64,000 nt of DNA from Dorea longicatena (GTDB taxonomy: Bacteria; Bacillota; Clostridia; Lachnospirales; Lachnospiraceae): the NCBI RefSeq assembly GCF_024168045.1, contig NZ_CP100126.1, forward strand, positions 2,063,501 through 2,127,500. Direction: 5' to 3'. A program made the position numbers and the translations under genes. Within the stretch, counting starts at the first letter, position 1; each line of letters opens with the position of its first letter. Positions 1 through 64,000 of this stretch are shown piece by piece. The notes below the pieces were generated by a model. That model did not search any database. It saw only the letters and a program-made list of their open reading frames with translations, and had not been told where the DNA came from.

Positions 1-355
1 CATTATCCTGGTATATTTTATTATCTTTTTCATCTCCGGATCTGTCCTCCTGATAATACTGATATGTATTTTCCGTATCCGTCTGAGCCTTGTATTCGGA
101 ATCTGAAGTTCTTTCTGCCTGCCCTTTTCCAGTATCTGTGTCATATTCTTCCGTAGTTCCTGTGTCTTCCCGGTCCGCTTTGATCTTCATCGCCACTTTT
201 TCCGGACTCTCCAGTTCTTCAATGACATTCTGCTCATTCTCACTTCCTGCGTCATCGAAGTAATCATTATAATACTTCAATGCATCGATCCGATCCTCTT
301 CCGGAATATCCAGAAGCAGTCTGGACAGCGTCTCCATAAATTCTATTCTGTTCAT
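1..355 (-). CDS. DUF1700 (HAAS-type) membrane-signalling protein, 3' part outside the window
   Basis: The reading frame opens with ATG at 355-353 and is open to the window edge, so about 118 residues are visible. The N-terminus (MNRIEFMETLSRLL, then IPEEDRIDALKYYNDYFDDAG) is the helical DUF1700 domain found in Firmicutes proteins cotranscribed with PadR regulators. An acidic, Ser/Thr-rich linker follows. The membrane part expected for this family lies beyond the edge. The start overlaps the PadR stop as ATGA, which implies translational coupling. Family call is from pattern; the exact role (probably sensing or cell-envelope regulation with PadR) is inferred. Confidence 0.8.
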   Translation of the reverse strand, partial: MNRIEFMETLSRLLLDIPEEDRIDALKYYNDYFDDAGSENEQNVIEELESPEKVAMKIKADREDTGTTEEYDTDTGKGQAERTSDSEYKAQTDTENTYQYYQEDRSGDEKDNKIYQDN

Positions 356-675
356 TCTAGTCTACCTCCCTCAAACAATTCGCTGATCTTCCCGGAATAT
401 TCTTTCCATTCTTTCTGATACATGGCAAGCTGGATTCTTCCGCTTTCTGTTACTTTATAATAACGTCGGTTTCTTCCGTCAAACTGCCTGTCATAGACTT
501 CCAGATATTCCCCTTTCTGCAGTCTTCGAAGCACCGGATACAATGTAGATTCTGATACATCGATTGCTTTTCTTACATCCTGTGTAATCTTATATCCGTA
601 CGTTCCTTCATCTTCCCGCGATACTACCGCCAGCACAATTGCATCCAGAAGAGCTGCACCTGTATTAAAAACCAT
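352..675 (-). CDS. PadR family transcriptional regulator
   Basis: A 107-residue winged-helix repressor. The core TYGYKITQDVRKAID, then STLYPVLRRLQKGEYLEV and RRYYKVTESG, is the PadR helix-turn-helix and wing. The frame is open for 16 more codons upstream, but ATG at 675 has a strong AAGGGAG ribosome site 7-8 nt before it and begins at the usual family position (MVFNTGAALLDAIVL), so I use it. It is coupled by ATGA overlap to the DUF1700 gene, a standard pairing in which PadR autoregulates the two-gene unit. The ligand is unknown. Confidence 0.88.
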   Translation of the reverse strand: MVFNTGAALLDAIVLAVVSREDEGTYGYKITQDVRKAIDVSESTLYPVLRRLQKGEYLEVYDRQFDGRNRRYYKVTESGRIQLAMYQKEWKEYSGKISELFEGGRLE

Positions 676-826
676 GCTCTCACTCCCTTTCGCACTATTA
701 TCTAATATTATTTTGTTACGCATATTATACGTCGTATAATATAGTATGTCAACACATATTATGTATGTTACAAAATTGTAAGATGCTGATCATATGACAC
801 TAGCGGATTCTTCCAAATACATAACG

Positions 827-866
827 CAAAAAGAAGCACACCCCGACTTGGGATATGCTTCTCTTT
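827..866 (-). terminator. rho-independent terminator after addA
   Basis: On the minus strand GAAGCATATCCC (861-850) pairs with GGGGTGTGCTTC (844-833), followed by a T-run, directly after the addA stop at 868. It ends the addB-addA transcript. Confidence 0.8.
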
Positions 867-867
867 G

Positions 868-3800
868 TTATTTTATATAAATTTCTTTCTTCAAAGTAAA
901 TGAATATATAATCTTTTCTTTAACCTTTTTTCCTGTCATCTGTTCCAGTGCCTTAGCATAATAGCGCAGCTGCTCCTGGTACTTCTCTGCCAGTTCTTCT
1001 CCTCTGTCTGCCTTATCCGTCTTATAATCCAGCACAATCAGTCCATCTGGTTCTTCAAAATAAGCATCAATGATTCCCTGTACCAGGATCAGTTCCCCGT
1101 CTTCTTCCTCCGGATACAGCTCTTTTGCATTAATTCCAAGTACAAACGGCTGTTCTCTCCAGAGCTTCTGATTTCTGTCTGCTTCCTGCATCCGTTTTCC
1201 CGAATCACATTGCAGAAATCTCAGAATATCTGTCCAACGGACACATGCTGCCGCCTCTTCTTCTATCCTTCCTCTTCTGACCTGTTCCTCCAGCCATCCG
1301 GTGAACCATTGTTTCCACGGCTCCTGCATACCGGAAAAATCCAGTAACTCCATCACACGGTGATACGCCGTACCTCTCGGTGCTCCTGTCAGTCCCTCTT
1401 CCTGCTGCATGAATTTCGGTAAAAGCGGCACCACTTCCGGTTCTTCGTATAATAAATCACCCTGGCCTTCAAGTTCTTCCCGGCCGCCATCTACCGCAAT
1501 CTCATAAGCTCTTTTTTTCAATTCCGTAACGGTGAATTTCAGCTTTCTTTCACTGCTCTTTTCATATGGGTAGGAAAATGCGAACTGTTCCTGCAGCATC
1601 TCGTGCAATTCCGGTTCATAGATTTCTTCTACATTCCAGTTTTCAAGAATGGCTCTTGAAAGACCGCTCTTTTCTTCTTCCTCTATGCTTTCTTTTATCA
1701 GATCCTCCATATGCAGGATCTGAAGTCTGAACAGTTCTTCTTTCTGACTCTTTAATACCGCCGGAAGTATCCAGTCCCAGTATGTGGAAGCATGGCTAAG
1801 CTGGGCGAATGATAATGTTCCGTCTGCGTTTCCTCCAAACATCTGATATCCGGTAATCTTATCCTCTGGTTTTGAAAGTGTTCCTGTAATGATCAGCTTC
1901 TCTTTCGCACGCGTCAGGGCTACATATAATACACGCAGTTCCTCCCCCAGACTCTCGAGTGCTTCCTCTTTTTGTATCACTTTCTTGATGATACTTGGAA
2001 TCTTCGTACGATATTCCAGATTCACCGCATCCAGTCCGACTCCCATACCGGCATGGAGTGCCACTGCACTTCTTGCATCCTGCATGTTAAAACGTTTTCC
2101 CATTCCTGCAACGATCACAACCGGGAACTCCAGACCTTTACTTTTGTGGATCGTCATTACGCGCACCGTATCCGCATGTTCATCTTCAATACTTGCTTCA
2201 CCATAATCCACATCATATTTCTGCAGCTGTTCGATATATCTTACAAAATGGAACAATCCTTTATAGCTGGTTGCCTCGTATGCCCTGGCTTTTTCGATCA
2301 GCATGTCCAGATTCGCTCTGCGCTGTGCGCCGCCGGGCATCGCTGCCACATAATCTCCATATCCGGTTCGATCCAGTATCTTCCATAAAAGCTCATGCAT
2401 CGGTGTATATGGTACAATTCTACGTAATTCGTCCATCTCTCCCAGACACTTTTCCAGCTTTTCCCGGATCTTTTGTTCACTTCCATGTACTCTGTACTCT
2501 GCAACGCTTTCAAAGAACGGCTTATCCGGATACGCACACCGGATCACTGCCAGCTCTTCGTCTGATATTTCCGCAAATGCCGAGCTTAATACTGCTGCCA
2601 GCGGAATATCCTGTCTCCGGTTATCCAGAACCCTCAGATAATCCAGAAGCACGCCGATCTCCTGTGTCTGGAAATATCCTTCACTGGTTCCCGCATAGGT
2701 CGGGATCCCTTCACGGTTCAGCACTTCCGTAAATACATCGGCAAATCCTTTAATACTTCTTGTCAGGATCACGATATCCGAATAGCGGACATCTCTCAGT
2801 TCTCCGGTCTCCTTATCCGTAACTTTCTGCGACCGCAGAAGTTCCCGGATACGCATGGCGATCATACGGGCTTCCAGCTCTCTCTCGGAAACAATTCCCT
2901 TTCCCGTATCTTTATCCGTATTACCAGTGCTGTTTTCTTCTTCTACTGCATCATTCTCCTGATATCCATCCAGATCACCGTCCATCACCAGAATCTCTGT
3001 CTCCAGATTCTCCGTCTTCGGATATTCTGCTCCCGGATATAATGCTGCCTGCTTATCGTAGACAATCCCGCCCAGTTTCTCCGTCATAATCTGCCGGAAT
3101 ATCGCATTGGCACCTTCCAGTACTTCCTTCCGGCTTCGGAAATTCTTGTGCAGGTCAATCCTCTGGGTCTGACTTTCTTCTATATTATATGTGTGGAATT
3201 TCTCCAGAAATAATTCCGGTCTCGACAGACGGAACCGGTAAATACTCTGCTTCACATCCCCCACCATGAAGATATTGTACCTTCCGCTTCTGCAGGTCGA
3301 TACACTGGTAAGGATTGCTTCCTGGATCAGGTTGCTGTCCTGATATTCATCGATCATGATCTCCTGGAACTGTTTCTGGTATTCTTCCGCTATTTTTGAC
3401 GGTCCAAGTCCCGCTTCAGTCTTCTCTGTCAGGATACGCAGTGCATATTGTTCCATATCCGAAAAGTCGATCATATTCTGTGCACGCTTCTGCTCCTCAA
3501 ACTTCTCCGCAAACAGCCGCACAAGATCTCCCAGTTCTTCCATCGCCGGGGCACATAGTTTCAGATCCTCTACCAGTTCCTGCGGACTTTCATAAAAATA
3601 CTGCCCGCTGATATTCTTTACAATTCCTTTTACCAGTTCACGGATCTTCTTAACCTGCTCAATCTTTTCTTCCGATACCGTCTTATCTTTATTTGCTGCG
3701 ATCCTTGCCCATTTTACGTTCGCAAATGCTTCTGCCATCTTCTCATAAGACGGAATCCCGGACAGATCCTCGATCACCTGCATGTCTTTATCCAGCGTTG

Positions 3801-4545
3801 CCTCATACACCGCCGGACCATCCGGACTTAATGCGATCTTCTCCGCATGAGCCAGCAGTTCTCTTGCATCATCCAGATTCTTTCGGATATCTGTCATCAC
3901 CTTTTTCATGAAGCTGCTTTCTTCCAGCGTCTTCACATCCGGTATTCCATATACTTTCACACAGGAATCCAGCCATTCTTCACTATCCGGATAACTTCTG
4001 GAAAATTCATAGATCTTCAATATCAGATCTTCAATCTTTTTATCATCTCTTCCGGTGCTGTAAGCTGCCGCAAAATCAAGAAACCGTTTATTTCCTTCCT
4101 GATATTTCTCCTCCAGCATCTCCTCCAGCACATCATGTCTTAACAGCTTCAGTTCTCCTTCTTCACCGATCCGGAATCCCGGATCAATATCAATCGCATG
4201 AAAATGATCGCGGATCACAGAAAGACAGAAGCTGTGGATGGTTGTGATCTGCGCATTATGGATCAGGGTTGCCTGTTGTTTCAAATGCTCATCTTCCGGG
4301 TATTCCGTCAGTTTCTTCTCAATTGCAAGACGAATCCTTTCTTTCATCTCTGAGGCTGCCGCCTCGGTAAATGTCACGATCAGGAGCTTATCTACATCCA
4401 CCGGAGGATCATCTTCTGTCAGCATCGTAATGATACGTTCCACCAGAACAGCCGTCTTTCCGGAACCTGCTGCTGCCGATACCAGAATGTTACGATTCCT
4501 CAATTGTATGACTTTCTGCTGTTCTTCGGTCCATTTCACACCCAT
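868..4545 (-). CDS. addA: ATP-dependent helicase/nuclease subunit A (AddA)
   Basis: The protein has 1225 residues, normal for AddA. It is the UvrD-type helicase plus RecB-type nuclease subunit of AddAB, which processes double-strand breaks for RecA-dependent repair. Visible motifs: Walker A AAAGSGKT (residues 24-31), motif Ia FTEAAASEMKER, motif II DEYQDSN, QSIYRFR (motif III), MTIHKSKGLEFPVV and LYVALTRAKEKL (motifs V-VI), and near the C-terminus the nuclease motif GIIDAYFEE with VLDYKTDK. It begins two bases after the addB stop, so the pair is one transcription unit with addB first. Several long ORFs on the opposite strand are shadows. Confidence 0.97.
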   Translation of the reverse strand: MGVKWTEEQQKVIQLRNRNILVSAAAGSGKTAVLVERIITMLTEDDPPVDVDKLLIVTFTEAAASEMKERIRLAIEKKLTEYPEDEHLKQQATLIHNAQITTIHSFCLSVIRDHFHAIDIDPGFRIGEEGELKLLRHDVLEEMLEEKYQEGNKRFLDFAAAYSTGRDDKKIEDLILKIYEFSRSYPDSEEWLDSCVKVYGIPDVKTLEESSFMKKVMTDIRKNLDDARELLAHAEKIALSPDGPAVYEATLDKDMQVIEDLSGIPSYEKMAEAFANVKWARIAANKDKTVSEEKIEQVKKIRELVKGIVKNISGQYFYESPQELVEDLKLCAPAMEELGDLVRLFAEKFEEQKRAQNMIDFSDMEQYALRILTEKTEAGLGPSKIAEEYQKQFQEIMIDEYQDSNLIQEAILTSVSTCRSGRYNIFMVGDVKQSIYRFRLSRPELFLEKFHTYNIEESQTQRIDLHKNFRSRKEVLEGANAIFRQIMTEKLGGIVYDKQAALYPGAEYPKTENLETEILVMDGDLDGYQENDAVEEENSTGNTDKDTGKGIVSERELEARMIAMRIRELLRSQKVTDKETGELRDVRYSDIVILTRSIKGFADVFTEVLNREGIPTYAGTSEGYFQTQEIGVLLDYLRVLDNRRQDIPLAAVLSSAFAEISDEELAVIRCAYPDKPFFESVAEYRVHGSEQKIREKLEKCLGEMDELRRIVPYTPMHELLWKILDRTGYGDYVAAMPGGAQRRANLDMLIEKARAYEATSYKGLFHFVRYIEQLQKYDVDYGEASIEDEHADTVRVMTIHKSKGLEFPVVIVAGMGKRFNMQDARSAVALHAGMGVGLDAVNLEYRTKIPSIIKKVIQKEEALESLGEELRVLYVALTRAKEKLIITGTLSKPEDKITGYQMFGGNADGTLSFAQLSHASTYWDWILPAVLKSQKEELFRLQILHMEDLIKESIEEEEKSGLSRAILENWNVEEIYEPELHEMLQEQFAFSYPYEKSSERKLKFTVTELKKRAYEIAVDGGREELEGQGDLLYEEPEVVPLLPKFMQQEEGLTGAPRGTAYHRVMELLDFSGMQEPWKQWFTGWLEEQVRRGRIEEEAAACVRWTDILRFLQCDSGKRMQEADRNQKLWREQPFVLGINAKELYPEEEDGELILVQGIIDAYFEEPDGLIVLDYKTDKADRGEELAEKYQEQLRYYAKALEQMTGKKVKEKIIYSFTLKKEIYIK

Positions 4546-4547
4546 AC

Positions 4548-7500
4548 TTAATTTCCTCCTTTCCCGCTCTGCTCTGCCTCACTCTGCTCTATCCGCATCG
4601 CCGCCATAGCCTCTTCTTTTCCCATCGCTCCGATATCACGGTATTCATATCCAGGGATCTTAACATCGAATCCACAGACATGCCGGTACGGACAGTAATC
4701 ACAGCCGCTTTCCTGGCCGCGCTTATAAGGAAGGGCTCCTGCTTCACCATTCAATATCTTCGTTCTTGCCTCTTCCATCTGCCTTTTTGCATGAGTCATC
4801 ATCGCAGAAAAATCCTCTCCCGCAACCACTTTGGAGTACCCTGATACGCTGCCGTTCTTATTATATTTTACCGGAACCGCCAGAGATTCGCCCGAAGTAT
4901 TATGATCCAGATGCTTTAATATCTCTGTCCCAAGCGGAATGATGCCATCCGGTTTTAACTGCTTTAGAACTGCACGCTCTGCTTTTTCTTTGTCTTCTGT
5001 CTTATCTACCAGAGGATCCTGAATACGGTAATAGAACACACCGGCCGGGATTACCTCCTTATCCGGATGGCGCTTTTTCTGAAATTCGACTGCTGCATCC
5101 ATATAGACCATAAGCTGTAATTGTAAGCCATGATACAATGCAACCACGTCAAATGCCTTACTTCCGGTCTTGTAATCCATAACTTTGACATATATCTGCT
5201 CTTCCGTCTCACATATATCAATGCGGTCAATCTTTCCTCCGAAGAAACGCAGTTCATATGCCTCCGGCACAAAGTCCCCGGCTTTCAGCTGGTTCGTAAG
5301 TGCCCATACTGTTCTCTCCAGCATCTGCTTCATGCGCACGATCATCTGTTCATTTCTTGCCGTACTGTATAATACAGAATTGCCATAATCTGTAATCGCT
5401 TCTTCCACACTTGCATCGATCAGCTTTTTTCTTTCTTCTTCCGGCAATACTGTCCAGCCGCCCGCCTCCGACGCCTTTTTCGAAAACAGTTCCAGGGCCC
5501 TGTGACAGACATTTCCCAGATCGACTGCTTTAAATTCATACAGCGGCCGTTCCTTCAGGCGGAGCCCGTAAGCAAGGAAATGTGCACACGCACAGGTCGC
5601 ATACCGTTCCATTCTCGTGATGCTTCCTTCGAAATTCTCTCCATAAAGTTCTCTTGCTACACGTTCCGATAATGGATCTTCCGGACGCCTGTAGTACCAT
5701 GCGCGCAAAATCCGGTCCACCGCAGCTTTCCATTCCGGAGATTTCTGATACCAGGTATATAATTCCTGCCAGGTGAGGTCCAGATTCTTCTCCTGCAGTC
5801 CACGGATCAGATAAGCAACTCCACTTTTCTCCGTCAGTTCTTTTTCCTTTAGTTTTTTTGCTTCTTCATCCTGAACCTTTAACTCCGGATATAATCTTGA
5901 TAATTCCTGTATCAGATAAGACGGACGCTGTGCTTTCCCTCCTGCAGACACTTTACTATAATAAATCTTCAGTTTCTCCGACGGCTTAGTCAGGTTCATA
6001 TACAGGTAAAACTTTTGGACATATGCTTTTTCCTTTCCGCCTGCCGCCAGCGCATGATCCGCCTGCCGGAACTTCTCTCTGTCCTGTTCCGTTAACAGAC
6101 CGGTTCTCATAAGTGCTCCGGGAAGGAAGCTGTCATTGGCTCCAAGAAAAAAGAGTGCCCTGATGTCTTTTAATCTTGTTCTCTGCATATCTCCTGCCAC
6201 TACCTGATCCACACTTGGAGGAATCACACCGACTCTTGCCTCTTCCAGTCCTGCATCCAGAAGCTTACAATATTCGTTCAGTCCCACCGGTTCCTCACCC
6301 AGAAGTTCTACAAATTTATCAAATAATTCTATAATGATCCGGTAGACCTGTGAATATTCCTTCGCCAGTGCCAGCTCACCTGCTTTCTGAAATTCTTCTT
6401 CTGTTCTTTGCAGGCGTTCCTGTATATTTTCCTTCACCATGAACTCATATACTGCCATCGTGATATCTCGCACCGTTTTCCTCTTTTGTTTTAATACAAA
6501 CATCAGGTTATCCACTTTTTCTACCAGTTGTACACGGTAATGATTCAGCCGGTCCAGTTCCTCTTCTTCCATCCCCTTCAATCTGCGGATCCAACGGTTC
6601 TGCCAGCCTTTATATCCCCTGATTCCCAGTCCGAGCACATAGTTTTCCAGTTCATCGACTTCCTCGCAGGCGAATCCTGCAAGATTCGTTCTTAAGAAGC
6701 GGAATACACTTTCATAAGAGAAATTCTTTTCCGCCATATTTAGAAGACTCCTTATATATTCTACAAATGAATTCAACAGGATGCTTCTCTTATGATCCAT
6801 AAACACCGGAATCCCGTAATTCTCAAATGCCTGTTCCAGATAGTCTCCATATACATTCATATCACTGACGATCACACCGATATCTCTGTATCTGTACTGC
6901 TCTTTACGTACCAGTCTGCGGATTCCCTCTGCCACTGCATCTGCTTCCTGTCTTGGGTTCCCTGCTGCATGGATTTCCAGATTCTCCACAGCTTTATCAT
7001 ACCTTCCAGACCCGTACCGGAAGATATTTCTCTCCAAAAATGCAAGTTCCTGGTTCTTTTCAAATCGTTTCACCGGATATCCATACAGGCAGACCGGTTC
7101 TTCTACCTCTATATGATCTTCCCCCGCCATTCTGACCAGTGTCGTTATCATCTGCTTACTCAGTCCAAACAGCTGATATGGATGTTTATAAGCATACGGA
7201 TTCTCCCGTTCATCCATCGTAACTGTCACCCAGACTTCCTTGCAGCACCGCATAAGTTCCAGTATCAGCCGGTTCTGCACCGGTGTAAATCCGGTAAATC
7301 CGTCAAGAACTACAACACTGTTTTTCAAAAGTTCTGATTCTTTTACCTGACTGTTCAATACATCCAGCAATTCTTCCTTCGTGATATACCGCTCTCTTAA
7401 GTAATCCTGAAAACCTTCATACAAAAGCCTGATATCTTTTAACTTGTAATACAATCTGGAGTCTTCATCCAGATGATCCAGCATCTCATCAATCTCTTCT

Positions 7501-7907
7501 TCCCCGATATCATACTGTGTAAATTCGGATATCACGGATTTTACCTCACTGATATAGCCAAGTTTCTTAATATTCCCTTTCAATACCGTCAGTTTGTTCT
7601 CATAATCCCCTGCAATCTTTCTGAGGATCAGGTTTTTTCCTTCATCATCCAGAACCTGCATCTGCTTTGTACCGGTCTCTTCAAATACCCGGTAAGCAAG
7701 TCTTGCAAAACTCAGTACATCGATATTCATGATACCGTGTCTCGGATGCATACTGACCAGATCCTTCTGCGTCTGCATTGTGAACTGTTCCGGTACGAGC
7801 ACTATGAAATTCTTCAGTGGGTATTTTTCTGATTCTTCTATGACATGCTGATATAAATAAGTTGATTTTCCTGAGCCGGATGGCCCGAATACAAATTTTA
7901 AAGGCAT
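4548..7907 (-). CDS. addB: ATP-dependent helicase/deoxyribonuclease subunit B (AddB)
   Basis: 1119 residues. The N-terminus carries Walker A GPSGSGKST (8-16). The C-terminal third is a RecB-like nuclease (RIDRIDI-type core then VMDYKTGSKAFD). AddB nucleases hold a [4Fe-4S] cluster with one cysteine before the nuclease core and three after it. Here a cysteine pair sits in the segment YATCACAHFLAYGL and the C-terminal triad is CDYCPYRHVC (C-x2-C-x5-C), so the cluster looks intact. A clean AGGAGG ribosome site precedes the ATG. It is the first gene of the addBA operon and acts in the cytoplasm on DNA ends. Confidence 0.97.
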   Translation of the reverse strand: MPLKFVFGPSGSGKSTYLYQHVIEESEKYPLKNFIVLVPEQFTMQTQKDLVSMHPRHGIMNIDVLSFARLAYRVFEETGTKQMQVLDDEGKNLILRKIAGDYENKLTVLKGNIKKLGYISEVKSVISEFTQYDIGEEEIDEMLDHLDEDSRLYYKLKDIRLLYEGFQDYLRERYITKEELLDVLNSQVKESELLKNSVVVLDGFTGFTPVQNRLILELMRCCKEVWVTVTMDERENPYAYKHPYQLFGLSKQMITTLVRMAGEDHIEVEEPVCLYGYPVKRFEKNQELAFLERNIFRYGSGRYDKAVENLEIHAAGNPRQEADAVAEGIRRLVRKEQYRYRDIGVIVSDMNVYGDYLEQAFENYGIPVFMDHKRSILLNSFVEYIRSLLNMAEKNFSYESVFRFLRTNLAGFACEEVDELENYVLGLGIRGYKGWQNRWIRRLKGMEEEELDRLNHYRVQLVEKVDNLMFVLKQKRKTVRDITMAVYEFMVKENIQERLQRTEEEFQKAGELALAKEYSQVYRIIIELFDKFVELLGEEPVGLNEYCKLLDAGLEEARVGVIPPSVDQVVAGDMQRTRLKDIRALFFLGANDSFLPGALMRTGLLTEQDREKFRQADHALAAGGKEKAYVQKFYLYMNLTKPSEKLKIYYSKVSAGGKAQRPSYLIQELSRLYPELKVQDEEAKKLKEKELTEKSGVAYLIRGLQEKNLDLTWQELYTWYQKSPEWKAAVDRILRAWYYRRPEDPLSERVARELYGENFEGSITRMERYATCACAHFLAYGLRLKERPLYEFKAVDLGNVCHRALELFSKKASEAGGWTVLPEEERKKLIDASVEEAITDYGNSVLYSTARNEQMIVRMKQMLERTVWALTNQLKAGDFVPEAYELRFFGGKIDRIDICETEEQIYVKVMDYKTGSKAFDVVALYHGLQLQLMVYMDAAVEFQKKRHPDKEVIPAGVFYYRIQDPLVDKTEDKEKAERAVLKQLKPDGIIPLGTEILKHLDHNTSGESLAVPVKYNKNGSVSGYSKVVAGEDFSAMMTHAKRQMEEARTKILNGEAGALPYKRGQESGCDYCPYRHVCGFDVKIPGYEYRDIGAMGKEEAMAAMRIEQSEAEQSGKGGN

Positions 7908-8018
7908 AAGGTTTCCTCCTTATGCCCTAGTATAACACGAATATATGTTTGTGTATAGCTGTAAAACCTGCTTTTATACTGTCATTCACGACAGCTTTTG
8001 CAAGATTTCCCCGGTATC

Positions 8019-8876
8019 TTATAATGCACGCAGTCTCTCTGCAAATTCATTACTAAGTGTCATCTTCGCAACGTAGAACACATCTCCTGTCATGTATACA
8101 TTCCAGTCATCTTCTACTTCTACCTGGAGTTCTCCTCCCGGCATATGAACGATCACTTTACTGTTCGTAAGTCCCAGTTTGTACGCTACACCTGCTGCCG
8201 CACATGCTCCGGTTCCGGATGCTCTGGTGTATCCTGCACCACGCTCAAAGATCTCGATCGCAATATTCTCTTTATCCATCACCTGCATGATCTGTGTATT
8301 GATTCTGTTCGGGAAATATCTTGCGATCTCGGAATAATCACCGATCTTGCATACCAGCGGTTTGGAAATCTCACGCATAGGGATCACGCAGTGTGGATTA
8401 CCGATGGATACACAGGTAACCGGATACAACGTCCTTCCGAATACCATGTCCTCGTTGATCACTTCACGCCTCTCGCCGATGACCGGGATCTCATCACTCC
8501 AAAATGATAATTTTCCCATAGATACACGCAGCCGGCTTCCATCTTCATTTAAGAATGTCACTTCCACCGGACCGTTTCCTGTATATAATTTGAAATTCTT
8601 TTTCTGTACGTAACCGGCATCTTTCAGATATTTTGCAAAAATACGGACACCGTTTCCACTGGTCTCTGATTCACTTCCGTCCGGATTCCATACTTTTACA
8701 TGCATACCGTCTTCTTTCAGGATCGGTCCTTCCAGAACTCCGTCAGCGCCAAGCCCCTCATTACGATCACAGATCATTTTTACATTTGCCTGATCCAGTT
8801 CTAATTCATTGTGATTCGGATCAAATACAAGATAATCATTCCCCAATCCATGATAACGTTCCAATACTACTTTCAT
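8019..8876 (-). CDS. dapF: Diaminopimelate epimerase-like protein with both catalytic cysteines replaced by serine
   Basis: The 285 residues cover the whole two-lobed DapF fold: YHGLGNDYLVFD at the start, NPDGSESE, GNPHCVIP and ERGAGYTRASGTGACAAAG near the end. DapF interconverts LL- and meso-diaminopimelate for lysine and peptidoglycan synthesis, using two cysteines in QCGNGAR and ACGSGAC contexts. Here both are serine: Ser73 in ETSGNGVR and Ser220 in RASGTGAC. I checked the codons (AGT and TCC). The substrate-binding residues look kept, so it may be a slow epimerase, a different racemase or a divergent DapF. The dapF symbol is by homology only. Monocistronic; no lysine genes are nearby. Confidence 0.75.
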   Translation of the reverse strand: MKVVLERYHGLGNDYLVFDPNHNELELDQANVKMICDRNEGLGADGVLEGPILKEDGMHVKVWNPDGSESETSGNGVRIFAKYLKDAGYVQKKNFKLYTGNGPVEVTFLNEDGSRLRVSMGKLSFWSDEIPVIGERREVINEDMVFGRTLYPVTCVSIGNPHCVIPMREISKPLVCKIGDYSEIARYFPNRINTQIMQVMDKENIAIEIFERGAGYTRASGTGACAAAGVAYKLGLTNSKVIVHMPGGELQVEVEDDWNVYMTGDVFYVAKMTLSNEFAERLRAL

Positions 8877-9032
8877 CTTTCTTCCTCCTGATTTTTAATC
8901 CCCGTCTTTGATTACATTCAAAAATTTCTTCTGTTGTATTTTTATTTCTTTTAACTGTATATAGTTCACGCAGAGTATTCGCCGCTCACTGCATCTGTTA
9001 GCTGCATCTTTCTCTTTATCCATATCATAACA

Positions 9033-9088
9033 GGCATTATTTCCATAATCTACACAAATAATGCCATGTTTCTTGCAAATAATGCCAT
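9033..9088. promoter_or_regulatory. Candidate AraC operator: two direct repeats plus one inverted half-site
   Basis: CAAATAATGCCAT occurs at 9055-9067 and again at 9076-9088, a 21 bp period, and the core GGCATTATTT occurs inverted at 9033-9042. They lie in the 312 bp divergent gap between dapF and the AraC gene (8877-9188), about 100 bp before the AraC start. Direct repeats two helical turns apart are typical AraC-family binding sites. The rest of the gap shows nothing else I can name. Confidence 0.5.
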
Positions 9089-9188
9089 TTTCCTATAAAC
9101 TGATTACAGATACTATTTGCAGCTTTTTATCTGTCTCGAATCACTCTGATTTTGATATTGTATTTTTAATAATATATGGAGGATATAT

Positions 9189-10028
9189 ATGAAACAATAC
9201 GAGAAAAAAGGATATCTGAACAGTGAATTCAGACTTTTTCACCTGACTGATCAGGAGACCAAAGAAATCGATTACCATTATCACGATTTTGATAAGATTA
9301 CAATCTTTATTCGGGGAAAGGTCAATTATATGATCGAAGGCCGCTCTTACGACTTAAAGCCTTATGATATCGTTCTGGTAAAACAGGGAGATATTCATAA
9401 GCTGACAGTAGACAATTCCTGCCCTTATGAGAGAATTATTGTCTACATCTCTCCGAATTTTATGAACGCATATCAGACCGAAAGCTATGATCTGAGTTAT
9501 TGTTTCCAAAAAGCTGATCAGGAGCACTCCAATGTTCTGCGCATCCCCTCGCCGGAAAAGAGTTCCCTGTTCCGTTCTATCTCTAATCTGGAACACTCTT
9601 TCACTGACGGCGGCTATGCCTCCGAACTCTACCGGCAGGTAATGTTCCTGGAATTCATGATCCATCTGAACCGTGCGGTAAGAAAAAACCGGCTGGAATA
9701 CATTGACACGGTTAATTGTAACGAAAAGGTGCTCGCCATCCTTGATTACGTCGGCGAGCACCTCTGTGAGAACTTATCGATCGACCTGATCGCCGGACAG
9801 TTCTATATCAGCAAATATTATATGATGAGATTATTTAAGCAGGAAACTGGTTATACACTGGGACAGTACATCTCCCAGAAGCGGCTCCTGCTTGCAAAAG
9901 AACTATTATCTTCCGGTGTGCCGGGCACACAGGTCTGTTATGATTGTGGATTTAAAGATTATTCTACGTTTTCCAGAGCTTATAAGCAATTGTTCGGTGT
10001 GACGCCTTCCGGACGTACCTGCCCATAA
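9189..10028 (+). CDS. AraC family transcriptional regulator with cupin sensor domain
   Basis: 279 residues. The N-terminal half is an AraC-type cupin (DYHYHDFDKITIFIRG, then DIVLVKQGDIHKL), and the C-terminal half is the double helix-turn-helix (LSIDLIAGQFYISKYYMMRLF and SSGVPGTQVCYDCGFKDYSTFSRAYKQLFGVTP). An ideal GGAGG site precedes the ATG. The normal tail after FGVTPS (usually EYRxR) is replaced by GRTCP, read out of the antisense strand of hflX, with which it overlaps by 49 bp. It is one of few plus-strand genes in this part and probably regulates itself or a distant locus, since no catabolic genes adjoin it. Confidence 0.88.
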   Translation: MKQYEKKGYLNSEFRLFHLTDQETKEIDYHYHDFDKITIFIRGKVNYMIEGRSYDLKPYDIVLVKQGDIHKLTVDNSCPYERIIVYISPNFMNAYQTESYDLSYCFQKADQEHSNVLRIPSPEKSSLFRSISNLEHSFTDGGYASELYRQVMFLEFMIHLNRAVRKNRLEYIDTVNCNEKVLAILDYVGEHLCENLSIDLIAGQFYISKYYMMRLFKQETGYTLGQYISQKRLLLAKELLSSGVPGTQVCYDCGFKDYSTFSRAYKQLFGVTPSGRTCP

Positions 10029-11248
10029 AGTTCTGCCGGAACGAATGCCCTCACGAAGATACCATCCTCCCGGTATTCTTCCTCCTGAAGTTCTCCGTAC
10101 TTCCGGATCTTTTGGATCTTTCCGGCTTCTTTATATGGATACAATGCCTCAATCTCCACTTTCCGCTCCCTCAATACAGCTTCTATGGACTGAAGGAATC
10201 CTGTAATTCCTTCTCCCGTCTTTGCCGAGATTTTTACATGATAATCTGCACGCAGGTCTCTCGGAACCCAGGTATCTTCCATGCGGTCAATCTTATTAAA
10301 TACCGTGATCACCGGCTTATCTTTCACTCCGAGATTCTGCAGTGTCTCATATACGGTATACATCTGTTCATCCATCTGTGGATTCGAAGCATCCACTACA
10401 TGCAGGATGATGTCTGCGTATTTTGCTTCTTCCAGTGTACTCCGAAAAGCCTCTATCAGATGATGTGGAAGCTTTCTGATAAATCCTACCGTATCCGTCA
10501 TGAGAATTTCCTGACCGCTTGGCAGTTTCAGATCCCTGGTAGTGGGATCCAGAGTTGCAAATAATTTATCTTCTGCAAGAATTCCTGCACCGGTCAGAGT
10601 GTTTAAGAGTGTAGATTTCCCTGCATTCGTGTATCCTACGATTGCTGCCACCGGAATATGACTTCTGCTTCTCTGCTCTCTGGTCACTTCCCGGTGTTTT
10701 TTGACATCCTTCAATTCACGGTTCAGTTGTGCGATCCGGCTTTTGATCAGGCGGCGATCCATCTCCAGTTTCTTCTCTCCCGGTCCTCTGGTTCCAATTC
10801 CGCCTCCCAGTCTGGACATCGCTCTTCCCCAGCCGGTCAGTCTGGTCTGCTGATACTTAAGCTGCGCCAGTTCTACCTGTATCTTACCTTCACTGGTCGA
10901 TGCCCTTGCCGCAAAGATATCCAGAATGATCAGGGTTCTGTCCATAACTTTCACATCCAGTTCATCCTGCAGGTTCTTCATCTGCGCCGGAGACAATTCA
11001 TCATCACACACAATCCCGGTCGCACGCAATTCCCAGATCATATTTTTTAATTCTTCAATCTTTCCCTTTCCGACATAAGTTGCCGGATGCTGCTGTTCCC
11101 GGTTCTGGATCAGCATTCCTGCCGTCTCTGCCCCGGCTGTCGATACCAGATCTTTTAATTCTTCCAGTGATTCTTTTGTATCATCCTGATCTGAAAGAGC
11201 AACTCCGACCAGAATCACTTTTTCTGTTTCATCTTTTATTTCTATCAT
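9980..11248 (-). CDS. hflX: GTPase HflX
   Basis: 422 residues, a ribosome-associated GTPase that rescues or splits stalled ribosomes. The N-terminal HflX domain contains MLIQNREQQHPATYVGKGKIEEL and the glycine-rich linker SRLGGGIGTRGPGE. The G domain has G1 GYTNAGKST, G3 DTVGFI and G4 FNKID. The last eleven residues (RPEGVTPNNCL) are encoded inside the 3' end of the convergent AraC gene and do not look like a normal HflX tail, suggesting that the original stop was lost in a rearrangement. Its start lies six bases after the lipoprotein gene that would be downstream of it, so the two are probably cotranscribed. Confidence 0.95.
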   Translation of the reverse strand: MIEIKDETEKVILVGVALSDQDDTKESLEELKDLVSTAGAETAGMLIQNREQQHPATYVGKGKIEELKNMIWELRATGIVCDDELSPAQMKNLQDELDVKVMDRTLIILDIFAARASTSEGKIQVELAQLKYQQTRLTGWGRAMSRLGGGIGTRGPGEKKLEMDRRLIKSRIAQLNRELKDVKKHREVTREQRSRSHIPVAAIVGYTNAGKSTLLNTLTGAGILAEDKLFATLDPTTRDLKLPSGQEILMTDTVGFIRKLPHHLIEAFRSTLEEAKYADIILHVVDASNPQMDEQMYTVYETLQNLGVKDKPVITVFNKIDRMEDTWVPRDLRADYHVKISAKTGEGITGFLQSIEAVLRERKVEIEALYPYKEAGKIQKIRKYGELQEEEYREDGIFVRAFVPAELYGQVRPEGVTPNNCL

Positions 11249-11254
11249 ATTCTA

Positions 11255-11776
11255 TTAACGCGTCTCCAGGAATTCTGCTTCTTTTTTGGCTGCTTTGTCA
11301 TTCGGATAACTTTCCAGATATTCTTCCAGTTTTACTTCCGCGCTCTCCCAGTCTTCCATCTTCTCATAGGCAACGATGATATTATATTTCATTTCTTTCT
11401 TCATCTTCTTGCTGACGTCATCCTGTTCCAGTCCAAGATTATAATAGTTCAATGCTTCTTTTGCTTTGCCTAATTTCAGATCACAGTTTCCAATGAGATT
11501 ATAAATGGTTCCTGTCTTCTCGGCATTATTATCCAAAGCCTTCCTGAATGCATTCCTTGCTCCTTTATAATCTTTTTGTTCCCATTTCGCGATGCCGATT
11601 CCTCTCCAGGCATCTCCGGTATTCTTATTCTTTTCTATTGCCTGCTCAAACTGTTCAACCGCCTGATCGTATTCTCCTTTTTCAAGATACTCGACTCCTT
11701 TTTCCGAAGGATTCCCACAGGCAGTCAGTAACAGACCTGCACTGAATATTGCAAGTAGTGCTTTTCCTCTTTTCAT
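11255..11776 (-). CDS. TPR-repeat lipoprotein
   Basis: 173 residues. A signal peptide with lipobox LLTAC (cysteine 20) is followed by tandem tetratricopeptide repeats: GVEYLEKGEYDQAVEQFEQA, GDAWRGIGIAKWEQKDYKGA, TIYNLIGNCDLKLGKAKEA and MKYNIIVAYEKMEDWESA. It is predicted to be an envelope lipoprotein facing outward that scaffolds protein contacts. It lies between ung and hflX on the same strand; its function is not known. Confidence 0.85.
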   Translation of the reverse strand: MKRGKALLAIFSAGLLLTACGNPSEKGVEYLEKGEYDQAVEQFEQAIEKNKNTGDAWRGIGIAKWEQKDYKGARNAFRKALDNNAEKTGTIYNLIGNCDLKLGKAKEALNYYNLGLEQDDVSKKMKKEMKYNIIVAYEKMEDWESAEVKLEEYLESYPNDKAAKKEAEFLETR

Positions 11777-11798
11777 ACTTTTTCTATATACTCCTCAT

Positions 11799-12467
11799 TT
11801 ATTCGATCTGCCAGTCGATCGGCTCTATTCCGTGCGCTCTCAGATAATCGTTCGTCTGACTGAATGGCTTACTTCCAAAAAATCCGCGGTACGCAGACAG
11901 CGGACTCGGATGCGGTGCTTTCAGAATCAGATGCTTCGGATTATTCAGCATCCTCGCCTTTCTCTGCGCCGGTGCTCCCCATAAGATGAACACGATCGGA
12001 CGATCCTGACTGTTAAGCGCCATGATCGCCGCATCGGTAAATTCTTCCCATCCGATATCCTTATGGGAATTCGCCTGATGTGCCCTTACGGTTAATACCG
12101 TATTCAACATCAGCACACCCTGTTCTGCCCATTTAGTCAGACAGCCGTGATTCGGGATTGTACATCCCAGATCATCATGTAGTTCTTTATATATATTCAC
12201 AAGCGAAGGCGGCACATCCACGCCTTTTTTTACCGAAAAGCAGAGTCCATGCGCCTGTCCTACATTATGATATGGATCCTGCCCCAGAATTACTGCCTTT
12301 ACATTATGAAGCGGTGTCAGATGAAATGCATTGAAGATATCATCTGCCGGAGGAAAGATCTGTCTTGTTCTGTATTCCTCATTTACTGTCTCGAATAATT
12401 TCTTATAGTATGGCTTTTTGAACTCTTCTTTCAGAGCGTCCAGCCAGTCATTATTAATCGCTGCCAT
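11799..12467 (-). CDS. ung: Uracil-DNA glycosylase, family 1
   Basis: 222 residues. It removes uracil from DNA at the start of base-excision repair. The water-activating loop is GQDPYHNVGQAHGLCFSV with catalytic Asp64; LMLNTVLTV and the minor-groove loop HPSPLSAYRGFFG are intact. The start MAAINNDW has a short spacer to the hisF stop. It sits on the same strand as hisF and may share its transcript. Confidence 0.97.
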   Translation of the reverse strand: MAAINNDWLDALKEEFKKPYYKKLFETVNEEYRTRQIFPPADDIFNAFHLTPLHNVKAVILGQDPYHNVGQAHGLCFSVKKGVDVPPSLVNIYKELHDDLGCTIPNHGCLTKWAEQGVLMLNTVLTVRAHQANSHKDIGWEEFTDAAIMALNSQDRPIVFILWGAPAQRKARMLNNPKHLILKAPHPSPLSAYRGFFGSKPFSQTNDYLRAHGIEPIDWQIE

Positions 12468-12523
12468 TATTTTTCACACTATCCTTTTTATTTTTTTGTC
12501 CACGCTGTCATACAGACTACAAA

Positions 12524-13285
12524 CTATAGACGGACAGATACACCTTTTTCTCTTAAATATTCTTTTACTTCCCTGATCTCCAGCTCTTTGTAATGGAATA
12601 AGGATGCCGCCAGCGCTGCATCTGCCTTTCCCTCTGTCAGTGCATCGTAGAAATGTTCCAGATTGCCTGCCCCGCCGGATGCGATTACCGGAATACTCAC
12701 TTCTTCTGCGATTGCTCTTGTAAGTTCCAGATCATATCCTGCTTTCGTTCCGTCGCAGTCCATACTGGTCAGAAGAATCTCTCCTGCACCAAGCTTCTCC
12801 ACTTTCGCTGCCCATTCCACAGCATCAATTCCTACATCGATACGTCCGCCATTCTTATAGATATTCCATCCGCTTCCATCTTCTCGTTTCTTTGCATCGA
12901 TTGCCACTACCACACACTGGCTTCCAAACTTTTCCGCCGCTTCAGAAATTAAATTTGGTGTATTGATTGCAGATGAATTAATAGAAATCTTATCCGCACC
13001 CTCTCTCAAAAGAACTTTAAAATCGTCCACTGTACGGATTCCTCCACCTACCGTAAACGGAATAAACACATTTTCCGCTACTTTGCGGACCATATCGACG
13101 ACTGTACCTCTCGCATCCGAAGATGCTGTAATATCCAAAAATACCAGTTCATCCGCCCCTGCCTTATCATATGCCTTTGCAATCTCGACAGGATCTCCCG
13201 CATCCCTTAAAGATACAAAATTGACTCCTTTTACCACTCTTCCGTTATTTACATCCAGACATGGAATAATTCTTTTTGTATGCAT
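12524..13285 (-). CDS. hisF: Imidazole glycerol phosphate synthase, cyclase subunit HisF
   Basis: 253 residues, a complete TIM barrel. It closes the imidazole ring from PRFAR and ammonia, giving IGP and AICAR in histidine synthesis. Catalytic aspartates are in [12 protein letters not shown] (Asp11) and VVAIDAKK; phosphate loops GGGIRT and ASGGAG are present. It follows hisH with a 12 bp gap, so the two subunits of the synthase are made together. No other his genes are in the window. Confidence 0.97.
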
Positions 13286-13297
13286 TGCCTTGTCCCC

Positions 13298-13903
13298 CTA
13301 TAATTCCACAAAGTTCTTTAAAATCTGAATTCCTATATCACTGCTCTTTTCCGGATGGAACTGGCATGCAAACACATTTCCCTGTTCTACCGAAGCATGG
13401 ATATGTGTACTATACTCTGTTGTTGCAGTCACAATGCCTTCATCCTCTGCTTTCAGATAATACGAATGTACAAAATATACATAGGAATCTTCCGGAATAT
13501 CTTTAAATAATCTTCCGTTATTTTGGAATTTTAGTGAGTTCCATCCCATGTGAGGGATCTTAAGTCCTTCCTGATCCGGGATTCTTAATATCTCTCCCTT
13601 CAAGATCCCAAGGCCTTCCACACCCGGAGTCTCATCACTTCGTTCAAATAATAACTGCAGTCCGAGGCAGATTCCAAGAAATGGCGTTCCTTTGGCTGTT
13701 ACGTCTCTGATTACTTCATCAAGTCCATACTGTCTGAGTTTTCCCATCGCATCTCCGAATGCTCCGACTCCCGGAAGGATTACCTTATCTGCATTCATGA
13801 TCGTCTCTCTGTCTCTTGTGATTGTTACTTCCTGTCCCAGAAGCTGCATGGCTTTTTCCACACTCTTTATATTTCCTGCATCGTAGTCAATAATCGCTAT
13901 CAT
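13298..13903 (-). CDS. hisH: Imidazole glycerol phosphate synthase, glutaminase subunit HisH
   Basis: About 201 residues of class I glutamine amidotransferase that supplies ammonia to HisF. The nucleophile elbow is LGICLGLQLLFE and the His/Glu pair is in CQFHPEKSS. The frame is open 15 codons further upstream (to 13948), but HisH proteins begin with the strand MIAIIDYDAGN, which starts at 13903, and the upstream residues look non-coding. The ribosome site before 13903 is modest (AGGCAGGA). Confidence 0.94.
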   Translation of the reverse strand: MIAIIDYDAGNIKSVEKAMQLLGQEVTITRDRETIMNADKVILPGVGAFGDAMGKLRQYGLDEVIRDVTAKGTPFLGICLGLQLLFERSDETPGVEGLGILKGEILRIPDQEGLKIPHMGWNSLKFQNNGRLFKDIPEDSYVYFVHSYYLKAEDEGIVTATTEYSTHIHASVEQGNVFACQFHPEKSSDIGIQILKNFVEL

Positions 13904-13969
13904 CTCGTCGTCCTGCCTTTCGTATGTGATCTGGAACTCTCCGGCCATTCATTCCGTGCCCATTATTCT

Positions 13970-15475
13970 TTATTGTACATCAAGTTCAAACCAGAATTCA
14001 ACTCCATTATCATAATTCTTTACTCCATATTCCTGATGGAACGATTTCATAATCGCTTTTACAATAGAAAGACCGATTCCATTGCCGCCATATTCGCGTG
14101 TATGTGCTTTATCGACTTTATAGAATTTATCCCAGATATGTGCAATATCTGCTTCTGGTATCGGAGTTCCGGTATTAAATACGGATACCCGCACTTTACC
14201 GTCTTTTTGAACCATTTTTACCTCTATCACCATATCCCCGCTGACATGATGACATGCATTGCTGACATAATTTTTCACGACCTGCTCTACTTTAAATTCA
14301 TCTGCCCATGCATAGATATCTTCTTCTGTATGCAGGAGAATTTTTGCCCCTGCCTGATCTGCCATGATTTCCATACTCTGGAGCACACCTCTTACAAGTG
14401 CTGTAAGATTAAATCTGTCAAACACAATATCCTCATCGCCGAATTCCAACTGGTTTAATGTCAGAAGATTCTTAACCATCTGATTCATCTTGGAAGCTTC
14501 ATCCATGATTACATCACAGTAGAATTCCCGGCTCTCCGCATCTTCATTCACACCCTCTTTTAATCCTTCGGCATATCCCTGGATCAGTGCGATCGGTGTC
14601 TTTAATTCATGCGATACATTTCCCAGAAACTCATTTCTCATCTTTTCCAGCTTGTCTTTCTCTTCGATATCTTTCTGCAGGCTGTTATTCGCCTTCTTGA
14701 GCTCCGAAATTGTACTTTCCAGTTTTTCCGACATCCGGTTAAAGTTCTCACCAAGTTCCCCAATCTCATTACTTCCACCACTGGTATATTTTGCATCAAA
14801 ATCAAGATCTGCCATACGGTCTGATAATCTTGCCAATTCGCGGATCGGTTCTGTGATACGTTTTGCAAAATACCAGATCAGCAGGATAGATACAACCATC
14901 AAAATACTTCCTATATATAATAAGAAACGATTCGATATCGCCGCACTCTCCCGCATACTTTCCACCGGACTTCTGAGCAGGAACTGACTGCCATCATCCA
15001 GGCTTCCCCACATATCTACATAATAGTTCTGATTCCATGGATCCCATGACTGATTGATCTGGTAAACTTCCGTGGAATCCAGGATTCTGCTTTCTTTCTG
15101 TGCCTGATTCAGAAAATATCCCATCATCTGATTCTTCAGCATATTCTTATCATGCACATTTGTATGTACATCATTATCTTTTTCTATGACCAGATAAGAA
15201 ATATTATTCTTTTCAGCGAAATGAATAAGTGAACTATTTTTCCTTGCACTGTTCCACTTATCTTCATTTGATACATTATTCAGCTTTTCATAAAGCTCTA
15301 TAAAACGGGATTCCTTCTTACTGATATAATATGGTTCCAGAAATTTGCCATTGATGAACATTAATGTCACTACCAGGCAGATCAGCAGTCCTACAAATGC
15401 CATGATCATCTGCGTCTTGATCGAATGATGCCTGTTTTTGATCTTTGCTTTTTTTTCTTCACTTATGATCTTCAT
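13970..15475 (-). CDS. Sensor histidine kinase with HAMP domain
   Basis: 501 residues. Membrane segments lie at about 22-42 and 184-204 and flank a ~140-residue extracellular sensor region. HAMP follows (ITEPIRELARLSDRMADLD), then a coiled coil, the phosphoacceptor box NVSHELKTPIALIQGYAEGLK with His289, and ATP-binding boxes NYVSNAC and YGGNGIGLS. Its ATG overlaps the response-regulator stop by 4 bp, so the pair is coupled. The stimulus is unknown; the arrangement resembles envelope-stress kinases. It is followed closely by hisH, probably an unrelated unit. Confidence 0.93.
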   Translation of the reverse strand: MKIISEEKKAKIKNRHHSIKTQMIMAFVGLLICLVVTLMFINGKFLEPYYISKKESRFIELYEKLNNVSNEDKWNSARKNSSLIHFAEKNNISYLVIEKDNDVHTNVHDKNMLKNQMMGYFLNQAQKESRILDSTEVYQINQSWDPWNQNYYVDMWGSLDDGSQFLLRSPVESMRESAAISNRFLLYIGSILMVVSILLIWYFAKRITEPIRELARLSDRMADLDFDAKYTSGGSNEIGELGENFNRMSEKLESTISELKKANNSLQKDIEEKDKLEKMRNEFLGNVSHELKTPIALIQGYAEGLKEGVNEDAESREFYCDVIMDEASKMNQMVKNLLTLNQLEFGDEDIVFDRFNLTALVRGVLQSMEIMADQAGAKILLHTEEDIYAWADEFKVEQVVKNYVSNACHHVSGDMVIEVKMVQKDGKVRVSVFNTGTPIPEADIAHIWDKFYKVDKAHTREYGGNGIGLSIVKAIMKSFHQEYGVKNYDNGVEFWFELDVQ

Positions 15476-16155
15476 TCTTCATCAACCTCAAATTTGTACC
15501 CCATCCCCCAGATTGTCTTGATATAATTTCCTTTTTCTCCGAGTTTGCTTCTCAACTTCTTAACATGTGTATCAATGGTTCTTGCATCTCCAAAATAATC
15601 GTAATCCCATACGTTATTCAAAATTTTCTCTCTTGATAATGCAATGCCCTGATTCTCAACAAAATACGTCAGAAGTTCAAATTCTTTAAAGCTTAATTCA
15701 ATCTCCTTATCATCAATCTTCACCTGATGTGCTGCTTTGTCGATCACAATTCCGCCGGCATTGATCTCATTACTCTCTCCTATTACATTGGCTCTTCTTA
15801 AGATTGCATTCACTCTGGCTACCAGGATCTTCGGACTGAATGGTTTTGAGATATATTCGTCGACACCAAGATCAAATCCCTGTAATTCGTCTCTCTCTTC
15901 TGATCTTGCAGTCAGCATGATAATCGGAACTTTGGATGACTGGCGCACTTCACGGCATACCTGCCAGCCGTCCATTCTTGGCATCATCACATCCAGGATG
16001 ATCAGCGCAATATCTTTTTCATCATAAAATTGTTCCATTGCTTCCATACCATCTCCGGCTTCGATCACCTGATATCCTTCTCTTTCCAGAAAATCCTTCA
16101 CCAGTTTCCGCATCCTGCTTTCATCATCTACTACTAATATTTTGATCTTATCCAT
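15472..16155 (-). CDS. OmpR/PhoB-type response regulator
   Basis: 227 residues. The receiver domain has the acidic pair VVDDES, phospho-acceptor Asp55 in LIILDVMMPRMDGW, a conserved threonine in MLTARSEE and lysine in SKPFSP. The C-terminal winged helix ends with the motif GDARTIDTHVKKLRSKLG and WGMGYKFE. It is first in a two-gene unit with the histidine kinase. The 147 bp upstream gap to the acetyltransferase should hold its promoter. Confidence 0.95.
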   Translation of the reverse strand: MDKIKILVVDDESRMRKLVKDFLEREGYQVIEAGDGMEAMEQFYDEKDIALIILDVMMPRMDGWQVCREVRQSSKVPIIMLTARSEERDELQGFDLGVDEYISKPFSPKILVARVNAILRRANVIGESNEINAGGIVIDKAAHQVKIDDKEIELSFKEFELLTYFVENQGIALSREKILNNVWDYDYFGDARTIDTHVKKLRSKLGEKGNYIKTIWGMGYKFEVDEE

Positions 16156-16302
16156 AAGACCCGGCCCTCCTCTTAAATCTATATTTTCATGATATATTTT
16201 TCTTTGACTTTATCTATTATAACAGAGAACTATGTAGCCTTTGTGAATTTTCATTAACTGCCCTTTCGTTTGCATCAATTTCGATTTTTTCCTTAACGAT
16301 TT

Positions 16303-16728
16303 TTATTTTTGTTTCCATAGCATGGTGTACTCTTTTTCACCAGTAGCTTCATCCAAACCTTCGCATTGAATAATGAACCCTTCTCTTTGGTAAAAAGAAA
16401 TTGCTCTGGTATTCTTCTGGTATACATTTAATTGTAATCTAACTTTTTTATCCTTAATATAATCCAATAAAAGCTTACCTATGCCACATGACTGCGTTTC
16501 TTCAGCGACAAAAATACCTTCGATATATTCATCATTTAGTCCTACAAATCCTTGTATCATTTTATCCGCTTCAAACACATAGACTTCGGATTGTGACACC
16601 ATTTCTTTCACTAATTCATAATTACTTGTCCAGTATCGATTGGAAATAAAATAATGTGCTTTCAGATTTGTCTTTAACCATATATCAGCAACTCTATCTA
16701 CATCTCCGTTCAGCAACTTTCTAATCAT
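16303..16728 (-). CDS. GNAT family N-acetyltransferase
   Basis: 141 residues. Acetyl-CoA-binding motif A is visible as GIFVAEETQSCGIGKLLLDYIK, preceded by YVFEADKMIQGFVGL and followed by LNVYQKNTRAISFYQREGF (motif B), the signature of small GCN5-related acetyltransferases such as RimI/YjaB relatives. The longer frame starts with TTG at 16746; ATG at 16728 (MIRKLLNGDVDRV) is the usual family start and has GGGGAG about 10 nt upstream. Substrate unknown. Isolated gene. Confidence 0.88.
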   Translation of the reverse strand: MIRKLLNGDVDRVADIWLKTNLKAHYFISNRYWTSNYELVKEMVSQSEVYVFEADKMIQGFVGLNDEYIEGIFVAEETQSCGIGKLLLDYIKDKKVRLQLNVYQKNTRAISFYQREGFIIQCEGLDEATGEKEYTMLWKQK

Positions 16729-16985
16729 AACAAATATTCTCCCCAACTACATCCTTTATGCTTTTCTCTTTTTTTCATTCTATCACAAGCTCACCATTAA
16801 TCATCAATTTTTTGATATTTTTTCTTTTTCCTGAAATTAAGTAAAGAATCGGATTGCCTTTACATAGTTTCCACTTTCAAGAAATAAAAAAATGTGTATT
16901 TTTGAAAGCGGTTGGGCGATGCAGAAGATTTTTTAGAATTATGATAATGTCAAAGGGGCACAGAATCTTTTGACGTATACTCGCA

Positions 16986-17024
16986 AACCAAGCTGTCACT
17001 CATTGCCCGAGTGACAGCTTGGTT
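16986..17024. terminator. Perfect 16 bp hairpin after the ABC permease
   Basis: AACCAAGCTGTCACTC (16986-17001) is the exact reverse complement of 17009-17024, with a 7-base loop, 5 bases after the permease stop. There is no strong T-run on either side, so it may be a transcript-end stabiliser rather than a classic terminator. The rest of 16747-16985 shows an imperfect AT-rich hairpin at about 16872-16911 and nothing I can name. Confidence 0.6.
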
Positions 17025-17029
17025 ACTTG

Positions 17030-19474
17030 CTATCCCTGATACCTTATTCTTTCAACCAGCGTTTCCTTTTTCAGATTACTGCTTAAAACGCAGGAAAGTA
17101 CAATCTGCAACAGACCGACCAAAAAAATCATAATAAAAATTGGTACGATTGGAACATGATAAATATTCATTCCAAATATTCCATTATGCTTTGCATAGGA
17201 AAAAAGTGCATAGCCGAGCGGCAGACCAATAATCAAAGCTACGCATATGGTGCCAACCGTAAACATCAGTCCCTGTAACTGCAGGCATAAATTTAATTGT
17301 TTATTTGTCATGCCCACAGCCTGTAATACACCATATTCCTGCTTTTTTGTCGTAATATTCATGATCATGGTGTTTGCCATATTCATAAAACCGATGAGTC
17401 CTACAACCGCCATAAACAGATAACAGCCAAGCTTCATCATGCGGGTTACTGATTCTGCAGATTCTAACTGTGCATGATAGGTATCCATTTTTATATGCGA
17501 AGTATTAGAAATCAAAGTATTCAGACTCTGTTCCACAGATGCCACATCTTTTTTATCACAGTCCACCCACAGATAACCATAGGCTGTTCCTCTCGGATTC
17601 ATGGAACGGTATACACCTTCCGGAATGACAAGATAAGTGTCCGCACTTACAAAGGATCCTGCAATCTTTCCCTGATAGGTATAGGTTCCACTTCCATTTT
17701 CAAAGTCAAATGCAATTGATTCACCCGGAGCATATCCATCTTGTTCCATCCACGTTGACCAGCCAAAGAAAATATCACCATTCTTTACCGCCTGATCATA
17801 GTCCATAGAACCAATATCCCCATCTTGGCGCATAAAATCAAAATCCTTTTTACTCACAACAGCAGCCGGAAATCTTGTTCCGTTCAGATTTACAGAGACA
17901 ATCTCTCTCGTCATGACATCTGTCACTCCCGGAATGCTTTTGATTTCTTCAATCAGCGAATCATTCAATGGATTATCCGTCAGAATCGTATCCAGATTAT
18001 TCTCCGGATATCTTTCATCATACTCAGAAGAATAGTCAAGCTGCAGTTCAAATTGTCCATGATTAACGGAAAGACGTGCTTCATGCTCCGTGTCAATATT
18101 TCCCACATAATTAGAAATAATCACAAACAATGTGCAGGAAAGCCCCATTGTGAGGATGGTACCAATAGTTCTTTTGGGATTACCCGTTACATTTGCCATT
18201 GCCATAGAAAACACGGTGACATTTTTTCTGCCATTTCGTTTTCCTTTTTTTTGTGTTTCTGCATTTTCTAAATACCGTGTTGCTTCGATAGGTGAAATCC
18301 GTGAAACAATTTTCATTGGTTTACGCAGTGCCAAAGCAACGGTAAGAAATGATACGAAAATACATAGAAGCATAACAGGCAGGGAAAACAGTGACACCTG
18401 CTGATTTTGGACTCCCATAGAGTCAGTTCCGGTTGATACAAGATTCCCCTGTTCTACCAGCCAGTTAAAACCGCATTTTGCAATCAGAAAGCCCAGAAGC
18501 AATCCAACCGGTATTGAAAAAATTGTCAAAAACATACCCTCTCTGAAGATCAGTTGTTTCATCTGCTTTTTTGTTGCTCCCAGAGCCTTGATTTTTCCAT
18601 ACTCCTGTATCTTATTGGCAATACCGACCTGAAAAATATTATAAATGACCACAACAGAGAAAAGTACAATTGCAAGAATCAAAACCCCGCATACCGCAAT
18701 CGTTTCATAACTCGGCTGCAAGACCCATTGCAAATAGAGATCATTGACTATAACGTTTTTTTCTTCGATCCCACAAGCTGCTGCAATCTGCTTTATAACC
18801 GAATCAATATTATTCATAGATACATTTGCAGAATCATTTAAAGTAAAATAAATATTATACTGTCTGTCATTCTCTGCGACGTGCTCATCATAAAACTCCT
18901 GTGACCCGAAAGCAACATAAGATGCCTCGATGGTATACTCATCCCGATCATATAGGATTCCGCTGACAACAAATTCTTCCGGCTTATATTCTGACTGCAT
19001 CCCTGCGCGGTAATCCAGTGTAACCGTATCTCCGATCTTTACATCACCATACCCCATTGCACGAAAAAATGCTCTTCCTGCGGCAATTTCCTGCATTTTT
19101 TCCGGATACTTTCCTTCCTTCAACTCATATTCTTTATTATAAGGAAGCATTTTTCTTGCAGTCTCATCCATGCAGACAAACCCGCCTTTTTCATTGCCTT
19201 TTATGATACCTTCGGTGCACATAGTGCCTGTAGCATCTATTTCCGCACGGCGGTTTACTTCTTTTAACTGCGATCCGTCTGCGGAAACAAACAGACCATA
19301 ATTGCTTCCATATGATCCTGCCGCCTGACTTTTCTGTAAATGAATTACCCCATTTCCCACAGTACTGATGATAACAAGCAGCATCGTGGTCAGACAGATT
19401 GCCATCATGATCAGTATACTTCTTGTCCTGTTCCTTTTGTCATTGCTATATGCAATCCTGCTTATTGTCTTCAT
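17030..19474 (-). CDS. ABC transporter permease, double FtsX-like domain
   Basis: 814 residues. An N-terminal membrane helix (about 20-42) is followed by a large extracellular domain, then an FtsX block of three helices (LILAIVLFSVVVIYN, MFLTIFSIPVGLLLGFLI, VMLLCIFVSFLTVALAL). A second copy follows: helix FSMAMANVTGNPKRTIGTIL, an extracellular domain, and the closing FtsX block with MNMANTMIMNITTKKQEYGV. This two-fold MacB/LolCE-type design is used in peptide, lipoprotein or antibiotic efflux. The start overlaps the ATPase stop by 4 bp. Together with the upstream two-component genes it is probably an inducible envelope-protection exporter; the substrate is inferred only. Confidence 0.9.
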   Translation of the reverse strand: MKTISRIAYSNDKRNRTRSILIMMAICLTTMLLVIISTVGNGVIHLQKSQAAGSYGSNYGLFVSADGSQLKEVNRRAEIDATGTMCTEGIIKGNEKGGFVCMDETARKMLPYNKEYELKEGKYPEKMQEIAAGRAFFRAMGYGDVKIGDTVTLDYRAGMQSEYKPEEFVVSGILYDRDEYTIEASYVAFGSQEFYDEHVAENDRQYNIYFTLNDSANVSMNNIDSVIKQIAAACGIEEKNVIVNDLYLQWVLQPSYETIAVCGVLILAIVLFSVVVIYNIFQVGIANKIQEYGKIKALGATKKQMKQLIFREGMFLTIFSIPVGLLLGFLIAKCGFNWLVEQGNLVSTGTDSMGVQNQQVSLFSLPVMLLCIFVSFLTVALALRKPMKIVSRISPIEATRYLENAETQKKGKRNGRKNVTVFSMAMANVTGNPKRTIGTILTMGLSCTLFVIISNYVGNIDTEHEARLSVNHGQFELQLDYSSEYDERYPENNLDTILTDNPLNDSLIEEIKSIPGVTDVMTREIVSVNLNGTRFPAAVVSKKDFDFMRQDGDIGSMDYDQAVKNGDIFFGWSTWMEQDGYAPGESIAFDFENGSGTYTYQGKIAGSFVSADTYLVIPEGVYRSMNPRGTAYGYLWVDCDKKDVASVEQSLNTLISNTSHIKMDTYHAQLESAESVTRMMKLGCYLFMAVVGLIGFMNMANTMIMNITTKKQEYGVLQAVGMTNKQLNLCLQLQGLMFTVGTICVALIIGLPLGYALFSYAKHNGIFGMNIYHVPIVPIFIMIFLVGLLQIVLSCVLSSNLKKETLVERIRYQG

Positions 19475-20145
19475 CTGAAATCCACCACCTGTCCGTCCTC
19501 AATCACCAGAATACGATCAGCGACCTGTGCAATTTCGTCATCATGGGTAATCATTACAATTGTCTGTCCATATTTTTTTGCTGTCATCTTAAGCAGGGCG
19601 ATTACCTCATCACTGGTCTTGGAATCAAGATTTCCTGTCGGCTCATCTGCAAATATAATTTCCGGACGATTCACCAGTGCTCTTGCAATTGCTACTCTCT
19701 GCTGCTGTCCTCCGGATAACTGATTTGGCAGATTATAAATCCGGTTTTCAATCCCCAGAGTTGCAATGATATCATTTACATACGCTTCATCCACTTTTCT
19801 TCCATCCAGCCCCAGTGGCAGTACAATATTTTCCCAGACATTAACAGATGAAACCAGATTAAATGCCTGAAAAACAAATCCGATTTTTCTTCTGCGGAAA
19901 ACAGCAAGGGCATCTTCCTTCATCCTGTATAAATCTTTCCCTGCTAAAGTAACACTGCCTTTTGTCGGGGTGTCTAGCCCTCCAAGCATATGAAGTAATG
20001 TACTTTTACCGGAACCTGACTTTCCAACAATTGCGACAAATTCTCCCTGCTCAATCTGAATGTCCACCTGATTGACCGCTTTGACCTGATTCTCACCCGC
20101 GCCATAAAATTTACAAAGCTGCTTGGTTTCTAATATCACACTCAT
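19471..20145 (-). CDS. ABC transporter ATP-binding protein (LolD/MacB type)
   Basis: 224 residues. Walker A GKSGSGKST, Q-loop FVFQAFNLV, signature LSGGQQQRVAIARAL, Walker B IIFADEPTGNLD and H-loop VMITHDDE are all intact. The EPTGNLD form is typical of ATPases that drive FtsX-type permeases. AAGGAGG precedes the ATG. Its own promoter is expected in the 136 bp gap behind the histidine-kinase terminator, consistent with separate induction by the response regulator. Confidence 0.95.
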   Translation of the reverse strand: MSVILETKQLCKFYGAGENQVKAVNQVDIQIEQGEFVAIVGKSGSGKSTLLHMLGGLDTPTKGSVTLAGKDLYRMKEDALAVFRRRKIGFVFQAFNLVSSVNVWENIVLPLGLDGRKVDEAYVNDIIATLGIENRIYNLPNQLSGGQQQRVAIARALVNRPEIIFADEPTGNLDSKTSDEVIALLKMTAKKYGQTIVMITHDDEIAQVADRILVIEDGQVVDFR

Positions 20146-20228
20146 GTGTTGCCTCCTTTTTAATTCTGTAAAGTGTACCTTTTCAACCTACATCCAAATT
20201 GTATCAGGATAATCTTTCATTTCACTTT

Positions 20229-20270
20229 CAAAAAACGAGCAGAAGTCTTACAGAATTGTAAGATTTCTGC
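20229..20270 (-). terminator. Terminator between histidine kinase and ABC transporter genes
   Basis: The 32-base hairpin 20239-20270 (GCAGAA, TCTTACA, loop, TGTAAGA, TTCTGC arms) is followed on the minus strand by CTCG and a six-T run. It separates the sensor unit from the exporter unit. Confidence 0.75.
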
Positions 20271-20281
20271 CCACTTAAAAT

Positions 20282-21526
20282 TTAACCAACATATGGTAAT
20301 TGAATCACAAACGTGCTTCCTTTTTTCTTTTTGCCGGAGGTTACCGTAATCGTACCTACGTGTTTTTCGATAATTTCTCTCGATAGAAAAAGTCCGATTC
20401 CTGTACCACTCTTTTCCATGACCTCCTTGGAACTTCCTCTGTAAAATCGTTGAAAAATTTTGTGATACTCATTCTGCGGAATACCAATTCCCTGATCCTC
20501 AATTTCCATTCTTACAAGATCGTTTCTTTTTTGTAACCGGATAAATATTTTTGAACCACACGGACTGTACTTGATTGCATTATCCAGAACGTTGATCACA
20601 GCTTCACCAAGCCATCTTTTATCCTGCATAACCATACATGTTTCCAGCTCTTTTGCATAGTCAAAAACGAATTCAATTTCTTTCTCATCCGCTTTTGGAT
20701 AAGTACAGTTCACAGCAGATATGACAGTATCCATAAGCGGAAGTTTTTTCTTATTAATCTGAATCAGTCCAGTTTCCATCTTGGATATTTCAAGAAGCGA
20801 CTGCAATAATGTCTCCAGTCCATCCAGAGCACTCCGACAACGGATACGAAACTCCTCCTGTTCTGTGGCACTTAAGTCATTCTGCATCAGCACACTAAAA
20901 CATGTATCCAAAGCTGCAACCGGTGTCTTTAACTGGTGAGAAATATCAGAAACCATTTCTTTCGTGTTCTCCTTTTCTGCCCTTGCTTCTTCCTTTAGCA
21001 ACTGAATATGATGTCCGATTGCTTCAAGCTGGTCATTCAATTTTTCCAGTTCTGCAAGATTTTCCGTTTTCAGTAAATCATCAAATTTATTTTCACGGAA
21101 TCTGATCAGAATTTCTTCCAACTGGTCTAAAATTTTCTGATGACACGCATCTTCTTTTTTCTTCCAATAAAATAAAAAAGTCAAGAGAAGCACACATATC
21201 ACAGTGCTTACAGCACTGGTCACCATAACCTGATGCCGGAATTGCAAATAAAATGCATTCCCTTTATTTCCCCAGTATCCATATTGCTCCAATAATTGCA
21301 TTCCCTGTTCGTTGGTTTCAACATCCTTATTCTTAAGCAATTCCGAAACAGCATCCAGCCCGGAAAATTCTTCCTTTGTAGCAATCTCTGTCATAAGATT
21401 CATTTTATATTTATAATCTTCATAAAACACATACGTGGTAAAGCAATTTAATATTGCAAACAATAATATGACAGGTAATACCAAGGAGAGCACTACTGTA
21501 ATCTTCTTGCGATATCTCTTTGTCAC
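20282..21526 (-). CDS. Sensor histidine kinase
   Basis: 414 residues from a GTG start. The longer frame begins at 21547, but AGGAGG lies exactly 7 nt before GTG at 21526, and that GTG overlaps the response-regulator stop as GTGA, so I choose it. Helices at about 10-32 and 100-120 flank a ~65-residue extracellular loop. The H-box is SDISHQLKTPVAALD (His197), then NVLDNAIKYS, DQGIGIP and GTGIGLFLSREI. It has no HAMP domain that I can see. The neighbouring FtsX exporter suggests antimicrobial-peptide or drug sensing. Confidence 0.93.
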   Translation of the reverse strand: MTKRYRKKITVVLSLVLPVILLFAILNCFTTYVFYEDYKYKMNLMTEIATKEEFSGLDAVSELLKNKDVETNEQGMQLLEQYGYWGNKGNAFYLQFRHQVMVTSAVSTVICVLLLTFLFYWKKKEDACHQKILDQLEEILIRFRENKFDDLLKTENLAELEKLNDQLEAIGHHIQLLKEEARAEKENTKEMVSDISHQLKTPVAALDTCFSVLMQNDLSATEQEEFRIRCRSALDGLETLLQSLLEISKMETGLIQINKKKLPLMDTVISAVNCTYPKADEKEIEFVFDYAKELETCMVMQDKRWLGEAVINVLDNAIKYSPCGSKIFIRLQKRNDLVRMEIEDQGIGIPQNEYHKIFQRFYRGSSKEVMEKSGTGIGLFLSREIIEKHVGTITVTSGKKKKGSTFVIQLPYVG

Positions 21527-22212
21527 TGCCTTACCTCCTGATTCCATATATACCCAAGACCTCTGATATTCTTTATATAGACCGGTGCAGCCGGATTGTC
21601 TTCGATTTTCTCACGGAGTCTTCTGATATTGACAGCGATTGTATTTTCATCCACAAAATCCCCTTCCAGATCAAACACATTTTCCAATATTTGTGTTTTT
21701 GAAAGAATCTGTTTCGGATTCTGAAGAAAAAAAGTCAGCATTTTCAACTCCGTTTTTGTCAGACTGATTTCACGACTCTTTATCAGGACTTTCATTTCTC
21801 CTGCGATAAATACGATATCTCCCGAAATCATCTTTCCGGCTTCCGTTTTCTCCTGTCTGCGGCGGAAATGTGCTTCTATTTTCAAAAGAAGTACCGAAAG
21901 ACTAAACGGCTTTGTAATATAATCATCTGCCCCTGCTTCATATCCCATGACCTGATCCATCTCCTGATCTAGTGCTGTAAGACAAATAATGTATGTATTA
22001 TAATTGCATCTCATCCACCTTACAAATTCCAGTCCATTCCCATCCGGAAGATTCACATCACAAATGGTAACATCCACATTATTATCACTTGCAATTCTTT
22101 TCGCTTTTTTCACTGATTCTGCTGAAAAAACCTCATATCCGGATTTTTTCAGTGAGAATGTAATTCCACGATTTAAATTTTCATCATCTTCAACCACGAG
22201 TATACCTGGCAT
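21523..22212 (-). CDS. OmpR-type response regulator
   Basis: 229 residues. Receiver: VVEDDENLN acidic pocket, Asp52 in TICDVNLPDGNG, threonine in LTALDQE and lysine in TKPFSL. Effector: winged helix closing with DENTIAVNIRRLREKIE and IRGLGYIW. It is the first gene of the four-gene sensor/exporter set (response regulator, kinase, then ATPase and permease). The sequence class is close to regulators of BceRS/VraRS-like detoxification systems, though the permease is not BceB-like. Confidence 0.94.
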   Translation of the reverse strand: MPGILVVEDDENLNRGITFSLKKSGYEVFSAESVKKAKRIASDNNVDVTICDVNLPDGNGLEFVRWMRCNYNTYIICLTALDQEMDQVMGYEAGADDYITKPFSLSVLLLKIEAHFRRRQEKTEAGKMISGDIVFIAGEMKVLIKSREISLTKTELKMLTFFLQNPKQILSKTQILENVFDLEGDFVDENTIAVNIRRLREKIEDNPAAPVYIKNIRGLGYIWNQEVRQ

Positions 22213-22300
22213 AGCATATGCACCTCTCTTTATTAACTATCCAGAATAGAAATTAGCTTTTGTTCGCCTTCCGCATCCAAGACATATTAAAACAATTCCG

Positions 22301-22582
22301 ATTGAGATTTCACCTGTTTTATGGGATTTAATAACTGTTATATTTTGTTATCAAATTTCTCACAAACTATTGAAAACACTAAGTTTGTGACAGGTGATCT
22401 TTCCCTTATATGTTCCCTTGTGTTATATCGTCCCACCAGAGTTTACGGACTCTGGTAAGGGAAAAAGCAAGGGCAACAAAATCATATAACACAGTATAAC
22501 ACAAAATGAAACTGACATGGTGAACTGATTGAAATGCTTCTGATTTTTTTAATGTGATTAATTGATTTGAAGGAGACACGAT
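22301..22582. repeat. Long intergenic element, copy 1 (5' part, before a DUF6061-like remnant)
   Basis: This stretch aligns end to end with 30001-30288. Shared blocks include GGGATTTAATAA, CTTGAAAACACTAAGTTT-like bases, paired TTTCCCTT/AAGGGAAA arms around 22402-22475, and CATGGTGAACTGATTGAAAT before the ribosome site GAAGGAGA. The inverted arms should fold as a two-step hairpin. It may be a structured leader, a promoter region or the 5' part of a small mobile element. The rest of the gap back to 22213 shows nothing else. Confidence 0.6.
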
Positions 22583-22819
22583 ATGAATATTATTTACGCA
22601 GAATACAATATGTACTAGAACAGCATAGACATCTACACCCATACTGGTTATATGCTTCGTATTGACTGCAATAAGGCAGAAAATAGTATTAAAACTACAC
22701 CATGCTCTCAGTGTGCGTTAAATGCACTGGCGATTGACGAACCGCTTGAATATGCAAGGCTGTACCTTGATGGCACGATGCAAATTTGGGTAGACACAGA
22801 AGATTCACTGGAGATGTAG
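22583..22819 (+). pseudogene. DUF6061-like small protein gene, one in-frame stop (copy 1)
   Basis: The frame has 79 codons with a good ribosome site (AAGGAGACACGAT then ATG). It reads MNIIYAEYN, then after TAG at codon 12 continues NSIDIYTHTGYMLRIDC, LNALAIDEPLEYARLYLDG and TMQIWVD. The same protein is encoded at 30289-30525 with identical length. It resembles the uncharacterised DUF6061 family common in Lachnospiraceae; that name is from memory. The single TAG makes it a probable recent pseudogene. Confidence 0.65.
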
Positions 22820-22869
22820 AACAAAATATAAAATGCATAGTTTTCACTTGAAGCGTTATAACGTCATAA

Positions 22870-22992
22870 GGCATTTATTTATATGTAGACGAATATTACC
22901 GGCAAAAGGGCATCGGAAAACACCTATTATCCGAAGCTAAAAATACTGCTAAGCAATTAGGTTATACCAAAATATCTTTATATTTTCCATAA
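22870..22992 (+). pseudogene. GNAT acetyltransferase C-terminal remnant
   Basis: About 40 codons without a start. The frame reads GIYLYVDEYYRQKGIGKHLL, SEAKNTAKQLGYTKISLYFP, then stop. YRQKGIGKHLL is the acetyl-CoA-binding motif A of GCN5-type acetyltransferases. The homology stops exactly where the direct repeat starting at 22981 begins, so the gene was cut at a recombination junction. Confidence 0.7.
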
Positions 22993-23119
22993 AAAATTAT
23001 TCAATTTTTGTATAAACTTTCTTATCTTTCCATCAAAAAAAATCTGTATCCCCTTACGCCCTTGGGTGGCGTAAGGGGTTTACAGATTTTTATTACTACT
23101 TATTCTCTACATACTGGAA
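22981..23119. repeat. 139 bp direct repeat, copy A
   Basis: Nearly identical to 34165-34304: the differences I see are one base in an A-run, two substitutions in the hairpin and one near the end. It contains a strong hairpin terminator and ends in TACTGGAA just before the stop codon of the following minus-strand gene. The two copies are in the same orientation and bracket about 11 kb of accessory genes. Confidence 0.9.
23041..23088. terminator. Bidirectional hairpin terminator inside repeat A
   Basis: AATCTGTA pairs with TACAGATT and CCCCTTACGCC with GGCGTAAGGGG around a 7-base loop, with A-runs before and T-runs after. It serves the DUF3784 gene on the minus strand. Confidence 0.85.
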
Positions 23120-23123
23120 GTTA

Positions 23124-23456
23124 TTACTTTCTGCATAGTGTGTTTCCTAAAATGATAATTACCACGACATCAACCAAAATAATCCCCAATGCAATATATA
23201 TAAAAAATGCAGGCAAAATATTTTCAAACAAGCTCATAGTTAATGCAAGAATTGCTATAATAGACATTCCAATTCCCATTGTTCTGCATAACTTCTTTTC
23301 ATCATATTTTTCCTTTTCTTCTCTTGAAGCTGTATTATATCCAGAAATGAACCAGCTTCCATGTCCAGAAAGTAAAATAATAGAAAGTACAGCAAATATC
23401 ACAAAGACAATCCACACTATCCAATCAGAGCCTGTTGCTAAATCTGCTAATTTCAT
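23124..23456 (-). CDS. DUF3784 family membrane protein
   Basis: 110 residues with three predicted helices (about 12-31, 62-80 and 86-106). The cytoplasmic motif GYNTASREEKEKYDEKKLCR is the hallmark of the DUF3784 family in Firmicutes. Function unknown; such proteins often sit in small accessory modules with HTH regulators or immunity-like membrane proteins. The stop lies directly against repeat A and a cassette-type motif follows its 5' side at 23480-23510. Confidence 0.78.
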   Translation of the reverse strand: MKLADLATGSDWIVWIVFVIFAVLSIILLSGHGSWFISGYNTASREEKEKYDEKKLCRTMGIGMSIIAILALTMSLFENILPAFFIYIALGIILVDVVVIIILGNTLCRK

Positions 23457-23479
23457 TTACATACTCCTCCTTACATTTC

Positions 23480-23510
23480 ATTTTCTTAATTCTATAAACT
23501 GGAATTTCAT
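23480..23510. repeat. Inter-gene motif, instance in front of the HTH gene tail
   Basis: Core ATTTTCTTAATTC, then TATAAACTGGAATTTCAT. The same motif recurs between short genes throughout 23-38 kb and sits between the 5' end of one gene and the 3' end of the next. Confidence 0.7.
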
Positions 23511-23544
23511 GAATTATCGCTTGCCTTAAACTTGCTGACACAAA

Positions 23545-24006
23545 TCATTTAGTTTCCAATCCACTCAAATAGAATTGATATAACAAATACACCAGAGAAA
23601 ATATACCAATTAACAAATACGCCACATTTTCTTTTAAAGATACTAGATACGATGAGAATACAACAAAGCCAATAACCTTGATTACCGCTTTAATTTTTCG
23701 ATTTTCAATCTTATCAATTTTACAACAGATAAAACGTACTCCAATAACCATAGGAGAAAATAAGATTGCAATCAAAATTAATATAATATTTTGCTTATTA
23801 AAAATAAGCTTTGATAACTGTTTTTTCTCATTATCCTTGATGTCCAAATACTGGTATAGCAATATAAGAGAGGCTTGGTCGGGAACACTTTTTCCCAATT
23901 CCCATTTCGAAATTGTCTGTCGCGTAACAAAGACAACATCAGCCAGTTGTTGTTGGGTTAAGCCCTTTTCAATTCTGGCTGATTTAATCAAATCTGATAT
24001 TTCCAT
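23545..24006 (-). CDS. XRE-type helix-turn-helix protein with C-terminal membrane helices
   Basis: 153 residues. The N-terminal ~65 residues are an XRE/Cro HTH (RIEKGLTQQQLADVVFVTRQ, then ISKWELGKSVPDQASLI), followed by two or three hydrophobic helices (NIILILIAILFSPMVIGVRFI, AVIKVIGFVVFSSYLVS, VAYLLIGIFSLVYLLYQF). Membrane-tethered XRE regulators are common in Firmicutes. It is 16 bp downstream of a small membrane protein gene and probably regulates that pair. Confidence 0.82.
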   Translation of the reverse strand: MEISDLIKSARIEKGLTQQQLADVVFVTRQTISKWELGKSVPDQASLILLYQYLDIKDNEKKQLSKLIFNKQNIILILIAILFSPMVIGVRFICCKIDKIENRKIKAVIKVIGFVVFSSYLVSLKENVAYLLIGIFSLVYLLYQFYLSGLETK

Positions 24007-24022
24007 AGTTGTACTCCATTTA

Positions 24023-24304
24023 TTATCTGTTTTTAATAGTGTCGCATAATGTTATTGCTAAACAAGCAACTATTACAAGAAAACTCATCTGATGTTTAAT
24101 AACAACGCAAAATAGGCTAATTGCCAATAACATACCGATAAAAGCAATCATACTATACTTGTATATCCTAGGATGTTTTTGGGATAATGCATTCGATATT
24201 TTTATAATTACTGCTATCATAGGAATAATTAATACCCCCATAACACCAAATAAAATTCCAGTTGCAACAACACTCATTTTGTTTTTCTTTAATTCCTTCA
24301 ACAT
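24023..24304 (-). CDS. Small membrane protein of unknown family
   Basis: 93 residues with three predicted helices (about 11-35, 48-65 and 71-87) and a lysine-rich N-terminus (MLKELKKNKM). A perfect AAAGGAGG site precedes the ATG. It is the first gene of a two-gene unit with the HTH/membrane protein. No family recognised; an accessory membrane partner or immunity-type role is possible but not shown. Confidence 0.7.
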   Translation of the reverse strand: MLKELKKNKMSVVATGILFGVMGVLIIPMIAVIIKISNALSQKHPRIYKYSMIAFIGMLLAISLFCVVIKHQMSFLVIVACLAITLCDTIKNR

Positions 24305-24421
24305 AAAAAGAACCTCCTTTGTTTTTGATACTTTGATATTAAAATAGAATTCTTTTTATGTCACGCAACGCTTGTGAAAACAGGCGCAACGGTAACGATT
24401 TTCATTCTGGTCATCGAAAGC

Positions 24422-24471
24422 AAAATTCCGATTTTTCGTTCTCTGCGACTTCCCAATAAACGGGAATTTTA
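24422..24471. repeat. Inter-gene motif with inverted ends
   Basis: Begins AAAATTCCGATTTTT and ends AAACGGGAATTTT, imperfect reverse complements, with the variable middle CGTTCTCTGCGACTTCCC. It includes the stop codon of the GyrI-like gene. The upstream 24305-24421 contains a GC-richer stretch with no gene I can see. Confidence 0.7.
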
Positions 24472-25101
24472 CGCTTTCTTAATTGGATGTCTAATTACAG
24501 TTTTCCATTTTTCTGGGGCAACCTTTCTTGCATCAGACATATAAATCTCGTGGTGCAACCTATCTTTGTTAATATCATTAACATATCCATTTTGTTCTAA
24601 ATAAGTATCCATAAGCGCAACAGTTGCTGGCTCATTATCAAAAGAACCTATATGCATAATTTGAACGCATAATCCCTCATCAATCGTAAGATACTCTGCT
24701 GACGAACAATCAAGTTTCTTCTTTTTCGTTGCTGTTTCTACCGCCCAGTCAAAATCAGCTTTAGAAATGAAATCAGGCAAACGGATAACAGAAATCCAGC
24801 TGAAAGCAGACTTATTTGTATAATCTACACTCTCGACATCATCCTGCCACCAAAAACCTTCCAATGGCGGAACAACATATTCAAAAAATCCTTCAATTTT
24901 ATAATCAGTCTTGTAACTCATTTTTAATGTGTATGCAACAGCATATAGAACACTGATTGCTTGTTGATATGCTCCGCCTTCTTCATTTGGATTGCCTTTT
25001 CCTCTAACTGCAATATAATTTGCCTTAGGTACATTTACAATCTCTGGTTTGTTCTTCGGCATATAGAATTCTTTATACTCTTTTTTAAAATCAAAAGCCA
25101 T
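24469..25101 (-). CDS. GyrI-like small-molecule-binding domain protein
   Basis: 210 residues. It matches the stand-alone GyrI/SHS2-like proteins of Firmicutes: MAFDFKKEYKEFYMPKNKPE, then VPKANYIAVRGKGNPNEEGG, YKIEGFFEYVVPPLEGFWW and LHHEIYMSDARKVAPEKWKT. Members bind or hydrolyse small aromatic or cationic compounds. A TTG is open four codons upstream at 25113, but GGAGG is 5 nt before ATG 25101. Both ends carry the inter-gene motif, as if the gene were one cassette. Confidence 0.85.
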   Translation of the reverse strand: MAFDFKKEYKEFYMPKNKPEIVNVPKANYIAVRGKGNPNEEGGAYQQAISVLYAVAYTLKMSYKTDYKIEGFFEYVVPPLEGFWWQDDVESVDYTNKSAFSWISVIRLPDFISKADFDWAVETATKKKKLDCSSAEYLTIDEGLCVQIMHIGSFDNEPATVALMDTYLEQNGYVNDINKDRLHHEIYMSDARKVAPEKWKTVIRHPIKKA

Positions 25102-25111
25102 AATAACCTCC

Positions 25112-25149
25112 AAAATTCCGATTTTCTCAATTCTCCAAACTTGAATTTA
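25112..25149. repeat. Inter-gene motif, best-formed instance
   Basis: AAAATTCCGATTTTCTCAAT, then TCTCCAAACTTGAATTTA. It begins about ten bases before the GyrI-like ATG on the minus strand and ends in the stop codon of the macrodomain gene, so the whole gap between the two genes is the motif. Confidence 0.75.
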
Positions 25150-26187
25150 TTTGGAAGATTTTATTATCCATTCATCAAGAAATTTCATTTGTTCATCCGT
25201 ATGAAACCAATGCTCTCCATTTTTCATAATAGAAAGTGTTGAATTAGTCCTCTGTACAAATTCAAATATCGTTCCATAAGCGGTAAGATTATCTTTTTCA
25301 CCATACAAAATGTGCGTTGGGATTTCCCATATAATAGGATTTTCTCTTGCATAGCAAAGATAATCCCATGAAAGAGTCTCTCCAAAGGTTGTCTGAATTT
25401 CTTTTTTCTCTTTGAGTTCATCCTCTGTAACATTTGCCCAAATCATCATAAACACATTAAAGATTACCTTTTTTATTCTGCTGTCTTTGTTAAGATACTG
25501 CTTTACAGTGTTCGTTGCAATCTCGGCAGCTCGTTGCCGTGGAAAACGGAATACACCTGTAGACAAACAACAGAATGCAATAGATTCCACACCAGTATCA
25601 GCTGCAAGCTTTAGGCACTCTGTGTAGCAGCTTGCCAACAGGTCTTCGTCTTCTTTTGTGACTTTCCATTGTATAATAGGTCCTACCGTATGAAGAATAT
25701 ATTTTGTCGGAAGATTGTATCCCGATGTTATCTTTGCTTTGCCGGTCTCTTCTTCATGCCCCTGCTTTGCCATAATTTCATGCATTTTCAGACGAAGTTC
25801 CATTCCAGCATAAGTATGAATAAAGTTATCAATACAGGCATGCATCGGTGAAAAACAACCAAGCATCTGTGAGTTACACGCATTCACGATCGCATCACAT
25901 TTCAAAGTGGTAATATCCCCCTGCCAGATATATAATCTCAAATCGGATTTTACAGGTGCAAGCGTGTCAACATCTGTGATTCCACGCTCTATATTTCTTT
26001 CTGTAAGATACTCATCCTGTATTTTCAAAAAATCATTACTGATTGGTCTTGGCGGTCTGACATTCATAAGTGAGCGGAGCAGATTTTCCTGCCCCTGCTT
26101 ATCCGTAGGAATACTCTGTCTGACAAATTTCATTTCTTCTTTTAAAAGATAATGGATCAGATATTCTCTTCGTTCATCCTGTGTCAT
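25147..26187 (-). CDS. Zinc macrodomain ADP-ribose hydrolase fused to an alpha/beta-hydrolase tail
   Basis: 346 residues. Residues 1-~245 are the SirTM-linked zinc macrodomain: GDITTLKCDAIVNACNSQM, zinc ligands Cys111/His116/Cys118 in GCFSPMHACIDN, HTVGP and LSTGVFRFP. It should remove the ADP-ribose that the neighbouring sirtuin adds. Free-standing relatives end near residue 265. Here, from about 247, the chain continues with what looks like the C-terminal part of an alpha/beta hydrolase, including THILYGEKDN (Asp299) and GEHWFH (His326) but no nucleophile serine. This looks like an in-frame deletion fusion. ATGA overlap with the sirtuin gene. Confidence 0.85.
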   Translation of the reverse strand: MTQDERREYLIHYLLKEEMKFVRQSIPTDKQGQENLLRSLMNVRPPRPISNDFLKIQDEYLTERNIERGITDVDTLAPVKSDLRLYIWQGDITTLKCDAIVNACNSQMLGCFSPMHACIDNFIHTYAGMELRLKMHEIMAKQGHEEETGKAKITSGYNLPTKYILHTVGPIIQWKVTKEDEDLLASCYTECLKLAADTGVESIAFCCLSTGVFRFPRQRAAEIATNTVKQYLNKDSRIKKVIFNVFMMIWANVTEDELKEKKEIQTTFGETLSWDYLCYARENPIIWEIPTHILYGEKDNLTAYGTIFEFVQRTNSTLSIMKNGEHWFHTDEQMKFLDEWIIKSSK

Positions 26188-27128
26188 AATACTTTCCCCC
26201 TTATATCCGTAATTGCCTTTGCCATATCACCGCCAATACCGATTGCACGCTTCCCGAAGCTTTCCGGCACTACCGCTTCGTCCATATTCAGACGTATCAG
26301 ACTATAAGATGAATTCTCCCGCACCATCTTTTCAAAAGGAAATCTTATAATTATCGGGGTGTTAAATCCAACTCCAAGTTCCAAAAGAACAACCTTTTTA
26401 TCCTTATTCTGTTCCATGAAGTCTGCATACCTGTCGGCTGCCTCATGCCACGCTTCATCTTCCACAAAATAATTATCACAACGCAGATTCATAGCCATAT
26501 TGCCGCCACACACCGGACATTTTGGTACAAGCTCTGATGGAATCAGGCAATCCTTTCTTGCTTCATCCATTTTATGAAACAGTTCTTCCGCATTATATGT
26601 CTTTGGATGACAGGCTTTCTGGCACTGGATTTTTCCATAGTCTCCCTGTGTTGCAAATATTCTTTGTTCATCAAATCCTGCCTTATAAAACTGATGATCC
26701 ACATTGGTTGTAAGCACAAAATATTCTTTGTTCTTTACAATATCATAAAGCTCTATATAAAGCGGCAATGCCGGAGGATCAAAGCGGTTCATCAATGCAT
26801 GTTTTGACCAGTATCCCCACTTTGCCTCCTCAGACGGATATGGATAAAATCCGGCTGCATACATATCTGTCATGTAGTGCCCACCGTATTTTTTTATAAA
26901 TTCTGCAAAATTGTCCGTAAACCTTTTGCCGCCATACTGGATTCCTGCCGCTGTCGATGCCCCGGCTCCTGCCCCGATTATAACACAGTCTGCATTTCTT
27001 ATATACTCTGCTGTTCTGTCAATCTGGTCTTCATATGCATCCTTTTGGAATACATAATCCCTTGCCGGAATACTGCATAAAAAATCCTGCCAGTTAATAT
27101 GCCCTTTTCTGATTTTCTTAAAGATCAT
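26184..27128 (-). CDS. SirTM-type sirtuin (protein ADP-ribosyltransferase)
   Basis: 314 residues. NAD site GAGAGAS (52-58), TTNVDHQF and the zinc cysteines CQKAC...CPVCG are present. In place of the deacetylase HG motif it has ATQGDY with glutamine, the mark of class M sirtuins (SirTM), which ADP-ribosylate proteins in Staphylococcus and Streptococcus. Those loci encode a macrodomain, a lipoylated GcvH-like target and a lipoate ligase. Here only the macrodomain is adjacent, and the upstream partners are flavin genes. Start 3 bp after the previous stop. Confidence 0.88.
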   Translation of the reverse strand: MIFKKIRKGHINWQDFLCSIPARDYVFQKDAYEDQIDRTAEYIRNADCVIIGAGAGASTAAGIQYGGKRFTDNFAEFIKKYGGHYMTDMYAAGFYPYPSEEAKWGYWSKHALMNRFDPPALPLYIELYDIVKNKEYFVLTTNVDHQFYKAGFDEQRIFATQGDYGKIQCQKACHPKTYNAEELFHKMDEARKDCLIPSELVPKCPVCGGNMAMNLRCDNYFVEDEAWHEAADRYADFMEQNKDKKVVLLELGVGFNTPIIIRFPFEKMVRENSSYSLIRLNMDEAVVPESFGKRAIGIGGDMAKAITDIRGKVL

Positions 27129-27131
27129 AGC

Positions 27132-27740
27132 TTAACCTCTTTTCTCAATACACTGCTTCGGACAAATTTCTGCACATCTTCCGCAATGCAGACAATGATT
27201 CTGATTGATTACAACAGAAACTGAAGATATATCAATGCATTTTTGCGGACATACCGAGTAACACAACTTACATCCGATACAGTCTTTCCCAACAAAATAC
27301 CCCGTCTGAACAACTTCTGCTTTTCCGATTGTTATAGTATCTCTCACAATATTTGATGGATTGCTGATATCAAAATACTCGCCCTGTGCCTCATACAGCT
27401 GAAACACTTCGATTGCGTCTTTCGTATCTCCCGGATAGATTTTCTTCATGTATGGATTTCTATCAAACATAATATCAAGATTCTTTTTCCCGATGTTCTT
27501 TATTTTTCCACGAAGAGAAACTGCAATTTTGTCTTTTGTTGCAGATATTGCCACATACTGCTGCTCCATTAACTGGTCATAAAATGCTTTTCCTTTTGCT
27601 GTAAGAAAATACACGCCTTCCTCATCATAGTACATCATATCTATAATCCTAGCCTGAGGATGTCCGTCCGAACCTATTGTGGCGACTGTTGTGGAGTGAA
27701 TATCGTCCACCAGAAGTTTAAGGTAATCCATTTTTGTCAT
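27132..27740 (-). CDS. Pyridoxamine-phosphate-oxidase-like flavin protein with two [4Fe-4S] motifs
   Basis: 202 residues. The N-terminal ~120 residues form a split-barrel FMN-binding fold (STTVATIGSDGHPQARIIDM, VYFLTAKGKAFYDQL). The C-terminus is a bacterial-ferredoxin domain with two cluster motifs, CIGCKLCYSVCPQKC and CLHCGRCAEICPKQC. This suggests electron transfer between clusters and a flavin. ATGA overlap with ribU couples it to riboflavin uptake under the FMN riboswitch. The substrate is unknown. Confidence 0.85.
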   Translation of the reverse strand: MTKMDYLKLLVDDIHSTTVATIGSDGHPQARIIDMMYYDEEGVYFLTAKGKAFYDQLMEQQYVAISATKDKIAVSLRGKIKNIGKKNLDIMFDRNPYMKKIYPGDTKDAIEVFQLYEAQGEYFDISNPSNIVRDTITIGKAEVVQTGYFVGKDCIGCKLCYSVCPQKCIDISSVSVVINQNHCLHCGRCAEICPKQCIEKRG

Positions 27741-28360
27741 TTCAAAGTCTCTCCTTTCAGTATCGGTGTAAGTTTTTTATATATCATCATGGTAATTGCT
27801 CCGATTACCAAGCCTTTTAAAATATTAAACGGCAATGCATTGAATAACACAACGTCCAACTTTGTCTCAATAAATGGCAGGAACTCACCAAAGGATGCAA
27901 TCAGCTGATCAAGCGGCATAAATGTTTCAAACAGTGGCAGAAGAATAAAATAATTCACAATCGCCGCTGCTATTCCCATAACAATACTTGATATAACACA
28001 TGCCCATATCGCCGTTTTCTTAGTCTTTTTATGTTTGTATATAAAACCAGCAGCCATTACATATGATGTACATATCAGGAAATTGGCAAGTTCACCAATT
28101 CCTCCTGTTGATGTTGACAGAAGCTGTAATATATTCTTTATCAATTCTATCATCACTCCTGTAACCGGTCCAAACGCAAACGCCCCAATCAGTGCAGGTA
28201 AATCTGACAGATCCATTCGTGCAAATGATGGACTCAAAGGAACCGGAAACTCTAAAAATGCCAACACATATGATATAGCTGCCAGTAGAGCTGTCATTGT
28301 TATCGTCCTTGTAGAAACTAAATTTTTTCTTATTTTAATAGTTGCTGTATTGTTACTCAT
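27737..28360 (-). CDS. ribU: Riboflavin ECF transporter, substrate-binding subunit RibU
   Basis: 207 residues with about six membrane helices. Hallmarks of the S component RibU are FPVPLSPSFARMDLSDLP and ALIGAFAFGPVTGV, followed by LLSTSTGGIGELANF. It binds riboflavin and works with the shared EcfA/A'/T module, not present here. The gene lies just behind an FMN riboswitch with terminator, so uptake is shut off when FMN is plentiful. It heads a four-gene coupled operon. Confidence 0.93.
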   Translation of the reverse strand: MSNNTATIKIRKNLVSTRTITMTALLAAISYVLAFLEFPVPLSPSFARMDLSDLPALIGAFAFGPVTGVMIELIKNILQLLSTSTGGIGELANFLICTSYVMAAGFIYKHKKTKKTAIWACVISSIVMGIAAAIVNYFILLPLFETFMPLDQLIASFGEFLPFIETKLDVVLFNALPFNILKGLVIGAITMMIYKKLTPILKGETLK

Positions 28361-28399
28361 AAATCTCCTTTTTGTGAGATATGTCTGAATTTAAAACAG

Positions 28400-28424
28400 C
28401 CCGCAGGACGGGATTTCCTGCGAG
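28400..28424 (-). terminator. Terminator of the FMN riboswitch
   Basis: On the minus strand CTCGCAGGA and TCCTGCGGG arms enclose AATCCCG, followed by CTGTTTTAAA. It lies between the aptamer and ribU (start 28360), the expected place for transcription attenuation. Confidence 0.85.
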
Positions 28425-28439
28425 ACGTGTTTTATCATA

Positions 28440-28545
28440 TCTTCTCTCATCCGGACTTTACCGTCGGTTATGGAATTGCACCATATCAGCTTTTGCTCGC
28501 AGACTATACTGCCGGTCAGGAATTACACCTTGCCCCGAAGACTGT
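28440..28545 (-). ncRNA. FMN riboswitch (RFN element)
   Basis: Read on the minus strand the conserved blocks appear in order: TCTTCGGGGCAAGGTG, AATTCCTGACCGGC, AGTCTGCGAGC, TGGTGCAATTCCA, ACCGACGGTAAAGTCC, GGATGAGAGAAGA. All core RFN positions I can recall are kept. It precedes ribU and controls the ribU/flavin-FeS/SirTM/macrodomain unit. Confidence 0.95.
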
Positions 28546-28570
28546 AATTTTTTCTGTTGATTACCTATTA

Positions 28571-28966
28571 TTAAAATTCATAAGGTGGATTTCCAGAGAA
28601 ATCTGCGATTAAACCATGAGGATTTTCAAGATAGAATACCTCAAAAATAGGATTATCTGCTGTCTGGTACTGTCCCTTAACGATAGGATTATTCATGCAT
28701 CCTTCCTTTACACTCTTGTTGTCCTCAAATACTGCTTTGCCATGAAGGCGGATCCATGCGTATTCAGGGGAAGATACTGATACTTCTACCTCAGGATTTG
28801 CTAACATATCCTTGTAAACATCCTTTGTGTTGTTAGTACAGAACCAAAGCTTTCCGTCCTGCTCAAAGCAGAACATGAATGGACGGCATTTTGCCTTTCC
28901 ATCTCTTCCGACTGTTGCTAAATACTGAACCGGATTTTTCTGTAAAAATTCTACTACTTTCTGCAT
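28571..28966 (-). CDS. Pyridoxamine 5'-phosphate oxidase family protein (FMN-binding split barrel)
   Basis: 131 residues. QKNPVQYLATVGRDGKAKCR, then PFMFCFEQDGKLWFCTNNTK and EVEVSVSSPEYAWIRLHG, is the compact one-domain split barrel that binds FMN or F420-like cofactors; in Firmicutes often a nitroreductase-like or flavin-reducing protein. A sigma-A promoter overlaps Rrf2-type operators upstream. The RFN element lies just behind its stop but serves the next gene. Regulation by the Rrf2 protein encoded upstream is inferred. Confidence 0.88.
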   Translation of the reverse strand: MQKVVEFLQKNPVQYLATVGRDGKAKCRPFMFCFEQDGKLWFCTNNTKDVYKDMLANPEVEVSVSSPEYAWIRLHGKAVFEDNKSVKEGCMNNPIVKGQYQTADNPIFEVFYLENPHGLIADFSGNPPYEF

Positions 28967-28989
28967 TTTAAATTACCTCCTTAATTTGT

Positions 28990-29008
28990 TGTAACACTGT
29001 TTGTTACA
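28990..29008. promoter_or_regulatory. Operator 1, TGTAA-N9-TTACA
   Basis: Inverted 5-base half-sites with a 9-base spacer, lying between the -10 box and the start codon of the split-barrel gene at 28571-28966. Confidence 0.65.
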
Positions 29009-29020
29009 TCTTATGTTTGT

Positions 29021-29049
29021 ACTATAGCATTTGTTTGATGTAATGTCAA
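29021..29049 (-). promoter_or_regulatory. Sigma-A promoter of the split-barrel gene
   Basis: On the minus strand TTGACA (29049-29044), a 17-base spacer, then TATAGT (29026-29021). Operator 2 covers the -35 box. Confidence 0.8.
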
Positions 29050-29057
29050 CAGTTACA
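29039..29057. promoter_or_regulatory. Operator 2, TGTAA-N9-TTACA, extended palindrome
   Basis: The arms extend to a perfect 10-base inverted repeat, TTTGATGTAA (29034-29043) against TTACATCAAA (29053-29062). It overlaps the -35 box, as expected for repression. Confidence 0.75.
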
Positions 29058-29067
29058 TCAAACTTTT

Positions 29068-29086
29068 TGTAACTTTTTTTGTTACA
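29068..29086. promoter_or_regulatory. Operator 3, TGTAA-N9-TTACA
   Basis: Third site with the same half-sites and spacing, 29 bp from operator 2, upstream of the promoter. The 29087-29177 remainder has no gene. Confidence 0.65.
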
Positions 29087-29177
29087 ACTTCCTTTAAAAG
29101 TTTTACATTGATTATGACAAACTAAAAGGCTCCGGAAATTGTGATGATATAATCACGCATCCGAAGCCTTCTGTATG

Positions 29178-29612
29178 CTACTCTTTCTCTGTATACATTG
29201 CAATATCTTTTTTCACATCAGCAAGTGTCATTTCTGAAAGCTTTTCCTCCATCGCCCTCTGTACCTCTAACAGCCTCTTATCAAGAACATGGTGAATATT
29301 CTTTCCTACCGGACATTTCTGATTGGGATTCTCATGAAAATGAAATAGTTCCTCATCTGGTGAACACTCCACTGCTTTATACACATCAAGGAATGTAATC
29401 TGCTCCAATGGTCTGGTAATTGTCACACCGCCTGTCCCTCTTGCAACTTCAATAAGACCAGCAGCCTTTAATTGTTGCAATATTTTACGGACAATCACCG
29501 GATTGGTTCCAATGCTTGCTGCCATAAAATCACTGGTCATCTTCTGATCTGAAAATGTATCTATACAGGCAAACATATGGATTGCCATTGTAAATCTGCT
29601 TGAAATCTGCAT
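29178..29612 (-). CDS. Rrf2 family transcriptional regulator
   Basis: 144 residues. The winged helix is RFTMAIHMFACIDTF, then MTSDFMAASIGTNPVIVRKI and LKAAGLIEVARGTGGVTIT. The loop that carries three cluster cysteines in IscR/NsrR has only Cys in VECSPDEE and QKCPVGKN here, so an Fe-S cluster is doubtful; YwnA-like redox or electrophile sensing is possible. Four TGTAA-N9-TTACA sites flank it, one upstream of its own start and three before the split-barrel gene. Confidence 0.9.
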   Translation of the reverse strand: MQISSRFTMAIHMFACIDTFSDQKMTSDFMAASIGTNPVIVRKILQQLKAAGLIEVARGTGGVTITRPLEQITFLDVYKAVECSPDEELFHFHENPNQKCPVGKNIHHVLDKRLLEVQRAMEEKLSEMTLADVKKDIAMYTEKE

Positions 29613-29656
29613 TATATAAACACCTCTCTTCGACAGTAATCATATCAAAAAACAGA

Positions 29657-29675
29657 TGTAATTTCAATGGTTACA
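29657..29675. promoter_or_regulatory. Operator 4, TGTAA-N9-TTACA, before the Rrf2 gene
   Basis: Same half-sites and spacer as the three sites at 28990-29086, 45 bp upstream of the Rrf2 ATG. Indicates autoregulation. Confidence 0.65.
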
Positions 29676-29721
29676 TTGTTGTTAAAAACCTAATATAAAT
29701 ATAATCAATAGTCTGCTTTAG

Positions 29722-29759
29722 AAAAACAGGAAGATACTTTACAAAATCTTCCTGTTTTT
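29722..29759. terminator. Bidirectional terminator after the truncated paralog
   Basis: AAAAACAGGAAGAT pairs with ATCTTCCTGTTTTT around a 10-base loop, nine bases from the stop of the 29769-29978 gene. Confidence 0.8.
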
Positions 29760-29768
29760 CTTTTTGTT

Positions 29769-29978
29769 TTAGTAATATCCTCGTTCTTCCCGCCAGTCTT
29801 TCACATTGAATGAAAATGTGCCAACTAATTCAATAAACCATTTATTATCTGTATCTTCATATAAATTAAAGATAATCGCTTTTATTTCACTACTCAATTC
29901 ATTCTTTAAAAGTAAATCTAACCATTCAAAGAAATCTTTGTTGTTTTTATTCGATTTTAACCTATCAAGCAATCCCAT
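29769..29978 (-). pseudogene. Truncated copy of the 36073-36465 small protein gene
   Basis: 69 codons. The first ~57 residues match the 130-residue protein at 36073-36465 almost exactly (MGLLDRLKSNKNNKDFFEWL, then ELVGTFSFN), including the ribosome site GGAGGTCGAA. After FSFN it turns into an unrelated tail (VKDWREERGYY) and stops. The conserved C-terminal half of the longer copy is lost. It may still be translated but is probably a remnant. Confidence 0.7.
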
Positions 29979-30000
29979 ACTTCGACCTCCGAAAACTTGA

Positions 30001-30288
30001 ATTGAGATTTCATATATTCCAAGGGATTTAATAATTGTTATATTTTATTATCAAATATCTCTCAAGCCCTTGAAAACACTAAGTTTATCGCAGGTGAGCT
30101 TTCCCTTATTGTTTCCCTTGTATTATATTGTCCCATGAGTATTTACGAACTCTGATAAGGGCAAAAACAAGGGAAAGATAATCCTCTAAAACAGTATAAC
30201 ATAAAATGAAAACGACATGGTGAACTGATTGAAATGCTTCTAATTTTTGTAACGAATGATTAATTGGACGATGAGGAGATATGATACG
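30001..30288. repeat. Long intergenic element, copy 2
   Basis: Aligns with 22301-22582. TTTCCCTTATTGTTTCCCTT (30100-30119) faces AAGGGCAAAAACAAGGGAAA about 40 bases later, giving two stacked 8-base stems. The 3' end carries the ribosome site for the DUF6061-like frame. Confidence 0.6.
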
Positions 30289-30525
30289 ATGAGAACAATA
30301 TTTGCAGAATACAATCCACAACGCAACAGCATTGATGTGTATACCAGTGCTGGCTATATGCTCCGTATTGACTGTTGGGAAGCTGAGAAGGATTTATAAC
30401 CCACACCCGGATCAGTCTGTTCATTAAACGCACTTGTCATTGATGAACCACTTGAATATGCAAAATTATATCTTGATGGAACGATGCAAATATGGGTGGA
30501 TGCAGAGGACACTCTTTATTTATAA
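30289..30525 (+). pseudogene. DUF6061-like small protein gene, one in-frame stop (copy 2)
   Basis: 79 codons, same length as copy 1. MRTIFAEYNPQRNSID, then VYTSAGYMLRIDCWEAEKDL, TAA at codon 37, then LNALVIDEPLEYAKLYLDG and TMQIWVDAED. The stop is at a different place from copy 1, so each copy was broken independently. A strong terminator follows. Confidence 0.65.
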
Positions 30526-30530
30526 TGTTA

Positions 30531-30575
30531 AATAATCCCCAAAAATTCTAAAATTTTTCGGGGATTATTTTTGGA
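30531..30575 (+). terminator. Terminator after DUF6061-like copy 2
   Basis: AATAATCCCC and AAAAATT arms pair with AATTTTT and GGGGATTATT, with one bulged C, followed by T-rich sequence on the plus strand. Confidence 0.8.
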
Positions 30576-30642
30576 TTATATTTATTATTCAATTTAACTG
30601 ATAATGATTCTCATATGAGATTTATCTTTAGAAATCATATCA

Positions 30643-31242
30643 TCAATCACGCCAGTCTGCATCTGATTCCCATTTACATTCCGTAATCTGCATATTTGAA
30701 AATGTTGCCTTATATGAGCCTTCTGTCGGGCTGCATGCATATATTCCATAAGTAATTTTTTCTGCACCTTCCCACATATGGAAAATACGCATTTGTCTGA
30801 AATTTATGCCATCCTCACTGCATTCAATACAGTAGTCACTGTCCCTTCGTGAAAAACGATACCACATACTTTTAATATCAGAGGATATGTCTGTTGTTGC
30901 CCAGTCAGAATATCCATGATTGGTTACAACGCTTCCCAATCGCTGTATTTTTTCATTCTCATATTCTATAGATGCCTTAAACCAATTATCACTATTTAAA
31001 TACATAGCTACACCACACTGGTCAAAACGACAGGTACTCTCGAATTCTGTTTTAACAATAAAAGAAAAGTACTTGTCCGTTGTTTCAACTTGAAATACTG
31101 GAGCATTATCATTTTGAAAACCATAATAAGTGCGTGCCCATAAGTCGGTACCCCTTTCTGTAAGAATTACAACTTTATCCTCACTAATTTGTACCTGCTT
31201 TGGTTGACGTATCCATTTAGGATTGTTTTTCAAAAATTCCAT
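30643..31242 (-). CDS. DUF1349 domain protein (concanavalin-like fold)
   Basis: 199 residues. WIRQPKQVQISEDKVVILTE, then DLWARTYYGFQ, FQCGVAMYLN-like CGVAMYLNSDNWFKASIEYE and YGIYACSPTEGSYKATFSNM match DUF1349, a jelly-roll family of cytoplasmic proteins near sugar transport genes in Firmicutes. A GTG start at 31254 is also possible; ribosome sites are weak for both. It follows the MFS gene by about 40 bp and is probably cotranscribed and controlled by the divergent AraC regulator. Confidence 0.82.
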   Translation of the reverse strand: MEFLKNNPKWIRQPKQVQISEDKVVILTERGTDLWARTYYGFQNDNAPVFQVETTDKYFSFIVKTEFESTCRFDQCGVAMYLNSDNWFKASIEYENEKIQRLGSVVTNHGYSDWATTDISSDIKSMWYRFSRRDSDYCIECSEDGINFRQMRIFHMWEGAEKITYGIYACSPTEGSYKATFSNMQITECKWESDADWRD

Positions 31243-31284
31243 CTTTTGTCTCACTTTCTTTTTTATTTTAATAAGCAGCTATAT

Positions 31285-32496
31285 TTAGTGCCTACTTTTC
31301 ACTGTATTATAATTAGTAATTTTCTTTTGTCTTCTGCAAAGAATGACTCCTATAAGTAGCAACACTGGAAAAATAATTCCTGCCAAAATTCCCATCTTTA
31401 GGTTATCCCCAAAAGCTCCTGATACCATTCCAACCAATGTAGGACCTCCTGAACAACCTATATCTCCACCTAATGCCAGCAATGCAAACATGGCTGTTCC
31501 CCCTTTTGGCAAAGCTGCTGATGCCTTGCTGAAAGTTCCAGGCCACATGATTCCCACTGAAAACCCACAGACAGCGCAGGCAATCAGATTTAATAGCGGA
31601 ATCGGGAATAATGAAATCCCTAAATAGGATAAAATACATAAAAAACTACTATAAATCATAAAGTGTTCCAAATTGATACGGTCACCATACTTACCATAAA
31701 ACAATCTTGATATTCCCATTAGAACCGCAAATGCCATCGGCCCTGCTAAGTCGCCGGCTGCCTTTGAAATTCCAAGACCTTTTTCTGCAAAAGCAGAGGC
31801 CCATTGACTTACTGCTTGCTCACTTGCTCCTGCACATATCATCATAATCAACAAAATCCAAAAAATTTTCATCCGGAACAATTCCTTTAATCCAAGTCCG
31901 GTATCTCCATCCTCAAGCAATGGTGCAATGGGAACCTTTGAAAAAACAAAAGCATTTCCAATTGGAATAACCGCCCAAATAATGGCTAATATTTTCCAGT
32001 TATCTATACCGACTACATAAAAGAACACTGTTGATATGAGTACAACTCCGGCGTGTCCCCAGCAATAAAAAGAATGCAACAGGCTCATTGCTTTTTCCTT
32101 ATTGTCGGATGGGCAAGCCTCAACAACTGGACTGACTAGGACTTCCAAAAGTCCACCACCTACCGCATAGATCATTACAGCAATCAAAATTCCAATAAAG
32201 GAAACTGGTAAAATCTCTGGTAAAACTGTAAGAAGGAATAATCCTGCTGCTGCTAGAACATGAGCTATAATCATTGATATCCGATATCCTATTTTATCAA
32301 CAAATCTGACAGAAAGAAAATCAACCAGTAGTTGTATCCCAAAATTAAAAGTCACTAACAATGTAATTTGGGAAATTGGAATATGATAGCATTTCTGAAA
32401 AAACAAAAAAAGCAGTGGTGTAAAATTATTAACGATAGCTTGTACAATATAACCTACAAAACAGGCTGTAATTGTCTTATTATATTGGTTTTTCAT
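31285..32496 (-). CDS. MFS transporter
   Basis: 403 residues with about 12 membrane helices and a long central loop (residues ~190-210). The start has GAGGA before the ATG. Motifs: FVDKIGYRISMIIAHVLAAA in loop 2-3 and the repeat-like YGKYGDRINLEHF in loop 8-9. Such FucP/YfkF-like members import or export sugars and drugs. Linked to the DUF1349 gene and divergent from an AraC regulator with a cupin domain, so a carbohydrate substrate is the best guess, not shown. Confidence 0.88.
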   Translation of the reverse strand: MKNQYNKTITACFVGYIVQAIVNNFTPLLFLFFQKCYHIPISQITLLVTFNFGIQLLVDFLSVRFVDKIGYRISMIIAHVLAAAGLFLLTVLPEILPVSFIGILIAVMIYAVGGGLLEVLVSPVVEACPSDNKEKAMSLLHSFYCWGHAGVVLISTVFFYVVGIDNWKILAIIWAVIPIGNAFVFSKVPIAPLLEDGDTGLGLKELFRMKIFWILLIMMICAGASEQAVSQWASAFAEKGLGISKAAGDLAGPMAFAVLMGISRLFYGKYGDRINLEHFMIYSSFLCILSYLGISLFPIPLLNLIACAVCGFSVGIMWPGTFSKASAALPKGGTAMFALLALGGDIGCSGGPTLVGMVSGAFGDNLKMGILAGIIFPVLLLIGVILCRRQKKITNYNTVKSRH

Positions 32497-32611
32497 TTTG
32501 TCCTCCTCTAATAAATGTGATTATATCGTAAACTTTATATCTAGTCATTGCATAAAATCATATATTTATGGTACAATATAACAAATTTCATTATTTATGA
32601 GGAAATATAAC

Positions 32612-33508
32612 ATGGAGACTTTTAAGATAACTACAGATGAAACACTACGAGAAACCATCCAGCATGGCAACAATCGTTATCCATTTGCATACTATCCTGA
32701 TAATATTTGGAAATTTGACTTCCATCGCATTGACTGGCATTGGCATCATGAATTAGAATTTCTTTATACTGCTGAAGGTACTGCGCTCTGCCTTATAGGT
32801 ACAAGTAAAATAGAACTACATAAAGGTTGCGGCATATTTATCAATAGCGGTGTCCTGCATCGTTTTGAAGCACAAAGCAGTACATTTGCACCTAATATTG
32901 TTTTTTCGCCAACCCTATTAGCACCCGAAAACAGCCTCATTTACGAAAAATATATTCTTCCTGTGATAAGCTCGTCTGTTCCATATCAAGTTTTCAGTCC
33001 ATCCAACACATTTGGAAAACAGGTGCTACAACTTTTGTCGCAAATTTGTACTATTCAGGAAACTAAGCCGGATAATGAATTATGTACTATACAACTTTTA
33101 TTTCAGCTTTGGAACATATTGCAAAAAAATATGGACTGGACTTCTGATTCTAACAGTATTCATCGATTAAATCACAAACAAGCAAGATTACAAGCTATGA
33201 TGCAGTATATTCATGAGCACTACATGGAAGAGATTACATTGGAGACGATTGCGGCATCGGCATCTATCAGCAAAAGTGGAGCTTTACACATTTTTCAAAC
33301 TGGCATCCACTGTTCTCCGGTAGCATATCTAATTCAATACAGACTAGCACAGGCTGCTGAACAACTTTATATCACTCAAAAATCGGTTTCTTCCATTGCA
33401 GAAGAAACCGGATTTACAAGTTCCGGCTATTTCTGCCGGAAGTTTAGACAATATTATCATATGAGTCCAAATGAATACAGAAAGAAGAAAACAGAGGAAA
33501 TTTCTTAA
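32612..33508 (+). CDS. AraC family transcriptional regulator
   Basis: 298 residues. N-terminal cupin (RIDWHWHHELEFLYTAEGTA, GCGIFINSGVLHRFE) and C-terminal double HTH (ITLETIAASASISKSGALHIF; SVSSIAEETGFTSSGYFCRK). An ATG five codons upstream (32597) is out-competed by ATG 32612, which has AGGA 8 nt before it. It is divergent from the MFS/DUF1349 genes across a 100 bp gap that should hold both promoters. Probably the activator of that transport unit. Confidence 0.88.
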   Translation: METFKITTDETLRETIQHGNNRYPFAYYPDNIWKFDFHRIDWHWHHELEFLYTAEGTALCLIGTSKIELHKGCGIFINSGVLHRFEAQSSTFAPNIVFSPTLLAPENSLIYEKYILPVISSSVPYQVFSPSNTFGKQVLQLLSQICTIQETKPDNELCTIQLLFQLWNILQKNMDWTSDSNSIHRLNHKQARLQAMMQYIHEHYMEEITLETIAASASISKSGALHIFQTGIHCSPVAYLIQYRLAQAAEQLYITQKSVSSIAEETGFTSSGYFCRKFRQYYHMSPNEYRKKKTEEIS

Positions 33509-33640
33509 TTTCTACTTTCTGTAATCATACAATATTTGGAGATAATGTTGTTTTTCGTTATATTATCTGTATCAATTATGCTGACAATATACTATTTATG
33601 CATCATATTTACAATGTTCAAAAGATAAAAGTATTCTATA

Positions 33641-33687
33641 TGCAAATGGATAGATTTATATATTTTATCTATCTGTTTGCAATTTTA
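33641..33687 (+). terminator. Terminator after the AraC gene
   Basis: TGCAAATGGATAGAT pairs with ATCTATCTGTTTGCA with two mismatches, then TTTTAAT. Confidence 0.65.
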
Positions 33688-33771
33688 ATAATAACTCCTT
33701 GTATCCCGCCAGCCTTTTATATACCACCTGATTGCAACATATACCAGTTGCACGAATAATAAGAGAAATAG

Positions 33772-33864
33772 CAGATTACCACAATGAATGTCTATGCACA
33801 CTCTACAAAAAAAGCCAAGCGGGAATCCGCAAAGTTATTTGATAAAGTGGCAGGCAATGACTAA
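33772..33864 (+). pseudogene. Tyrosine recombinase (integrase) C-terminal remnant
   Basis: The frame QITTMNVYAHSTKKAKRESA, then KLFDKVAGND and stop, matches the extreme C-terminus of phage/ICE-type tyrosine integrases, where the catalytic tyrosine sits in TTMNVYAH. Upstream in frame a TAG blocks translation and no other integrase motif (R-H-x-x-R) is seen nearby. It is direct evidence that a mobile element once occupied this zone. Confidence 0.65.
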
Positions 33865-33870
33865 ATAAAA

Positions 33871-33921
33871 CTTTCCCTTATTTCCCTTACGATTATCTCA
33901 TAAGGGCAAAAATAAGGGAAA
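33871..33921. repeat. Third copy of the double-hairpin arms
   Basis: CTTTCCCTTATTTCCCTTA (33871-33889) faces TAAGGGCAAAAATAAGGGAA at 33901, the same arms as in the elements at 22301 and 30001. The following GGGCTGGAATGCCTGTAA also recalls them. No DUF6061-like frame follows. The rest of 33509-34002 outside the terminator and integrase remnant shows nothing else. Confidence 0.55.
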
Positions 33922-34002
33922 ATACATATCATTTCACTAATGAATGGGCTGGAATGCCTGTAAAATTGGGAAAGTTAGCCAGATATTTCGGCAAACTGGA
34001 AG

Positions 34003-34134
34003 TTATCTTTTCTTATAGGTAATTACGATTCCAATAATAGAAGCAATGAAAGCAAGTGGTGCTAATCTCACAAAGACAAATTCAAATCCATGTAATATGG
34101 TTCCTGCAACTGCACACTCTTTGAAACCACAAAA
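34003..34134 (-). pseudogene. C-terminal fragment of a small membrane protein gene
   Basis: About 43 codons: GFKECAVAGTILHGFEFVFV, then RLAPLAFIASIIGIVITYKK and R-stop. One amphipathic and one hydrophobic helix with a positive tail. No start is available; a stop lies immediately upstream. The inter-gene motif CAAACTGGAAGTTA precedes its stop, as in the intact genes of this zone. Family not recognised. Confidence 0.5.
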
Positions 34135-34164
34135 TTACGTATGGAATGTAGTTTGAACGAATAA

Positions 34165-34304
34165 TATTTTCCATAAAAAATTATTCAATTTTTGTATAAA
34201 CTTTCTTATCTTTCCATCAAAAAAAAATCTGTATCCCCTTACGCTCTTGGGTGGCGTAAGGGATTTACAGATTTTTATTACTACTTATTCTCTACATACT
34301 GGAA
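34165..34304. repeat. 139 bp direct repeat, copy B
   Basis: Second copy of the 22981-23119 repeat, same orientation, with the same hairpin terminator (around 34232-34281). It ends at the stop of the SdpI-family gene, as copy A ends at the stop of the DUF3784 gene. Confidence 0.9.
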
Positions 34305-34305
34305 T

Positions 34306-34683
34306 TTATCGTCTTGTTCCATTCTTATCAAAATTCTTTTTTAATGCTATTTCTGTTGGGAGAATAGACCCAATTAAAGGAATAAGTTGAACACCACAGA
34401 TAATTCCTCCTATACTCCCAACACAATCTTCATTTTTTCCAATCACTAAAAGCATGAATATTACTGTTATCGGCAACATAACCATTCCACAGACATACCA
34501 GACTTTACCACAATATTTATGAGCAAATTCCCATGTGTCTTTGTTCTTCATAGACATCGAAGTCCGATATCCAAATACTGAATTTATTTCCTTTGGAGCC
34601 TTTTTCATAAAATATCTTCCAAAACCAATCATCGTAAATGGAAGAAGCAAATCCATAATCAACATAAAAATCCAAAACCCCAT
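34306..34683 (-). CDS. SdpI family membrane protein
   Basis: 125 residues with three or four membrane helices. The central cytoplasmic motif FGYRTSMSMKNKDTWEFAH is typical of the SdpI/YhfL-related family, in which SdpI gives immunity to the SdpC toxin in Bacillus. Good AGGAGG before the ATG. It shares the downstream repeat with the DUF3784 gene 11 kb away. Immunity function here is inferred. Confidence 0.75.
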   Translation of the reverse strand: MGFWIFMLIMDLLLPFTMIGFGRYFMKKAPKEINSVFGYRTSMSMKNKDTWEFAHKYCGKVWYVCGMVMLPITVIFMLLVIGKNEDCVGSIGGIICGVQLIPLIGSILPTEIALKKNFDKNGTRR

Positions 34684-34715
34684 TGTAAACCTCCTTTACT
34701 ACAACTCCCGATTTG

Positions 34716-34850
34716 TCTTTATCATCATACTACCACACCCAAGAACTTTTGTACATTTTTCACGTAAAAAACCCCTCACACCATAATTGATGTAAGGGGT
34801 TTTCTATATAAGCTAATTAACGTTCTATGTTAGTCACCTACAATGTACTA
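34716..34850. repeat. ~135 bp direct repeat, copy C (duplicate of the ppdK 3' flank)
   Basis: Matches 38469-38605 with two extra A's in one run there and one substitution. It includes the hairpin terminator CCCCT...AGGGG and ends with the bases of the ppdK stop codon, followed by AGCTGCCTGT, which also resembles ppdK coding sequence. The remaining 34851-35003 is AT-rich with no gene visible. Confidence 0.9.
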
Positions 34851-35003
34851 ATAGCTGCCTGTTGGATGTATTAAAAAAAGTTTCTCTATTTAACTTCAGA
34901 CAACGTTAATCTTTTACAAACTAAATTTGTTTTTATTAAAAGCAATGATATTCAAAAAATCCTATAGCCCCTATGCGCAAAATATTAAATAGATACTGGA
35001 ATT

Positions 35004-35165
35004 TTATTTAGAAACATTTTCCGCTGGCTCTCCGTCCGCATTAATCGCTCCTTCAAGCCATGCCATAATACCAAAGTTACAAAATGGACAAGTTATCGCC
35101 TCCTTATATACTTCATTCTCACAACAAGGGCATATAACATATTCTTCACTTTTTATATCTTGCAT
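35004..35165 (-). CDS. Small zinc-ribbon protein
   Basis: 53 residues. Two CxxC knuckles, CPCC at about 14-17 and CPFC at about 29-32, followed by an acidic tail (INADGEPAENVSK). AAGGAG lies ten bases before the ATG, inside the end of the upstream gene whose stop is 4 bp away, so it is translated together with it. Likely a structural zinc-binding partner. The stop codon overlaps the inter-gene motif TACTGGAATTTTA. Confidence 0.72.
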   Translation of the reverse strand: MQDIKSEEYVICPCCENEVYKEAITCPFCNFGIMAWLEGAINADGEPAENVSK

Positions 35166-35169
35166 AAGC

Positions 35170-35685
35170 TTATTCTCCTTTATCCAATTTTTGATTACTA
35201 ATAATTTTTAATGTTTTAAAACTGCTACTTGGATTAACCTTCGCTGCATATAATATTGGCGTTTCCTCTTTATCCATAGTATATACTTCTTCGACACAAG
35301 GAAACTGCACATAATCTCTTAATGTCTGTTTTACAATTTCAATTTTTTCACCTTTTAATATCCCCTCGTCAAAAACTGCTGTTATACGCTCATATTTATA
35401 ATTTATAGAAATAAAGATGTAATAATCAAAACATGCTGTTCTATAATCTTCCGGCAATGCATAGAAACTCACCCATTCTAATTTGTTATTTTGCAAATTT
35501 TTGAATAATACTTTACCTCTTTTATATTTTCTCACTTTCCCCGCAGTCTTATCTGTTATACTATACGACCAATGTGTAATTTCCTTATCAAACATATGAA
35601 ATATTCTTTCCACAGAGTCAATTAACTTTTCATCTTCTATTGATTTGTGAATTTTACCATTATATGAAACTGTAAATGTATTCAT
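35170..35685 (-). CDS. Uncharacterised soluble protein, possible immunity protein
   Basis: 171 residues, no signal or membrane segment, mixed alpha/beta composition (MNTFTVSYNGKIHKS, ITHWSYSITDKTAGKVRKYK, then a C-terminal TLKIISNQKLDKGE). I do not recognise the family. It sits between a DUF2185 gene (12 bp) and a small zinc-ribbon gene (4 bp) in an array of immunity-type genes, which suggests a similar role. Confidence 0.68.
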   Translation of the reverse strand: MNTFTVSYNGKIHKSIEDEKLIDSVERIFHMFDKEITHWSYSITDKTAGKVRKYKRGKVLFKNLQNNKLEWVSFYALPEDYRTACFDYYIFISINYKYERITAVFDEGILKGEKIEIVKQTLRDYVQFPCVEEVYTMDKEETPILYAAKVNPSSSFKTLKIISNQKLDKGE

Positions 35686-35696
35686 CTTTTAATCAC

Positions 35697-35999
35697 CTAA
35701 TCATCATCTATCTTATCTCTTGTTGCACAATATCCACAAGGCATCTCTGCCACTTTTTCAATTGAAGGATCTAAGTCAAACACTTCTCCTAATGCAACTA
35801 CTTTCGCATCTTCCACTCCATGTGATCCACCACATAAGAATTGCCACATACCATCATCTTCATCATGCGATACAAATAAGATTGGACTTTCCCCATTCAC
35901 TATATGATTACAAATAATACATGCAGTATCGCGTGTATTCACAAATGGAAACTTATTATTAACCCGAATTTTCCCCTGTAGCAGTTGTTTCAAATTCAT
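35697..35999 (-). CDS. DUF2185 (Imm33-type) protein, short form
   Basis: 100 residues. DTACIICNHIVNGESPILFV, then DDGMWQFLCGGSHG and EMPCGYCATRD define DUF2185, listed among immunity families of polymorphic toxin systems. The frame is open upstream to 36116, but ATG 35999 has GGGGGG nine bases before it and starts like its paralog. The whole gene and its 5' flank are nearly identical to the first ~320 bp of the 36975-37910 gene, so it is a duplicated N-terminal domain that ends in DDD just where the longer copy goes on. Confidence 0.8.
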   Translation of the reverse strand: MNLKQLLQGKIRVNNKFPFVNTRDTACIICNHIVNGESPILFVSHDEDDGMWQFLCGGSHGVEDAKVVALGEVFDLDPSIEKVAEMPCGYCATRDKIDDD

Positions 36000-36020
36000 T
36001 ACTTTTTTCCCCCCACAACT

Positions 36021-36055
36021 TTCCGATTTTCTTAATTCTGCAAATCGGGATTTTA
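36021..36055. repeat. Inter-gene motif
   Basis: TTCCGATTTTCTTAATTCTG, then CAAATCGGGATTTTA, between the 5' end of the DUF2185 gene and the 3' end of the next gene. Confidence 0.75.
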
Positions 36056-36072
36056 TTGCTAGCAAGCAGACC

Positions 36073-36465
36073 TTATCTTTCATATAAAATATGCAAGTCT
36101 CCGTCAACAAATCCAATGCCTATTGCTTGATATTCTTTTAATTTTCCAGCATATTTTCCAAAAGAAAGGTATTCATTCACTAAATCAATGCAAAATGTTT
36201 CCATTGATTTCCAATCACTTTCACGCTCTATCACGAAAGTTTTATCTCTTGTAGTAAATACTTCATCACAAGCCCAATCGTCATTATCCGTATTGAATGA
36301 AAATGTGCCTACTAATTCAATAGACCATTTATTATTCATATCTTCATATAAATTAAAGTTAATCGCTTTTATTTCACTATCCAATTCATTCTTTAAAAGC
36401 AAATCTAACCATTCAAAGAAATCTTTGTTGTTTTTATTCGATTTTAATCTATCAAGTAATCCCAT
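36073..36465 (-). CDS. Uncharacterised immunity-like protein (full-length copy)
   Basis: 130 residues, soluble, acidic. It starts MGLLDRLKSNKNNKDFFEWL and ends AIGIGFVDGDLHILYER. The general look (helix, beta strands with ELVGTFSFN, conserved DWACDEVF) resembles small immunity proteins of polymorphic toxins, but I do not know the family. A truncated copy lies 6 kb away at 29769-29978. GGAGGTCGAA precedes the ATG in both. Confidence 0.7.
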   Translation of the reverse strand: MGLLDRLKSNKNNKDFFEWLDLLLKNELDSEIKAINFNLYEDMNNKWSIELVGTFSFNTDNDDWACDEVFTTRDKTFVIERESDWKSMETFCIDLVNEYLSFGKYAGKLKEYQAIGIGFVDGDLHILYER

Positions 36466-36511
36466 ATTTCGACCTCCGAATCCTTGAATTTATCTTGCAA
36501 TTAGAAACCGT

Positions 36512-36946
36512 TTATCTTGTATATGGTTCGGTGTCTTTTCCATCATATACAAATACTTTTATATCCGTATTTTCATTAACCTCAGCATGGATACCTACCG
36601 TGTATTCTTTATCTGTAACATTCTGAAAAGAATAGCAACCGCCAGCAGGAATACTGTCAGATACAAGTTCCTGTTTTCCTTCACAGAGCAGATGTACAGT
36701 AATGTCAAAATCGTTTCTGTTCTGGACTGTCAACACGCCTGTATTAGACAAAATTTTTGCGTCAGAATATGTAATTACATAGGAATCAGGCGTTGACTTT
36801 TCCGCACAGACCACAGAACACTCCCACTGTGTCTCTGCTTTTGCCTTTCGATAGGCTTCCGAAGACTTATATGTTGAAAATATAATCATTGTACTTATAG
36901 CAAGAATGCCAATGATGACAAATGCTATTGTTACTTTTTTCTTCAC
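36512..36946 (-). CDS. Membrane-anchored extracytoplasmic protein
   Basis: 144 residues. An N-terminal helix (about 4-23, VTIAFVIIGILAISTMIIFS) anchors a ~115-residue outward-facing beta-rich domain (VITYSDAKILSNTGVLTVQN, then ...AGGCYSFQNV). Family not recognised. Preceded by a run typical of this array, with no own terminator seen. Confidence 0.68.
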   Translation of the reverse strand: MKKKVTIAFVIIGILAISTMIIFSTYKSSEAYRKAKAETQWECSVVCAEKSTPDSYVITYSDAKILSNTGVLTVQNRNDFDITVHLLCEGKQELVSDSIPAGGCYSFQNVTDKEYTVGIHAEVNENTDIKVFVYDGKDTEPYTR

Positions 36947-36974
36947 AACATCACCTCAACACACAAATTCCTAT

Positions 36975-37910
36975 TTACATAACCGATTTTCTATTATAAT
37001 TTGTTACATCACTGCCAATTTTTTCGTATAATTCTCTAACACTAATCTGCTTATTCCGAATTGCTTTTAATTCATTATCAGTTACTCCAATAAGCTCAAC
37101 AAAACTTACTCTTCCATTTGGTGTATTTATTTCATGAAATTTATCATCCGGTACTGTAATAAATCCAGTTATATTGGATTTTCCACTACAATCAATCCCT
37201 TCTGTCTGACCAGTGTATAAGTATTCATAATTATTAAAAATTTCACCTTTGGTAAAAGTAATTCTCGCGATGGATTGTAAAATTCCACATATACATTTTA
37301 TTTCATTTTCTTCATTTTCATAATTATCTTTTTTTAGCTTAAAGGTAAATTCCATTCCGTAGCCACTTACATCCTTTATGTCAGATTCTTTTTCATATAA
37401 TTCTGATAATCCATAAGTTATAAAATGCCAATAATCGCCACCATCATAAACGCTTATACCACGAAGAGGATCATTACCTCCCAATTCCCAACTTATTAAA
37501 ATACCATAATGTTTGGGATTCTTTTGATCTCGATATATCTCATCACACAATTCAGTTATAGCATCCCATCCGTTTGCTTTATTATCATTGTTTTCATTCT
37601 TTACTACCCAGTCACTATCCACCTTATCTCTTGTTGCACAATATCCACACGGCATCTCTGCCACTTTTCCAATTGAAGGATCTAAGTCAAACACTTCTCC
37701 TAATGCAACTACTTTCGCATCTTCCATTCCATGTGATCCACCACATAAGAACTGCCATATACCATCATCCCCATCGTGTGATACAAATAAAATCGGCTTT
37801 TCTCCATTCAAAATATGATTACAAATAATACATGCCGTATCGCGTGTCTCCGCAAATGGGAACTTATTATTAACCCGAATTTTCCCCTGCAGCAGTTGTT
37901 TCAAATTCAT
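36975..37910 (-). CDS. DUF2185-SUFU fusion protein
   Basis: 311 residues from ATG 37910 (the frame is open to 37982, but MNLKQLLQGK is the start shared with its short paralog and has a G-rich ribosome site). Residues 1-~95 are DUF2185; residues ~115-290 are a suppressor-of-fused (SUFU) domain with HYGILISWELGGNDPLRGIS and DYWHFITYGLSELYEK. Both domains belong to immunity or toxin-neutralising families, so the protein may neutralise more than one toxin. No toxin gene is nearby. Confidence 0.8.
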   Translation of the reverse strand: MNLKQLLQGKIRVNNKFPFAETRDTACIICNHILNGEKPILFVSHDGDDGIWQFLCGGSHGMEDAKVVALGEVFDLDPSIGKVAEMPCGYCATRDKVDSDWVVKNENNDNKANGWDAITELCDEIYRDQKNPKHYGILISWELGGNDPLRGISVYDGGDYWHFITYGLSELYEKESDIKDVSGYGMEFTFKLKKDNYENEENEIKCICGILQSIARITFTKGEIFNNYEYLYTGQTEGIDCSGKSNITGFITVPDDKFHEINTPNGRVSFVELIGVTDNELKAIRNKQISVRELYEKIGSDVTNYNRKSVM

Positions 37911-37930
37911 TACTTTTTTCCTCCCATAAC

Positions 37931-37965
37931 TTTCAATTTTCTTGATTCTGCAAACTGGAATTTCA
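37931..37965. repeat. Inter-gene motif
   Basis: TTTCAATTTTCTTGATTCTG, then CAAACTGGAATTTCAT, between the DUF2185-SUFU gene and the next gene. Confidence 0.75.
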
Positions 37966-37972
37966 TAACTTA

Positions 37973-38443
37973 TCAATCCCAATATAATATTATCATATGG
38001 TCTATCTTCTTGCGGTCAGTCAGCTCTATAATATGAGGATTATTCTCTTCCTGAGCTATAAGCCATACTTTATAGTTTCCACATTCATCACTATCTCCAA
38101 CAAAAGAAATATTACTTGGTTCAGCAACACCACTTTTTTCAATATATCTCTCTATTTGGGAAATAGGTAAAACTGTGTCAATCCAAAGAGCATCGGCGTA
38201 TGTTGATTTTTCTCCTTTACTATTTGTGATTTCATAGCCATAAGTAGATACATAAATTACACTATCTGAGTCAGCAGACTTAATCTGTGCTACAAAGTTT
38301 TGTAAAGGATTAATATCTTCTTCGTCTAAACAAAAACTATTATAATCCTTACTTTTTTTATCAAAGTAATTATCAAATTCCATCAGAACATCATCATTCA
38401 AATCAAATTTTCTTGAATTAAAAACTATTTCTAATATGCCCAT
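37973..38443 (-). CDS. Uncharacterised soluble protein, possible immunity protein
   Basis: 156 residues, acidic, no membrane segment (MGILEIVFNSRKFDLNDDVL; ...TYADALWIDTVLPISQIERY; ...DRKKIDHMIILYWD). Family not recognised. It is the promoter-proximal gene of the array next to ppdK, beginning 25 bp after repeat D. Confidence 0.68.
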   Translation of the reverse strand: MGILEIVFNSRKFDLNDDVLMEFDNYFDKKSKDYNSFCLDEEDINPLQNFVAQIKSADSDSVIYVSTYGYEITNSKGEKSTYADALWIDTVLPISQIERYIEKSGVAEPSNISFVGDSDECGNYKVWLIAQEENNPHIIELTDRKKIDHMIILYWD

Positions 38444-38468
38444 ATTTTATTCCTCAAATCCCGCTTTA

Positions 38469-38605
38469 TCTTTATCATCATACTACCACACCCAAGAACT
38501 TTTGTACATTTTTCACGTAAAAAAAACCCCTCACACCATAATTGATGTAAGGGGTTTTCTATATAAGCTAATTAACGTTCTATGTTAGTCACCTACAGTG
38601 TACTA
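38469..38605. repeat. ~137 bp direct repeat, copy D, with the ppdK terminator
   Basis: Partner of 34716-34850. Contains the terminator hairpin (CCCCT/AGGGG arms with ACA/TGT extension, about 38523-38558) and ends exactly at the ppdK stop codon (38603-38605). Confidence 0.9.
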
Positions 38606-41227
38606 TTTCTGGTTAATTGCTGCCTGTGCTGCTGCAAGACGAGCGATTGGTACACGGAATGGTGAGCAAGATACATAGTCAAGACCGATCTTGTTGCAGA
38701 ATTCAACTGAAGATGGATCTCCACCGTGTTCTCCACAGATACCAACGTGAAGGCTTGGATTAACCGGCTTACCTAATTCGATAGCCATTTCCATTAATTT
38801 ACCAACACCTGTCTGGTCAAGCTTAGCAAATGGATCGTTCTCGAAGATCTTAGCATCATAGTAAGCATCTAAGAACTTACCAGCATCGTCACGAGAGAAT
38901 CCGTATGTCATCTGTGTTAAGTCGTTTGTACCGAAGCAGAAGAAGTCAGCTTCTGAAGCGATCTGATCAGCTGTAAGAGCTGCTCTTGGGATCTCGATCA
39001 TTGTTCCAACTTCGTACTCAAGATCGCTGTTTGCTGCTGCAATCTCAGCGTCTGCTGTCTCTACTACGAATTTCTTAACATATTTAAGCTCTTTGATGTC
39101 TCCAACAAGTGGGATCATGATTTCTGGTTTTACGTTCCAGTCTGGGTGAGCTTTCTTTACATTGATTGCTGCACGGATAACAGCGCTTGTCTGCATCTTA
39201 GCAATCTCTGGATATGTTACTGCAAGACGGCATCCACGGTGTCCCATCATTGGGTTGAACTCATGAAGGCTGTCGATGATTGTCTTGATCTGCTCAACAG
39301 TTTTACCCTGAGCGTCAGCAAGTTTCTTAATGTCTTCCTCTTCTGTAGGAACGAACTCATGAAGCGGTGGATCAAGGAAACGAATAGTAACCGGGTTACC
39401 TTCCAGTGCTTCATACAGTTTTTCGAAGTCTCCCTGCTGTTCTGGAAGAATCTTAGCAAGTGCTGCTTCTCTTTCTTCTTCTGTCTCAGAGCAGATCATT
39501 TCACGGAATGCATCGATTCTGTTTCCTTCGAAGAACATATGCTCTGTACGGCAAAGTCCGATACCTTCTGCACCAAGTTCGCGTGCTTTTACAGCATCGT
39601 GTGGTGTATCAGCGTTTGTACGAACTTTCATTGTTCTGTATTTGTCAGCCCATCCCATAATTCTTCCGAATTCACCAGCGATTGTTGCATCAACTGTTGG
39701 GATGATACCATCATAGATATTACCTGTAGAACCATCAAGTGAGATGCAGTCTCCTTCATGATATTCTTTTCCGGCAAGTGTAAATTTCTTATTAGCTTCG
39801 TCCATTGCGATGTCACCGCAACCAGATACACAGCATGTACCCATACCACGAGCAACTACGGCTGCGTGAGATGTCATACCACCACGAACTGTCAGGATAC
39901 CCTGTGCAGACTTCATACCTGTGATATCTTCTGGTGATGTCTCAAGACGTACAAGAACAACTTTTTCTCCTCTTTCAGCCCATTCTACAGCATCGTCAGC
40001 TGTGAATACGATCTTACCGCAAGCAGCTCCCGGAGATGCTCCAAGTGCTTTTGCAAGTGGTGTAGCCTCTTTCAGGGCTTTTGCATCGAACTGTGGGTGA
40101 AGCAGAGAGTCAAGGTTACGAGGGTCGATCATTGCAACAGCCTCTTCCTCTGTTCTCATTCCTTCATCAACAAGATCACAAGCGATTTTCAGAGCAGCTT
40201 TTGCTGTTCTCTTACCATTACGTGTCTGTAACATGTACAGTTTACCATGCTCTACAGTAAACTCCATGTCCTGCATATCTCTATAGTGTTTTTCAAGAGT
40301 TTCACAAACCTGTTTGAACTGTACGAATGCTTCTGGGAATTTCTCTTCCATTTCTGAAATGTGCATTGGTGTACGAACACCGGCAACTACGTCTTCTCCC
40401 TGTGCATTTGTAAGGAATTCTCCGAACAGACCGTTCTCTCCTGTAGCTGGGTCACGAGTAAACGCAACACCTGTACCACAGTCATCTCCCATGTTACCAA
40501 ATGCCATCATCTGTACGTTAACAGCTGTTCCCCATGAATATGGGATATCATTGTCACGACGATATACGTTAGCTCTTGGGTTGTCCCATGAACGGAATAC
40601 AGCTTTTACTGCTTCCATTAACTGTTCCTTCGGATCAGATGGGAAATCAGAACCAATCTTCTCTTTGTATTCAGCCTTGAACTGGTTAGCCAGCTCTTTC
40701 AGGTCTTCTGCAGTAAGTTCAACGTCCTGCTTAACACCTCTGTCAGCTTTCATCTTGTCGATCAGCTCTTCGAAATATTTCTTTCCAACTTCCATAACTA
40801 CGTCAGAGAACATCTGGATGAATCTTCTGTAGCAGTCCCAAGCCCAACGAGGATTTCCTGAAGCTTCAGCAAGTGTCTCAACTACTTCTTCATTTAATCC
40901 AAGGTTCAGGATTGTATCCATCATACCAGGCATAGAAGCTCTTGCTCCAGAACGAACTGAAACGAGAAGTGGATTCTTCTTATCTCCGAATTTCTTTCCT
41001 GTAATTCCTTCCATTTTATCGATGGCTTCCATGATCTGACCCATAATTTCGTCATTGATCTGTCTGCCGTCTTCGTAGTACTGTGTACAAGCTTCTGTTG
41101 TTACAGTGAAGCCCTGTGGTACCGGAAGACCTAAGTTTGTCATTTCAGCAAGGTTTGCACCTTTTCCACCAAGAAGGTTTCTCATGGTTGCGTTACCTTC
41201 TGTAAACATATAAACCCATTTTGCCAT
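38603..41227 (-). CDS. ppdK: Pyruvate, phosphate dikinase
   Basis: 874 residues, full length. It interconverts pyruvate, ATP and phosphate with PEP, AMP and pyrophosphate; in fermenting anaerobes it links glycolysis to gluconeogenesis. N-terminal ATP-grasp (YMFTEGNATMRNLLGGKGAN), phosphohistidine domain GGMTSHAAVVARGMGTCCV and C-terminal TIM barrel with the acid-base cysteine in VGICGEHGGDP are intact. Its 3' flank has been duplicated on the far side of the immunity array. Confidence 0.97.
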   Translation of the reverse strand: MAKWVYMFTEGNATMRNLLGGKGANLAEMTNLGLPVPQGFTVTTEACTQYYEDGRQINDEIMGQIMEAIDKMEGITGKKFGDKKNPLLVSVRSGARASMPGMMDTILNLGLNEEVVETLAEASGNPRWAWDCYRRFIQMFSDVVMEVGKKYFEELIDKMKADRGVKQDVELTAEDLKELANQFKAEYKEKIGSDFPSDPKEQLMEAVKAVFRSWDNPRANVYRRDNDIPYSWGTAVNVQMMAFGNMGDDCGTGVAFTRDPATGENGLFGEFLTNAQGEDVVAGVRTPMHISEMEEKFPEAFVQFKQVCETLEKHYRDMQDMEFTVEHGKLYMLQTRNGKRTAKAALKIACDLVDEGMRTEEEAVAMIDPRNLDSLLHPQFDAKALKEATPLAKALGASPGAACGKIVFTADDAVEWAERGEKVVLVRLETSPEDITGMKSAQGILTVRGGMTSHAAVVARGMGTCCVSGCGDIAMDEANKKFTLAGKEYHEGDCISLDGSTGNIYDGIIPTVDATIAGEFGRIMGWADKYRTMKVRTNADTPHDAVKARELGAEGIGLCRTEHMFFEGNRIDAFREMICSETEEEREAALAKILPEQQGDFEKLYEALEGNPVTIRFLDPPLHEFVPTEEEDIKKLADAQGKTVEQIKTIIDSLHEFNPMMGHRGCRLAVTYPEIAKMQTSAVIRAAINVKKAHPDWNVKPEIMIPLVGDIKELKYVKKFVVETADAEIAAANSDLEYEVGTMIEIPRAALTADQIASEADFFCFGTNDLTQMTYGFSRDDAGKFLDAYYDAKIFENDPFAKLDQTGVGKLMEMAIELGKPVNPSLHVGICGEHGGDPSSVEFCNKIGLDYVSCSPFRVPIARLAAAQAAINQK

Positions 41228-41403
41228 TTGTCATGACCTCCTAAAACTAAATTTTCTAAGTCGCACTTCATATTTTACTGTTTTTGCCAGTTTTCGTCAA
41301 GACTTTCACCAATAAATCTGTTGATTTTTCCTGTGTTTTTCAGTCATTGTGCACAATTGTGCTTATTCCCGTACATTCAAGTGCAAATATACGACTTCCT
41401 TTT

Positions 41404-42792
41404 TTAGATATTACGCAAAAACGACTTATATCCTCTGTAAGCCTCGTATACATCTGCCTTACTTGTTACTTCCCATGGTGCATGCATACTTAAGACTGCC
41501 ACACCACTGTCGATAACTTCCATGCCATAATTTGCCATGATATAAGCAATTGTTCCACCGCCTCCAATGTCGACCTTTCCAAGTTCAGCGAACTGATACG
41601 ATATATCTTCTGTATTCATCGCACGACGTATTTCTGCCAGATATTCTGCATTGGCATCATTGGAACCACTCTTTCCTCTTGCTCCGGTAAATTTATTGAA
41701 TACCAGCCCTTTTCCAAAGAATGCCGCACTCCGTTTTTCAAAGGCTTCCGCATACATCGGATCATAAGCTGCGCTTACATCAGAAGAAAGCATTCTGGAA
41801 TTCTGAAGCGCACGACGTACTTTCAATTCTGATTCCCCTTCTGTAAGAGCTACCAGTTCTGCCACAACATTTTCAAAGAAGCGAGAATGCATACCGGTTG
41901 CACCAACACTTCCGATCTCTTCTTTGTCAACCAGGATGCAGCATGAAGTACGCACTGCTTCTTCGACATCCAGCATAGCGAATAATGAGGTAAATGCACA
42001 CACTCTGTCATCCTGTCCATAAGCCAGTATCATACTTCTGTCAATTCCACAATCTCTGGCCTTTCCTGCAGGTACGATTTCCAGTTCTGCCGACAGAAAA
42101 TCTTCCTCTTCCATATCATAATAATCTGTCAGAATCCGCATGACATTGGCTTTTACTGCTTCTTTCTCACTCTCATCCAGTCTTTCTTCTTTCTCAAGCG
42201 GGCGGCTTCCGATCAGAAGATCCAGTTTCTCTCCTTCGATCACTACACTTGCTTTCTTTTCCATCTGTTTTCCTGCCAGATGGATCAGAAGATCTGTCAC
42301 TACAAATACCGGATCCTCTTCTTTCTCTCCGATACTTACTTCCTGTACTGTTCCGTCGGTCTTAACAATCACTCCATGAAGAGCAAGAGGCAATGTCACC
42401 CATTGGTATTTCTTAATGCCGCCATAATAATGCGTATCCAGGTAAGCAAGTTCTTCGTTTTCATATAAAGGATTTTGTTTCACGTCGATTCTTGGTGAAT
42501 CAATATGTGCTCCCAGTATGTTCATACCATTTTCCAGTGGTTCTTTTCCGATCCTGAACATGGCAATACTTTTTCCCATGCATACTGCATAGACTTTATC
42601 TCCTGTTTTTAAACTTCCTTTGATATCATTCAGGTTACGATACCCCTGCTTTTCAATCTCTTTCACAGTCAGACGGATACATTCTCTCTCCGTCTTTCCT
42701 TCATCCAGGCATACTTTATATCTGTCATTAATCTGATCCAGTTCTTTTAACTGTTCCTGTGTGTATGTCTTCCATGCATTTCTTCTTTCCAT
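41404..42792 (-). CDS. M18 family zinc aminopeptidase
   Basis: 462 residues. M18 signatures: NILGAHIDSPRIDVKQNPLY with metal-binding His/Asp, DKEEIGSVGATG with catalytic glutamates, SSDVSAAYDP and the closing MHAPWEVTSKADVYE with the last metal-binding His. Cytosolic dodecameric aminopeptidase that finishes peptide breakdown, supplying amino acids to the fermentation genes next to it. Monocistronic. Confidence 0.94.
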   Translation of the reverse strand: MERRNAWKTYTQEQLKELDQINDRYKVCLDEGKTERECIRLTVKEIEKQGYRNLNDIKGSLKTGDKVYAVCMGKSIAMFRIGKEPLENGMNILGAHIDSPRIDVKQNPLYENEELAYLDTHYYGGIKKYQWVTLPLALHGVIVKTDGTVQEVSIGEKEEDPVFVVTDLLIHLAGKQMEKKASVVIEGEKLDLLIGSRPLEKEERLDESEKEAVKANVMRILTDYYDMEEEDFLSAELEIVPAGKARDCGIDRSMILAYGQDDRVCAFTSLFAMLDVEEAVRTSCCILVDKEEIGSVGATGMHSRFFENVVAELVALTEGESELKVRRALQNSRMLSSDVSAAYDPMYAEAFEKRSAAFFGKGLVFNKFTGARGKSGSNDANAEYLAEIRRAMNTEDISYQFAELGKVDIGGGGTIAYIMANYGMEVIDSGVAVLSMHAPWEVTSKADVYEAYRGYKSFLRNI

Positions 42793-42843
42793 TGTCAGTC
42801 TCTCCTTTCAAGTTTACGCTGTGTTTAGTATAACACAAAAAAG

Positions 42844-42888
42844 AAAATGGTACGCACCACTTTTCATAAATGCTACGTACCATTTTTT
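42844..42888 (-). terminator. Terminator after kbl
   Basis: AAAATGGTACG pairs with CGTACCATTTT over a ~21-base loop; A/T-runs on both sides allow use from either strand. Confidence 0.8.
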
Positions 42889-42914
42889 CTCATCTTTTAT
42901 TTATTTTTATCCGG

Positions 42915-44117
42915 TTATTTATTTAATCCCATCTCTTCTCTTACTTCAATAAAACATTTTACGATGAAATCAATATCTTCTTTTGTATGGCTTGCACATA
43001 CCTGTGTACGGATTCTTGCTTTTCCCTTCGGTACAACCGGGTAAGAGAATGCTACAACATATACACCTTTTTCCATCATACGTTTTGCGAATTCTGCTGC
43101 TGTCTTCTCATCATAGAGCATAACAGGTACGCATGGATGTGTTCCCGGAATAATATCAAATCCGTTGTCTACCAGCTGTTTTCTGTAGTATGCAGTTACC
43201 TCTTCCAGGTGATCACGAAGTTCTGTACTCTCCTCCAGCATGTCAAACAGTTCCAGGCTGGCTCCTGCAATTGCCGGTGCCAGAGAGTTAGAGAACAGGT
43301 ACGGACGGCTTCTCTGTCTTAACAGATCAATGATCTCTTTCCGTCCGGATGTATATCCGCCGGATGCTCCTCCAAGTGCTTTTCCCAATGTTCCGGTAAT
43401 GATATCCACACGGCCTTCCACACCACAGTACTCTGCTGTTCCACGTCCGGTCTTTCCTACAAATCCGACCGCATGGCTATCATCAACCATAACCAGTGCG
43501 TTATATTTATCAGCCAGATCACATACCCCTTTTAAATTACAGATGATTCCATCCATAGAAAATACGCCATCTGTAGCGATCAGTTTGATTCTTGCTCCGG
43601 CTTCGTCTGCTTCTTTTAATTTTGCTTCCAGATCTTTCATATCGTTATTCTTATAGCGGAAACGTTTTGCTTTACACAGACGTACTCCGTCAATGATAGA
43701 AGCATGATTCAGTTCATCACTGATGACTGCATCTTCTGCTGTCAGAATTGTCTCGAATAATCCTCCGTTTGCATCAAAGCATGAAGAATAAAGGATCGTA
43801 TCGTCTGTTCCCAGAAATCCGGAGATCTTTTTCTCCAGTTTCTTATGAATGTCCTGTGTTCCACATATAAAACGTACAGATGCTACTCCGTATCCTTTTT
43901 CATCATATGTTCTCTTAGCTGCCTCGATCAGTCTCGGGTTATCCCCCAGTCCAAGGTAGTTATTCGCACACATACAAAGAAGTTCTCTTCCGTCTTCCAT
44001 CTTCACTCTTGCTCCCTGCGGGGATACAAAAGGTGCCTCTCCTTTGAAAAGCCCGGCTTCTTTGATTCCTTCTACTTCTTTTGTATAAATGCTTAAAATA
44101 TCGTCTTTACGTGCCAT
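42915..44117 (-). CDS. kbl: Glycine C-acetyltransferase (2-amino-3-ketobutyrate CoA ligase)
   Basis: 400 residues from ATG 44117 ([21 protein letters not shown] upstream). A longer frame to 44183 lies inside the tdh tail and is not used. PLP enzyme of the alpha-oxoamine synthase family; the lysine is in [14 protein letters not shown] and the substrate loop in [12 protein letters not shown]. It cleaves 2-amino-3-ketobutyrate with CoA into glycine and acetyl-CoA, directly after threonine dehydrogenase. 58 bp behind tdh, one operon. Confidence 0.95.
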
Positions 44118-44175
44118 TTTCTCAACCTCTCCATTTTTATTCTGCCTTTTTCCTACTTTGTTCCATGCACTCTTC

Positions 44176-45237
44176 TTAGTCATTTACATGTGCCCAGTCC
44201 AGAATGACTTTTCCCGAATTACCGGAGATCATAGCGTCAAATCCTTTCTGGAAATCTTTGATGTCAAAATGATGTGTGATGATATCTGAGATATCGAGTC
44301 CTGCCTGTAACATCGTAGACATCTTGTACCATGTATCCCATACTTTACGTCCATAGATTCCTTTCAGATGTAATCCGTTGAAAATTACTGTCTCAAGATC
44401 TACTTTAGCATCTGTTCTCTGTAATCCTAACAGTGCAATGTGTCCGCCGTGCTTCATATTGTGGATCATATCATCCAATGCCACCTGTGATCCGGACATC
44501 TCAAGACCGACATCAAATCCTTCTGCCATTCCGATCTCTTTCATGACATCTTTCAGATTCTCTTCTTTTAAGTTAACTGTTCTTGTTGCTCCCAGCTTCT
44601 TCGCAAGTTCCAGTCTGTATGGATTCATATCCGTTACCACAACATGTCTTGCACCCGAGAACTTCACGATTGCTGCTGCCATACATCCGATCGGGCCTGC
44701 TCCGGCGATCAGCACATCCTCCCCCAGTGCTTCAAAAGAAAGTGCTGTATGTGTTGCATTTCCAAATGGATCAAAAATTGCATACATCTCTTCCGGAATG
44801 TTCGGATTACATGGCCATACGTTACTTGACGGAATCACAAGATATTCCGCAAATGCTCCGTTACGGTTCACGCCGACACCTTTCGCATCCTTACAGTTCT
44901 CCTTGTGTCCTTCCAGACAGTTACGGCATTTTCCACATGTAATATGTCCTTCACCGGATACCAGATCACCGATCTTGAACCCCTGTACACCTTCCCCTTT
45001 TTCTACGATCTCTCCAACATACTCATGACCTGCTGTAAGGCCGATCGGAATCGTATGCTGTGCCCAGTCATTCCACTGATAAATATGTACATCCGTTCCA
45101 CAGATTGCTGTCTTGTGGATCTTGATCTTCACATCATTCGGTCCTACTTCCGGAATCGGAACACGCTTCATCCACAGTCCTTCCTCCGGTTTTTCCTTTA
45201 CTAGTGCCCACATCAGACCATCACTATTTAATTGCAT
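44176..45237 (-). CDS. tdh: L-threonine 3-dehydrogenase, zinc type
   Basis: 353 residues. Start at 45237 ([20 protein letters not shown]) with GGGAGG nine bases before; the frame is open further upstream but overlaps the promoter. Catalytic zinc site CGTDVH with GHE, structural zinc loop [15 protein letters not shown], Rossmann motif GAGPIGC. Oxidises L-threonine to 2-amino-3-ketobutyrate with NAD. Forms a two-gene operon with kbl. Confidence 0.95.
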
Positions 45238-45298
45238 ATTATATGACCTCCCAAAAACACCATCTCCCCAGATGGCAATCTCTTTATTAACAATGGTT

Positions 45299-45327
45299 AT
45301 TATACCACTCTTACTGCATATGCACAA
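45299..45327 (-). promoter_or_regulatory. Sigma-A promoter of tdh-kbl
   Basis: On the minus strand TTGTGC (45327-45322), 17-base spacer, TATAAT (45304-45299). A CCATCT/AGATGG hairpin lies in the leader at 45260-45275. Confidence 0.7.
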
Positions 45328-45412
45328 CCTCTAAACGATATTTTTTTGTTTAATATGACAATTTTTTCACATACTTTTTCCTTTTTCTTGTCATTTTGCA
45401 CCAAAAATAATA

Positions 45413-45441
45413 TTTACTTTCCTGCTCTTTTCCTGTATAAT
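45413..45441 (+). promoter_or_regulatory. Sigma-A promoter of sstT
   Basis: TTTACT (45413-45418), 17-base spacer, TATAAT (45436-45441). About 75 bp before the sstT ATG. Confidence 0.65.
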
Positions 45442-45474
45442 CATAATCATACTTGCGAAAAGCAAAAAAACAAA

Positions 45475-45519
45475 AGAGAGGGGTGCGGGATTCAAAAAAA
45501 TCCTGCCAAAAAAACAATG
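45475..45519 (+). promoter_or_regulatory. Shine-Dalgarno separated from the sstT start by a hairpin
   Basis: GAGAGGGG (from about 45476) is too far (about 34 nt) from ATG 45517 to work directly. Between them GCGGGATT (45485-45492) pairs with AATCCTGC (45499-45506) around six bases. If folded, the gap shrinks to about eleven bases. Confidence 0.5.
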
Positions 45520-46737
45520 AAAGATTTAATCAAAAAATGGAACAGCATCAGCCTAATCAAACGGATCATCTGCGGATTGATCATTGGTCTGGTTCTTGGT
45601 CTTGTTGTTCCGCAGGCATCCGTAATCTCGATTCTCGGAACCATGTTCGTCGGAGCACTGAAAGGAATCGCCCCGCTTCTGGTATTCTTCCTGGTTATGA
45701 GTGCACTCTGCCACATGAAGTCTGGTCAGAAGACCAATTTAAAATTTATTATCATTTTGTACATGGTTGGTAACCTTGTATCTGCCTTTGTAGCCGTTAT
45801 TGCCTGCCGGTTATTCCCAGTAACACTGACCTTTACAGACACTGCTTCTGCTACCGATATCACTCCGCCAAGCGGAATTGCGGAAGTGCTCACCAACCTT
45901 TTGAACAATCTCGTTAAGAATCCGGTTGATTCCATTGTCAATGCTAATTATATCGGTATTCTTTTCTGGGCAGTTATTTTTGGAATTGCATTAAAACATG
46001 CGAACAAGGGAACAAAAGATGCACTGGAGAACATTTCCGATGCAACGGCGACCGCAGTTCAGTGGATCATCAACTGTGCTCCGTTCGGTATCATGGGACT
46101 GATCTTCTCTACGATTTCAGAACAGGGACTGGATGCATTACTTTCTTATGGAAAGTTAATCCTCGTTCTGGTTGGAAGTATGGCTGTTGTTATCTTCATT
46201 ATCAATCCAGTCATTGTATTTATTTTCACAAAACAGAACCCATTTCCACTGGTATTTACCTGTCTGAAAGGAAGCTTTATCACAGCATTCTTCACCAGAA
46301 GTTCTGCTGCCAATATTCCGGTTAATATGGAACTTTGTAAGAAACTTGGTCTGGACGAAGATACCTACTCTATCTCCATTCCACTTGGAGCTACGATCAA
46401 CATGGCAGGGGCTGCGATCACAATCTCTGTAATGGCTTTATCTACCGCTCATACACTGGATATCCATGTAGATTTTCTTACATCGATCATTCTCTGTGTA
46501 CTTGCTGCATTAAGTGCCGCAGGTGCTTCTGGAGTTGCCGGCGGATCTCTTCTTCTTATCCCTATGGCCTGCAGCCTCTTCGGTGTACCGAATGATGTTG
46601 CCATGCAGGCTGTCGGTGTTGGATTTATCATCGGAGTTATCCAGGATTCCTGTGAGACAGGCCTCAATTCTTCATCCGATGTACTTTATACAGCCATTGC
46701 TGATATCCGTGAAAAGAGACTTCGCGGTCGGAAATAA
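45517..46737 (+). CDS. sstT: Serine/threonine:sodium symporter SstT
   Basis: 406 residues from ATG 45517 (MKDLIKKWNSISLIKRIICG); residues encoded before it are lysine-rich and not conserved-looking. Family dicarboxylate/amino acid:cation symporter: helix hairpins with FTRSSAANIPVNM and the second re-entrant loop AASAAGASGVAGGS-like ALSAAGASGVAGGS, and DSCETGLNSSSD near the end. It imports Ser/Thr with sodium, feeding the divergent tdh-kbl unit. Confidence 0.93.
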   Translation: MKDLIKKWNSISLIKRIICGLIIGLVLGLVVPQASVISILGTMFVGALKGIAPLLVFFLVMSALCHMKSGQKTNLKFIIILYMVGNLVSAFVAVIACRLFPVTLTFTDTASATDITPPSGIAEVLTNLLNNLVKNPVDSIVNANYIGILFWAVIFGIALKHANKGTKDALENISDATATAVQWIINCAPFGIMGLIFSTISEQGLDALLSYGKLILVLVGSMAVVIFIINPVIVFIFTKQNPFPLVFTCLKGSFITAFFTRSSAANIPVNMELCKKLGLDEDTYSISIPLGATINMAGAAITISVMALSTAHTLDIHVDFLTSIILCVLAALSAAGASGVAGGSLLLIPMACSLFGVPNDVAMQAVGVGFIIGVIQDSCETGLNSSSDVLYTAIADIREKRLRGRK

Positions 46738-46740
46738 TAC

Positions 46741-46767
46741 ATAGAAGCTGCCACTGGCAGCTTCTAT
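46741..46767 (+). terminator. Hairpin after sstT
   Basis: ATAGAAGCTGCC pairs perfectly with GGCAGCTTCTAT over a three-base loop, four bases after the stop. Confidence 0.7.
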
Positions 46768-46780
46768 TCCATATTAAAAA

Positions 46781-46827
46781 ATACCGGGAGTGGAAGAATC
46801 TTTCTATTGATTCTTCCACTCCCGTAT
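46781..46827. terminator. Bidirectional terminator between sstT and grdD
   Basis: A 16-base perfect stem (CGGGAGTGGAAGAATC against 46809-46824) with an 8-base loop, A-run before and T-run after, between two convergent genes. Confidence 0.85.
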
Positions 46828-46870
46828 TTATTCTTATTTTTTCACTCAAACCATTGGATTCCGTTATCCT

Positions 46871-48025
46871 TTAACTGATATATCCTGCCTTTTTAAGCTC
46901 CTCTTCTGCCTTTGCAAGATTCGCATCAGACACACGGATAATCGGTCCTGTACAGCCCATTCCGCTCTCTGCATAGATGTTCTGCTTCCACAGTACTTTC
47001 ACCGCATCTTCCAGATCCATAACTTCTATTCCCGCAATCTGGGATGTCACGATCTCTTTTGGCGGAGCCTTTACTTCTATGGCTTCCGATGCCGGTTTCG
47101 ACATCTGTTTTCTTGCCGCCAGAATATCTTTTAAACCGGCTTTGTCTGCTGCTACAAATTCTTTCTTTGCGATCTCAAATACTTTACTTTTTACCAGCTC
47201 CGCCGCATAACGGATTGCGCCTGCGATCACCGGTGCTCCTGACGCCCTGGATACAATCATAACCAGCTGTTCATAACCTTCCCCGACACCAGGGCCATAA
47301 CCATATCCGGATGCTTCAAAGCTGCCTCCTGTTGTGTAAGAAGATAACATCTTCACCATGATATTTCCGGTCAGCGAATCACATACCATAATGTCCGGTG
47401 TTCCCTGCAGTACATCATTTCCACGCATTACACACCCCCCGTCAGCTCTTGCTGATTCAGCAAACGTAATGTCGTATCCGTTTTTCTCAAGTTCTTTTAA
47501 TGCCATCTCCGTCTGGCGTGCACCATCCACATTCAGGATTCCCACTGTCGGATGCTCCTTACCACACGCCTTTGCAGCTATGATTCCATAGATTGTATTT
47601 TTGATCATTCCTTCTATACGGTCTGAACTGGAAGTTCCGGTTGTATTGGCAATGAACATCTCTCTTCCCTTCGCCGGAGTCACAACACGTCCAACCGTCG
47701 ATACACCAATCGGGAATGGGAAATGCATCGTTACCGCACCGTCTACTTCATGCGATGCAAGCATTTCTTCCATCTTCTTATGACCTTCTTCATCATCTGC
47801 TACCTTCACGGTAGTAACGCCATCTGCTTCCAGTGTTCCGATATAATATACGTCAATTCCATCTTTTGCTGCCATCTTTGCGGCTTCCATGGCATTCTCT
47901 TCTCCATGTTCGCTACCCATTCCGGTCAGTGCAATCCTCGGTTTCTTTCCAAAGTTTCCGGTCTCCAGACCTTCTGCCATCTGCAGAAATGTGTCTGCAA
48001 TGATTTTTTCAATCTTATCTGCCAT
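46871..48025 (-). CDS. grdD: Glycine reductase complex component C, subunit alpha (GrdD)
   Basis: 384 residues. It and GrdC form protein C, which takes the carboxymethyl-selenoether on GrdA and releases acetyl phosphate. Matches GrdD along its length (RIALTGMGSEHGEENAMEAA, VTMHFPFPIGVSTVGR, ESGMGCTGPIIRVSD with the conserved cysteine). The frame opens at GTG 48034, but ATG 48025 has AGGGGG eight bases before. 12 bp behind grdC. Confidence 0.93.
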   Translation of the reverse strand: MADKIEKIIADTFLQMAEGLETGNFGKKPRIALTGMGSEHGEENAMEAAKMAAKDGIDVYYIGTLEADGVTTVKVADDEEGHKKMEEMLASHEVDGAVTMHFPFPIGVSTVGRVVTPAKGREMFIANTTGTSSSDRIEGMIKNTIYGIIAAKACGKEHPTVGILNVDGARQTEMALKELEKNGYDITFAESARADGGCVMRGNDVLQGTPDIMVCDSLTGNIMVKMLSSYTTGGSFEASGYGYGPGVGEGYEQLVMIVSRASGAPVIAGAIRYAAELVKSKVFEIAKKEFVAADKAGLKDILAARKQMSKPASEAIEVKAPPKEIVTSQIAGIEVMDLEDAVKVLWKQNIYAESGMGCTGPIIRVSDANLAKAEEELKKAGYIS

Positions 48026-48037
48026 CCTGCACACCCC

Positions 48038-49576
48038 CTATTCAGCCATCAGGGTTGCTGCAAATTCTTTCATCGCCTTTGCGATCAGTCCCTTTACTTC
48101 TTCCTCAGATACACCGGCAGCTTCTTCCTGTACAGCTGCTGTATTGCCATGAATAACGAATGATACCCCATCGAAAAGGTTCGTCATACGTCCAAGGAAC
48201 AGGCTTCCTTTTCCGATGATCATTGCATTCTTAATCTTTCCATCCAGAATGTCTTCTCTTGCAAATCCTACATATGGGACACCGGAAGGAATGTGACCCT
48301 GTGTCGGTGCCCATCCGGTCAGGCCATGTTCTTTTGTAAAGTTTGCAAGTTCTTTTCTGTCCAGCTCGCCTCTCTTAACAGCCAGTGCACCGATCATCTT
48401 ATAATTGGCAAGCGGTACATCTCCTGCTCCTGCCGGTTTTGTGATATCCGGATTCTGCATCTCCGGTGAGAATTTATCGATATCCGTAATTTTCATTCCT
48501 GCACGGTCAAGCGGGTCTGCTACCAGGCTTCCGATTACATTCTGCGGTGCAGAACCGGTTCCCACACTGTGGCGTCCAAGCATTCCGAGATCGATCTCCG
48601 GGTTCACTCCGTCATTCTCAGATACAACAACTGCAAATCCTCCCAGGCAGTCTTCCAGGATCGGAAGGCCTTTCTTTACATGATCTTTTCCGTTCATACC
48701 AAGTTTTGCAGTACAGCCTCCTGCTGTAACGACAACCGTCTTATACGCGCCTGCTTTTACCAGTGCGGCTGCCTCGATCAGTGCATGTGTCGGTGCTGCA
48801 CAGAATCCTCTGGCATCTGATCCGGTTGCATTGACAAGACCTGCCACCTCTGCTGCCGCCTTCGCAAAGTTACCGCCGCCTCTTTGGTTCATATCTCCAC
48901 AAGCTTCTTCCGCACAGTCAATTACATATTCAACATCTGATTTCTCAATTCCTGCATTCTTCACAGCATAGAGAAGGGCAAGTACACTGGAAGCCTTGCT
49001 CATAAGATTTTCATGCATAACATGAGAAGACAGGTTCACATCAATGTCATGTGCCGGTTTTACACAGCCCACTAACTGATGCTCAAAATATAATGGTTCC
49101 GCATGATCTTCGCTGATCAGCGTTTCGATCTCAGAAAGTTCCACCCCTTCATGGATTTTTTCAACTATGTCATCAGAGATCACCGGATCTTTTGCAAATG
49201 CTTCTTTATATTTTTCAACAAATGCTTTGTCCAGTCTCACTACTTCGAACATATCACATGCCTGTACCAGAAGTAAGAATTCTTCTTCCGGCATGATCTC
49301 TCCATATTTTCCGTAACGTTCTGCCCCTTCTTTTTTCTTGTCATAATACGGGAATTCTATTTCGGCAAGTTCATCCGGATGTGCATTACCGATATAAGTC
49401 TGATTCGGCCAGTAAGACACTGCCTCTTCATAAGAACGGAGATGCTCCGGTACTGCTTTTAAATATTCCGAATCCGGATTCACAACTCTTTCTGTTGTCT
49501 GTGTTGTTCCGTTGTATAAAACCATATCTGGTGTATGTACTAATACATAACTTGCCCCTTTAATTACACTGTTCAT
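48038..49576 (-). CDS. grdC: Glycine reductase complex component C, subunit beta (GrdC)
   Basis: 512 residues, FabH/thiolase-like fold. MNSVIKGASYVLVHTPDMVL, then SDARGFCAAPTHALIEAAAL with the probable acyl-carrying cysteine, VVTAGGCTAKLGMNGKDHVK and HIPSGVPYVGFAR. Partner of GrdD. Separated from grdA by a terminator hairpin, so it is probably expressed at a lower level than grdA. Confidence 0.94.
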   Translation of the reverse strand: MNSVIKGASYVLVHTPDMVLYNGTTQTTERVVNPDSEYLKAVPEHLRSYEEAVSYWPNQTYIGNAHPDELAEIEFPYYDKKKEGAERYGKYGEIMPEEEFLLLVQACDMFEVVRLDKAFVEKYKEAFAKDPVISDDIVEKIHEGVELSEIETLISEDHAEPLYFEHQLVGCVKPAHDIDVNLSSHVMHENLMSKASSVLALLYAVKNAGIEKSDVEYVIDCAEEACGDMNQRGGGNFAKAAAEVAGLVNATGSDARGFCAAPTHALIEAAALVKAGAYKTVVVTAGGCTAKLGMNGKDHVKKGLPILEDCLGGFAVVVSENDGVNPEIDLGMLGRHSVGTGSAPQNVIGSLVADPLDRAGMKITDIDKFSPEMQNPDITKPAGAGDVPLANYKMIGALAVKRGELDRKELANFTKEHGLTGWAPTQGHIPSGVPYVGFAREDILDGKIKNAMIIGKGSLFLGRMTNLFDGVSFVIHGNTAAVQEEAAGVSEEEVKGLIAKAMKEFAATLMAE

Positions 49577-49626
49577 TGGTTATCCACCTTTCCATTTACC
49601 TCAAAATAAATACCCTGAAATTTAGA

Positions 49627-49668
49627 AAAAGGACAGTCCCTGTAGGAACACAACGGACCTGTCCTTTT
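49627..49668 (-). terminator. Attenuating terminator between grdA and grdC
   Basis: AAAAGGACAG and CTGTCCTTTT arms with inner TCC/GGA pairs and T-run on the minus strand, inside the operon. Confidence 0.75.
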
Positions 49669-49690
49669 CATTCGTATGAGAAACTTCGGA

Positions 49691-50152
49691 CTATAACTGA
49701 TCTCTGATAGCCTGCATCTCAGAAATGATATCATCAACATCTAATACCATTTCCATCATGCTTACCTGCTCATCATAAACCGCTTCGTCAAACTCTTCTT
49801 TCATCTCTGGTTCGCATACGTGATATACCGTGAGTCCAAGCTGGACCCCTGTCAATGGACCTGCGAAAGTAGGATCGCCTAAAGTTACAGTCTCAGCTGC
49901 AAGACCTGCAGCCTCTCCTTCTGCTGCGCCAAGAACTACTACCAAGTTCTCTGCACCATATTCTTCAGCGAATTCTTTTACTCTCTTCTGGTTTTCCAGA
50001 TCCATTGCGCCTGCGCTCGTTCAGACGAAACATTCCGTAGATGAGAATACGATCTCAGCACCTGCAGTTTTTACACATTCTGCGATAGCCGGTCCCGGAA
50101 TTCCATCACGGTCTCCGATAATTATTGCTTTTTTCCCTTCTAAAATAGCCAT
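49691..50152 (-). CDS. grdA: Glycine reductase selenoprotein A (GrdA), with selenocysteine
   Basis: 153 residues when TGA at 50023-50021 is read as selenocysteine (Sec44). Upstream half: [40 protein letters not shown], then U; downstream [20 protein letters not shown]. Sec44 and the CxxU arrangement (Cys-Phe-Val-Sec) match known GrdA. This small carrier receives the carboxymethyl group from GrdB, hands it to GrdC/D and is re-reduced by thioredoxin. The C-terminal half alone looks like a separate ORF but is not one. Confidence 0.96.
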
Positions 50153-50229
50153 AATTACGATCTCCTTTCTTTTTTATTTAAACCTTATCAAGGTCATTCA
50201 TCTATGATTTAGAAATTACCTCTCGAGAA

Positions 50230-50547
50230 TCAGATATATTTCTTAATCATTGCTTCAATTGCTTCAGCTGTACAGTCATCTTTTACCAGCTCTTCTACTT
50301 TTTCCCCGTCTTTATAGATTGCCATTACAGGAAGTCCAAGAACTTTCTGGGCAATTGCAAGACGGCGTGCTTTTGTTGTATTTAACGATGTGAATTTGAG
50401 TTTGTCCCCATAAGTATCTGCAAATTCATGTACCTTCGGCATCAGTGCCTGACAAGGAACACATCCATCTCCATAAAAGTCAACAAATACATAACCTTCT
50501 GCTTTTAATACTTCTTCTTCAAACGTAGTCTTATCTACATCTATCAT
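50230..50547 (-). CDS. trxA: Thioredoxin of the glycine reductase system
   Basis: 105 residues. Active site GCVPC (Cys29, Cys32) rather than the usual WCGPC, the form found in thioredoxins encoded with glycine reductase in Stickland clostridia. GLPVMAIYKDG contains the cis-proline. It reduces oxidised GrdA. Located between trxB and grdA. Confidence 0.93.
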   Translation of the reverse strand: MIDVDKTTFEEEVLKAEGYVFVDFYGDGCVPCQALMPKVHEFADTYGDKLKFTSLNTTKARRLAIAQKVLGLPVMAIYKDGEKVEELVKDDCTAEAIEAMIKKYI

Positions 50548-50602
50548 GTCATTTTTCCTCCTTTTTTTATTATAATGACCCGGTTAAATTCCGGAGTTTC
50601 TC

Positions 50603-51547
50603 CTAAAAATAATCTGACATGCTGCGTTCGACCTGAACAGCTGCGATCGCACCATCTGCTGCCGCTGTTACCACCTGACGCAGGCTCTTTACACGTACAT
50701 CTCCTGCTGCATATACACCCGGAATATTGGTATGCATATCAGCATCCGTCTTAATGTACCCTCTTTCATCCATATCAATGATTCCTTCAAAGATCTTTGT
50801 ATTCGGAACCGTTCCGATAAATCCGAACAGCCCGAACATTCCGTCTTCCGGATCTGCTTCGACTTTTGTTACTTCTCCGGTCTTAACATTCTTCACATAC
50901 ATTGCCTGAAGGATGTCGTCACCTTCCAGTTCTTCTACGACACTGTCCCACATAAAGAAAAGCTTCGGATTCTTGAATGCTTTTTCTTGAATTGATTTTG
51001 CAGCCCGCAGTTCATCTCTTCTGTGAATGATCGTAACTTTTCTTGCAAATTTTGTCAGATACATAGCCTCTTCTACCGCGGAATCCCCACCGCCGACTAC
51101 ATATACTTCAAAATCTTCAAAAAAGTTCGCATCACATGTTGCACAATAAGAAACACCTTTTCCCCTGAACTGTCCTTCTCCTTTGCATCCGATCGGTCTT
51201 GCATGTGCGCCCGTTGCAATGATCACATTTTTTCCGCGATATCCATTCTTTTCGCTCTTAAGAACCTTGACCTCTCCTTCAAGTTCTACTTCTTTGATCA
51301 TATCGGATACCCTTTTTGCCCCGAATTTTTCTGCCTGCTCTGTCATTCTTGCAATCAGGGATGGTCCGGATTCCCCTTCTACAATCTGACCCGGATAATT
51401 TTCAATCTCGTCAGTAATTGCGATCTGACCTCCATCCTGACCTTTTTCGATGATCAGAACATTGAGCCGGCTTCTTCCTGCATACAGTCCCGCCGCCAGA
51501 CCGGCAGGACCTGCACCCAGAATGATAACGTCATAAATCTCACTCAT
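50603..51547 (-). CDS. trxB: Thioredoxin reductase
   Basis: 314 residues. FAD motif GAGPAGLAAG, redox centre CATC (Cys135, Cys138), NADPH motif GGGDSAVEEAMYL and closing AAGDVRVKSLRQVVTAAADG. Supplies electrons via TrxA to GrdA. In operon order after grdB. Confidence 0.95.
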   Translation of the reverse strand: MSEIYDVIILGAGPAGLAAGLYAGRSRLNVLIIEKGQDGGQIAITDEIENYPGQIVEGESGPSLIARMTEQAEKFGAKRVSDMIKEVELEGEVKVLKSEKNGYRGKNVIIATGAHARPIGCKGEGQFRGKGVSYCATCDANFFEDFEVYVVGGGDSAVEEAMYLTKFARKVTIIHRRDELRAAKSIQEKAFKNPKLFFMWDSVVEELEGDDILQAMYVKNVKTGEVTKVEADPEDGMFGLFGFIGTVPNTKIFEGIIDMDERGYIKTDADMHTNIPGVYAAGDVRVKSLRQVVTAAADGAIAAVQVERSMSDYF

Positions 51548-51580
51548 TTTACGTTATATCTCCTTCTATATTCACATGTA

Positions 51581-52891
51581 CTATTCAAAAACTTTCTGTC
51601 CGTCAACTTCCGTAGTCAAAGCTTCCAGAGCTTTTTCTACGATTCCACGGCGTAATTTCTTTTCTTCTTCCTGATCCAGTGCCGGATTACCGAGTGGATG
51701 TGGAATAGCGATCGCCGGTACGATTCTATTTGCACCAACTGTCATAGAAATCGGAGTAACTGTACAGATATGTACAACAGGAATTCCTGCTCTTTCGATT
51801 TCTTTTACCATCGTTGCACCGCAACGAGTACAGGTACCTCAGGTGGAGGTCAGGATAACGGCATCTACTCCGTCAGCCTTTAATTTCTGCGAATACTCTG
51901 CTGCAAATGCTTTTGCGGATGCTACAGATGTTCCATTTCCTACAGTTGTATAGAACAGATGATGAAGCGATCCGATCACACCTTCTTTTTCCATATCGCG
52001 AAGAACATCTACCGGAAGTACACGGTCCGGATCTTCATTCGCATATACCGGATCATATCCGCCATGTGCAGTCTCATATGTCTCTTCTGTAAGATCTGTA
52101 ACTCCTGTAATATCATACTCTCCATAGTGAGAAGCACTTGAACTTTCTATGTGGTCCGGGTTTCCCTTTGGAACGATACCACCGGAAGTAACCAGGGCAA
52201 TCTTCGCATGTGCAAGATCCTTCACTGCCGGATTTGGTTCTACTCTGTCAAAATTCGGCATCGGATATTCTGTTACATATGGCTTGTCATTCAATTTCTT
52301 GATCAGCATCTTAACGGCACGTTTGGATCCTCTTTCTTTTTCGAAGAAGTTTACACGTACACCATTTGGGATATATCCTTCTTCTGCAGATGAACCGATT
52401 TTTTCTCCTTTTGCCAGTTTCACTGCCAACGGAGCAAGTTTCTTCACTGCATCCCTCATACCTGCCGCACTGTTCTTTGTTGAGATCATGTAGACATCAT
52501 TCTTGAACATATCTGCTCCAGGGTTTTCTACATACATACCTGTAACTGCAGGAATTCCAAGTTCCTCCTGAACAGCTGCCGCAATTGTACCGCAAGCCAC
52601 ACCATAACGTCCTGCATTGAATGCCGGTCCTGCAATAAATACATCCGGTGCCTGCTCTTTTACCATTGCAAGAATATCTGCTTTTGCTTTTTCAAGGTTC
52701 TCATTGAAGTAAGAATCTCCGCAAATAACTGTTGCAATAATCTCTGCTTCATCTTTAAAATTCTGTGTCAGTGCCAGACCAGGTCCTACAACTTCCCCAA
52801 CACGAATTTCTGCAGGATAGTCTGCTTTTTCCTCTCCACCAATCTGTGCAAAGAACTGGTTGATATAATGAACTACTTTTATCTTAGACAT
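51581..52891 (-). CDS. grdB: Glycine reductase component B gamma subunit (GrdB), with selenocysteine
   Basis: 436 residues with TGA at 51841-51839 read as Sec351: ...AVILTST-U-GTCTRCGATMVKEI. Known GrdB selenoproteins have U-x-x-C here; GTC after U fits. It binds glycine through the pyruvoyl of GrdE and transfers the carboxymethyl group to GrdA. Without recoding the gene would appear as two frames (to 51839 and from 51811). 18 bp behind grdE. Confidence 0.96.
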
Positions 52892-52909
52892 ATTCTTATC
52901 CTCCCTCTT

Positions 52910-54190
52910 CTATCTTGCACTCAGCTTATTGAAACCTGTCTCATTTGTTGCACCTGTGATGACCTGAAGTTCTACTTCAAGAGATCCATCTTCGCGAAGT
53001 GTATCTTCACTTGCTCCGGCGATCTTTGTCACATAATCTAAAGTTCCAATTACTTTATCAAGTTTTGGCAGGATAACAACTTCATTTGCATTACCACCTG
53101 TTACAACCGCATCTGCTGCCACATCTGCGTCCGCAAGAGACTGTGATTTTCCATCACGTCCGGCATACTCATCTGTAATAATTACAGTCTTGATGCCTTC
53201 TGCTTCGATCTTCTTACAGTTCATAATAAGGTCTGTATCCGGATTACCAAATCCTTCCTGTGATACGATAACGCCATCCAAATCTAACATCTTACACAGT
53301 TTTGCTGTCCAGTCAGAAGATCTTTCTTTATCTGCAAGGTATACATTTTCATTTGTAATGATCTGACATACAAAGTTCAGTGTCTTTCCATGTTCTTCAA
53401 ACAGATCATGAACAACCGGATTATTCTCATGTACATATGTAGGATTCTTATCACATGCAGATACACAGTTACCGGAGACGATTGCTCCGTCCATGATCTC
53501 TGTAGGACTTAAGATTGTAGGAAGTGTCTTCTTTGCATCCACTCCGTATACATAAGTGTCATGTAAGAGTCCCTGGCTTTGAAGCATCTGGACATATGCA
53601 ACTCTCGGAAGATTCGGATACTGTGTGATTCCTTCTTTGATACCGCATGTCTCATATACTTTTGTCTCATCCGGTGTAAGATTCCGTGCTAATTCTCCGA
53701 TGTACGCTGCAACCCTGAATCCCGCGAAACGGACTGCCTTTTCATATTCATGCTGTTTGATTCCCTCTACAGGTTCACAGACCATAACAAGATTCAATGT
53801 CTTGGAAAATGGTGTGTAATCAGCTCCCGGTCCGGTCATGTCAATGATACCTTCCTGGAAACCGACGATTCTTCCTGCTGTTACAACAGCCATTCCTTTT
53901 AATGCATATGTCTTTCCGGAACCAACGGTATCAACTTTTGAAATAATTCCCGGGAATACCCCGCCTTTTCCCTCAACTTTTACTCTTGGTTCGATCACAT
54001 CTTTTACCGGTGTGATTCTTACTGATTCTCCTGGTTTCGCAATATCAAAAGTGACTGTTTTGATATGCTCATCTTCCAATGCTACCGCTTTTACAGCTCC
54101 TTTATCTACATACAGGATTCCATCTTCAATCTTTGATGTATCCGCAAACTGGATATCCTTAATGTAAATATTCCCCATTTCTAATCTCAC
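52910..54190 (-). CDS. grdE: Glycine reductase component B alpha/beta precursor (GrdE)
   Basis: 426 residues from a GTG start with GGAGG eight bases before; MRLEMGNIYIKDIQF is the usual GrdE start. The precursor self-cleaves at Cys242 in VSGNCVSAC to give a pyruvoyl group that forms a Schiff base with glycine. VNFVCQIITNEN-like NFVCQIITNEN and ITGATNETGFNKLSAR at the end match. First catalytic gene of the operon after grdX. Confidence 0.95.
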   Translation of the reverse strand: MRLEMGNIYIKDIQFADTSKIEDGILYVDKGAVKAVALEDEHIKTVTFDIAKPGESVRITPVKDVIEPRVKVEGKGGVFPGIISKVDTVGSGKTYALKGMAVVTAGRIVGFQEGIIDMTGPGADYTPFSKTLNLVMVCEPVEGIKQHEYEKAVRFAGFRVAAYIGELARNLTPDETKVYETCGIKEGITQYPNLPRVAYVQMLQSQGLLHDTYVYGVDAKKTLPTILSPTEIMDGAIVSGNCVSACDKNPTYVHENNPVVHDLFEEHGKTLNFVCQIITNENVYLADKERSSDWTAKLCKMLDLDGVIVSQEGFGNPDTDLIMNCKKIEAEGIKTVIITDEYAGRDGKSQSLADADVAADAVVTGGNANEVVILPKLDKVIGTLDYVTKIAGASEDTLREDGSLEVELQVITGATNETGFNKLSAR

Positions 54191-54262
54191 GATCTTTTCC
54201 TCCTTTTTTCATCTTCTTTTATAAAACGCTGCCCGTTTTACAACCTCTTTTATCACTGTCTT

Positions 54263-54643
54263 CTACCAGACATCCGCAGACGCCAGTCCGCTCTCTAATA
54301 AAGTCCAGTCAACCAATTGAAAATCCTTATAAACTTCTTCTTTGTAATACTTACTTTTATCTTGAAATTTCTGACATACCAGAATCGCATTTTCAATCAA
54401 TCTGACAGATTCCCCATCCACCTTCTCCTTTCTCTCAGATATCAGCACAGATTTGTACGGTGTTTCCTTTGGTTTTACACTTCCTGATAATGGATGTGTC
54501 AATAATCTGTGGCCTTCGTAAATTCTGTCCCTTACTACCTTCAGAAGTTCTTCATAAGAGAGTTCCAGATAGATTACCTCATGTGTATCATCCAGCCTGG
54601 ATCGTACAAGCGGATTATTTGTGATCACCATATACTTACTCAT
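54263..54643 (-). CDS. grdX: GrdX family protein
   Basis: 126 residues. MSKYMVITNNPLVRSRLDD, then ELSYEELLKVVRDRIYEGHR and LTHPLSGSVKPKETPYKS match GrdX, a small protein at the head of many glycine reductase operons. Role unknown, likely assembly or regulation. Directly behind the glycine riboswitch; 72 bp before grdE. Confidence 0.88.
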   Translation of the reverse strand: MSKYMVITNNPLVRSRLDDTHEVIYLELSYEELLKVVRDRIYEGHRLLTHPLSGSVKPKETPYKSVLISERKEKVDGESVRLIENAILVCQKFQDKSKYYKEEVYKDFQLVDWTLLESGLASADVW

Positions 54644-54684
54644 TCATGTCCATCCTCTCTTATGTTATTTCAACCAGCCTTAGA

Positions 54685-54731
54685 AAATAAAAAGGACGCT
54701 CCACGCCAGTTACTGCGTTCAAACGTCCTTT
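54685..54731 (-). terminator. Terminator stem of the glycine riboswitch
   Basis: AAAAGGACG... pairs with ...CGTCCTTTTT, with inner GAACGC/GCGT-like pairs and a T-run on the minus strand. Between aptamer and grdX. Confidence 0.8.
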
Positions 54732-54784
54732 TCTGTCTTTCGTCCTGTTAAATCTAATTCCTCTTACAGTACAAGATTCAGAAT

Positions 54785-54900
54785 GTAGTCCCTTTCTCCG
54801 TCCTTTTGCCTGAAAGTTTCGTCCGGTTTTTCTCCATTTTTTTCGATACCGGTTTGCCTCTTCGGCGGCTGCCCTGGCAGCTCTCTCTTGAGAAATATCA
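54785..54900 (-). ncRNA. Glycine riboswitch, single aptamer
   Basis: On the minus strand GAGAGAGCTGCC, GCCGCCGAAGAGGCAA, then AAACTTTCAGGCAAAAGGAC and GGAGAAAGGGACT, the core of the glycine aptamer. A second complete aptamer is not visible, so it is probably of the singlet type. It controls the grd operon, likely turning it on when glycine is plentiful. Confidence 0.9.
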
Positions 54901-54955
54901 TCCCACTCTTCTTTTCAGTTATAGAAAATTTTTATATCATTTATTTTCTTCCTCT

Positions 54956-54984
54956 ATATTACATCATTGTTATTTATATTGCAA
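54956..54984 (-). promoter_or_regulatory. Candidate promoter of the grd operon
   Basis: On the minus strand TTGCAA (54984-54979), 17-base spacer, TAATAT (54961-54956); transcription would start just before the riboswitch. The T-rich 54985-55110 shows no gene. Confidence 0.5.
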
Positions 54985-55110
54985 TACTTTATCTTTTTTT
55001 ATCTTTTTTTAGTTGTTTTGAACAATTATGTAATCTGCTTTTTGTATATTTTTCTATTTTCCCTCCGTTTTTCGTTTTCACTTATTCATTATTCACAAAG
55101 TCTTTTTTCT

Positions 55111-56484
55111 TTATTTTACTTTTTTATTTTTTAAGAAATTATGATAGTAATCGTCATGCAATTCTTTCATCTGGCTGCTCAGGAAGAACAATGCAAGAAT
55201 ATTAGGAATTACCATCAATGAATTGAAACAGTCTGCCATATTCCATACCAAATCAACCTGTGCAAGTGAACCTAACAATACACAGAGCGAAACCAGAACC
55301 GCATACGGCTTTACTGCATTTTTTCCAAATAAATATTTCACATTGGCCTGCCCAAAGAAATACCAGCCAATAATCGTCGAAAATGCGAAAAAGAACATAC
55401 AGATTGCAATAAATACATTACCGAATTTTCCGAATACACTCGAAAATGCATACTGGCTGAGCGCTGTACCTGTAAGCCCTGTCGGAATCGACTGTGTTGT
55501 AATAATCACCAGTGCCGTCAGATTCAGAATTACAAAGGTATCAATGAATACACCGATCATTGCTACAAATCCCTGCTCTACCGGATGTTCTACTTTCGCT
55601 ACCGCATGTGCGTGAGGCGTCGATCCCATACCTGCTTCATTCGAGAACAGTCCTCTTGCCACACCTTTTGTGAGTGCAAGCTTTACCGTTGCTCCCACTG
55701 CTCCGCCACTGACTGCAGACGGTTTAAAAGCACCTACAACGATAGAATAAAATGCATATGGGATTTCTTTAAAGTTTGCAAAGATTACAATCAGTGATCC
55801 GATAATATAAAAACATGCCATGATTGGAACAATCGTCTCTGTAACTTTTGCAATTCTGGAAATTCCTCCGACAAATACAAACAATGCGATAACCGCTATA
55901 ATGATCCCCACCACTATCTGTGGTATACCAAATGCAGTATGAAATGCTGACGCTATCGAGTTGGACTGTACCGCATTTCCCATAAATCCCAGTGCAAAAA
56001 TGATCAGAACAGAAAAGACAGCTGCCAGGATTTTTCCAAAAGTACCTTTGAAAGCCGCCTGGATATAATAAACCGGTCCGCCTGTTACATGCCCGTCTTT
56101 TCCTACATGCTTATATTTCTGAGCCATAATAGCTTCTCCGAAAATGGTCGCCATTCCAAGAAATGCCGCAATCCACATCCAGAAAATCGCTCCCGGTCCG
56201 CCTATTGCCAATGCTGTTGCCGCTCCTGCAATATTCCCCGTTCCTACCTGTGCTGCAATAGCCGTTGCAAGTGCCTGAAATGATGACATACCGTCTTTTC
56301 CCGCCGTTCCTTTTTTCGAAAACAGTCCGCCAAACGTTCTTTTCCACCCGGCCTTAAATCCACGTATCTGGATAAATCCGAGCCGGATCGTAAATATAAC
56401 ACCTCCTCCTAACAGCAGAATGATCAAAATATAATCTGCCAGATAATGTTGAATCAATAATACGATATTATTCAGTTTATCCAA
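55111..56484 (-). CDS. Alanine/glycine:cation symporter (AGCS family)
   Basis: 457 residues with about ten helices. AGCS marks: FSKKGTAGKDGMSSFQALAT, then AIAAQVGTGNIAGAATAL, GGPGAIFWMW, GGPVYYIQAAFKG and GLFSNEAGMGSTPHAHAVA. Imports alanine or glycine with sodium. Its place just upstream of the glycine reductase operon suggests glycine as the substrate. Own transcription unit, start with GGAGG. Confidence 0.94.
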   Translation of the reverse strand: MDKLNNIVLLIQHYLADYILIILLLGGGVIFTIRLGFIQIRGFKAGWKRTFGGLFSKKGTAGKDGMSSFQALATAIAAQVGTGNIAGAATALAIGGPGAIFWMWIAAFLGMATIFGEAIMAQKYKHVGKDGHVTGGPVYYIQAAFKGTFGKILAAVFSVLIIFALGFMGNAVQSNSIASAFHTAFGIPQIVVGIIIAVIALFVFVGGISRIAKVTETIVPIMACFYIIGSLIVIFANFKEIPYAFYSIVVGAFKPSAVSGGAVGATVKLALTKGVARGLFSNEAGMGSTPHAHAVAKVEHPVEQGFVAMIGVFIDTFVILNLTALVIITTQSIPTGLTGTALSQYAFSSVFGKFGNVFIAICMFFFAFSTIIGWYFFGQANVKYLFGKNAVKPYAVLVSLCVLLGSLAQVDLVWNMADCFNSLMVIPNILALFFLSSQMKELHDDYYHNFLKNKKVK

Positions 56485-56640
56485 AGTCTTTCCTCCTTAC
56501 TTATAGATTTTACGAATAATGAATTAAGTCTTTTCTATAAATATACTCTTTCATTCATTTTAAATCAATATTTTATTTTATATTTTATTTTTTTGTACAT
56601 TATGCACAAATCAATTTCTACATACCTGCATATATAAAAA

Positions 56641-56697
56641 AAGACCGTGAAACCGCCATGCATGCACTTTGGCATACATAGCCGATTCCACGGTCTC
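56641..56697 (-). terminator. Terminator after glyS
   Basis: AGACCGTG (56642-56649) pairs with CACGGTCT (56689-56696) around inner pairs, with an A-run at 56636 giving the minus-strand T-run. Confidence 0.8.
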
Positions 56698-56731
56698 TTG
56701 TTTTATCTCTTATGCTTCGATTTTCTGATTC

Positions 56732-58132
56732 TTACCACTCGAATTTCTTCTCAAAGTAAGCATCCAGATCTTCAATCTTGATTCTTTCCTGTTCCATGGT
56801 ATCTCTGTCACGGACAGTTACTGCTCCGTCTTCTTCAGAATCGAAATCGTATGTTACACAGAATGGTGTTCCGATCTCGTCCTGACGACGGTAACGTTTT
56901 CCGATATTTCCACGGTCATCATATTCGCAGTTGTATTTCTTGCTTAACTGTGCAAATACTTTCTCTGCGCCTTCATTCAGCTTCTTAGAAAGCGGAAGCA
57001 CACCGATCTTAACCGGTGCCAGTGCCGGATGGAAGTGAAGAACTGTACGTGTATCAGGCTTCTCCTCTGTTCCGATCTCTTCTTCATCATAAGCACTGCA
57101 AAGGAATGCAAGTACCATACGGTCTGCACCGAGTGACGGCTCGATAACGTATGGGATGTATTTTTCCTTTGTCTCATCATCAAAGTATGTCAGATCCTGT
57201 CCGGATACATTCTGATGCTGTGTTAAGTCGTAATCTGTACGGTCAGCGATTCCCCACAGTTCTCCCCATCCGAATGGGAATAAGAACTCAACGTCTGTTG
57301 TTGCTTTACTGTAGAAAGAAAGCTCTTCTTTATCATGATCACGGTAACGTACTTCATCATCTTTCAGTCCTAATGCAGACAGCCAGTTCAGACAGAACTT
57401 CTTCCAATAATCAAACCATTCAAGGTCTGTGTCCGGTTTGCAGAAGAATTCCAGTTCCATCTGTTCGAATTCTCTGGTACGGAATGTGAAGTTACCAGGT
57501 GTGATCTCATTACGGAATGATTTACCGATCTGTCCGATACCAAATGGCAGTTTCTTTCTAGAGGTACGCTGTACATTCTTGAAGTTTACGAAGATTCCCT
57601 GTGCAGTCTCTGGACGGAGATATACCGTATTCTTCGCATCCTCTGTTACTCCCTGGAATGTCTTGAACATCAGGTTGAACTGACGGATATCAGTAAAGTC
57701 ATGCTTTCCACATGTCGGACATGGAATCTGATTCTCATCGATAAAGTTCTTCATCTGCTCCTGTGTCCATGCATCTACCGCACCATCCAGTTCAATGTTA
57801 TTCTCTGCACAATAATCTTCGATGACTTTATCCGCACGGAAACGTTCGTGACACTGTTTACAATCCATCAGAGGATCACTGAATCCTCCGAGATGTCCAC
57901 TTGCGATCCATGTCTGTGGATTCATAAGGATCGCACAGTCCACACCTACATTGAACGGAGATTCCTGAATGAATTTCTTCCACCATGCTTTTTTTACATT
58001 GTTTTTCAATTCTACTCCGAGATTACCATAATCCCATGTATTCGCAAGCCCGCCATAGATCTCAGATCCCGGATATACAAATCCTCTTGCTTTCGCCAAT
58101 GAAACGATCTTATCCATAGTCTTTTCTGCCAT
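56732..58132 (-). CDS. glyS: Glycyl-tRNA synthetase, single-subunit class II type
   Basis: 466 residues, the eukaryote-like alpha2 type. Class II motif 2 in [20 protein letters not shown] and motif 3 in [13 protein letters not shown]; the glycine-type insertion with [12 protein letters not shown]. It lies beside the glycine reductase and transporter genes, though translation is its job. No T-box is visible in the 74 bp leader. Confidence 0.95.
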
Positions 58133-58206
58133 TTTTTCATCCTCACCTTCTCAAAATATTCGTAATTGAATTTAATTATAGCGTCTGCCCTCTTTGTTTT
58201 CAAGCC

Positions 58207-58953
58207 TTATCGTACAATTGTTTCCAATATCTCCAATGATTTGAAGCGTTTTCCCAGATATTCATCCAGATACGCTTTCGTCAGATTCTTTAGTTCTCCA
58301 AGCACATCTTCTTTTACAACGAAAGTATATAATTTCTCAACCGGGGAACATACGATGTACTGCAATGTATATAATGTCGACGGAAGCAGCCGGATTCCAT
58401 CGGAAATATGGCCGGCACACTGCGTGCATATCACGCCGCCTCTCCGTATACTAAATACTTTTTCCCGCTCCTTATCCCCGCACATGATACATTCCATCAC
58501 CTGCGGACCTTCCCCGTTCACGGTAATGGTCTTCAATTCGTAAATGCACCGTATCAGTTCATTCGGGATATGTATGTTCGTCAGTGCCCGGAGCGTCTGA
58601 TACAGAAGCTTCAGCATCTCGGTCTCATCGTTCGCTTCTCTTGCATAATACCCGGCCAGATCCATAAAATAGAATCCGTAATAGGCACCTTCTACATCCG
58701 TACGCAATTCCTGGAAATAATTGGAAACAGAGGCCGACACCAGCGTATAAGATGTCCGCCCCTCATATACAGTAAACTCTCCAAATGAAAAAGGGCTCGT
58801 CACTCCCATCAGTGCACTGTTCGGTCTTCTTGCACCACGTGCGAATGCCGAGATTTTCCCTCTTTCTCTGGTCAGTATTACCACTCGTCTGTCATATTCA
58901 CCTATCGGTGCTGCTGTCAGTATCATGCCAGTCAGTGTAATCTGATTTACCAA
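58207..58953 (-). CDS. recO: DNA repair protein RecO
   Basis: 248 residues from a TTG start with AAGGAG six bases before; RecO proteins of this family start a few residues ahead of the strand ITLTGMILTAAPIGEYDRRV. OB-fold N-terminus, helical middle, and zinc knuckle C-terminal to residue 145 (CIMCGDK and GVICTQCAGH). Loads RecA with RecR. The start lies inside a small YqzL-like gene. Confidence 0.93.
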   Translation of the reverse strand: MVNQITLTGMILTAAPIGEYDRRVVILTRERGKISAFARGARRPNSALMGVTSPFSFGEFTVYEGRTSYTLVSASVSNYFQELRTDVEGAYYGFYFMDLAGYYAREANDETEMLKLLYQTLRALTNIHIPNELIRCIYELKTITVNGEGPQVMECIMCGDKEREKVFSIRRGGVICTQCAGHISDGIRLLPSTLYTLQYIVCSPVEKLYTFVVKEDVLGELKNLTKAYLDEYLGKRFKSLEILETIVR

Positions 58954-59068
58954 TTGTATCTCCTTCTTTGTATCTGTTTATCGTCTCCTCACAGATACTC
59001 ATACCTTTATAATACAGATAATCTTCTATCTTACCTGATGCGACGAATCTGTCCCAGTACTCTTCCAT
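58898..59068 (-). CDS. YqzL-like small protein between era and recO
   Basis: 56 residues, too short for usual ORF calls. MEEYWDRFVASGKIEDYLYY, then KGMSICEETINRYKEGDTIG. The pattern W-x2-F-x2-(S/T)G-x-I-x2-YL-x-YK is that of YqzL, a small protein typically encoded between era and recO in Firmicutes. GAGGTG precedes the ATG. Its 3' 56 bp overlap the recO start. Function unknown. Confidence 0.75.
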   Translation of the reverse strand: MEEYWDRFVASGKIEDYLYYKGMSICEETINRYKEGDTIGKSDYTDWHDTDSSTDR

Positions 59069-59141
59069 ATGATCACCTCATCCTTTGCCAGGGCATATTT
59101 TTTAATGCTCTAAGATTAGGTTCTCCCATGGGCACTGCTTT

Positions 59142-60038
59142 TTATTCATCTTCGCGGTATCCAAAATTTTTCATCAAAAATTCACTGTCTCTCCAGTCTT
59201 TCTTTACTTTGACCCAGAGCTTGAGATTCACCTGCTGATCCAGCATTTTCTCAATCTCATAACGAGCAGTGCTTCCGATCTTTTTCAACATACTTCCTTT
59301 TTTACCAATAATTATCCCCTTGTGTGAATCGCGCTCACAGATAATTGTTGCATCGATGTGCATCACTTTATTTCTGACTTTCATACTGTCAATGGCAACT
59401 GCGATACCGTGCGGAATCTCTTCCTGCAAGCAGTGCAGTGCTTTTTCACGGATCAGTTCGGCCACAATCTGACGCTCCGGCTGATCTGTAATGGTATCTT
59501 CATCATAGAACTGTGGTCCGTACGGAAGGTATTTCATGATCACTTTTACAAGCTCATCGGTATTGTCACCGTTTCTCGCAGATACCGGAACGATTTCTGC
59601 AAAGTCATAGACATCTTTGTACGCAGCGATGGCCGGAAGAACATCTTCCTTCTTTACACTGTCTATCTTATTGATGACCAGTACAACCGGTGTCGTTACT
59701 TTCTTAAGCTGACTGATGATATGCTGTTCACCTGCTCCGATAAATGTTGTCGGCTCTACCAGCCAGAGCACCACGTCAACTTCATTCAATGTACGTTCTG
59801 CCACATTGACCATATACTCCCCAAGCTTGTTCTTTGCTTTATGGATTCCCGGTGTATCCACGAACACAATCTGACCGTCATCTGTTGTAAGTACAGTCTG
59901 GATACGGTTACGTGTCGTCTGTGGTTTATTCGATGTAATCGCGATCTTCTGTCCGATCAGCTGGTTCATCAGAGTTGATTTTCCAACGTTTGGACGGCCA
60001 ATCAATGTTACAAATCCTGATTTATAATCCTTTTTCAT
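59142..60038 (-). CDS. era: GTPase Era
   Basis: 298 residues from ATG 60038 (MKKDYKSGFVTLIGRPNVGK), with CAGGAG six bases before; the frame is open eleven codons upstream but lacks a ribosome site. G1 GRPNVGKS, G3 DTPGI, G4 NKID, and the C-terminal KH domain with VIIGKKGSMLKKIGSTAR-like GIIIGKKGSMLKKIG. 16S rRNA maturation. Confidence 0.96.
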   Translation of the reverse strand: MKKDYKSGFVTLIGRPNVGKSTLMNQLIGQKIAITSNKPQTTRNRIQTVLTTDDGQIVFVDTPGIHKAKNKLGEYMVNVAERTLNEVDVVLWLVEPTTFIGAGEQHIISQLKKVTTPVVLVINKIDSVKKEDVLPAIAAYKDVYDFAEIVPVSARNGDNTDELVKVIMKYLPYGPQFYDEDTITDQPERQIVAELIREKALHCLQEEIPHGIAVAIDSMKVRNKVMHIDATIICERDSHKGIIIGKKGSMLKKIGSTARYEIEKMLDQQVNLKLWVKVKKDWRDSEFLMKNFGYREDE

Positions 60039-60071
60039 ATTTTCTCCTGTTCTTTTTACTATTGAAGACAC

Positions 60072-62993
60072 CTAAAATGTTGTCACATTTTTAAACATAT
60101 CTTTTGCTTCTTCTATCTTCTCTTCGCTTCCGATCACGCAGATCTGTCCGGCTTTCATTACCGCTTCTACGACATCTGCCAGTTTTCGGATGTCTTCCTG
60201 ACCTGCCTCCAGGATCTGAAGACGTTCTTTTTTGATCGTCTCTGCACTGACTTTATTCATGTACAGATTAAATGAACGTTCTCCTTTTGCAGACGGTGTC
60301 ATCGGCTGGTCAATGTTACTCATGGTTCCGATAATATATTTGTTCATGTCACGGTCACTGACAGTAAAGTTTCTCAGATAATCTGCGATGCCTTCATAGA
60401 CTTCCATTGTTCTTTCCAGGTTCGGATCACGGTAAGATACAAAATATCCTTCTCCGGTACGGCTGAATCCGCTCATACATCCATAAGCTCCGCCTTTGAC
60501 ACGGATATTCTGCCACAGGTAATCATAACTTAAGATCACCTTCAATATCTGCAGTGCTCCTGTATAGTCAGCTCCATTGTCAATAAAGTTACCGACTCTT
60601 GCCACATACTGAACTTTGGAAGCAGTCTTGAATCCTTCATTCTTCATCTCACAGTGCAGTACGCATCTGGTATCTTCCACCGGATCTTCGAACATTGCTT
60701 TCTTCAGACCTTCTACCAGCTCTTCCATGCCGTTCAGGCCCTCTTTTGCAGCCGTGTAACTGATCATCATATTGTCTGCACGGAACAGCTTATGAGCCAG
60801 CATCTGAAGCTTCTGTACCAATACGTCTTTTTCTTCTTCAAAATGTTCCTCGATATAAGCGATCTTATCATAGAACTCGATACCGCTTGTCATGTCTTTT
60901 AACTTAGATGACGGAGATGCATAAGACATCGCACGAAGCACTGCTGTTGTATGTCCGGAAGACTGGAATTTCATAAGAAGTCTTGACTTCTGCATTGCAA
61001 GAATCTCTCTGATTCTCTTGGTATCTCCCAGTTTCGAACGTGTCAGGATCTCCTCCATCATCCGGAATACGACTGGCAGCTTCTGATATAATGCCTTTCC
61101 TTTGATTTCAAATGTTGCTTTGAATTCTTTTTCCGGCACTTTGGAAATGTCTGTATACAGTTCCAGTGATGTTCCGATACCGCCGGTATGCACGTTGATC
61201 TCATTAAAGAGTTCTCCGTACTTATAATTCTCGGTATCAATGACTCCAAGTACTCCCTGCAAGATTCCGACATACGGAAGATCTGCTTCTTCCACACCTG
61301 ACATATCGAATAACACATCCACGTATCCGATGCCATTTGTCTCAATCTCATGGTAAACTACCGGTACATCTGCGATTCTTTTTTCTTCATTGATGATCGG
61401 CTCAATCTCTTTTGAAATATCTTCTCTTGAAAGAACCGGGATCTTCTCAAGATTTTCTACTGCATCCGGTGCTGACTGATATGCCTCTAATGCATTGGAA
61501 CGCTCTACCAGTTCTTTTCTTTCTTCTTCTGTAAGGCTTTCTTTGTATGCCTGTAACTTCTCCTGAAGTTCTTTGTCCATTCTTGCAGTACGTCCTTTTT
61601 CCGGCTTGATCAGCACAATCGCACCGTGCGTATTCTCTAACAGATATTTGCGGATCAGTTCTTCATAATATCCTGTTCCGACCTGTGCCTTTAAGAACTC
61701 GAATGTATCCAGCGCTTCGATATGGATAAATGGTTTTTCGTCATCGTATAACCAGCTGTCCATAATCTGCAGTCCGTACATCAGTCCCTTCGGATAACCT
61801 CCGAAATCCGCCTCTCTGTAACGGAACTCATTATAATTGATTCCGGCTTCTAGAGCTTTCTTATCCATTCCATTTTCAACAATATCTTTTAATGTATCCT
61901 CGATTACTTTCACAAATGCTTCTTTCTGTTCTACATTCGCATTCTTCGCAATGACAGAAAAGATTGGCTGGTAAATTCCGTTGTCATACGATCCCATAAT
62001 GTCTTTTCCGATCCCGGCATCCGTAAGTGCTCTCTTAAGCGGTGCTCCCGGTGCAGATAACAATGCATAATCCAATACTTCAAATGCCAGATACAGCTTC
62101 TCATCCAGACTTGTTCCAATAACTTTATTGTAAGAAATGTAAGTATTATCCTCTTCTGATTCATCGCTTGCTATGGAATATGGCATCTCTTTTTCGATTA
62201 CTTTATCAAATGGTTCCTGATAGCGGATCTTGGAATCTACCGGCGCATAGTCGAATTTGCTCAGATATTCCTGATCCAGCCAGTTTAATTTTTCTTCCAT
62301 GTCCATATTTCCATACAGGTAAATGTAACTGTTTGACGGATGATAATATCTTCTGTGGAAATCCAGGAACTGCTCATACGTAAGTTCCGGAATCACTTCC
62401 GGATCCCCGCCAGATTCGTTCGCATATGAGGTATCCGGGAACAGTGTATTCAATACCACTCTGTCCAGCACACCTTCCGGTGAAGAGAATGCTCCCTTCA
62501 TCTCATTATATACAACACCGTTGTAAGCCAGATCATCTTCCAGAGAATCCATCTTGTAGCTCCAGCCTTCCTGACGGAAGATCTCTTCATGCTGATAAAT
62601 ATTCGGATAGAATACCGCATCCATATATACATGCATCAGATTCTGGAAATCCTTATCATTACAGCTTGCTACCGGGTAAACCGTCTTATCCGGATAAGTC
62701 ATTGCATTTAAAAATGTATTCAGTGAACCCTTTACCAGTTCTACGAACGGATCCTTCGCCGGGAAATTCTTAGATCCACACAGTACGGAATGTTCCATGA
62801 TATGTGGTACTCCGGTACTGTCTGACGGCGGTGTACGGAATCCGATATTGAATACCTTGTTGTCATCATCATTTTCTATCAGTAAGATCCTTGCCCCGCT
62901 CTTCTTATGCTTTAACAGCATTCCGTGGGATTTGATCCCTTTTAAATCTTCTTCCTTTACTAATTCGTAAGCACTTAAGTCTTTTACACTCAT
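60072..62993 (-). CDS. M16C family metalloprotease (PreP/Cym1-like)
   Basis: 973 residues, four-domain pitrilysin. Inverted zinc motif HxxEH in VPHIMEHSVLCG (His64, Glu67, His68), distal Glu in NGVVYNEMKGAFSSPEGV, and the C-terminal RVKGGAYGCMSGFSR that completes the chamber. Cytosolic peptide-clearing enzyme. 33 bp before era, likely cotranscribed. Confidence 0.94.
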   Translation of the reverse strand: MSVKDLSAYELVKEEDLKGIKSHGMLLKHKKSGARILLIENDDDNKVFNIGFRTPPSDSTGVPHIMEHSVLCGSKNFPAKDPFVELVKGSLNTFLNAMTYPDKTVYPVASCNDKDFQNLMHVYMDAVFYPNIYQHEEIFRQEGWSYKMDSLEDDLAYNGVVYNEMKGAFSSPEGVLDRVVLNTLFPDTSYANESGGDPEVIPELTYEQFLDFHRRYYHPSNSYIYLYGNMDMEEKLNWLDQEYLSKFDYAPVDSKIRYQEPFDKVIEKEMPYSIASDESEEDNTYISYNKVIGTSLDEKLYLAFEVLDYALLSAPGAPLKRALTDAGIGKDIMGSYDNGIYQPIFSVIAKNANVEQKEAFVKVIEDTLKDIVENGMDKKALEAGINYNEFRYREADFGGYPKGLMYGLQIMDSWLYDDEKPFIHIEALDTFEFLKAQVGTGYYEELIRKYLLENTHGAIVLIKPEKGRTARMDKELQEKLQAYKESLTEEERKELVERSNALEAYQSAPDAVENLEKIPVLSREDISKEIEPIINEEKRIADVPVVYHEIETNGIGYVDVLFDMSGVEEADLPYVGILQGVLGVIDTENYKYGELFNEINVHTGGIGTSLELYTDISKVPEKEFKATFEIKGKALYQKLPVVFRMMEEILTRSKLGDTKRIREILAMQKSRLLMKFQSSGHTTAVLRAMSYASPSSKLKDMTSGIEFYDKIAYIEEHFEEEKDVLVQKLQMLAHKLFRADNMMISYTAAKEGLNGMEELVEGLKKAMFEDPVEDTRCVLHCEMKNEGFKTASKVQYVARVGNFIDNGADYTGALQILKVILSYDYLWQNIRVKGGAYGCMSGFSRTGEGYFVSYRDPNLERTMEVYEGIADYLRNFTVSDRDMNKYIIGTMSNIDQPMTPSAKGERSFNLYMNKVSAETIKKERLQILEAGQEDIRKLADVVEAVMKAGQICVIGSEEKIEEAKDMFKNVTTF

Positions 62994-63136
62994 GAATTTC
63001 TATGTTCTCCTTTCGTCTGCAATCTTCCATTTCCCCAAAGCAGAAGATTCTTCTGCCCCGCAATATATCTACTGGAATAATTGCCACTCATGCAAGATAT
63101 TATAACACCTTTCTTATTATTCTGCACCTATCAAAA

Positions 63137-63192
63137 AAAGACTCCAAAGCAACTTTTGCGCCACATACTTTTATGCAAGGCAAAGAGTCTTT
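63137..63192 (-). terminator. Terminator after the NhaC-type gene
   Basis: AAAGACTC (63137-63144) pairs with GAGTCTTT (63185-63192) with inner TTGC/GCAA pairs; minus-strand T-run follows. Confidence 0.75.
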
Positions 63193-63228
63193 GAAGTCTC
63201 TGCTAATTTTAATTTTTTAACAAATCAT

Positions 63229-64000
63229 TTATGAATGGCTTTCTGTTCTCTTCTTCATGAGCAGTAAAGCTGCTACCAGAAGTACCATACCGATCGGAAG
63301 ACAGATCAATGCATTCTGAACAAATCCGGCAATTACATAAGTAATGCAGGAAACAACTGCAACGGTTGCCGCATACGGTAACTGTGTCGTTACATGGTTG
63401 ACATGATTACACTGCGCTCCCGCGGATGCCATGATCGTTGTATCCGAAATAGGCGAACAATGATCTCCACATACAGCTCCCGCCATACAAGCTGAGATAG
63501 AGATGATCATCATAGTCTCGTTCGTTCCCTGGAATACCGCTACTACGATCGGAATCAGGATTCCGAATGTTCCCCATGATGTTCCAGTTGCAAATGCAAG
63601 GAAGCATCCTACGAGGAAGATAATTGCAGGCAGGAAGTTTAATAATCCTCCAGCTGCGGACTGCATAACATTAGCCACATACTCTGCTGCGCCAAGACTG
63701 TCTGTCATTGCTTTTAATGTCCATGCAAATGTCAGGATCAGGATTGCAGGTACCATAGCCTTGAATCCTTCCGGAACACATTCCATAGATTCACGGAACT
63801 TAAGTACTTTTCTAAGTGCATAGAATACAATCGTAACAACCAATGCGAAGAAACTTCCAAGCATCAGACCAACCGATGCATCACTTGCCGAAAATGCTTT
63901 AACAAAGCCTGTTCCACTAAAGAAGCCTCCTGTATAAAGCATACCGCAGATGCAGAAAATGATCAGAACCACTATCGGGAATACCAGATCGATCACTTTT
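63229..64000 (-). CDS. NhaC family sodium/proton antiporter, 5' part outside the window
   Basis: The last ~257 residues are visible and the frame is open at the edge; the first methionine in the window (63996) is internal. Helical pattern with ATGTSWGTFGILIPIVVA and AVCGDHCSPISDTTIMASAG, the NhaC signatures with conserved Asp/His. Exchanges sodium for protons or an organic ion pair (malate/lactate or Tyr/tyramine in relatives). Ends with the charged tail MKKRTESHS. Confidence 0.88.
   Translation of the reverse strand, partial: KVIDLVFPIVVLIIFCICGMLYTGGFFSGTGFVKAFSASDASVGLMLGSFFALVVTIVFYALRKVLKFRESMECVPEGFKAMVPAILILTFAWTLKAMTDSLGAAEYVANVMQSAAGGLLNFLPAIIFLVGCFLAFATGTSWGTFGILIPIVVAVFQGTNETMMIISISACMAGAVCGDHCSPISDTTIMASAGAQCNHVNHVTTQLPYAATVAVVSCITYVIAGFVQNALICLPIGMVLLVAALLLMKKRTESHS

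Follow-up and report, generated by a model that had tools for sequence, protein, structure and literature searches.

A recurrent short motif at the edges of candidate gene cassettes in Dorea longicatena and other gut bacteria

Organization of the array and its motif

The window analysed here, a stretch of 64,000 nucleotides from Dorea longicatena (assembly GCF_024168045.1, contig NZ_CP100126.1, positions 2,063,501 to 2,127,500), carries an array of mostly short genes between a pyruvate phosphate dikinase (PPDK) gene and a gene that presumably encodes a response regulator, together with the remnants of at least one mobilizable element (Table 1). The genes are separated by a motif that reads, on the minus strand, AAATTC-NAGTTTGN-AGAATTRA-GAAAATCG-GAATTT and that stands after the stop codon of one gene and before the ribosome-binding site of the next. 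The first-pass annotation had placed this motif at eleven positions, and all eleven carry the whole or part of it: four hold a full copy, one a long variant, and the remaining six a half or degenerate copy. Its description of the motif as lying 3' of genes is right for one of the two neighbouring genes; read on the minus strand, the motif also includes, or lies before, the ribosome-binding site of the other. The imperfect inverted repeats described at its outer ends resolve into two nested repeats, an outer AAATTCC/GGAATTT and an inner AATTC/GAATT, the latter of which brackets the main exchange point.

The left half of the motif stands alone, as AAYTTCCAGTWTG or near it, at 23121, 34004, 34306, and 35004, and continues into TTCGGAGG at about 30003 and 36490. 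The bit scores in Table 1 come from a profile whose seed took in the four full window copies themselves. Over the whole window, the motif segment TGCAAACTGGAATTT is matched 14 times when up to 3 mismatches are allowed (100 shuffles: mean 3.9, maximum 11), and 6 of the 14 matches lie outside the array or on the opposite strand. Rfam at gathering thresholds placed no family at the motif, an FMN riboswitch being its sole match.

Table 1. Features of the array, from the PPDK gene towards the presumed response-regulator gene. L and G labels are handles for compared loci and genomes.
Position	Strand	Feature	Remarks
38455..38605	-	Leading flank behind PPDK gene; array start	PPDK by Pfam; second copy at 34702-34850; 38456-39200 is 98.5% identical to G001
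37954..38455	-	Cassette; 156-aa gene 37973-38443, no Pfam family	502 bp at 99.4% in L097, whole cassette; 401 bp at 99.3% in L027 (Faecalitalea), tail edge only in common
37928..37963	-	Full motif copy (candidate recombination site)	34.6 bits
36975..37927	-	Cassette; SUFU-domain gene 36975-37910	PF05076, 1.9e-28
36483..36976	-	Cassette; 144-aa gene 36512-36946, no Pfam family	495 bp at 97.4% in L058, where a mobilizable element comes after the tail
36054..36482	-	Cassette; gene 36073-36465, head TTCGGAGGTCGAA	Shorter relative 29769-29978 (91% repeat); related copy in G001 (L115), 93%
36020..36053	-	Full motif copy	32.1 bits
34993..36019	-	Unit; genes 35697-35999 and 35170-35685	Ends in half site at 35004
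34291..34714	-	Cassette; SdpI-family gene 34306-34683 (PF13630)	Tail half site 34306, short-form head 34703; 97-99% in L107, L021 (Blautia), L118
33990..34004	-	Left half site joined to integrase-side end of element (CCGAAATAT...)	Same junction type in L011 and L056 (E. eligens plasmid)
33778..33991	+	Mobilizable-element remnant	Last 29 integrase codons, AAGGGAAA repeats, integrase-side end
29993..30024	-	Far end of element (CCTTGGAATATATGAAATCTCAATTC) joined to cassette head	Seven different right neighbours in locus set, window included
25147..29806	-	Multi-gene unit; macro domain, SIR2-family, Fe-S/PNPOx, and further genes	Pfam for three genes; two blocks at 94-95% in L021 (Blautia)
25113..25148	-	Full motif copy	39.9 bits
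24464..25150	-	Cassette; GyrI-like gene 24469-25101 (PF06445)	687 bp at 99.4% in L020/L094 (Falcatimonas), other neighbours
24423..24468	-	Long motif variant	7.9 bits only; same variant in L095
23477..23507	-	Full motif copy	25.9 bits
23113..23507	-	Cassette; DUF3784 gene 23124-23456 (PF12650)	91-98% blocks in L106, L113, L115 (G001), L116, L117, edges at most 8 bases away
22980..23124	-	Trailing flank	Second copy 34164-34309; repeat families D6 and D9
22303..22552	-	Second element far end, type ending GGTGAAATCTCAATCGG	Adjoins presumed response-regulator gene

Recurrence of the cassettes and of the motif

Among loci gathered because they bear the motif or the integrase end, other genera contain counterparts of five window stretches at 91-99% identity. 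Both edges of each of these five coincide with the motif or with a degenerate form of it, as does one edge of a sixth recurrent stretch. Ends of matching blocks fell near motif-like sites in 18 of 59 cases, compared with a random mean of 7.3 (P 0.0002). The head of the SdpI cassette adjoins five different neighbours, and in four of these five contexts it is joined at AATCGG or a near variant with no adjacent left box; these joints, of which a model with one overlap gives no account, are counted against that model.

A cassette of about 2,126 bp, which encodes MarR, DUF5131, and radical SAM proteins, was found whole at 13 loci (94-99% identity); twelve of these copies measure 2,125-2,127 bp and one 1,817 bp, and each of the 13 has a different right neighbour. 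Its copies are spread over seven named genera or species and six further genomes, and provide 17 distinct left junctions and 13 distinct right junctions. All 17 left junctions show a left box and GTTTG on the host side, with small variants, and insertion is therefore site-specific; the exchanges are confined to about 36 bp between different flanks. No undisturbed or fully empty insertion site of this cassette was present among the fetched loci, in which those matching both flanks were either one place fetched twice or had element ends alone in common, and one scan of viral contigs for the circular cassette junction returned 0 matches. When the window is compared with the nearest genome considered, flanks that are 98-99% identical enclose 16,153 bp in the window and 2,532 bp in the relative, and cassette content differs at the motif.

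A profile scan of Lachnospiraceae, which had been proposed as a check, gave at least 60 matches in at least 30 of 299 genomes, and the reversed model, under the same candidate filter, gave none in 299; because 17-22 first-look candidates were scored per genome, the counts are lower bounds and the zero of the control is only as good as the filter. At least 6 of the 30 site-bearing genomes had supplied copies to the model. Full sites lay at an ORF stop in 37 of 49 cases, compared with 21% of random positions; the random control for ORF starts was lax (54%), so that the stop-codon figure alone was used.

These sequence comparisons support the earlier proposal that genes are added at the motif: common cassettes end there beside different neighbours, their content differs there from that of the nearest relative, and the reversed model finds nothing. 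The part of the proposal that spoke of single genes fits many cassettes (10 of 21 hand-picked sites bound single-gene cassettes, with 9 different genes), and some other units hold several genes. Judged in this way, the motif marks the edges of mobile units, and we infer that exchange takes place at it.

A mobilizable-element family and a possible mechanism

The integrase remnant that had been reported near the motif is real, its translation matching residues 404-432 of the tyrosine integrase of locus L055 at 76% identity (tblastn), and the DNA of the remnant matches many loci at about 69-96%. An intact integrase is absent from the window array; intact relatives adjoin the same kind of site elsewhere. 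A core similar to that of the motif sits 114-136 nt past the stop codon of these element integrases (67-100% identity). A loose core pattern was found at 17 of 18 integrase ends and in 744 of 5,000 random stretches, and because 15% of random stretches thus meet it, a strict pattern was added, which was found at 10 of the 18 ends (it is missing from the other 8) and in 76 of the 5,000 stretches (1.5%). Elements and cassettes also meet: an element end adjoins the MarR cassette directly in L011, L013, and L101, and an identical 30 bases of left flank stand before an element in L057 and, in L111, before the MarR cassette.

The L055 element encodes an integrase (PF00589), an excisionase (TIGR01764), and a relaxase annotated as MobA/MobL (166.7 bits to NF041496, under the cut-off of 200), with no transfer apparatus among the 19 annotated genes examined. 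The element, and not the cassettes, thus has the composition of an IME, the L055 ends being only partly delimited. The integrase-end query found 3 matches in a plasmid collection and 0 in a phage collection, and two Lachnospira eligens plasmid records share one set of array genes and are thus uninformative as a comparison between strains. The integrase end is commoner in genomes that bear the site (19 of 30 vs 37 of 269; P 1e-8 by a Fisher test that treats the 299 genomes of the site search and the integrase-end search as one sample). This association is slightly circular because the query contains a half site, and it stays at P 7e-9 when the one genome matched by the half site alone is left out; 11 of the 30 site-bearing genomes had no match to the integrase end at the DNA level.

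The reading that best explains these observations as a whole, and one that we consider probable, takes the motif for the recombination site of a system of gene cassettes. Sequence comparison shows this site, where the cassettes end, how their neighbours are reassorted, how relatives differ, and that a similar core lies at the element ends. In the mechanism we propose, a cassette would consist of one gene, or sometimes a few, starting with the right part of the site (AGAATTRAGAAAATCGGAATTT), closing with the left box (AAATTC or AACTTC) at its stop codon, and flanked by two sites in the same orientation. A tyrosine integrase exchanging strands in the short overlap NNGTTTGN could excise the cassette as a circle, and this putative circular intermediate could then enter another copy of the site. 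The enzyme would most likely come from the mobilizable-element family (integrase, excisionase, MobA/MobL relaxase) that appears to insert at the same sites, and it is thus likely the tyrosine integrase of the element, rather than another, that moves the cassettes. Such elements may carry cassettes between bacteria, perhaps by acting in trans, or perhaps by taking a neighbouring cassette along on excision. In many cassettes the start codon follows the site by only a few bases, and such cassettes are therefore probably expressed from an upstream promoter.

A broader proposal, for which we would give roughly even chances, is that gut Lachnospiraceae possess an integron analogue of independent origin, with a common cassette pool, in which the sites are the attB of a mobilizable-element family, each site offers two exchange points (overlaps CAGTTTG and CGATTTG) for different integrase groups, and mobilization and shuffling proceed on one site.

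Alternative readings and related systems

The main competitor, which we consider a possible though clearly less probable account, is accretion only, in which there are no free cassette circles and an element inserts beside a gene, excises via a farther site, carries the gene off, and leaves, such that single genes are minimal cis-mobilizable elements. Elements do adjoin cassettes in L011, L013, L015, L101, and the window, and for ICEs and IMEs, decayed elements retaining attL and attR are known to accrete in tandem (PMC5704250, in excerpt). However, no known element end lies beside most of the 17 left junctions of the MarR cassette, and multi-cassette arrays in a single orientation would need many rounds of accretion.

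A classical integron, or an attC cluster without an integrase, would likewise explain mostly single genes of mixed accessory functions in one co-oriented array with sites at the stop codons, yet we find this reading scarcely credible. The hairpin resembling attC that had been suggested earlier was rejected: when six sequences were folded as single strands, z ranged from -2.5 to +0.5, with one (z -2.5) more stable than 197 of 200 shuffles, whereas the other five lay near shuffled values (z -1.4 to +0.5), and none of the 10 pairs of the outer repeat showed a compensatory change (81.2% of cells paired vs 82.1% in shuffles), and thus there was no covariation. The element integrase, taken as the likely enzyme, reaches only 54.5 bits against the integron-integrase model TIGR02249 (cut-off 265) and 32.6 against NF011946 (cut-off 435). 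Because this integrase is not IntI and the hairpin lacks covariation, the array is not a classical integron, in keeping with the near absence of complete integrons from Firmicutes stated in the part of PMC9024848 consulted. Because the cassette ends form imperfect inverted repeats, the cassettes might alternatively be DDE-transposon passengers, moved in trans by a transposase for which the outer inverted repeat would serve as terminal repeat; this is very unlikely, as insertion is site-specific at all 17 left junctions of the MarR cassette and the core is common to tyrosine-integrase elements (target duplications were searched for by eye only). Since the motif stands before ribosome-binding sites, it might instead be regulatory, or a hot spot of homologous recombination, but exchanges within so short an interval between different flanks, and a similar core at the end of a mobile element, at an almost constant distance from the integrase of that element, make either extremely improbable.

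Returning to the cassette reading, the array looks like a system for swapping genes that is built differently from an integron but functions as one does, or as the dif modules of Acinetobacter do, because short genes lie between element-insertion sites and recur, cut there, in other gut bacteria. Gut Firmicutes have accessory genes in common. If correct, this reading would offer a concrete route to single-gene gain in common human gut bacteria, where complete integrons are nearly absent; array contents could be read out of genomes automatically, and it would become testable how ordinary attachment sites can give rise to a cassette system.

Several known systems share features with the array. 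No description of this cassette system was found among the titles and abstract openings of open-licence PMC literature, that on dif modules included. Like integrons, it comprises mostly single co-oriented accessory genes with a site at the stop codon, and L011 and L101 have the order integrase, site, cassette; unlike integrons, it is associated with the integrase of an element that bears a relaxase gene. In the dif modules of Acinetobacter (XerCD/pdif), short sites likewise flank adaptive genes, thought to be moved among replicons by a tyrosine recombinase system encoded elsewhere (PMC6449649, in excerpt). There, however, the pdif sites are Xer sites, whereas the core of the present system resembles mobilizable-element ends, its cassettes lie in a single orientation, and its hosts are Lachnospiraceae and some other gut Firmicutes. 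CIMEs are elements that have lost their integration and transfer genes, and elements can insert in the att sites of others (PMC5704250, in excerpt). As in CIMEs and IME accretion, units here lie between att sites without an integrase of their own: the MarR cassette has such sites at both ends and no integrase inside. Unlike CIMEs, the units comprise one gene or a few, and one of them is found at 13 loci at a nearly exact length. No integrase or relaxase family was detected among the cassette proteins scanned. The integrase itself resembles the Tn1549/Tn916 type in being a tyrosine integrase accompanied by a small excisionase, and its closest solved structure by sequence is the Int protein 6emy/6emz (3e-12 over 50 residues), which we take to be Tn1549 Int; the match covers a C-terminal part only, and, unlike that type, the element is mobilizable (MobA/MobL) and has a preferred core.

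Motif copies and gene blocks of the array

Between about 22,980 and 38,450 of the window, the motif-bearing genes lie on the minus strand and, read in that direction, AAATTCCAGTTTGCAGAATTAAGAAAATCGGAATTT or part of it comes after the end of a gene and precedes a ribosome-binding site and the next start codon. The first-pass annotation had placed the motif at eleven positions; a profile scan of the window recovered four of these as full copies and one as a weak long variant, and the remaining six are half or degenerate copies. TGCAAACTGGAATTT matches the window 14 times, which is above chance (shuffled sequences: mean 3.9, maximum 11).

The array was compared with loci fetched from other genomes, and the ends of shared blocks were checked against the motif or its degenerate copies (table). 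The neighbours of recurring cassettes vary between loci, the exception being L095, a fetched locus that shares window 23,545-25,450 at 99.6% across several sites. A motif-like position lies near 18 of the 59 block ends (random mean 7.3, P 0.0002), the other 41 being located inside the decayed element, at matches that are diverged or incomplete, or elsewhere.

Recurring blocks of the array and the integrase remnant
Feature	Window position	Identity	Edges
DUF3784 gene block	23,113-23,507	91-98%, five loci	motif or degenerate copy
GyrI-like gene block	24,464-25,150	99.4%, Falcatimonas	motif or degenerate copy
Sixth block	30,003	98.5%	one edge common to G001
Tyrosine integrase remnant (last 29 residues)	33,778-33,864	76% to element family	
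SdpI-family gene block	34,291-34,714	97-99%, three loci	motif or degenerate copy
Gene block	36,483-36,976	97.4%	motif or degenerate copy
Gene block	37,954-38,455	99.4%	motif or degenerate copy

Cassette proteins carry MarR, DUF5131, radical SAM, SdpI, SUFU, GyrI-like, macro, SIR2, DUF3784, CAAX protease, chloramphenicol-phosphotransferase-like AAA, alpha/beta hydrolase, SnoaL-like, methyltransferase, peptidase S51, GNAT, and pyrophosphatase domains (Pfam), and several of those scanned have no Pfam domain. At 10 of 21 hand-picked sites, another half site follows no more than about 55 nt past the stop of the first gene. An FMN riboswitch (109 bits; 28435-28546, minus strand) lies upstream of gene 27737-28360, between two blocks common to the window and a Blautia locus (L021). 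Window 35695-35994 and 37606-37905 form a 91% repeat: over its first 100 codons, the SUFU-domain gene duplicates a separate small gene (35697-35999), apparently through fusion or splitting of a domain.

In G001, the nearest relative among the genomes compared, the dikinase gene with the flank downstream of it is 98.5% identical to that of the window, and the response-regulator flank matches at 98% over 104 bases; the interval between these two flanks spans 16,153 bp in the window versus 2,532 bp in G001. The DUF3784 cassette and the TTCGGAGGTCGAAG-head cassette are present in both at differing positions, and G001 carries a small helix-turn-helix gene for which the window array has no match. 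Both flanks occur twice in the window, the leading one, behind the dikinase gene, at 34702-34850 and 38455-38605 and the trailing one at 22980-23124 and 34164-34309. This looks like duplication of the locus or its assembly from two arrays; G001 likewise has two leading-flank copies.

Junctions of the MarR cassette

The strongest case for cassette edges is a unit of MarR, DUF5131, and radical SAM genes found outside the window. It is complete at 13 loci with 94-99% identity (2,125-2,127 bp at twelve, 1,817 bp at one), seven of them in Suipraeoptans, 'Lactobacillus' rogosae, Butyribacter, Falcatimonas, Blautia schinkii, Faecalibacterium prausnitzii, and Eubacterium sp. AF22-9, and six in further genomes. 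Its left junctions are of 17 distinct kinds, two left neighbours being alike, and its right junctions of 13. The host side of the left junction retains AAATTCNNGTTTGN or closely similar bases, and the cassette begins AGAATTG; on the right, it ends in AACTTC (10 of 13), AAATTC (two), or AACTTT (one), and the bases 3' of this, usually NNGTTTG, are part of the new neighbour. Together, the left and right junction bases place the exchange point within NNGTTTGN, between AATTC and GAATT.

A sequence starting TATGCGACAAACGTTTGAACACTTTTTGAACACC is a recurrent right neighbour of the site (L010:10022, L061:9188, L113, and L117) and is followed by a tRNA-like TTCGATTCCGGTCTGCGGCA; it may be the end of another integrative element.

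Occurrence of the site in other genomes

With up to three mismatches allowed, 5 of 61 relatives carried the pattern and none carried its reversed control. Exact matches occurred in 15 stretches among named genome records, including Butyribacter, Blautia, Falcatimonas, Coprococcus catus, Gemmiger, Faecalibacterium, and Faecalitalea, and a shorter exact pattern matched two viral contigs. The profile scan of Lachnospiraceae proposed in the first-pass annotation, for which a sequence-only model was made from 17 copies (E <=0.001), returned at least 60 matches in at least 30 of 299 genomes, with at least six of the 30 (G002, G008, G011, G028, G030, and G074) having contributed copies to the model. 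Forward and reversed searches scored 22 first-look candidates per genome, so that the counts are lower bounds and the reversed model's 0 of 299 is, by its emptiness alone, weak evidence. In a phylum-wide sample of 398 genomes, two had a match at 1e-4, one being the nearest relative. The site is therefore specific and uncommon, belonging mainly to Lachnospiraceae with some copies outside the family.

A candidate integrase and related systems

Located 3' of the integrase remnant are AAGGGAAA repeats and then a half site (33,990-34,004). An intact relative is encoded on an Agathobacter rectalis plasmid together with a MobA/MobL gene and two helix-turn-helix genes, of which TIGR01764 identifies one as an excisionase. 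The plasmid integrase has a PF00589 domain, and its best solved-structure match, the Int protein 6emy/6emz, covers 50 residues only.

Eighteen integrase ends that differ from one another within the first 100 bases (67-100% identity) were compared. By a loose pattern, a core resembling the motif half site starts 114-136 nt past the integrase stop in 17 of them (744 of 5,000 random stretches match), and in the one missed, L131, the core lies slightly further downstream; by a strict pattern, the core is found in 10 of 18 ends versus 76 of 5,000 random stretches. Integrase groups match core orientation and overlap (FastTree, 18 sequences), with split support of 0.995 for class A, 1.00 for B, 1.00 for D, and 0.67 for C, class E being a single sequence, in a classification that we set from the element cores themselves. 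The class C core, CGATTTG, is the core at the motif's opposite end, so that a full motif comprises two cores in opposite orientation with a common central GAATT.

The motif is probably best explained as the recombination site of a gene-cassette system, likely served by the element integrase; our confidence was lowered slightly because the strict core is present in 10 of the 18 ends, not 17. Elements and cassettes have targets in common: the MarR cassette directly adjoins an element end in L011, L013, and L101, and L057 and L111 have an identical 30-base left flank, which precedes an element in the former and the MarR cassette in the latter. Integrase ends are also commoner in site-bearing genomes (19 of 30) than in those lacking the site (37 of 269; P 1e-8), in a search whose query included a half site; some of this association would arise anyway if elements did no more than insert at cassette sites. 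Some observations stand against the cassette model or are unexplained by it: 11 of the 30 site-bearing genomes show no integrase end, no circular cassette junction appeared in the one collection scanned, and in four of the five contexts of the SdpI cassette its head is joined at AATCGG or a sequence close to it, with the left box absent, from which we infer exchange at the second core.

In its working, the system is like an integron array or the dif modules of Acinetobacter (PMC6449649), and it could also be described as a single-gene kind of cis-mobilizable element (PMC5704250). It fails as an integron on two counts: the plasmid integrase scores far under the integron-integrase cut-off, and the attC-like hairpins envisaged in the first-pass annotation failed a test for covariation. 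The IntegronFinder authors report that Firmicutes have one complete integron, along with a small number of attC-site clusters (PMC9024848). Partial coverage of the literature yielded no published account of the cassette system.

Between the far end and the integrase end of the window's element lie DUF1349, MFS transporter, and AraC-type genes (30643-33508). On a Eubacterium eligens plasmid (L056; NC_012780, 1-12886), small co-oriented genes adjoin an integrase-end remnant; their half sites are mostly degenerate, and the locus resembles an old array.
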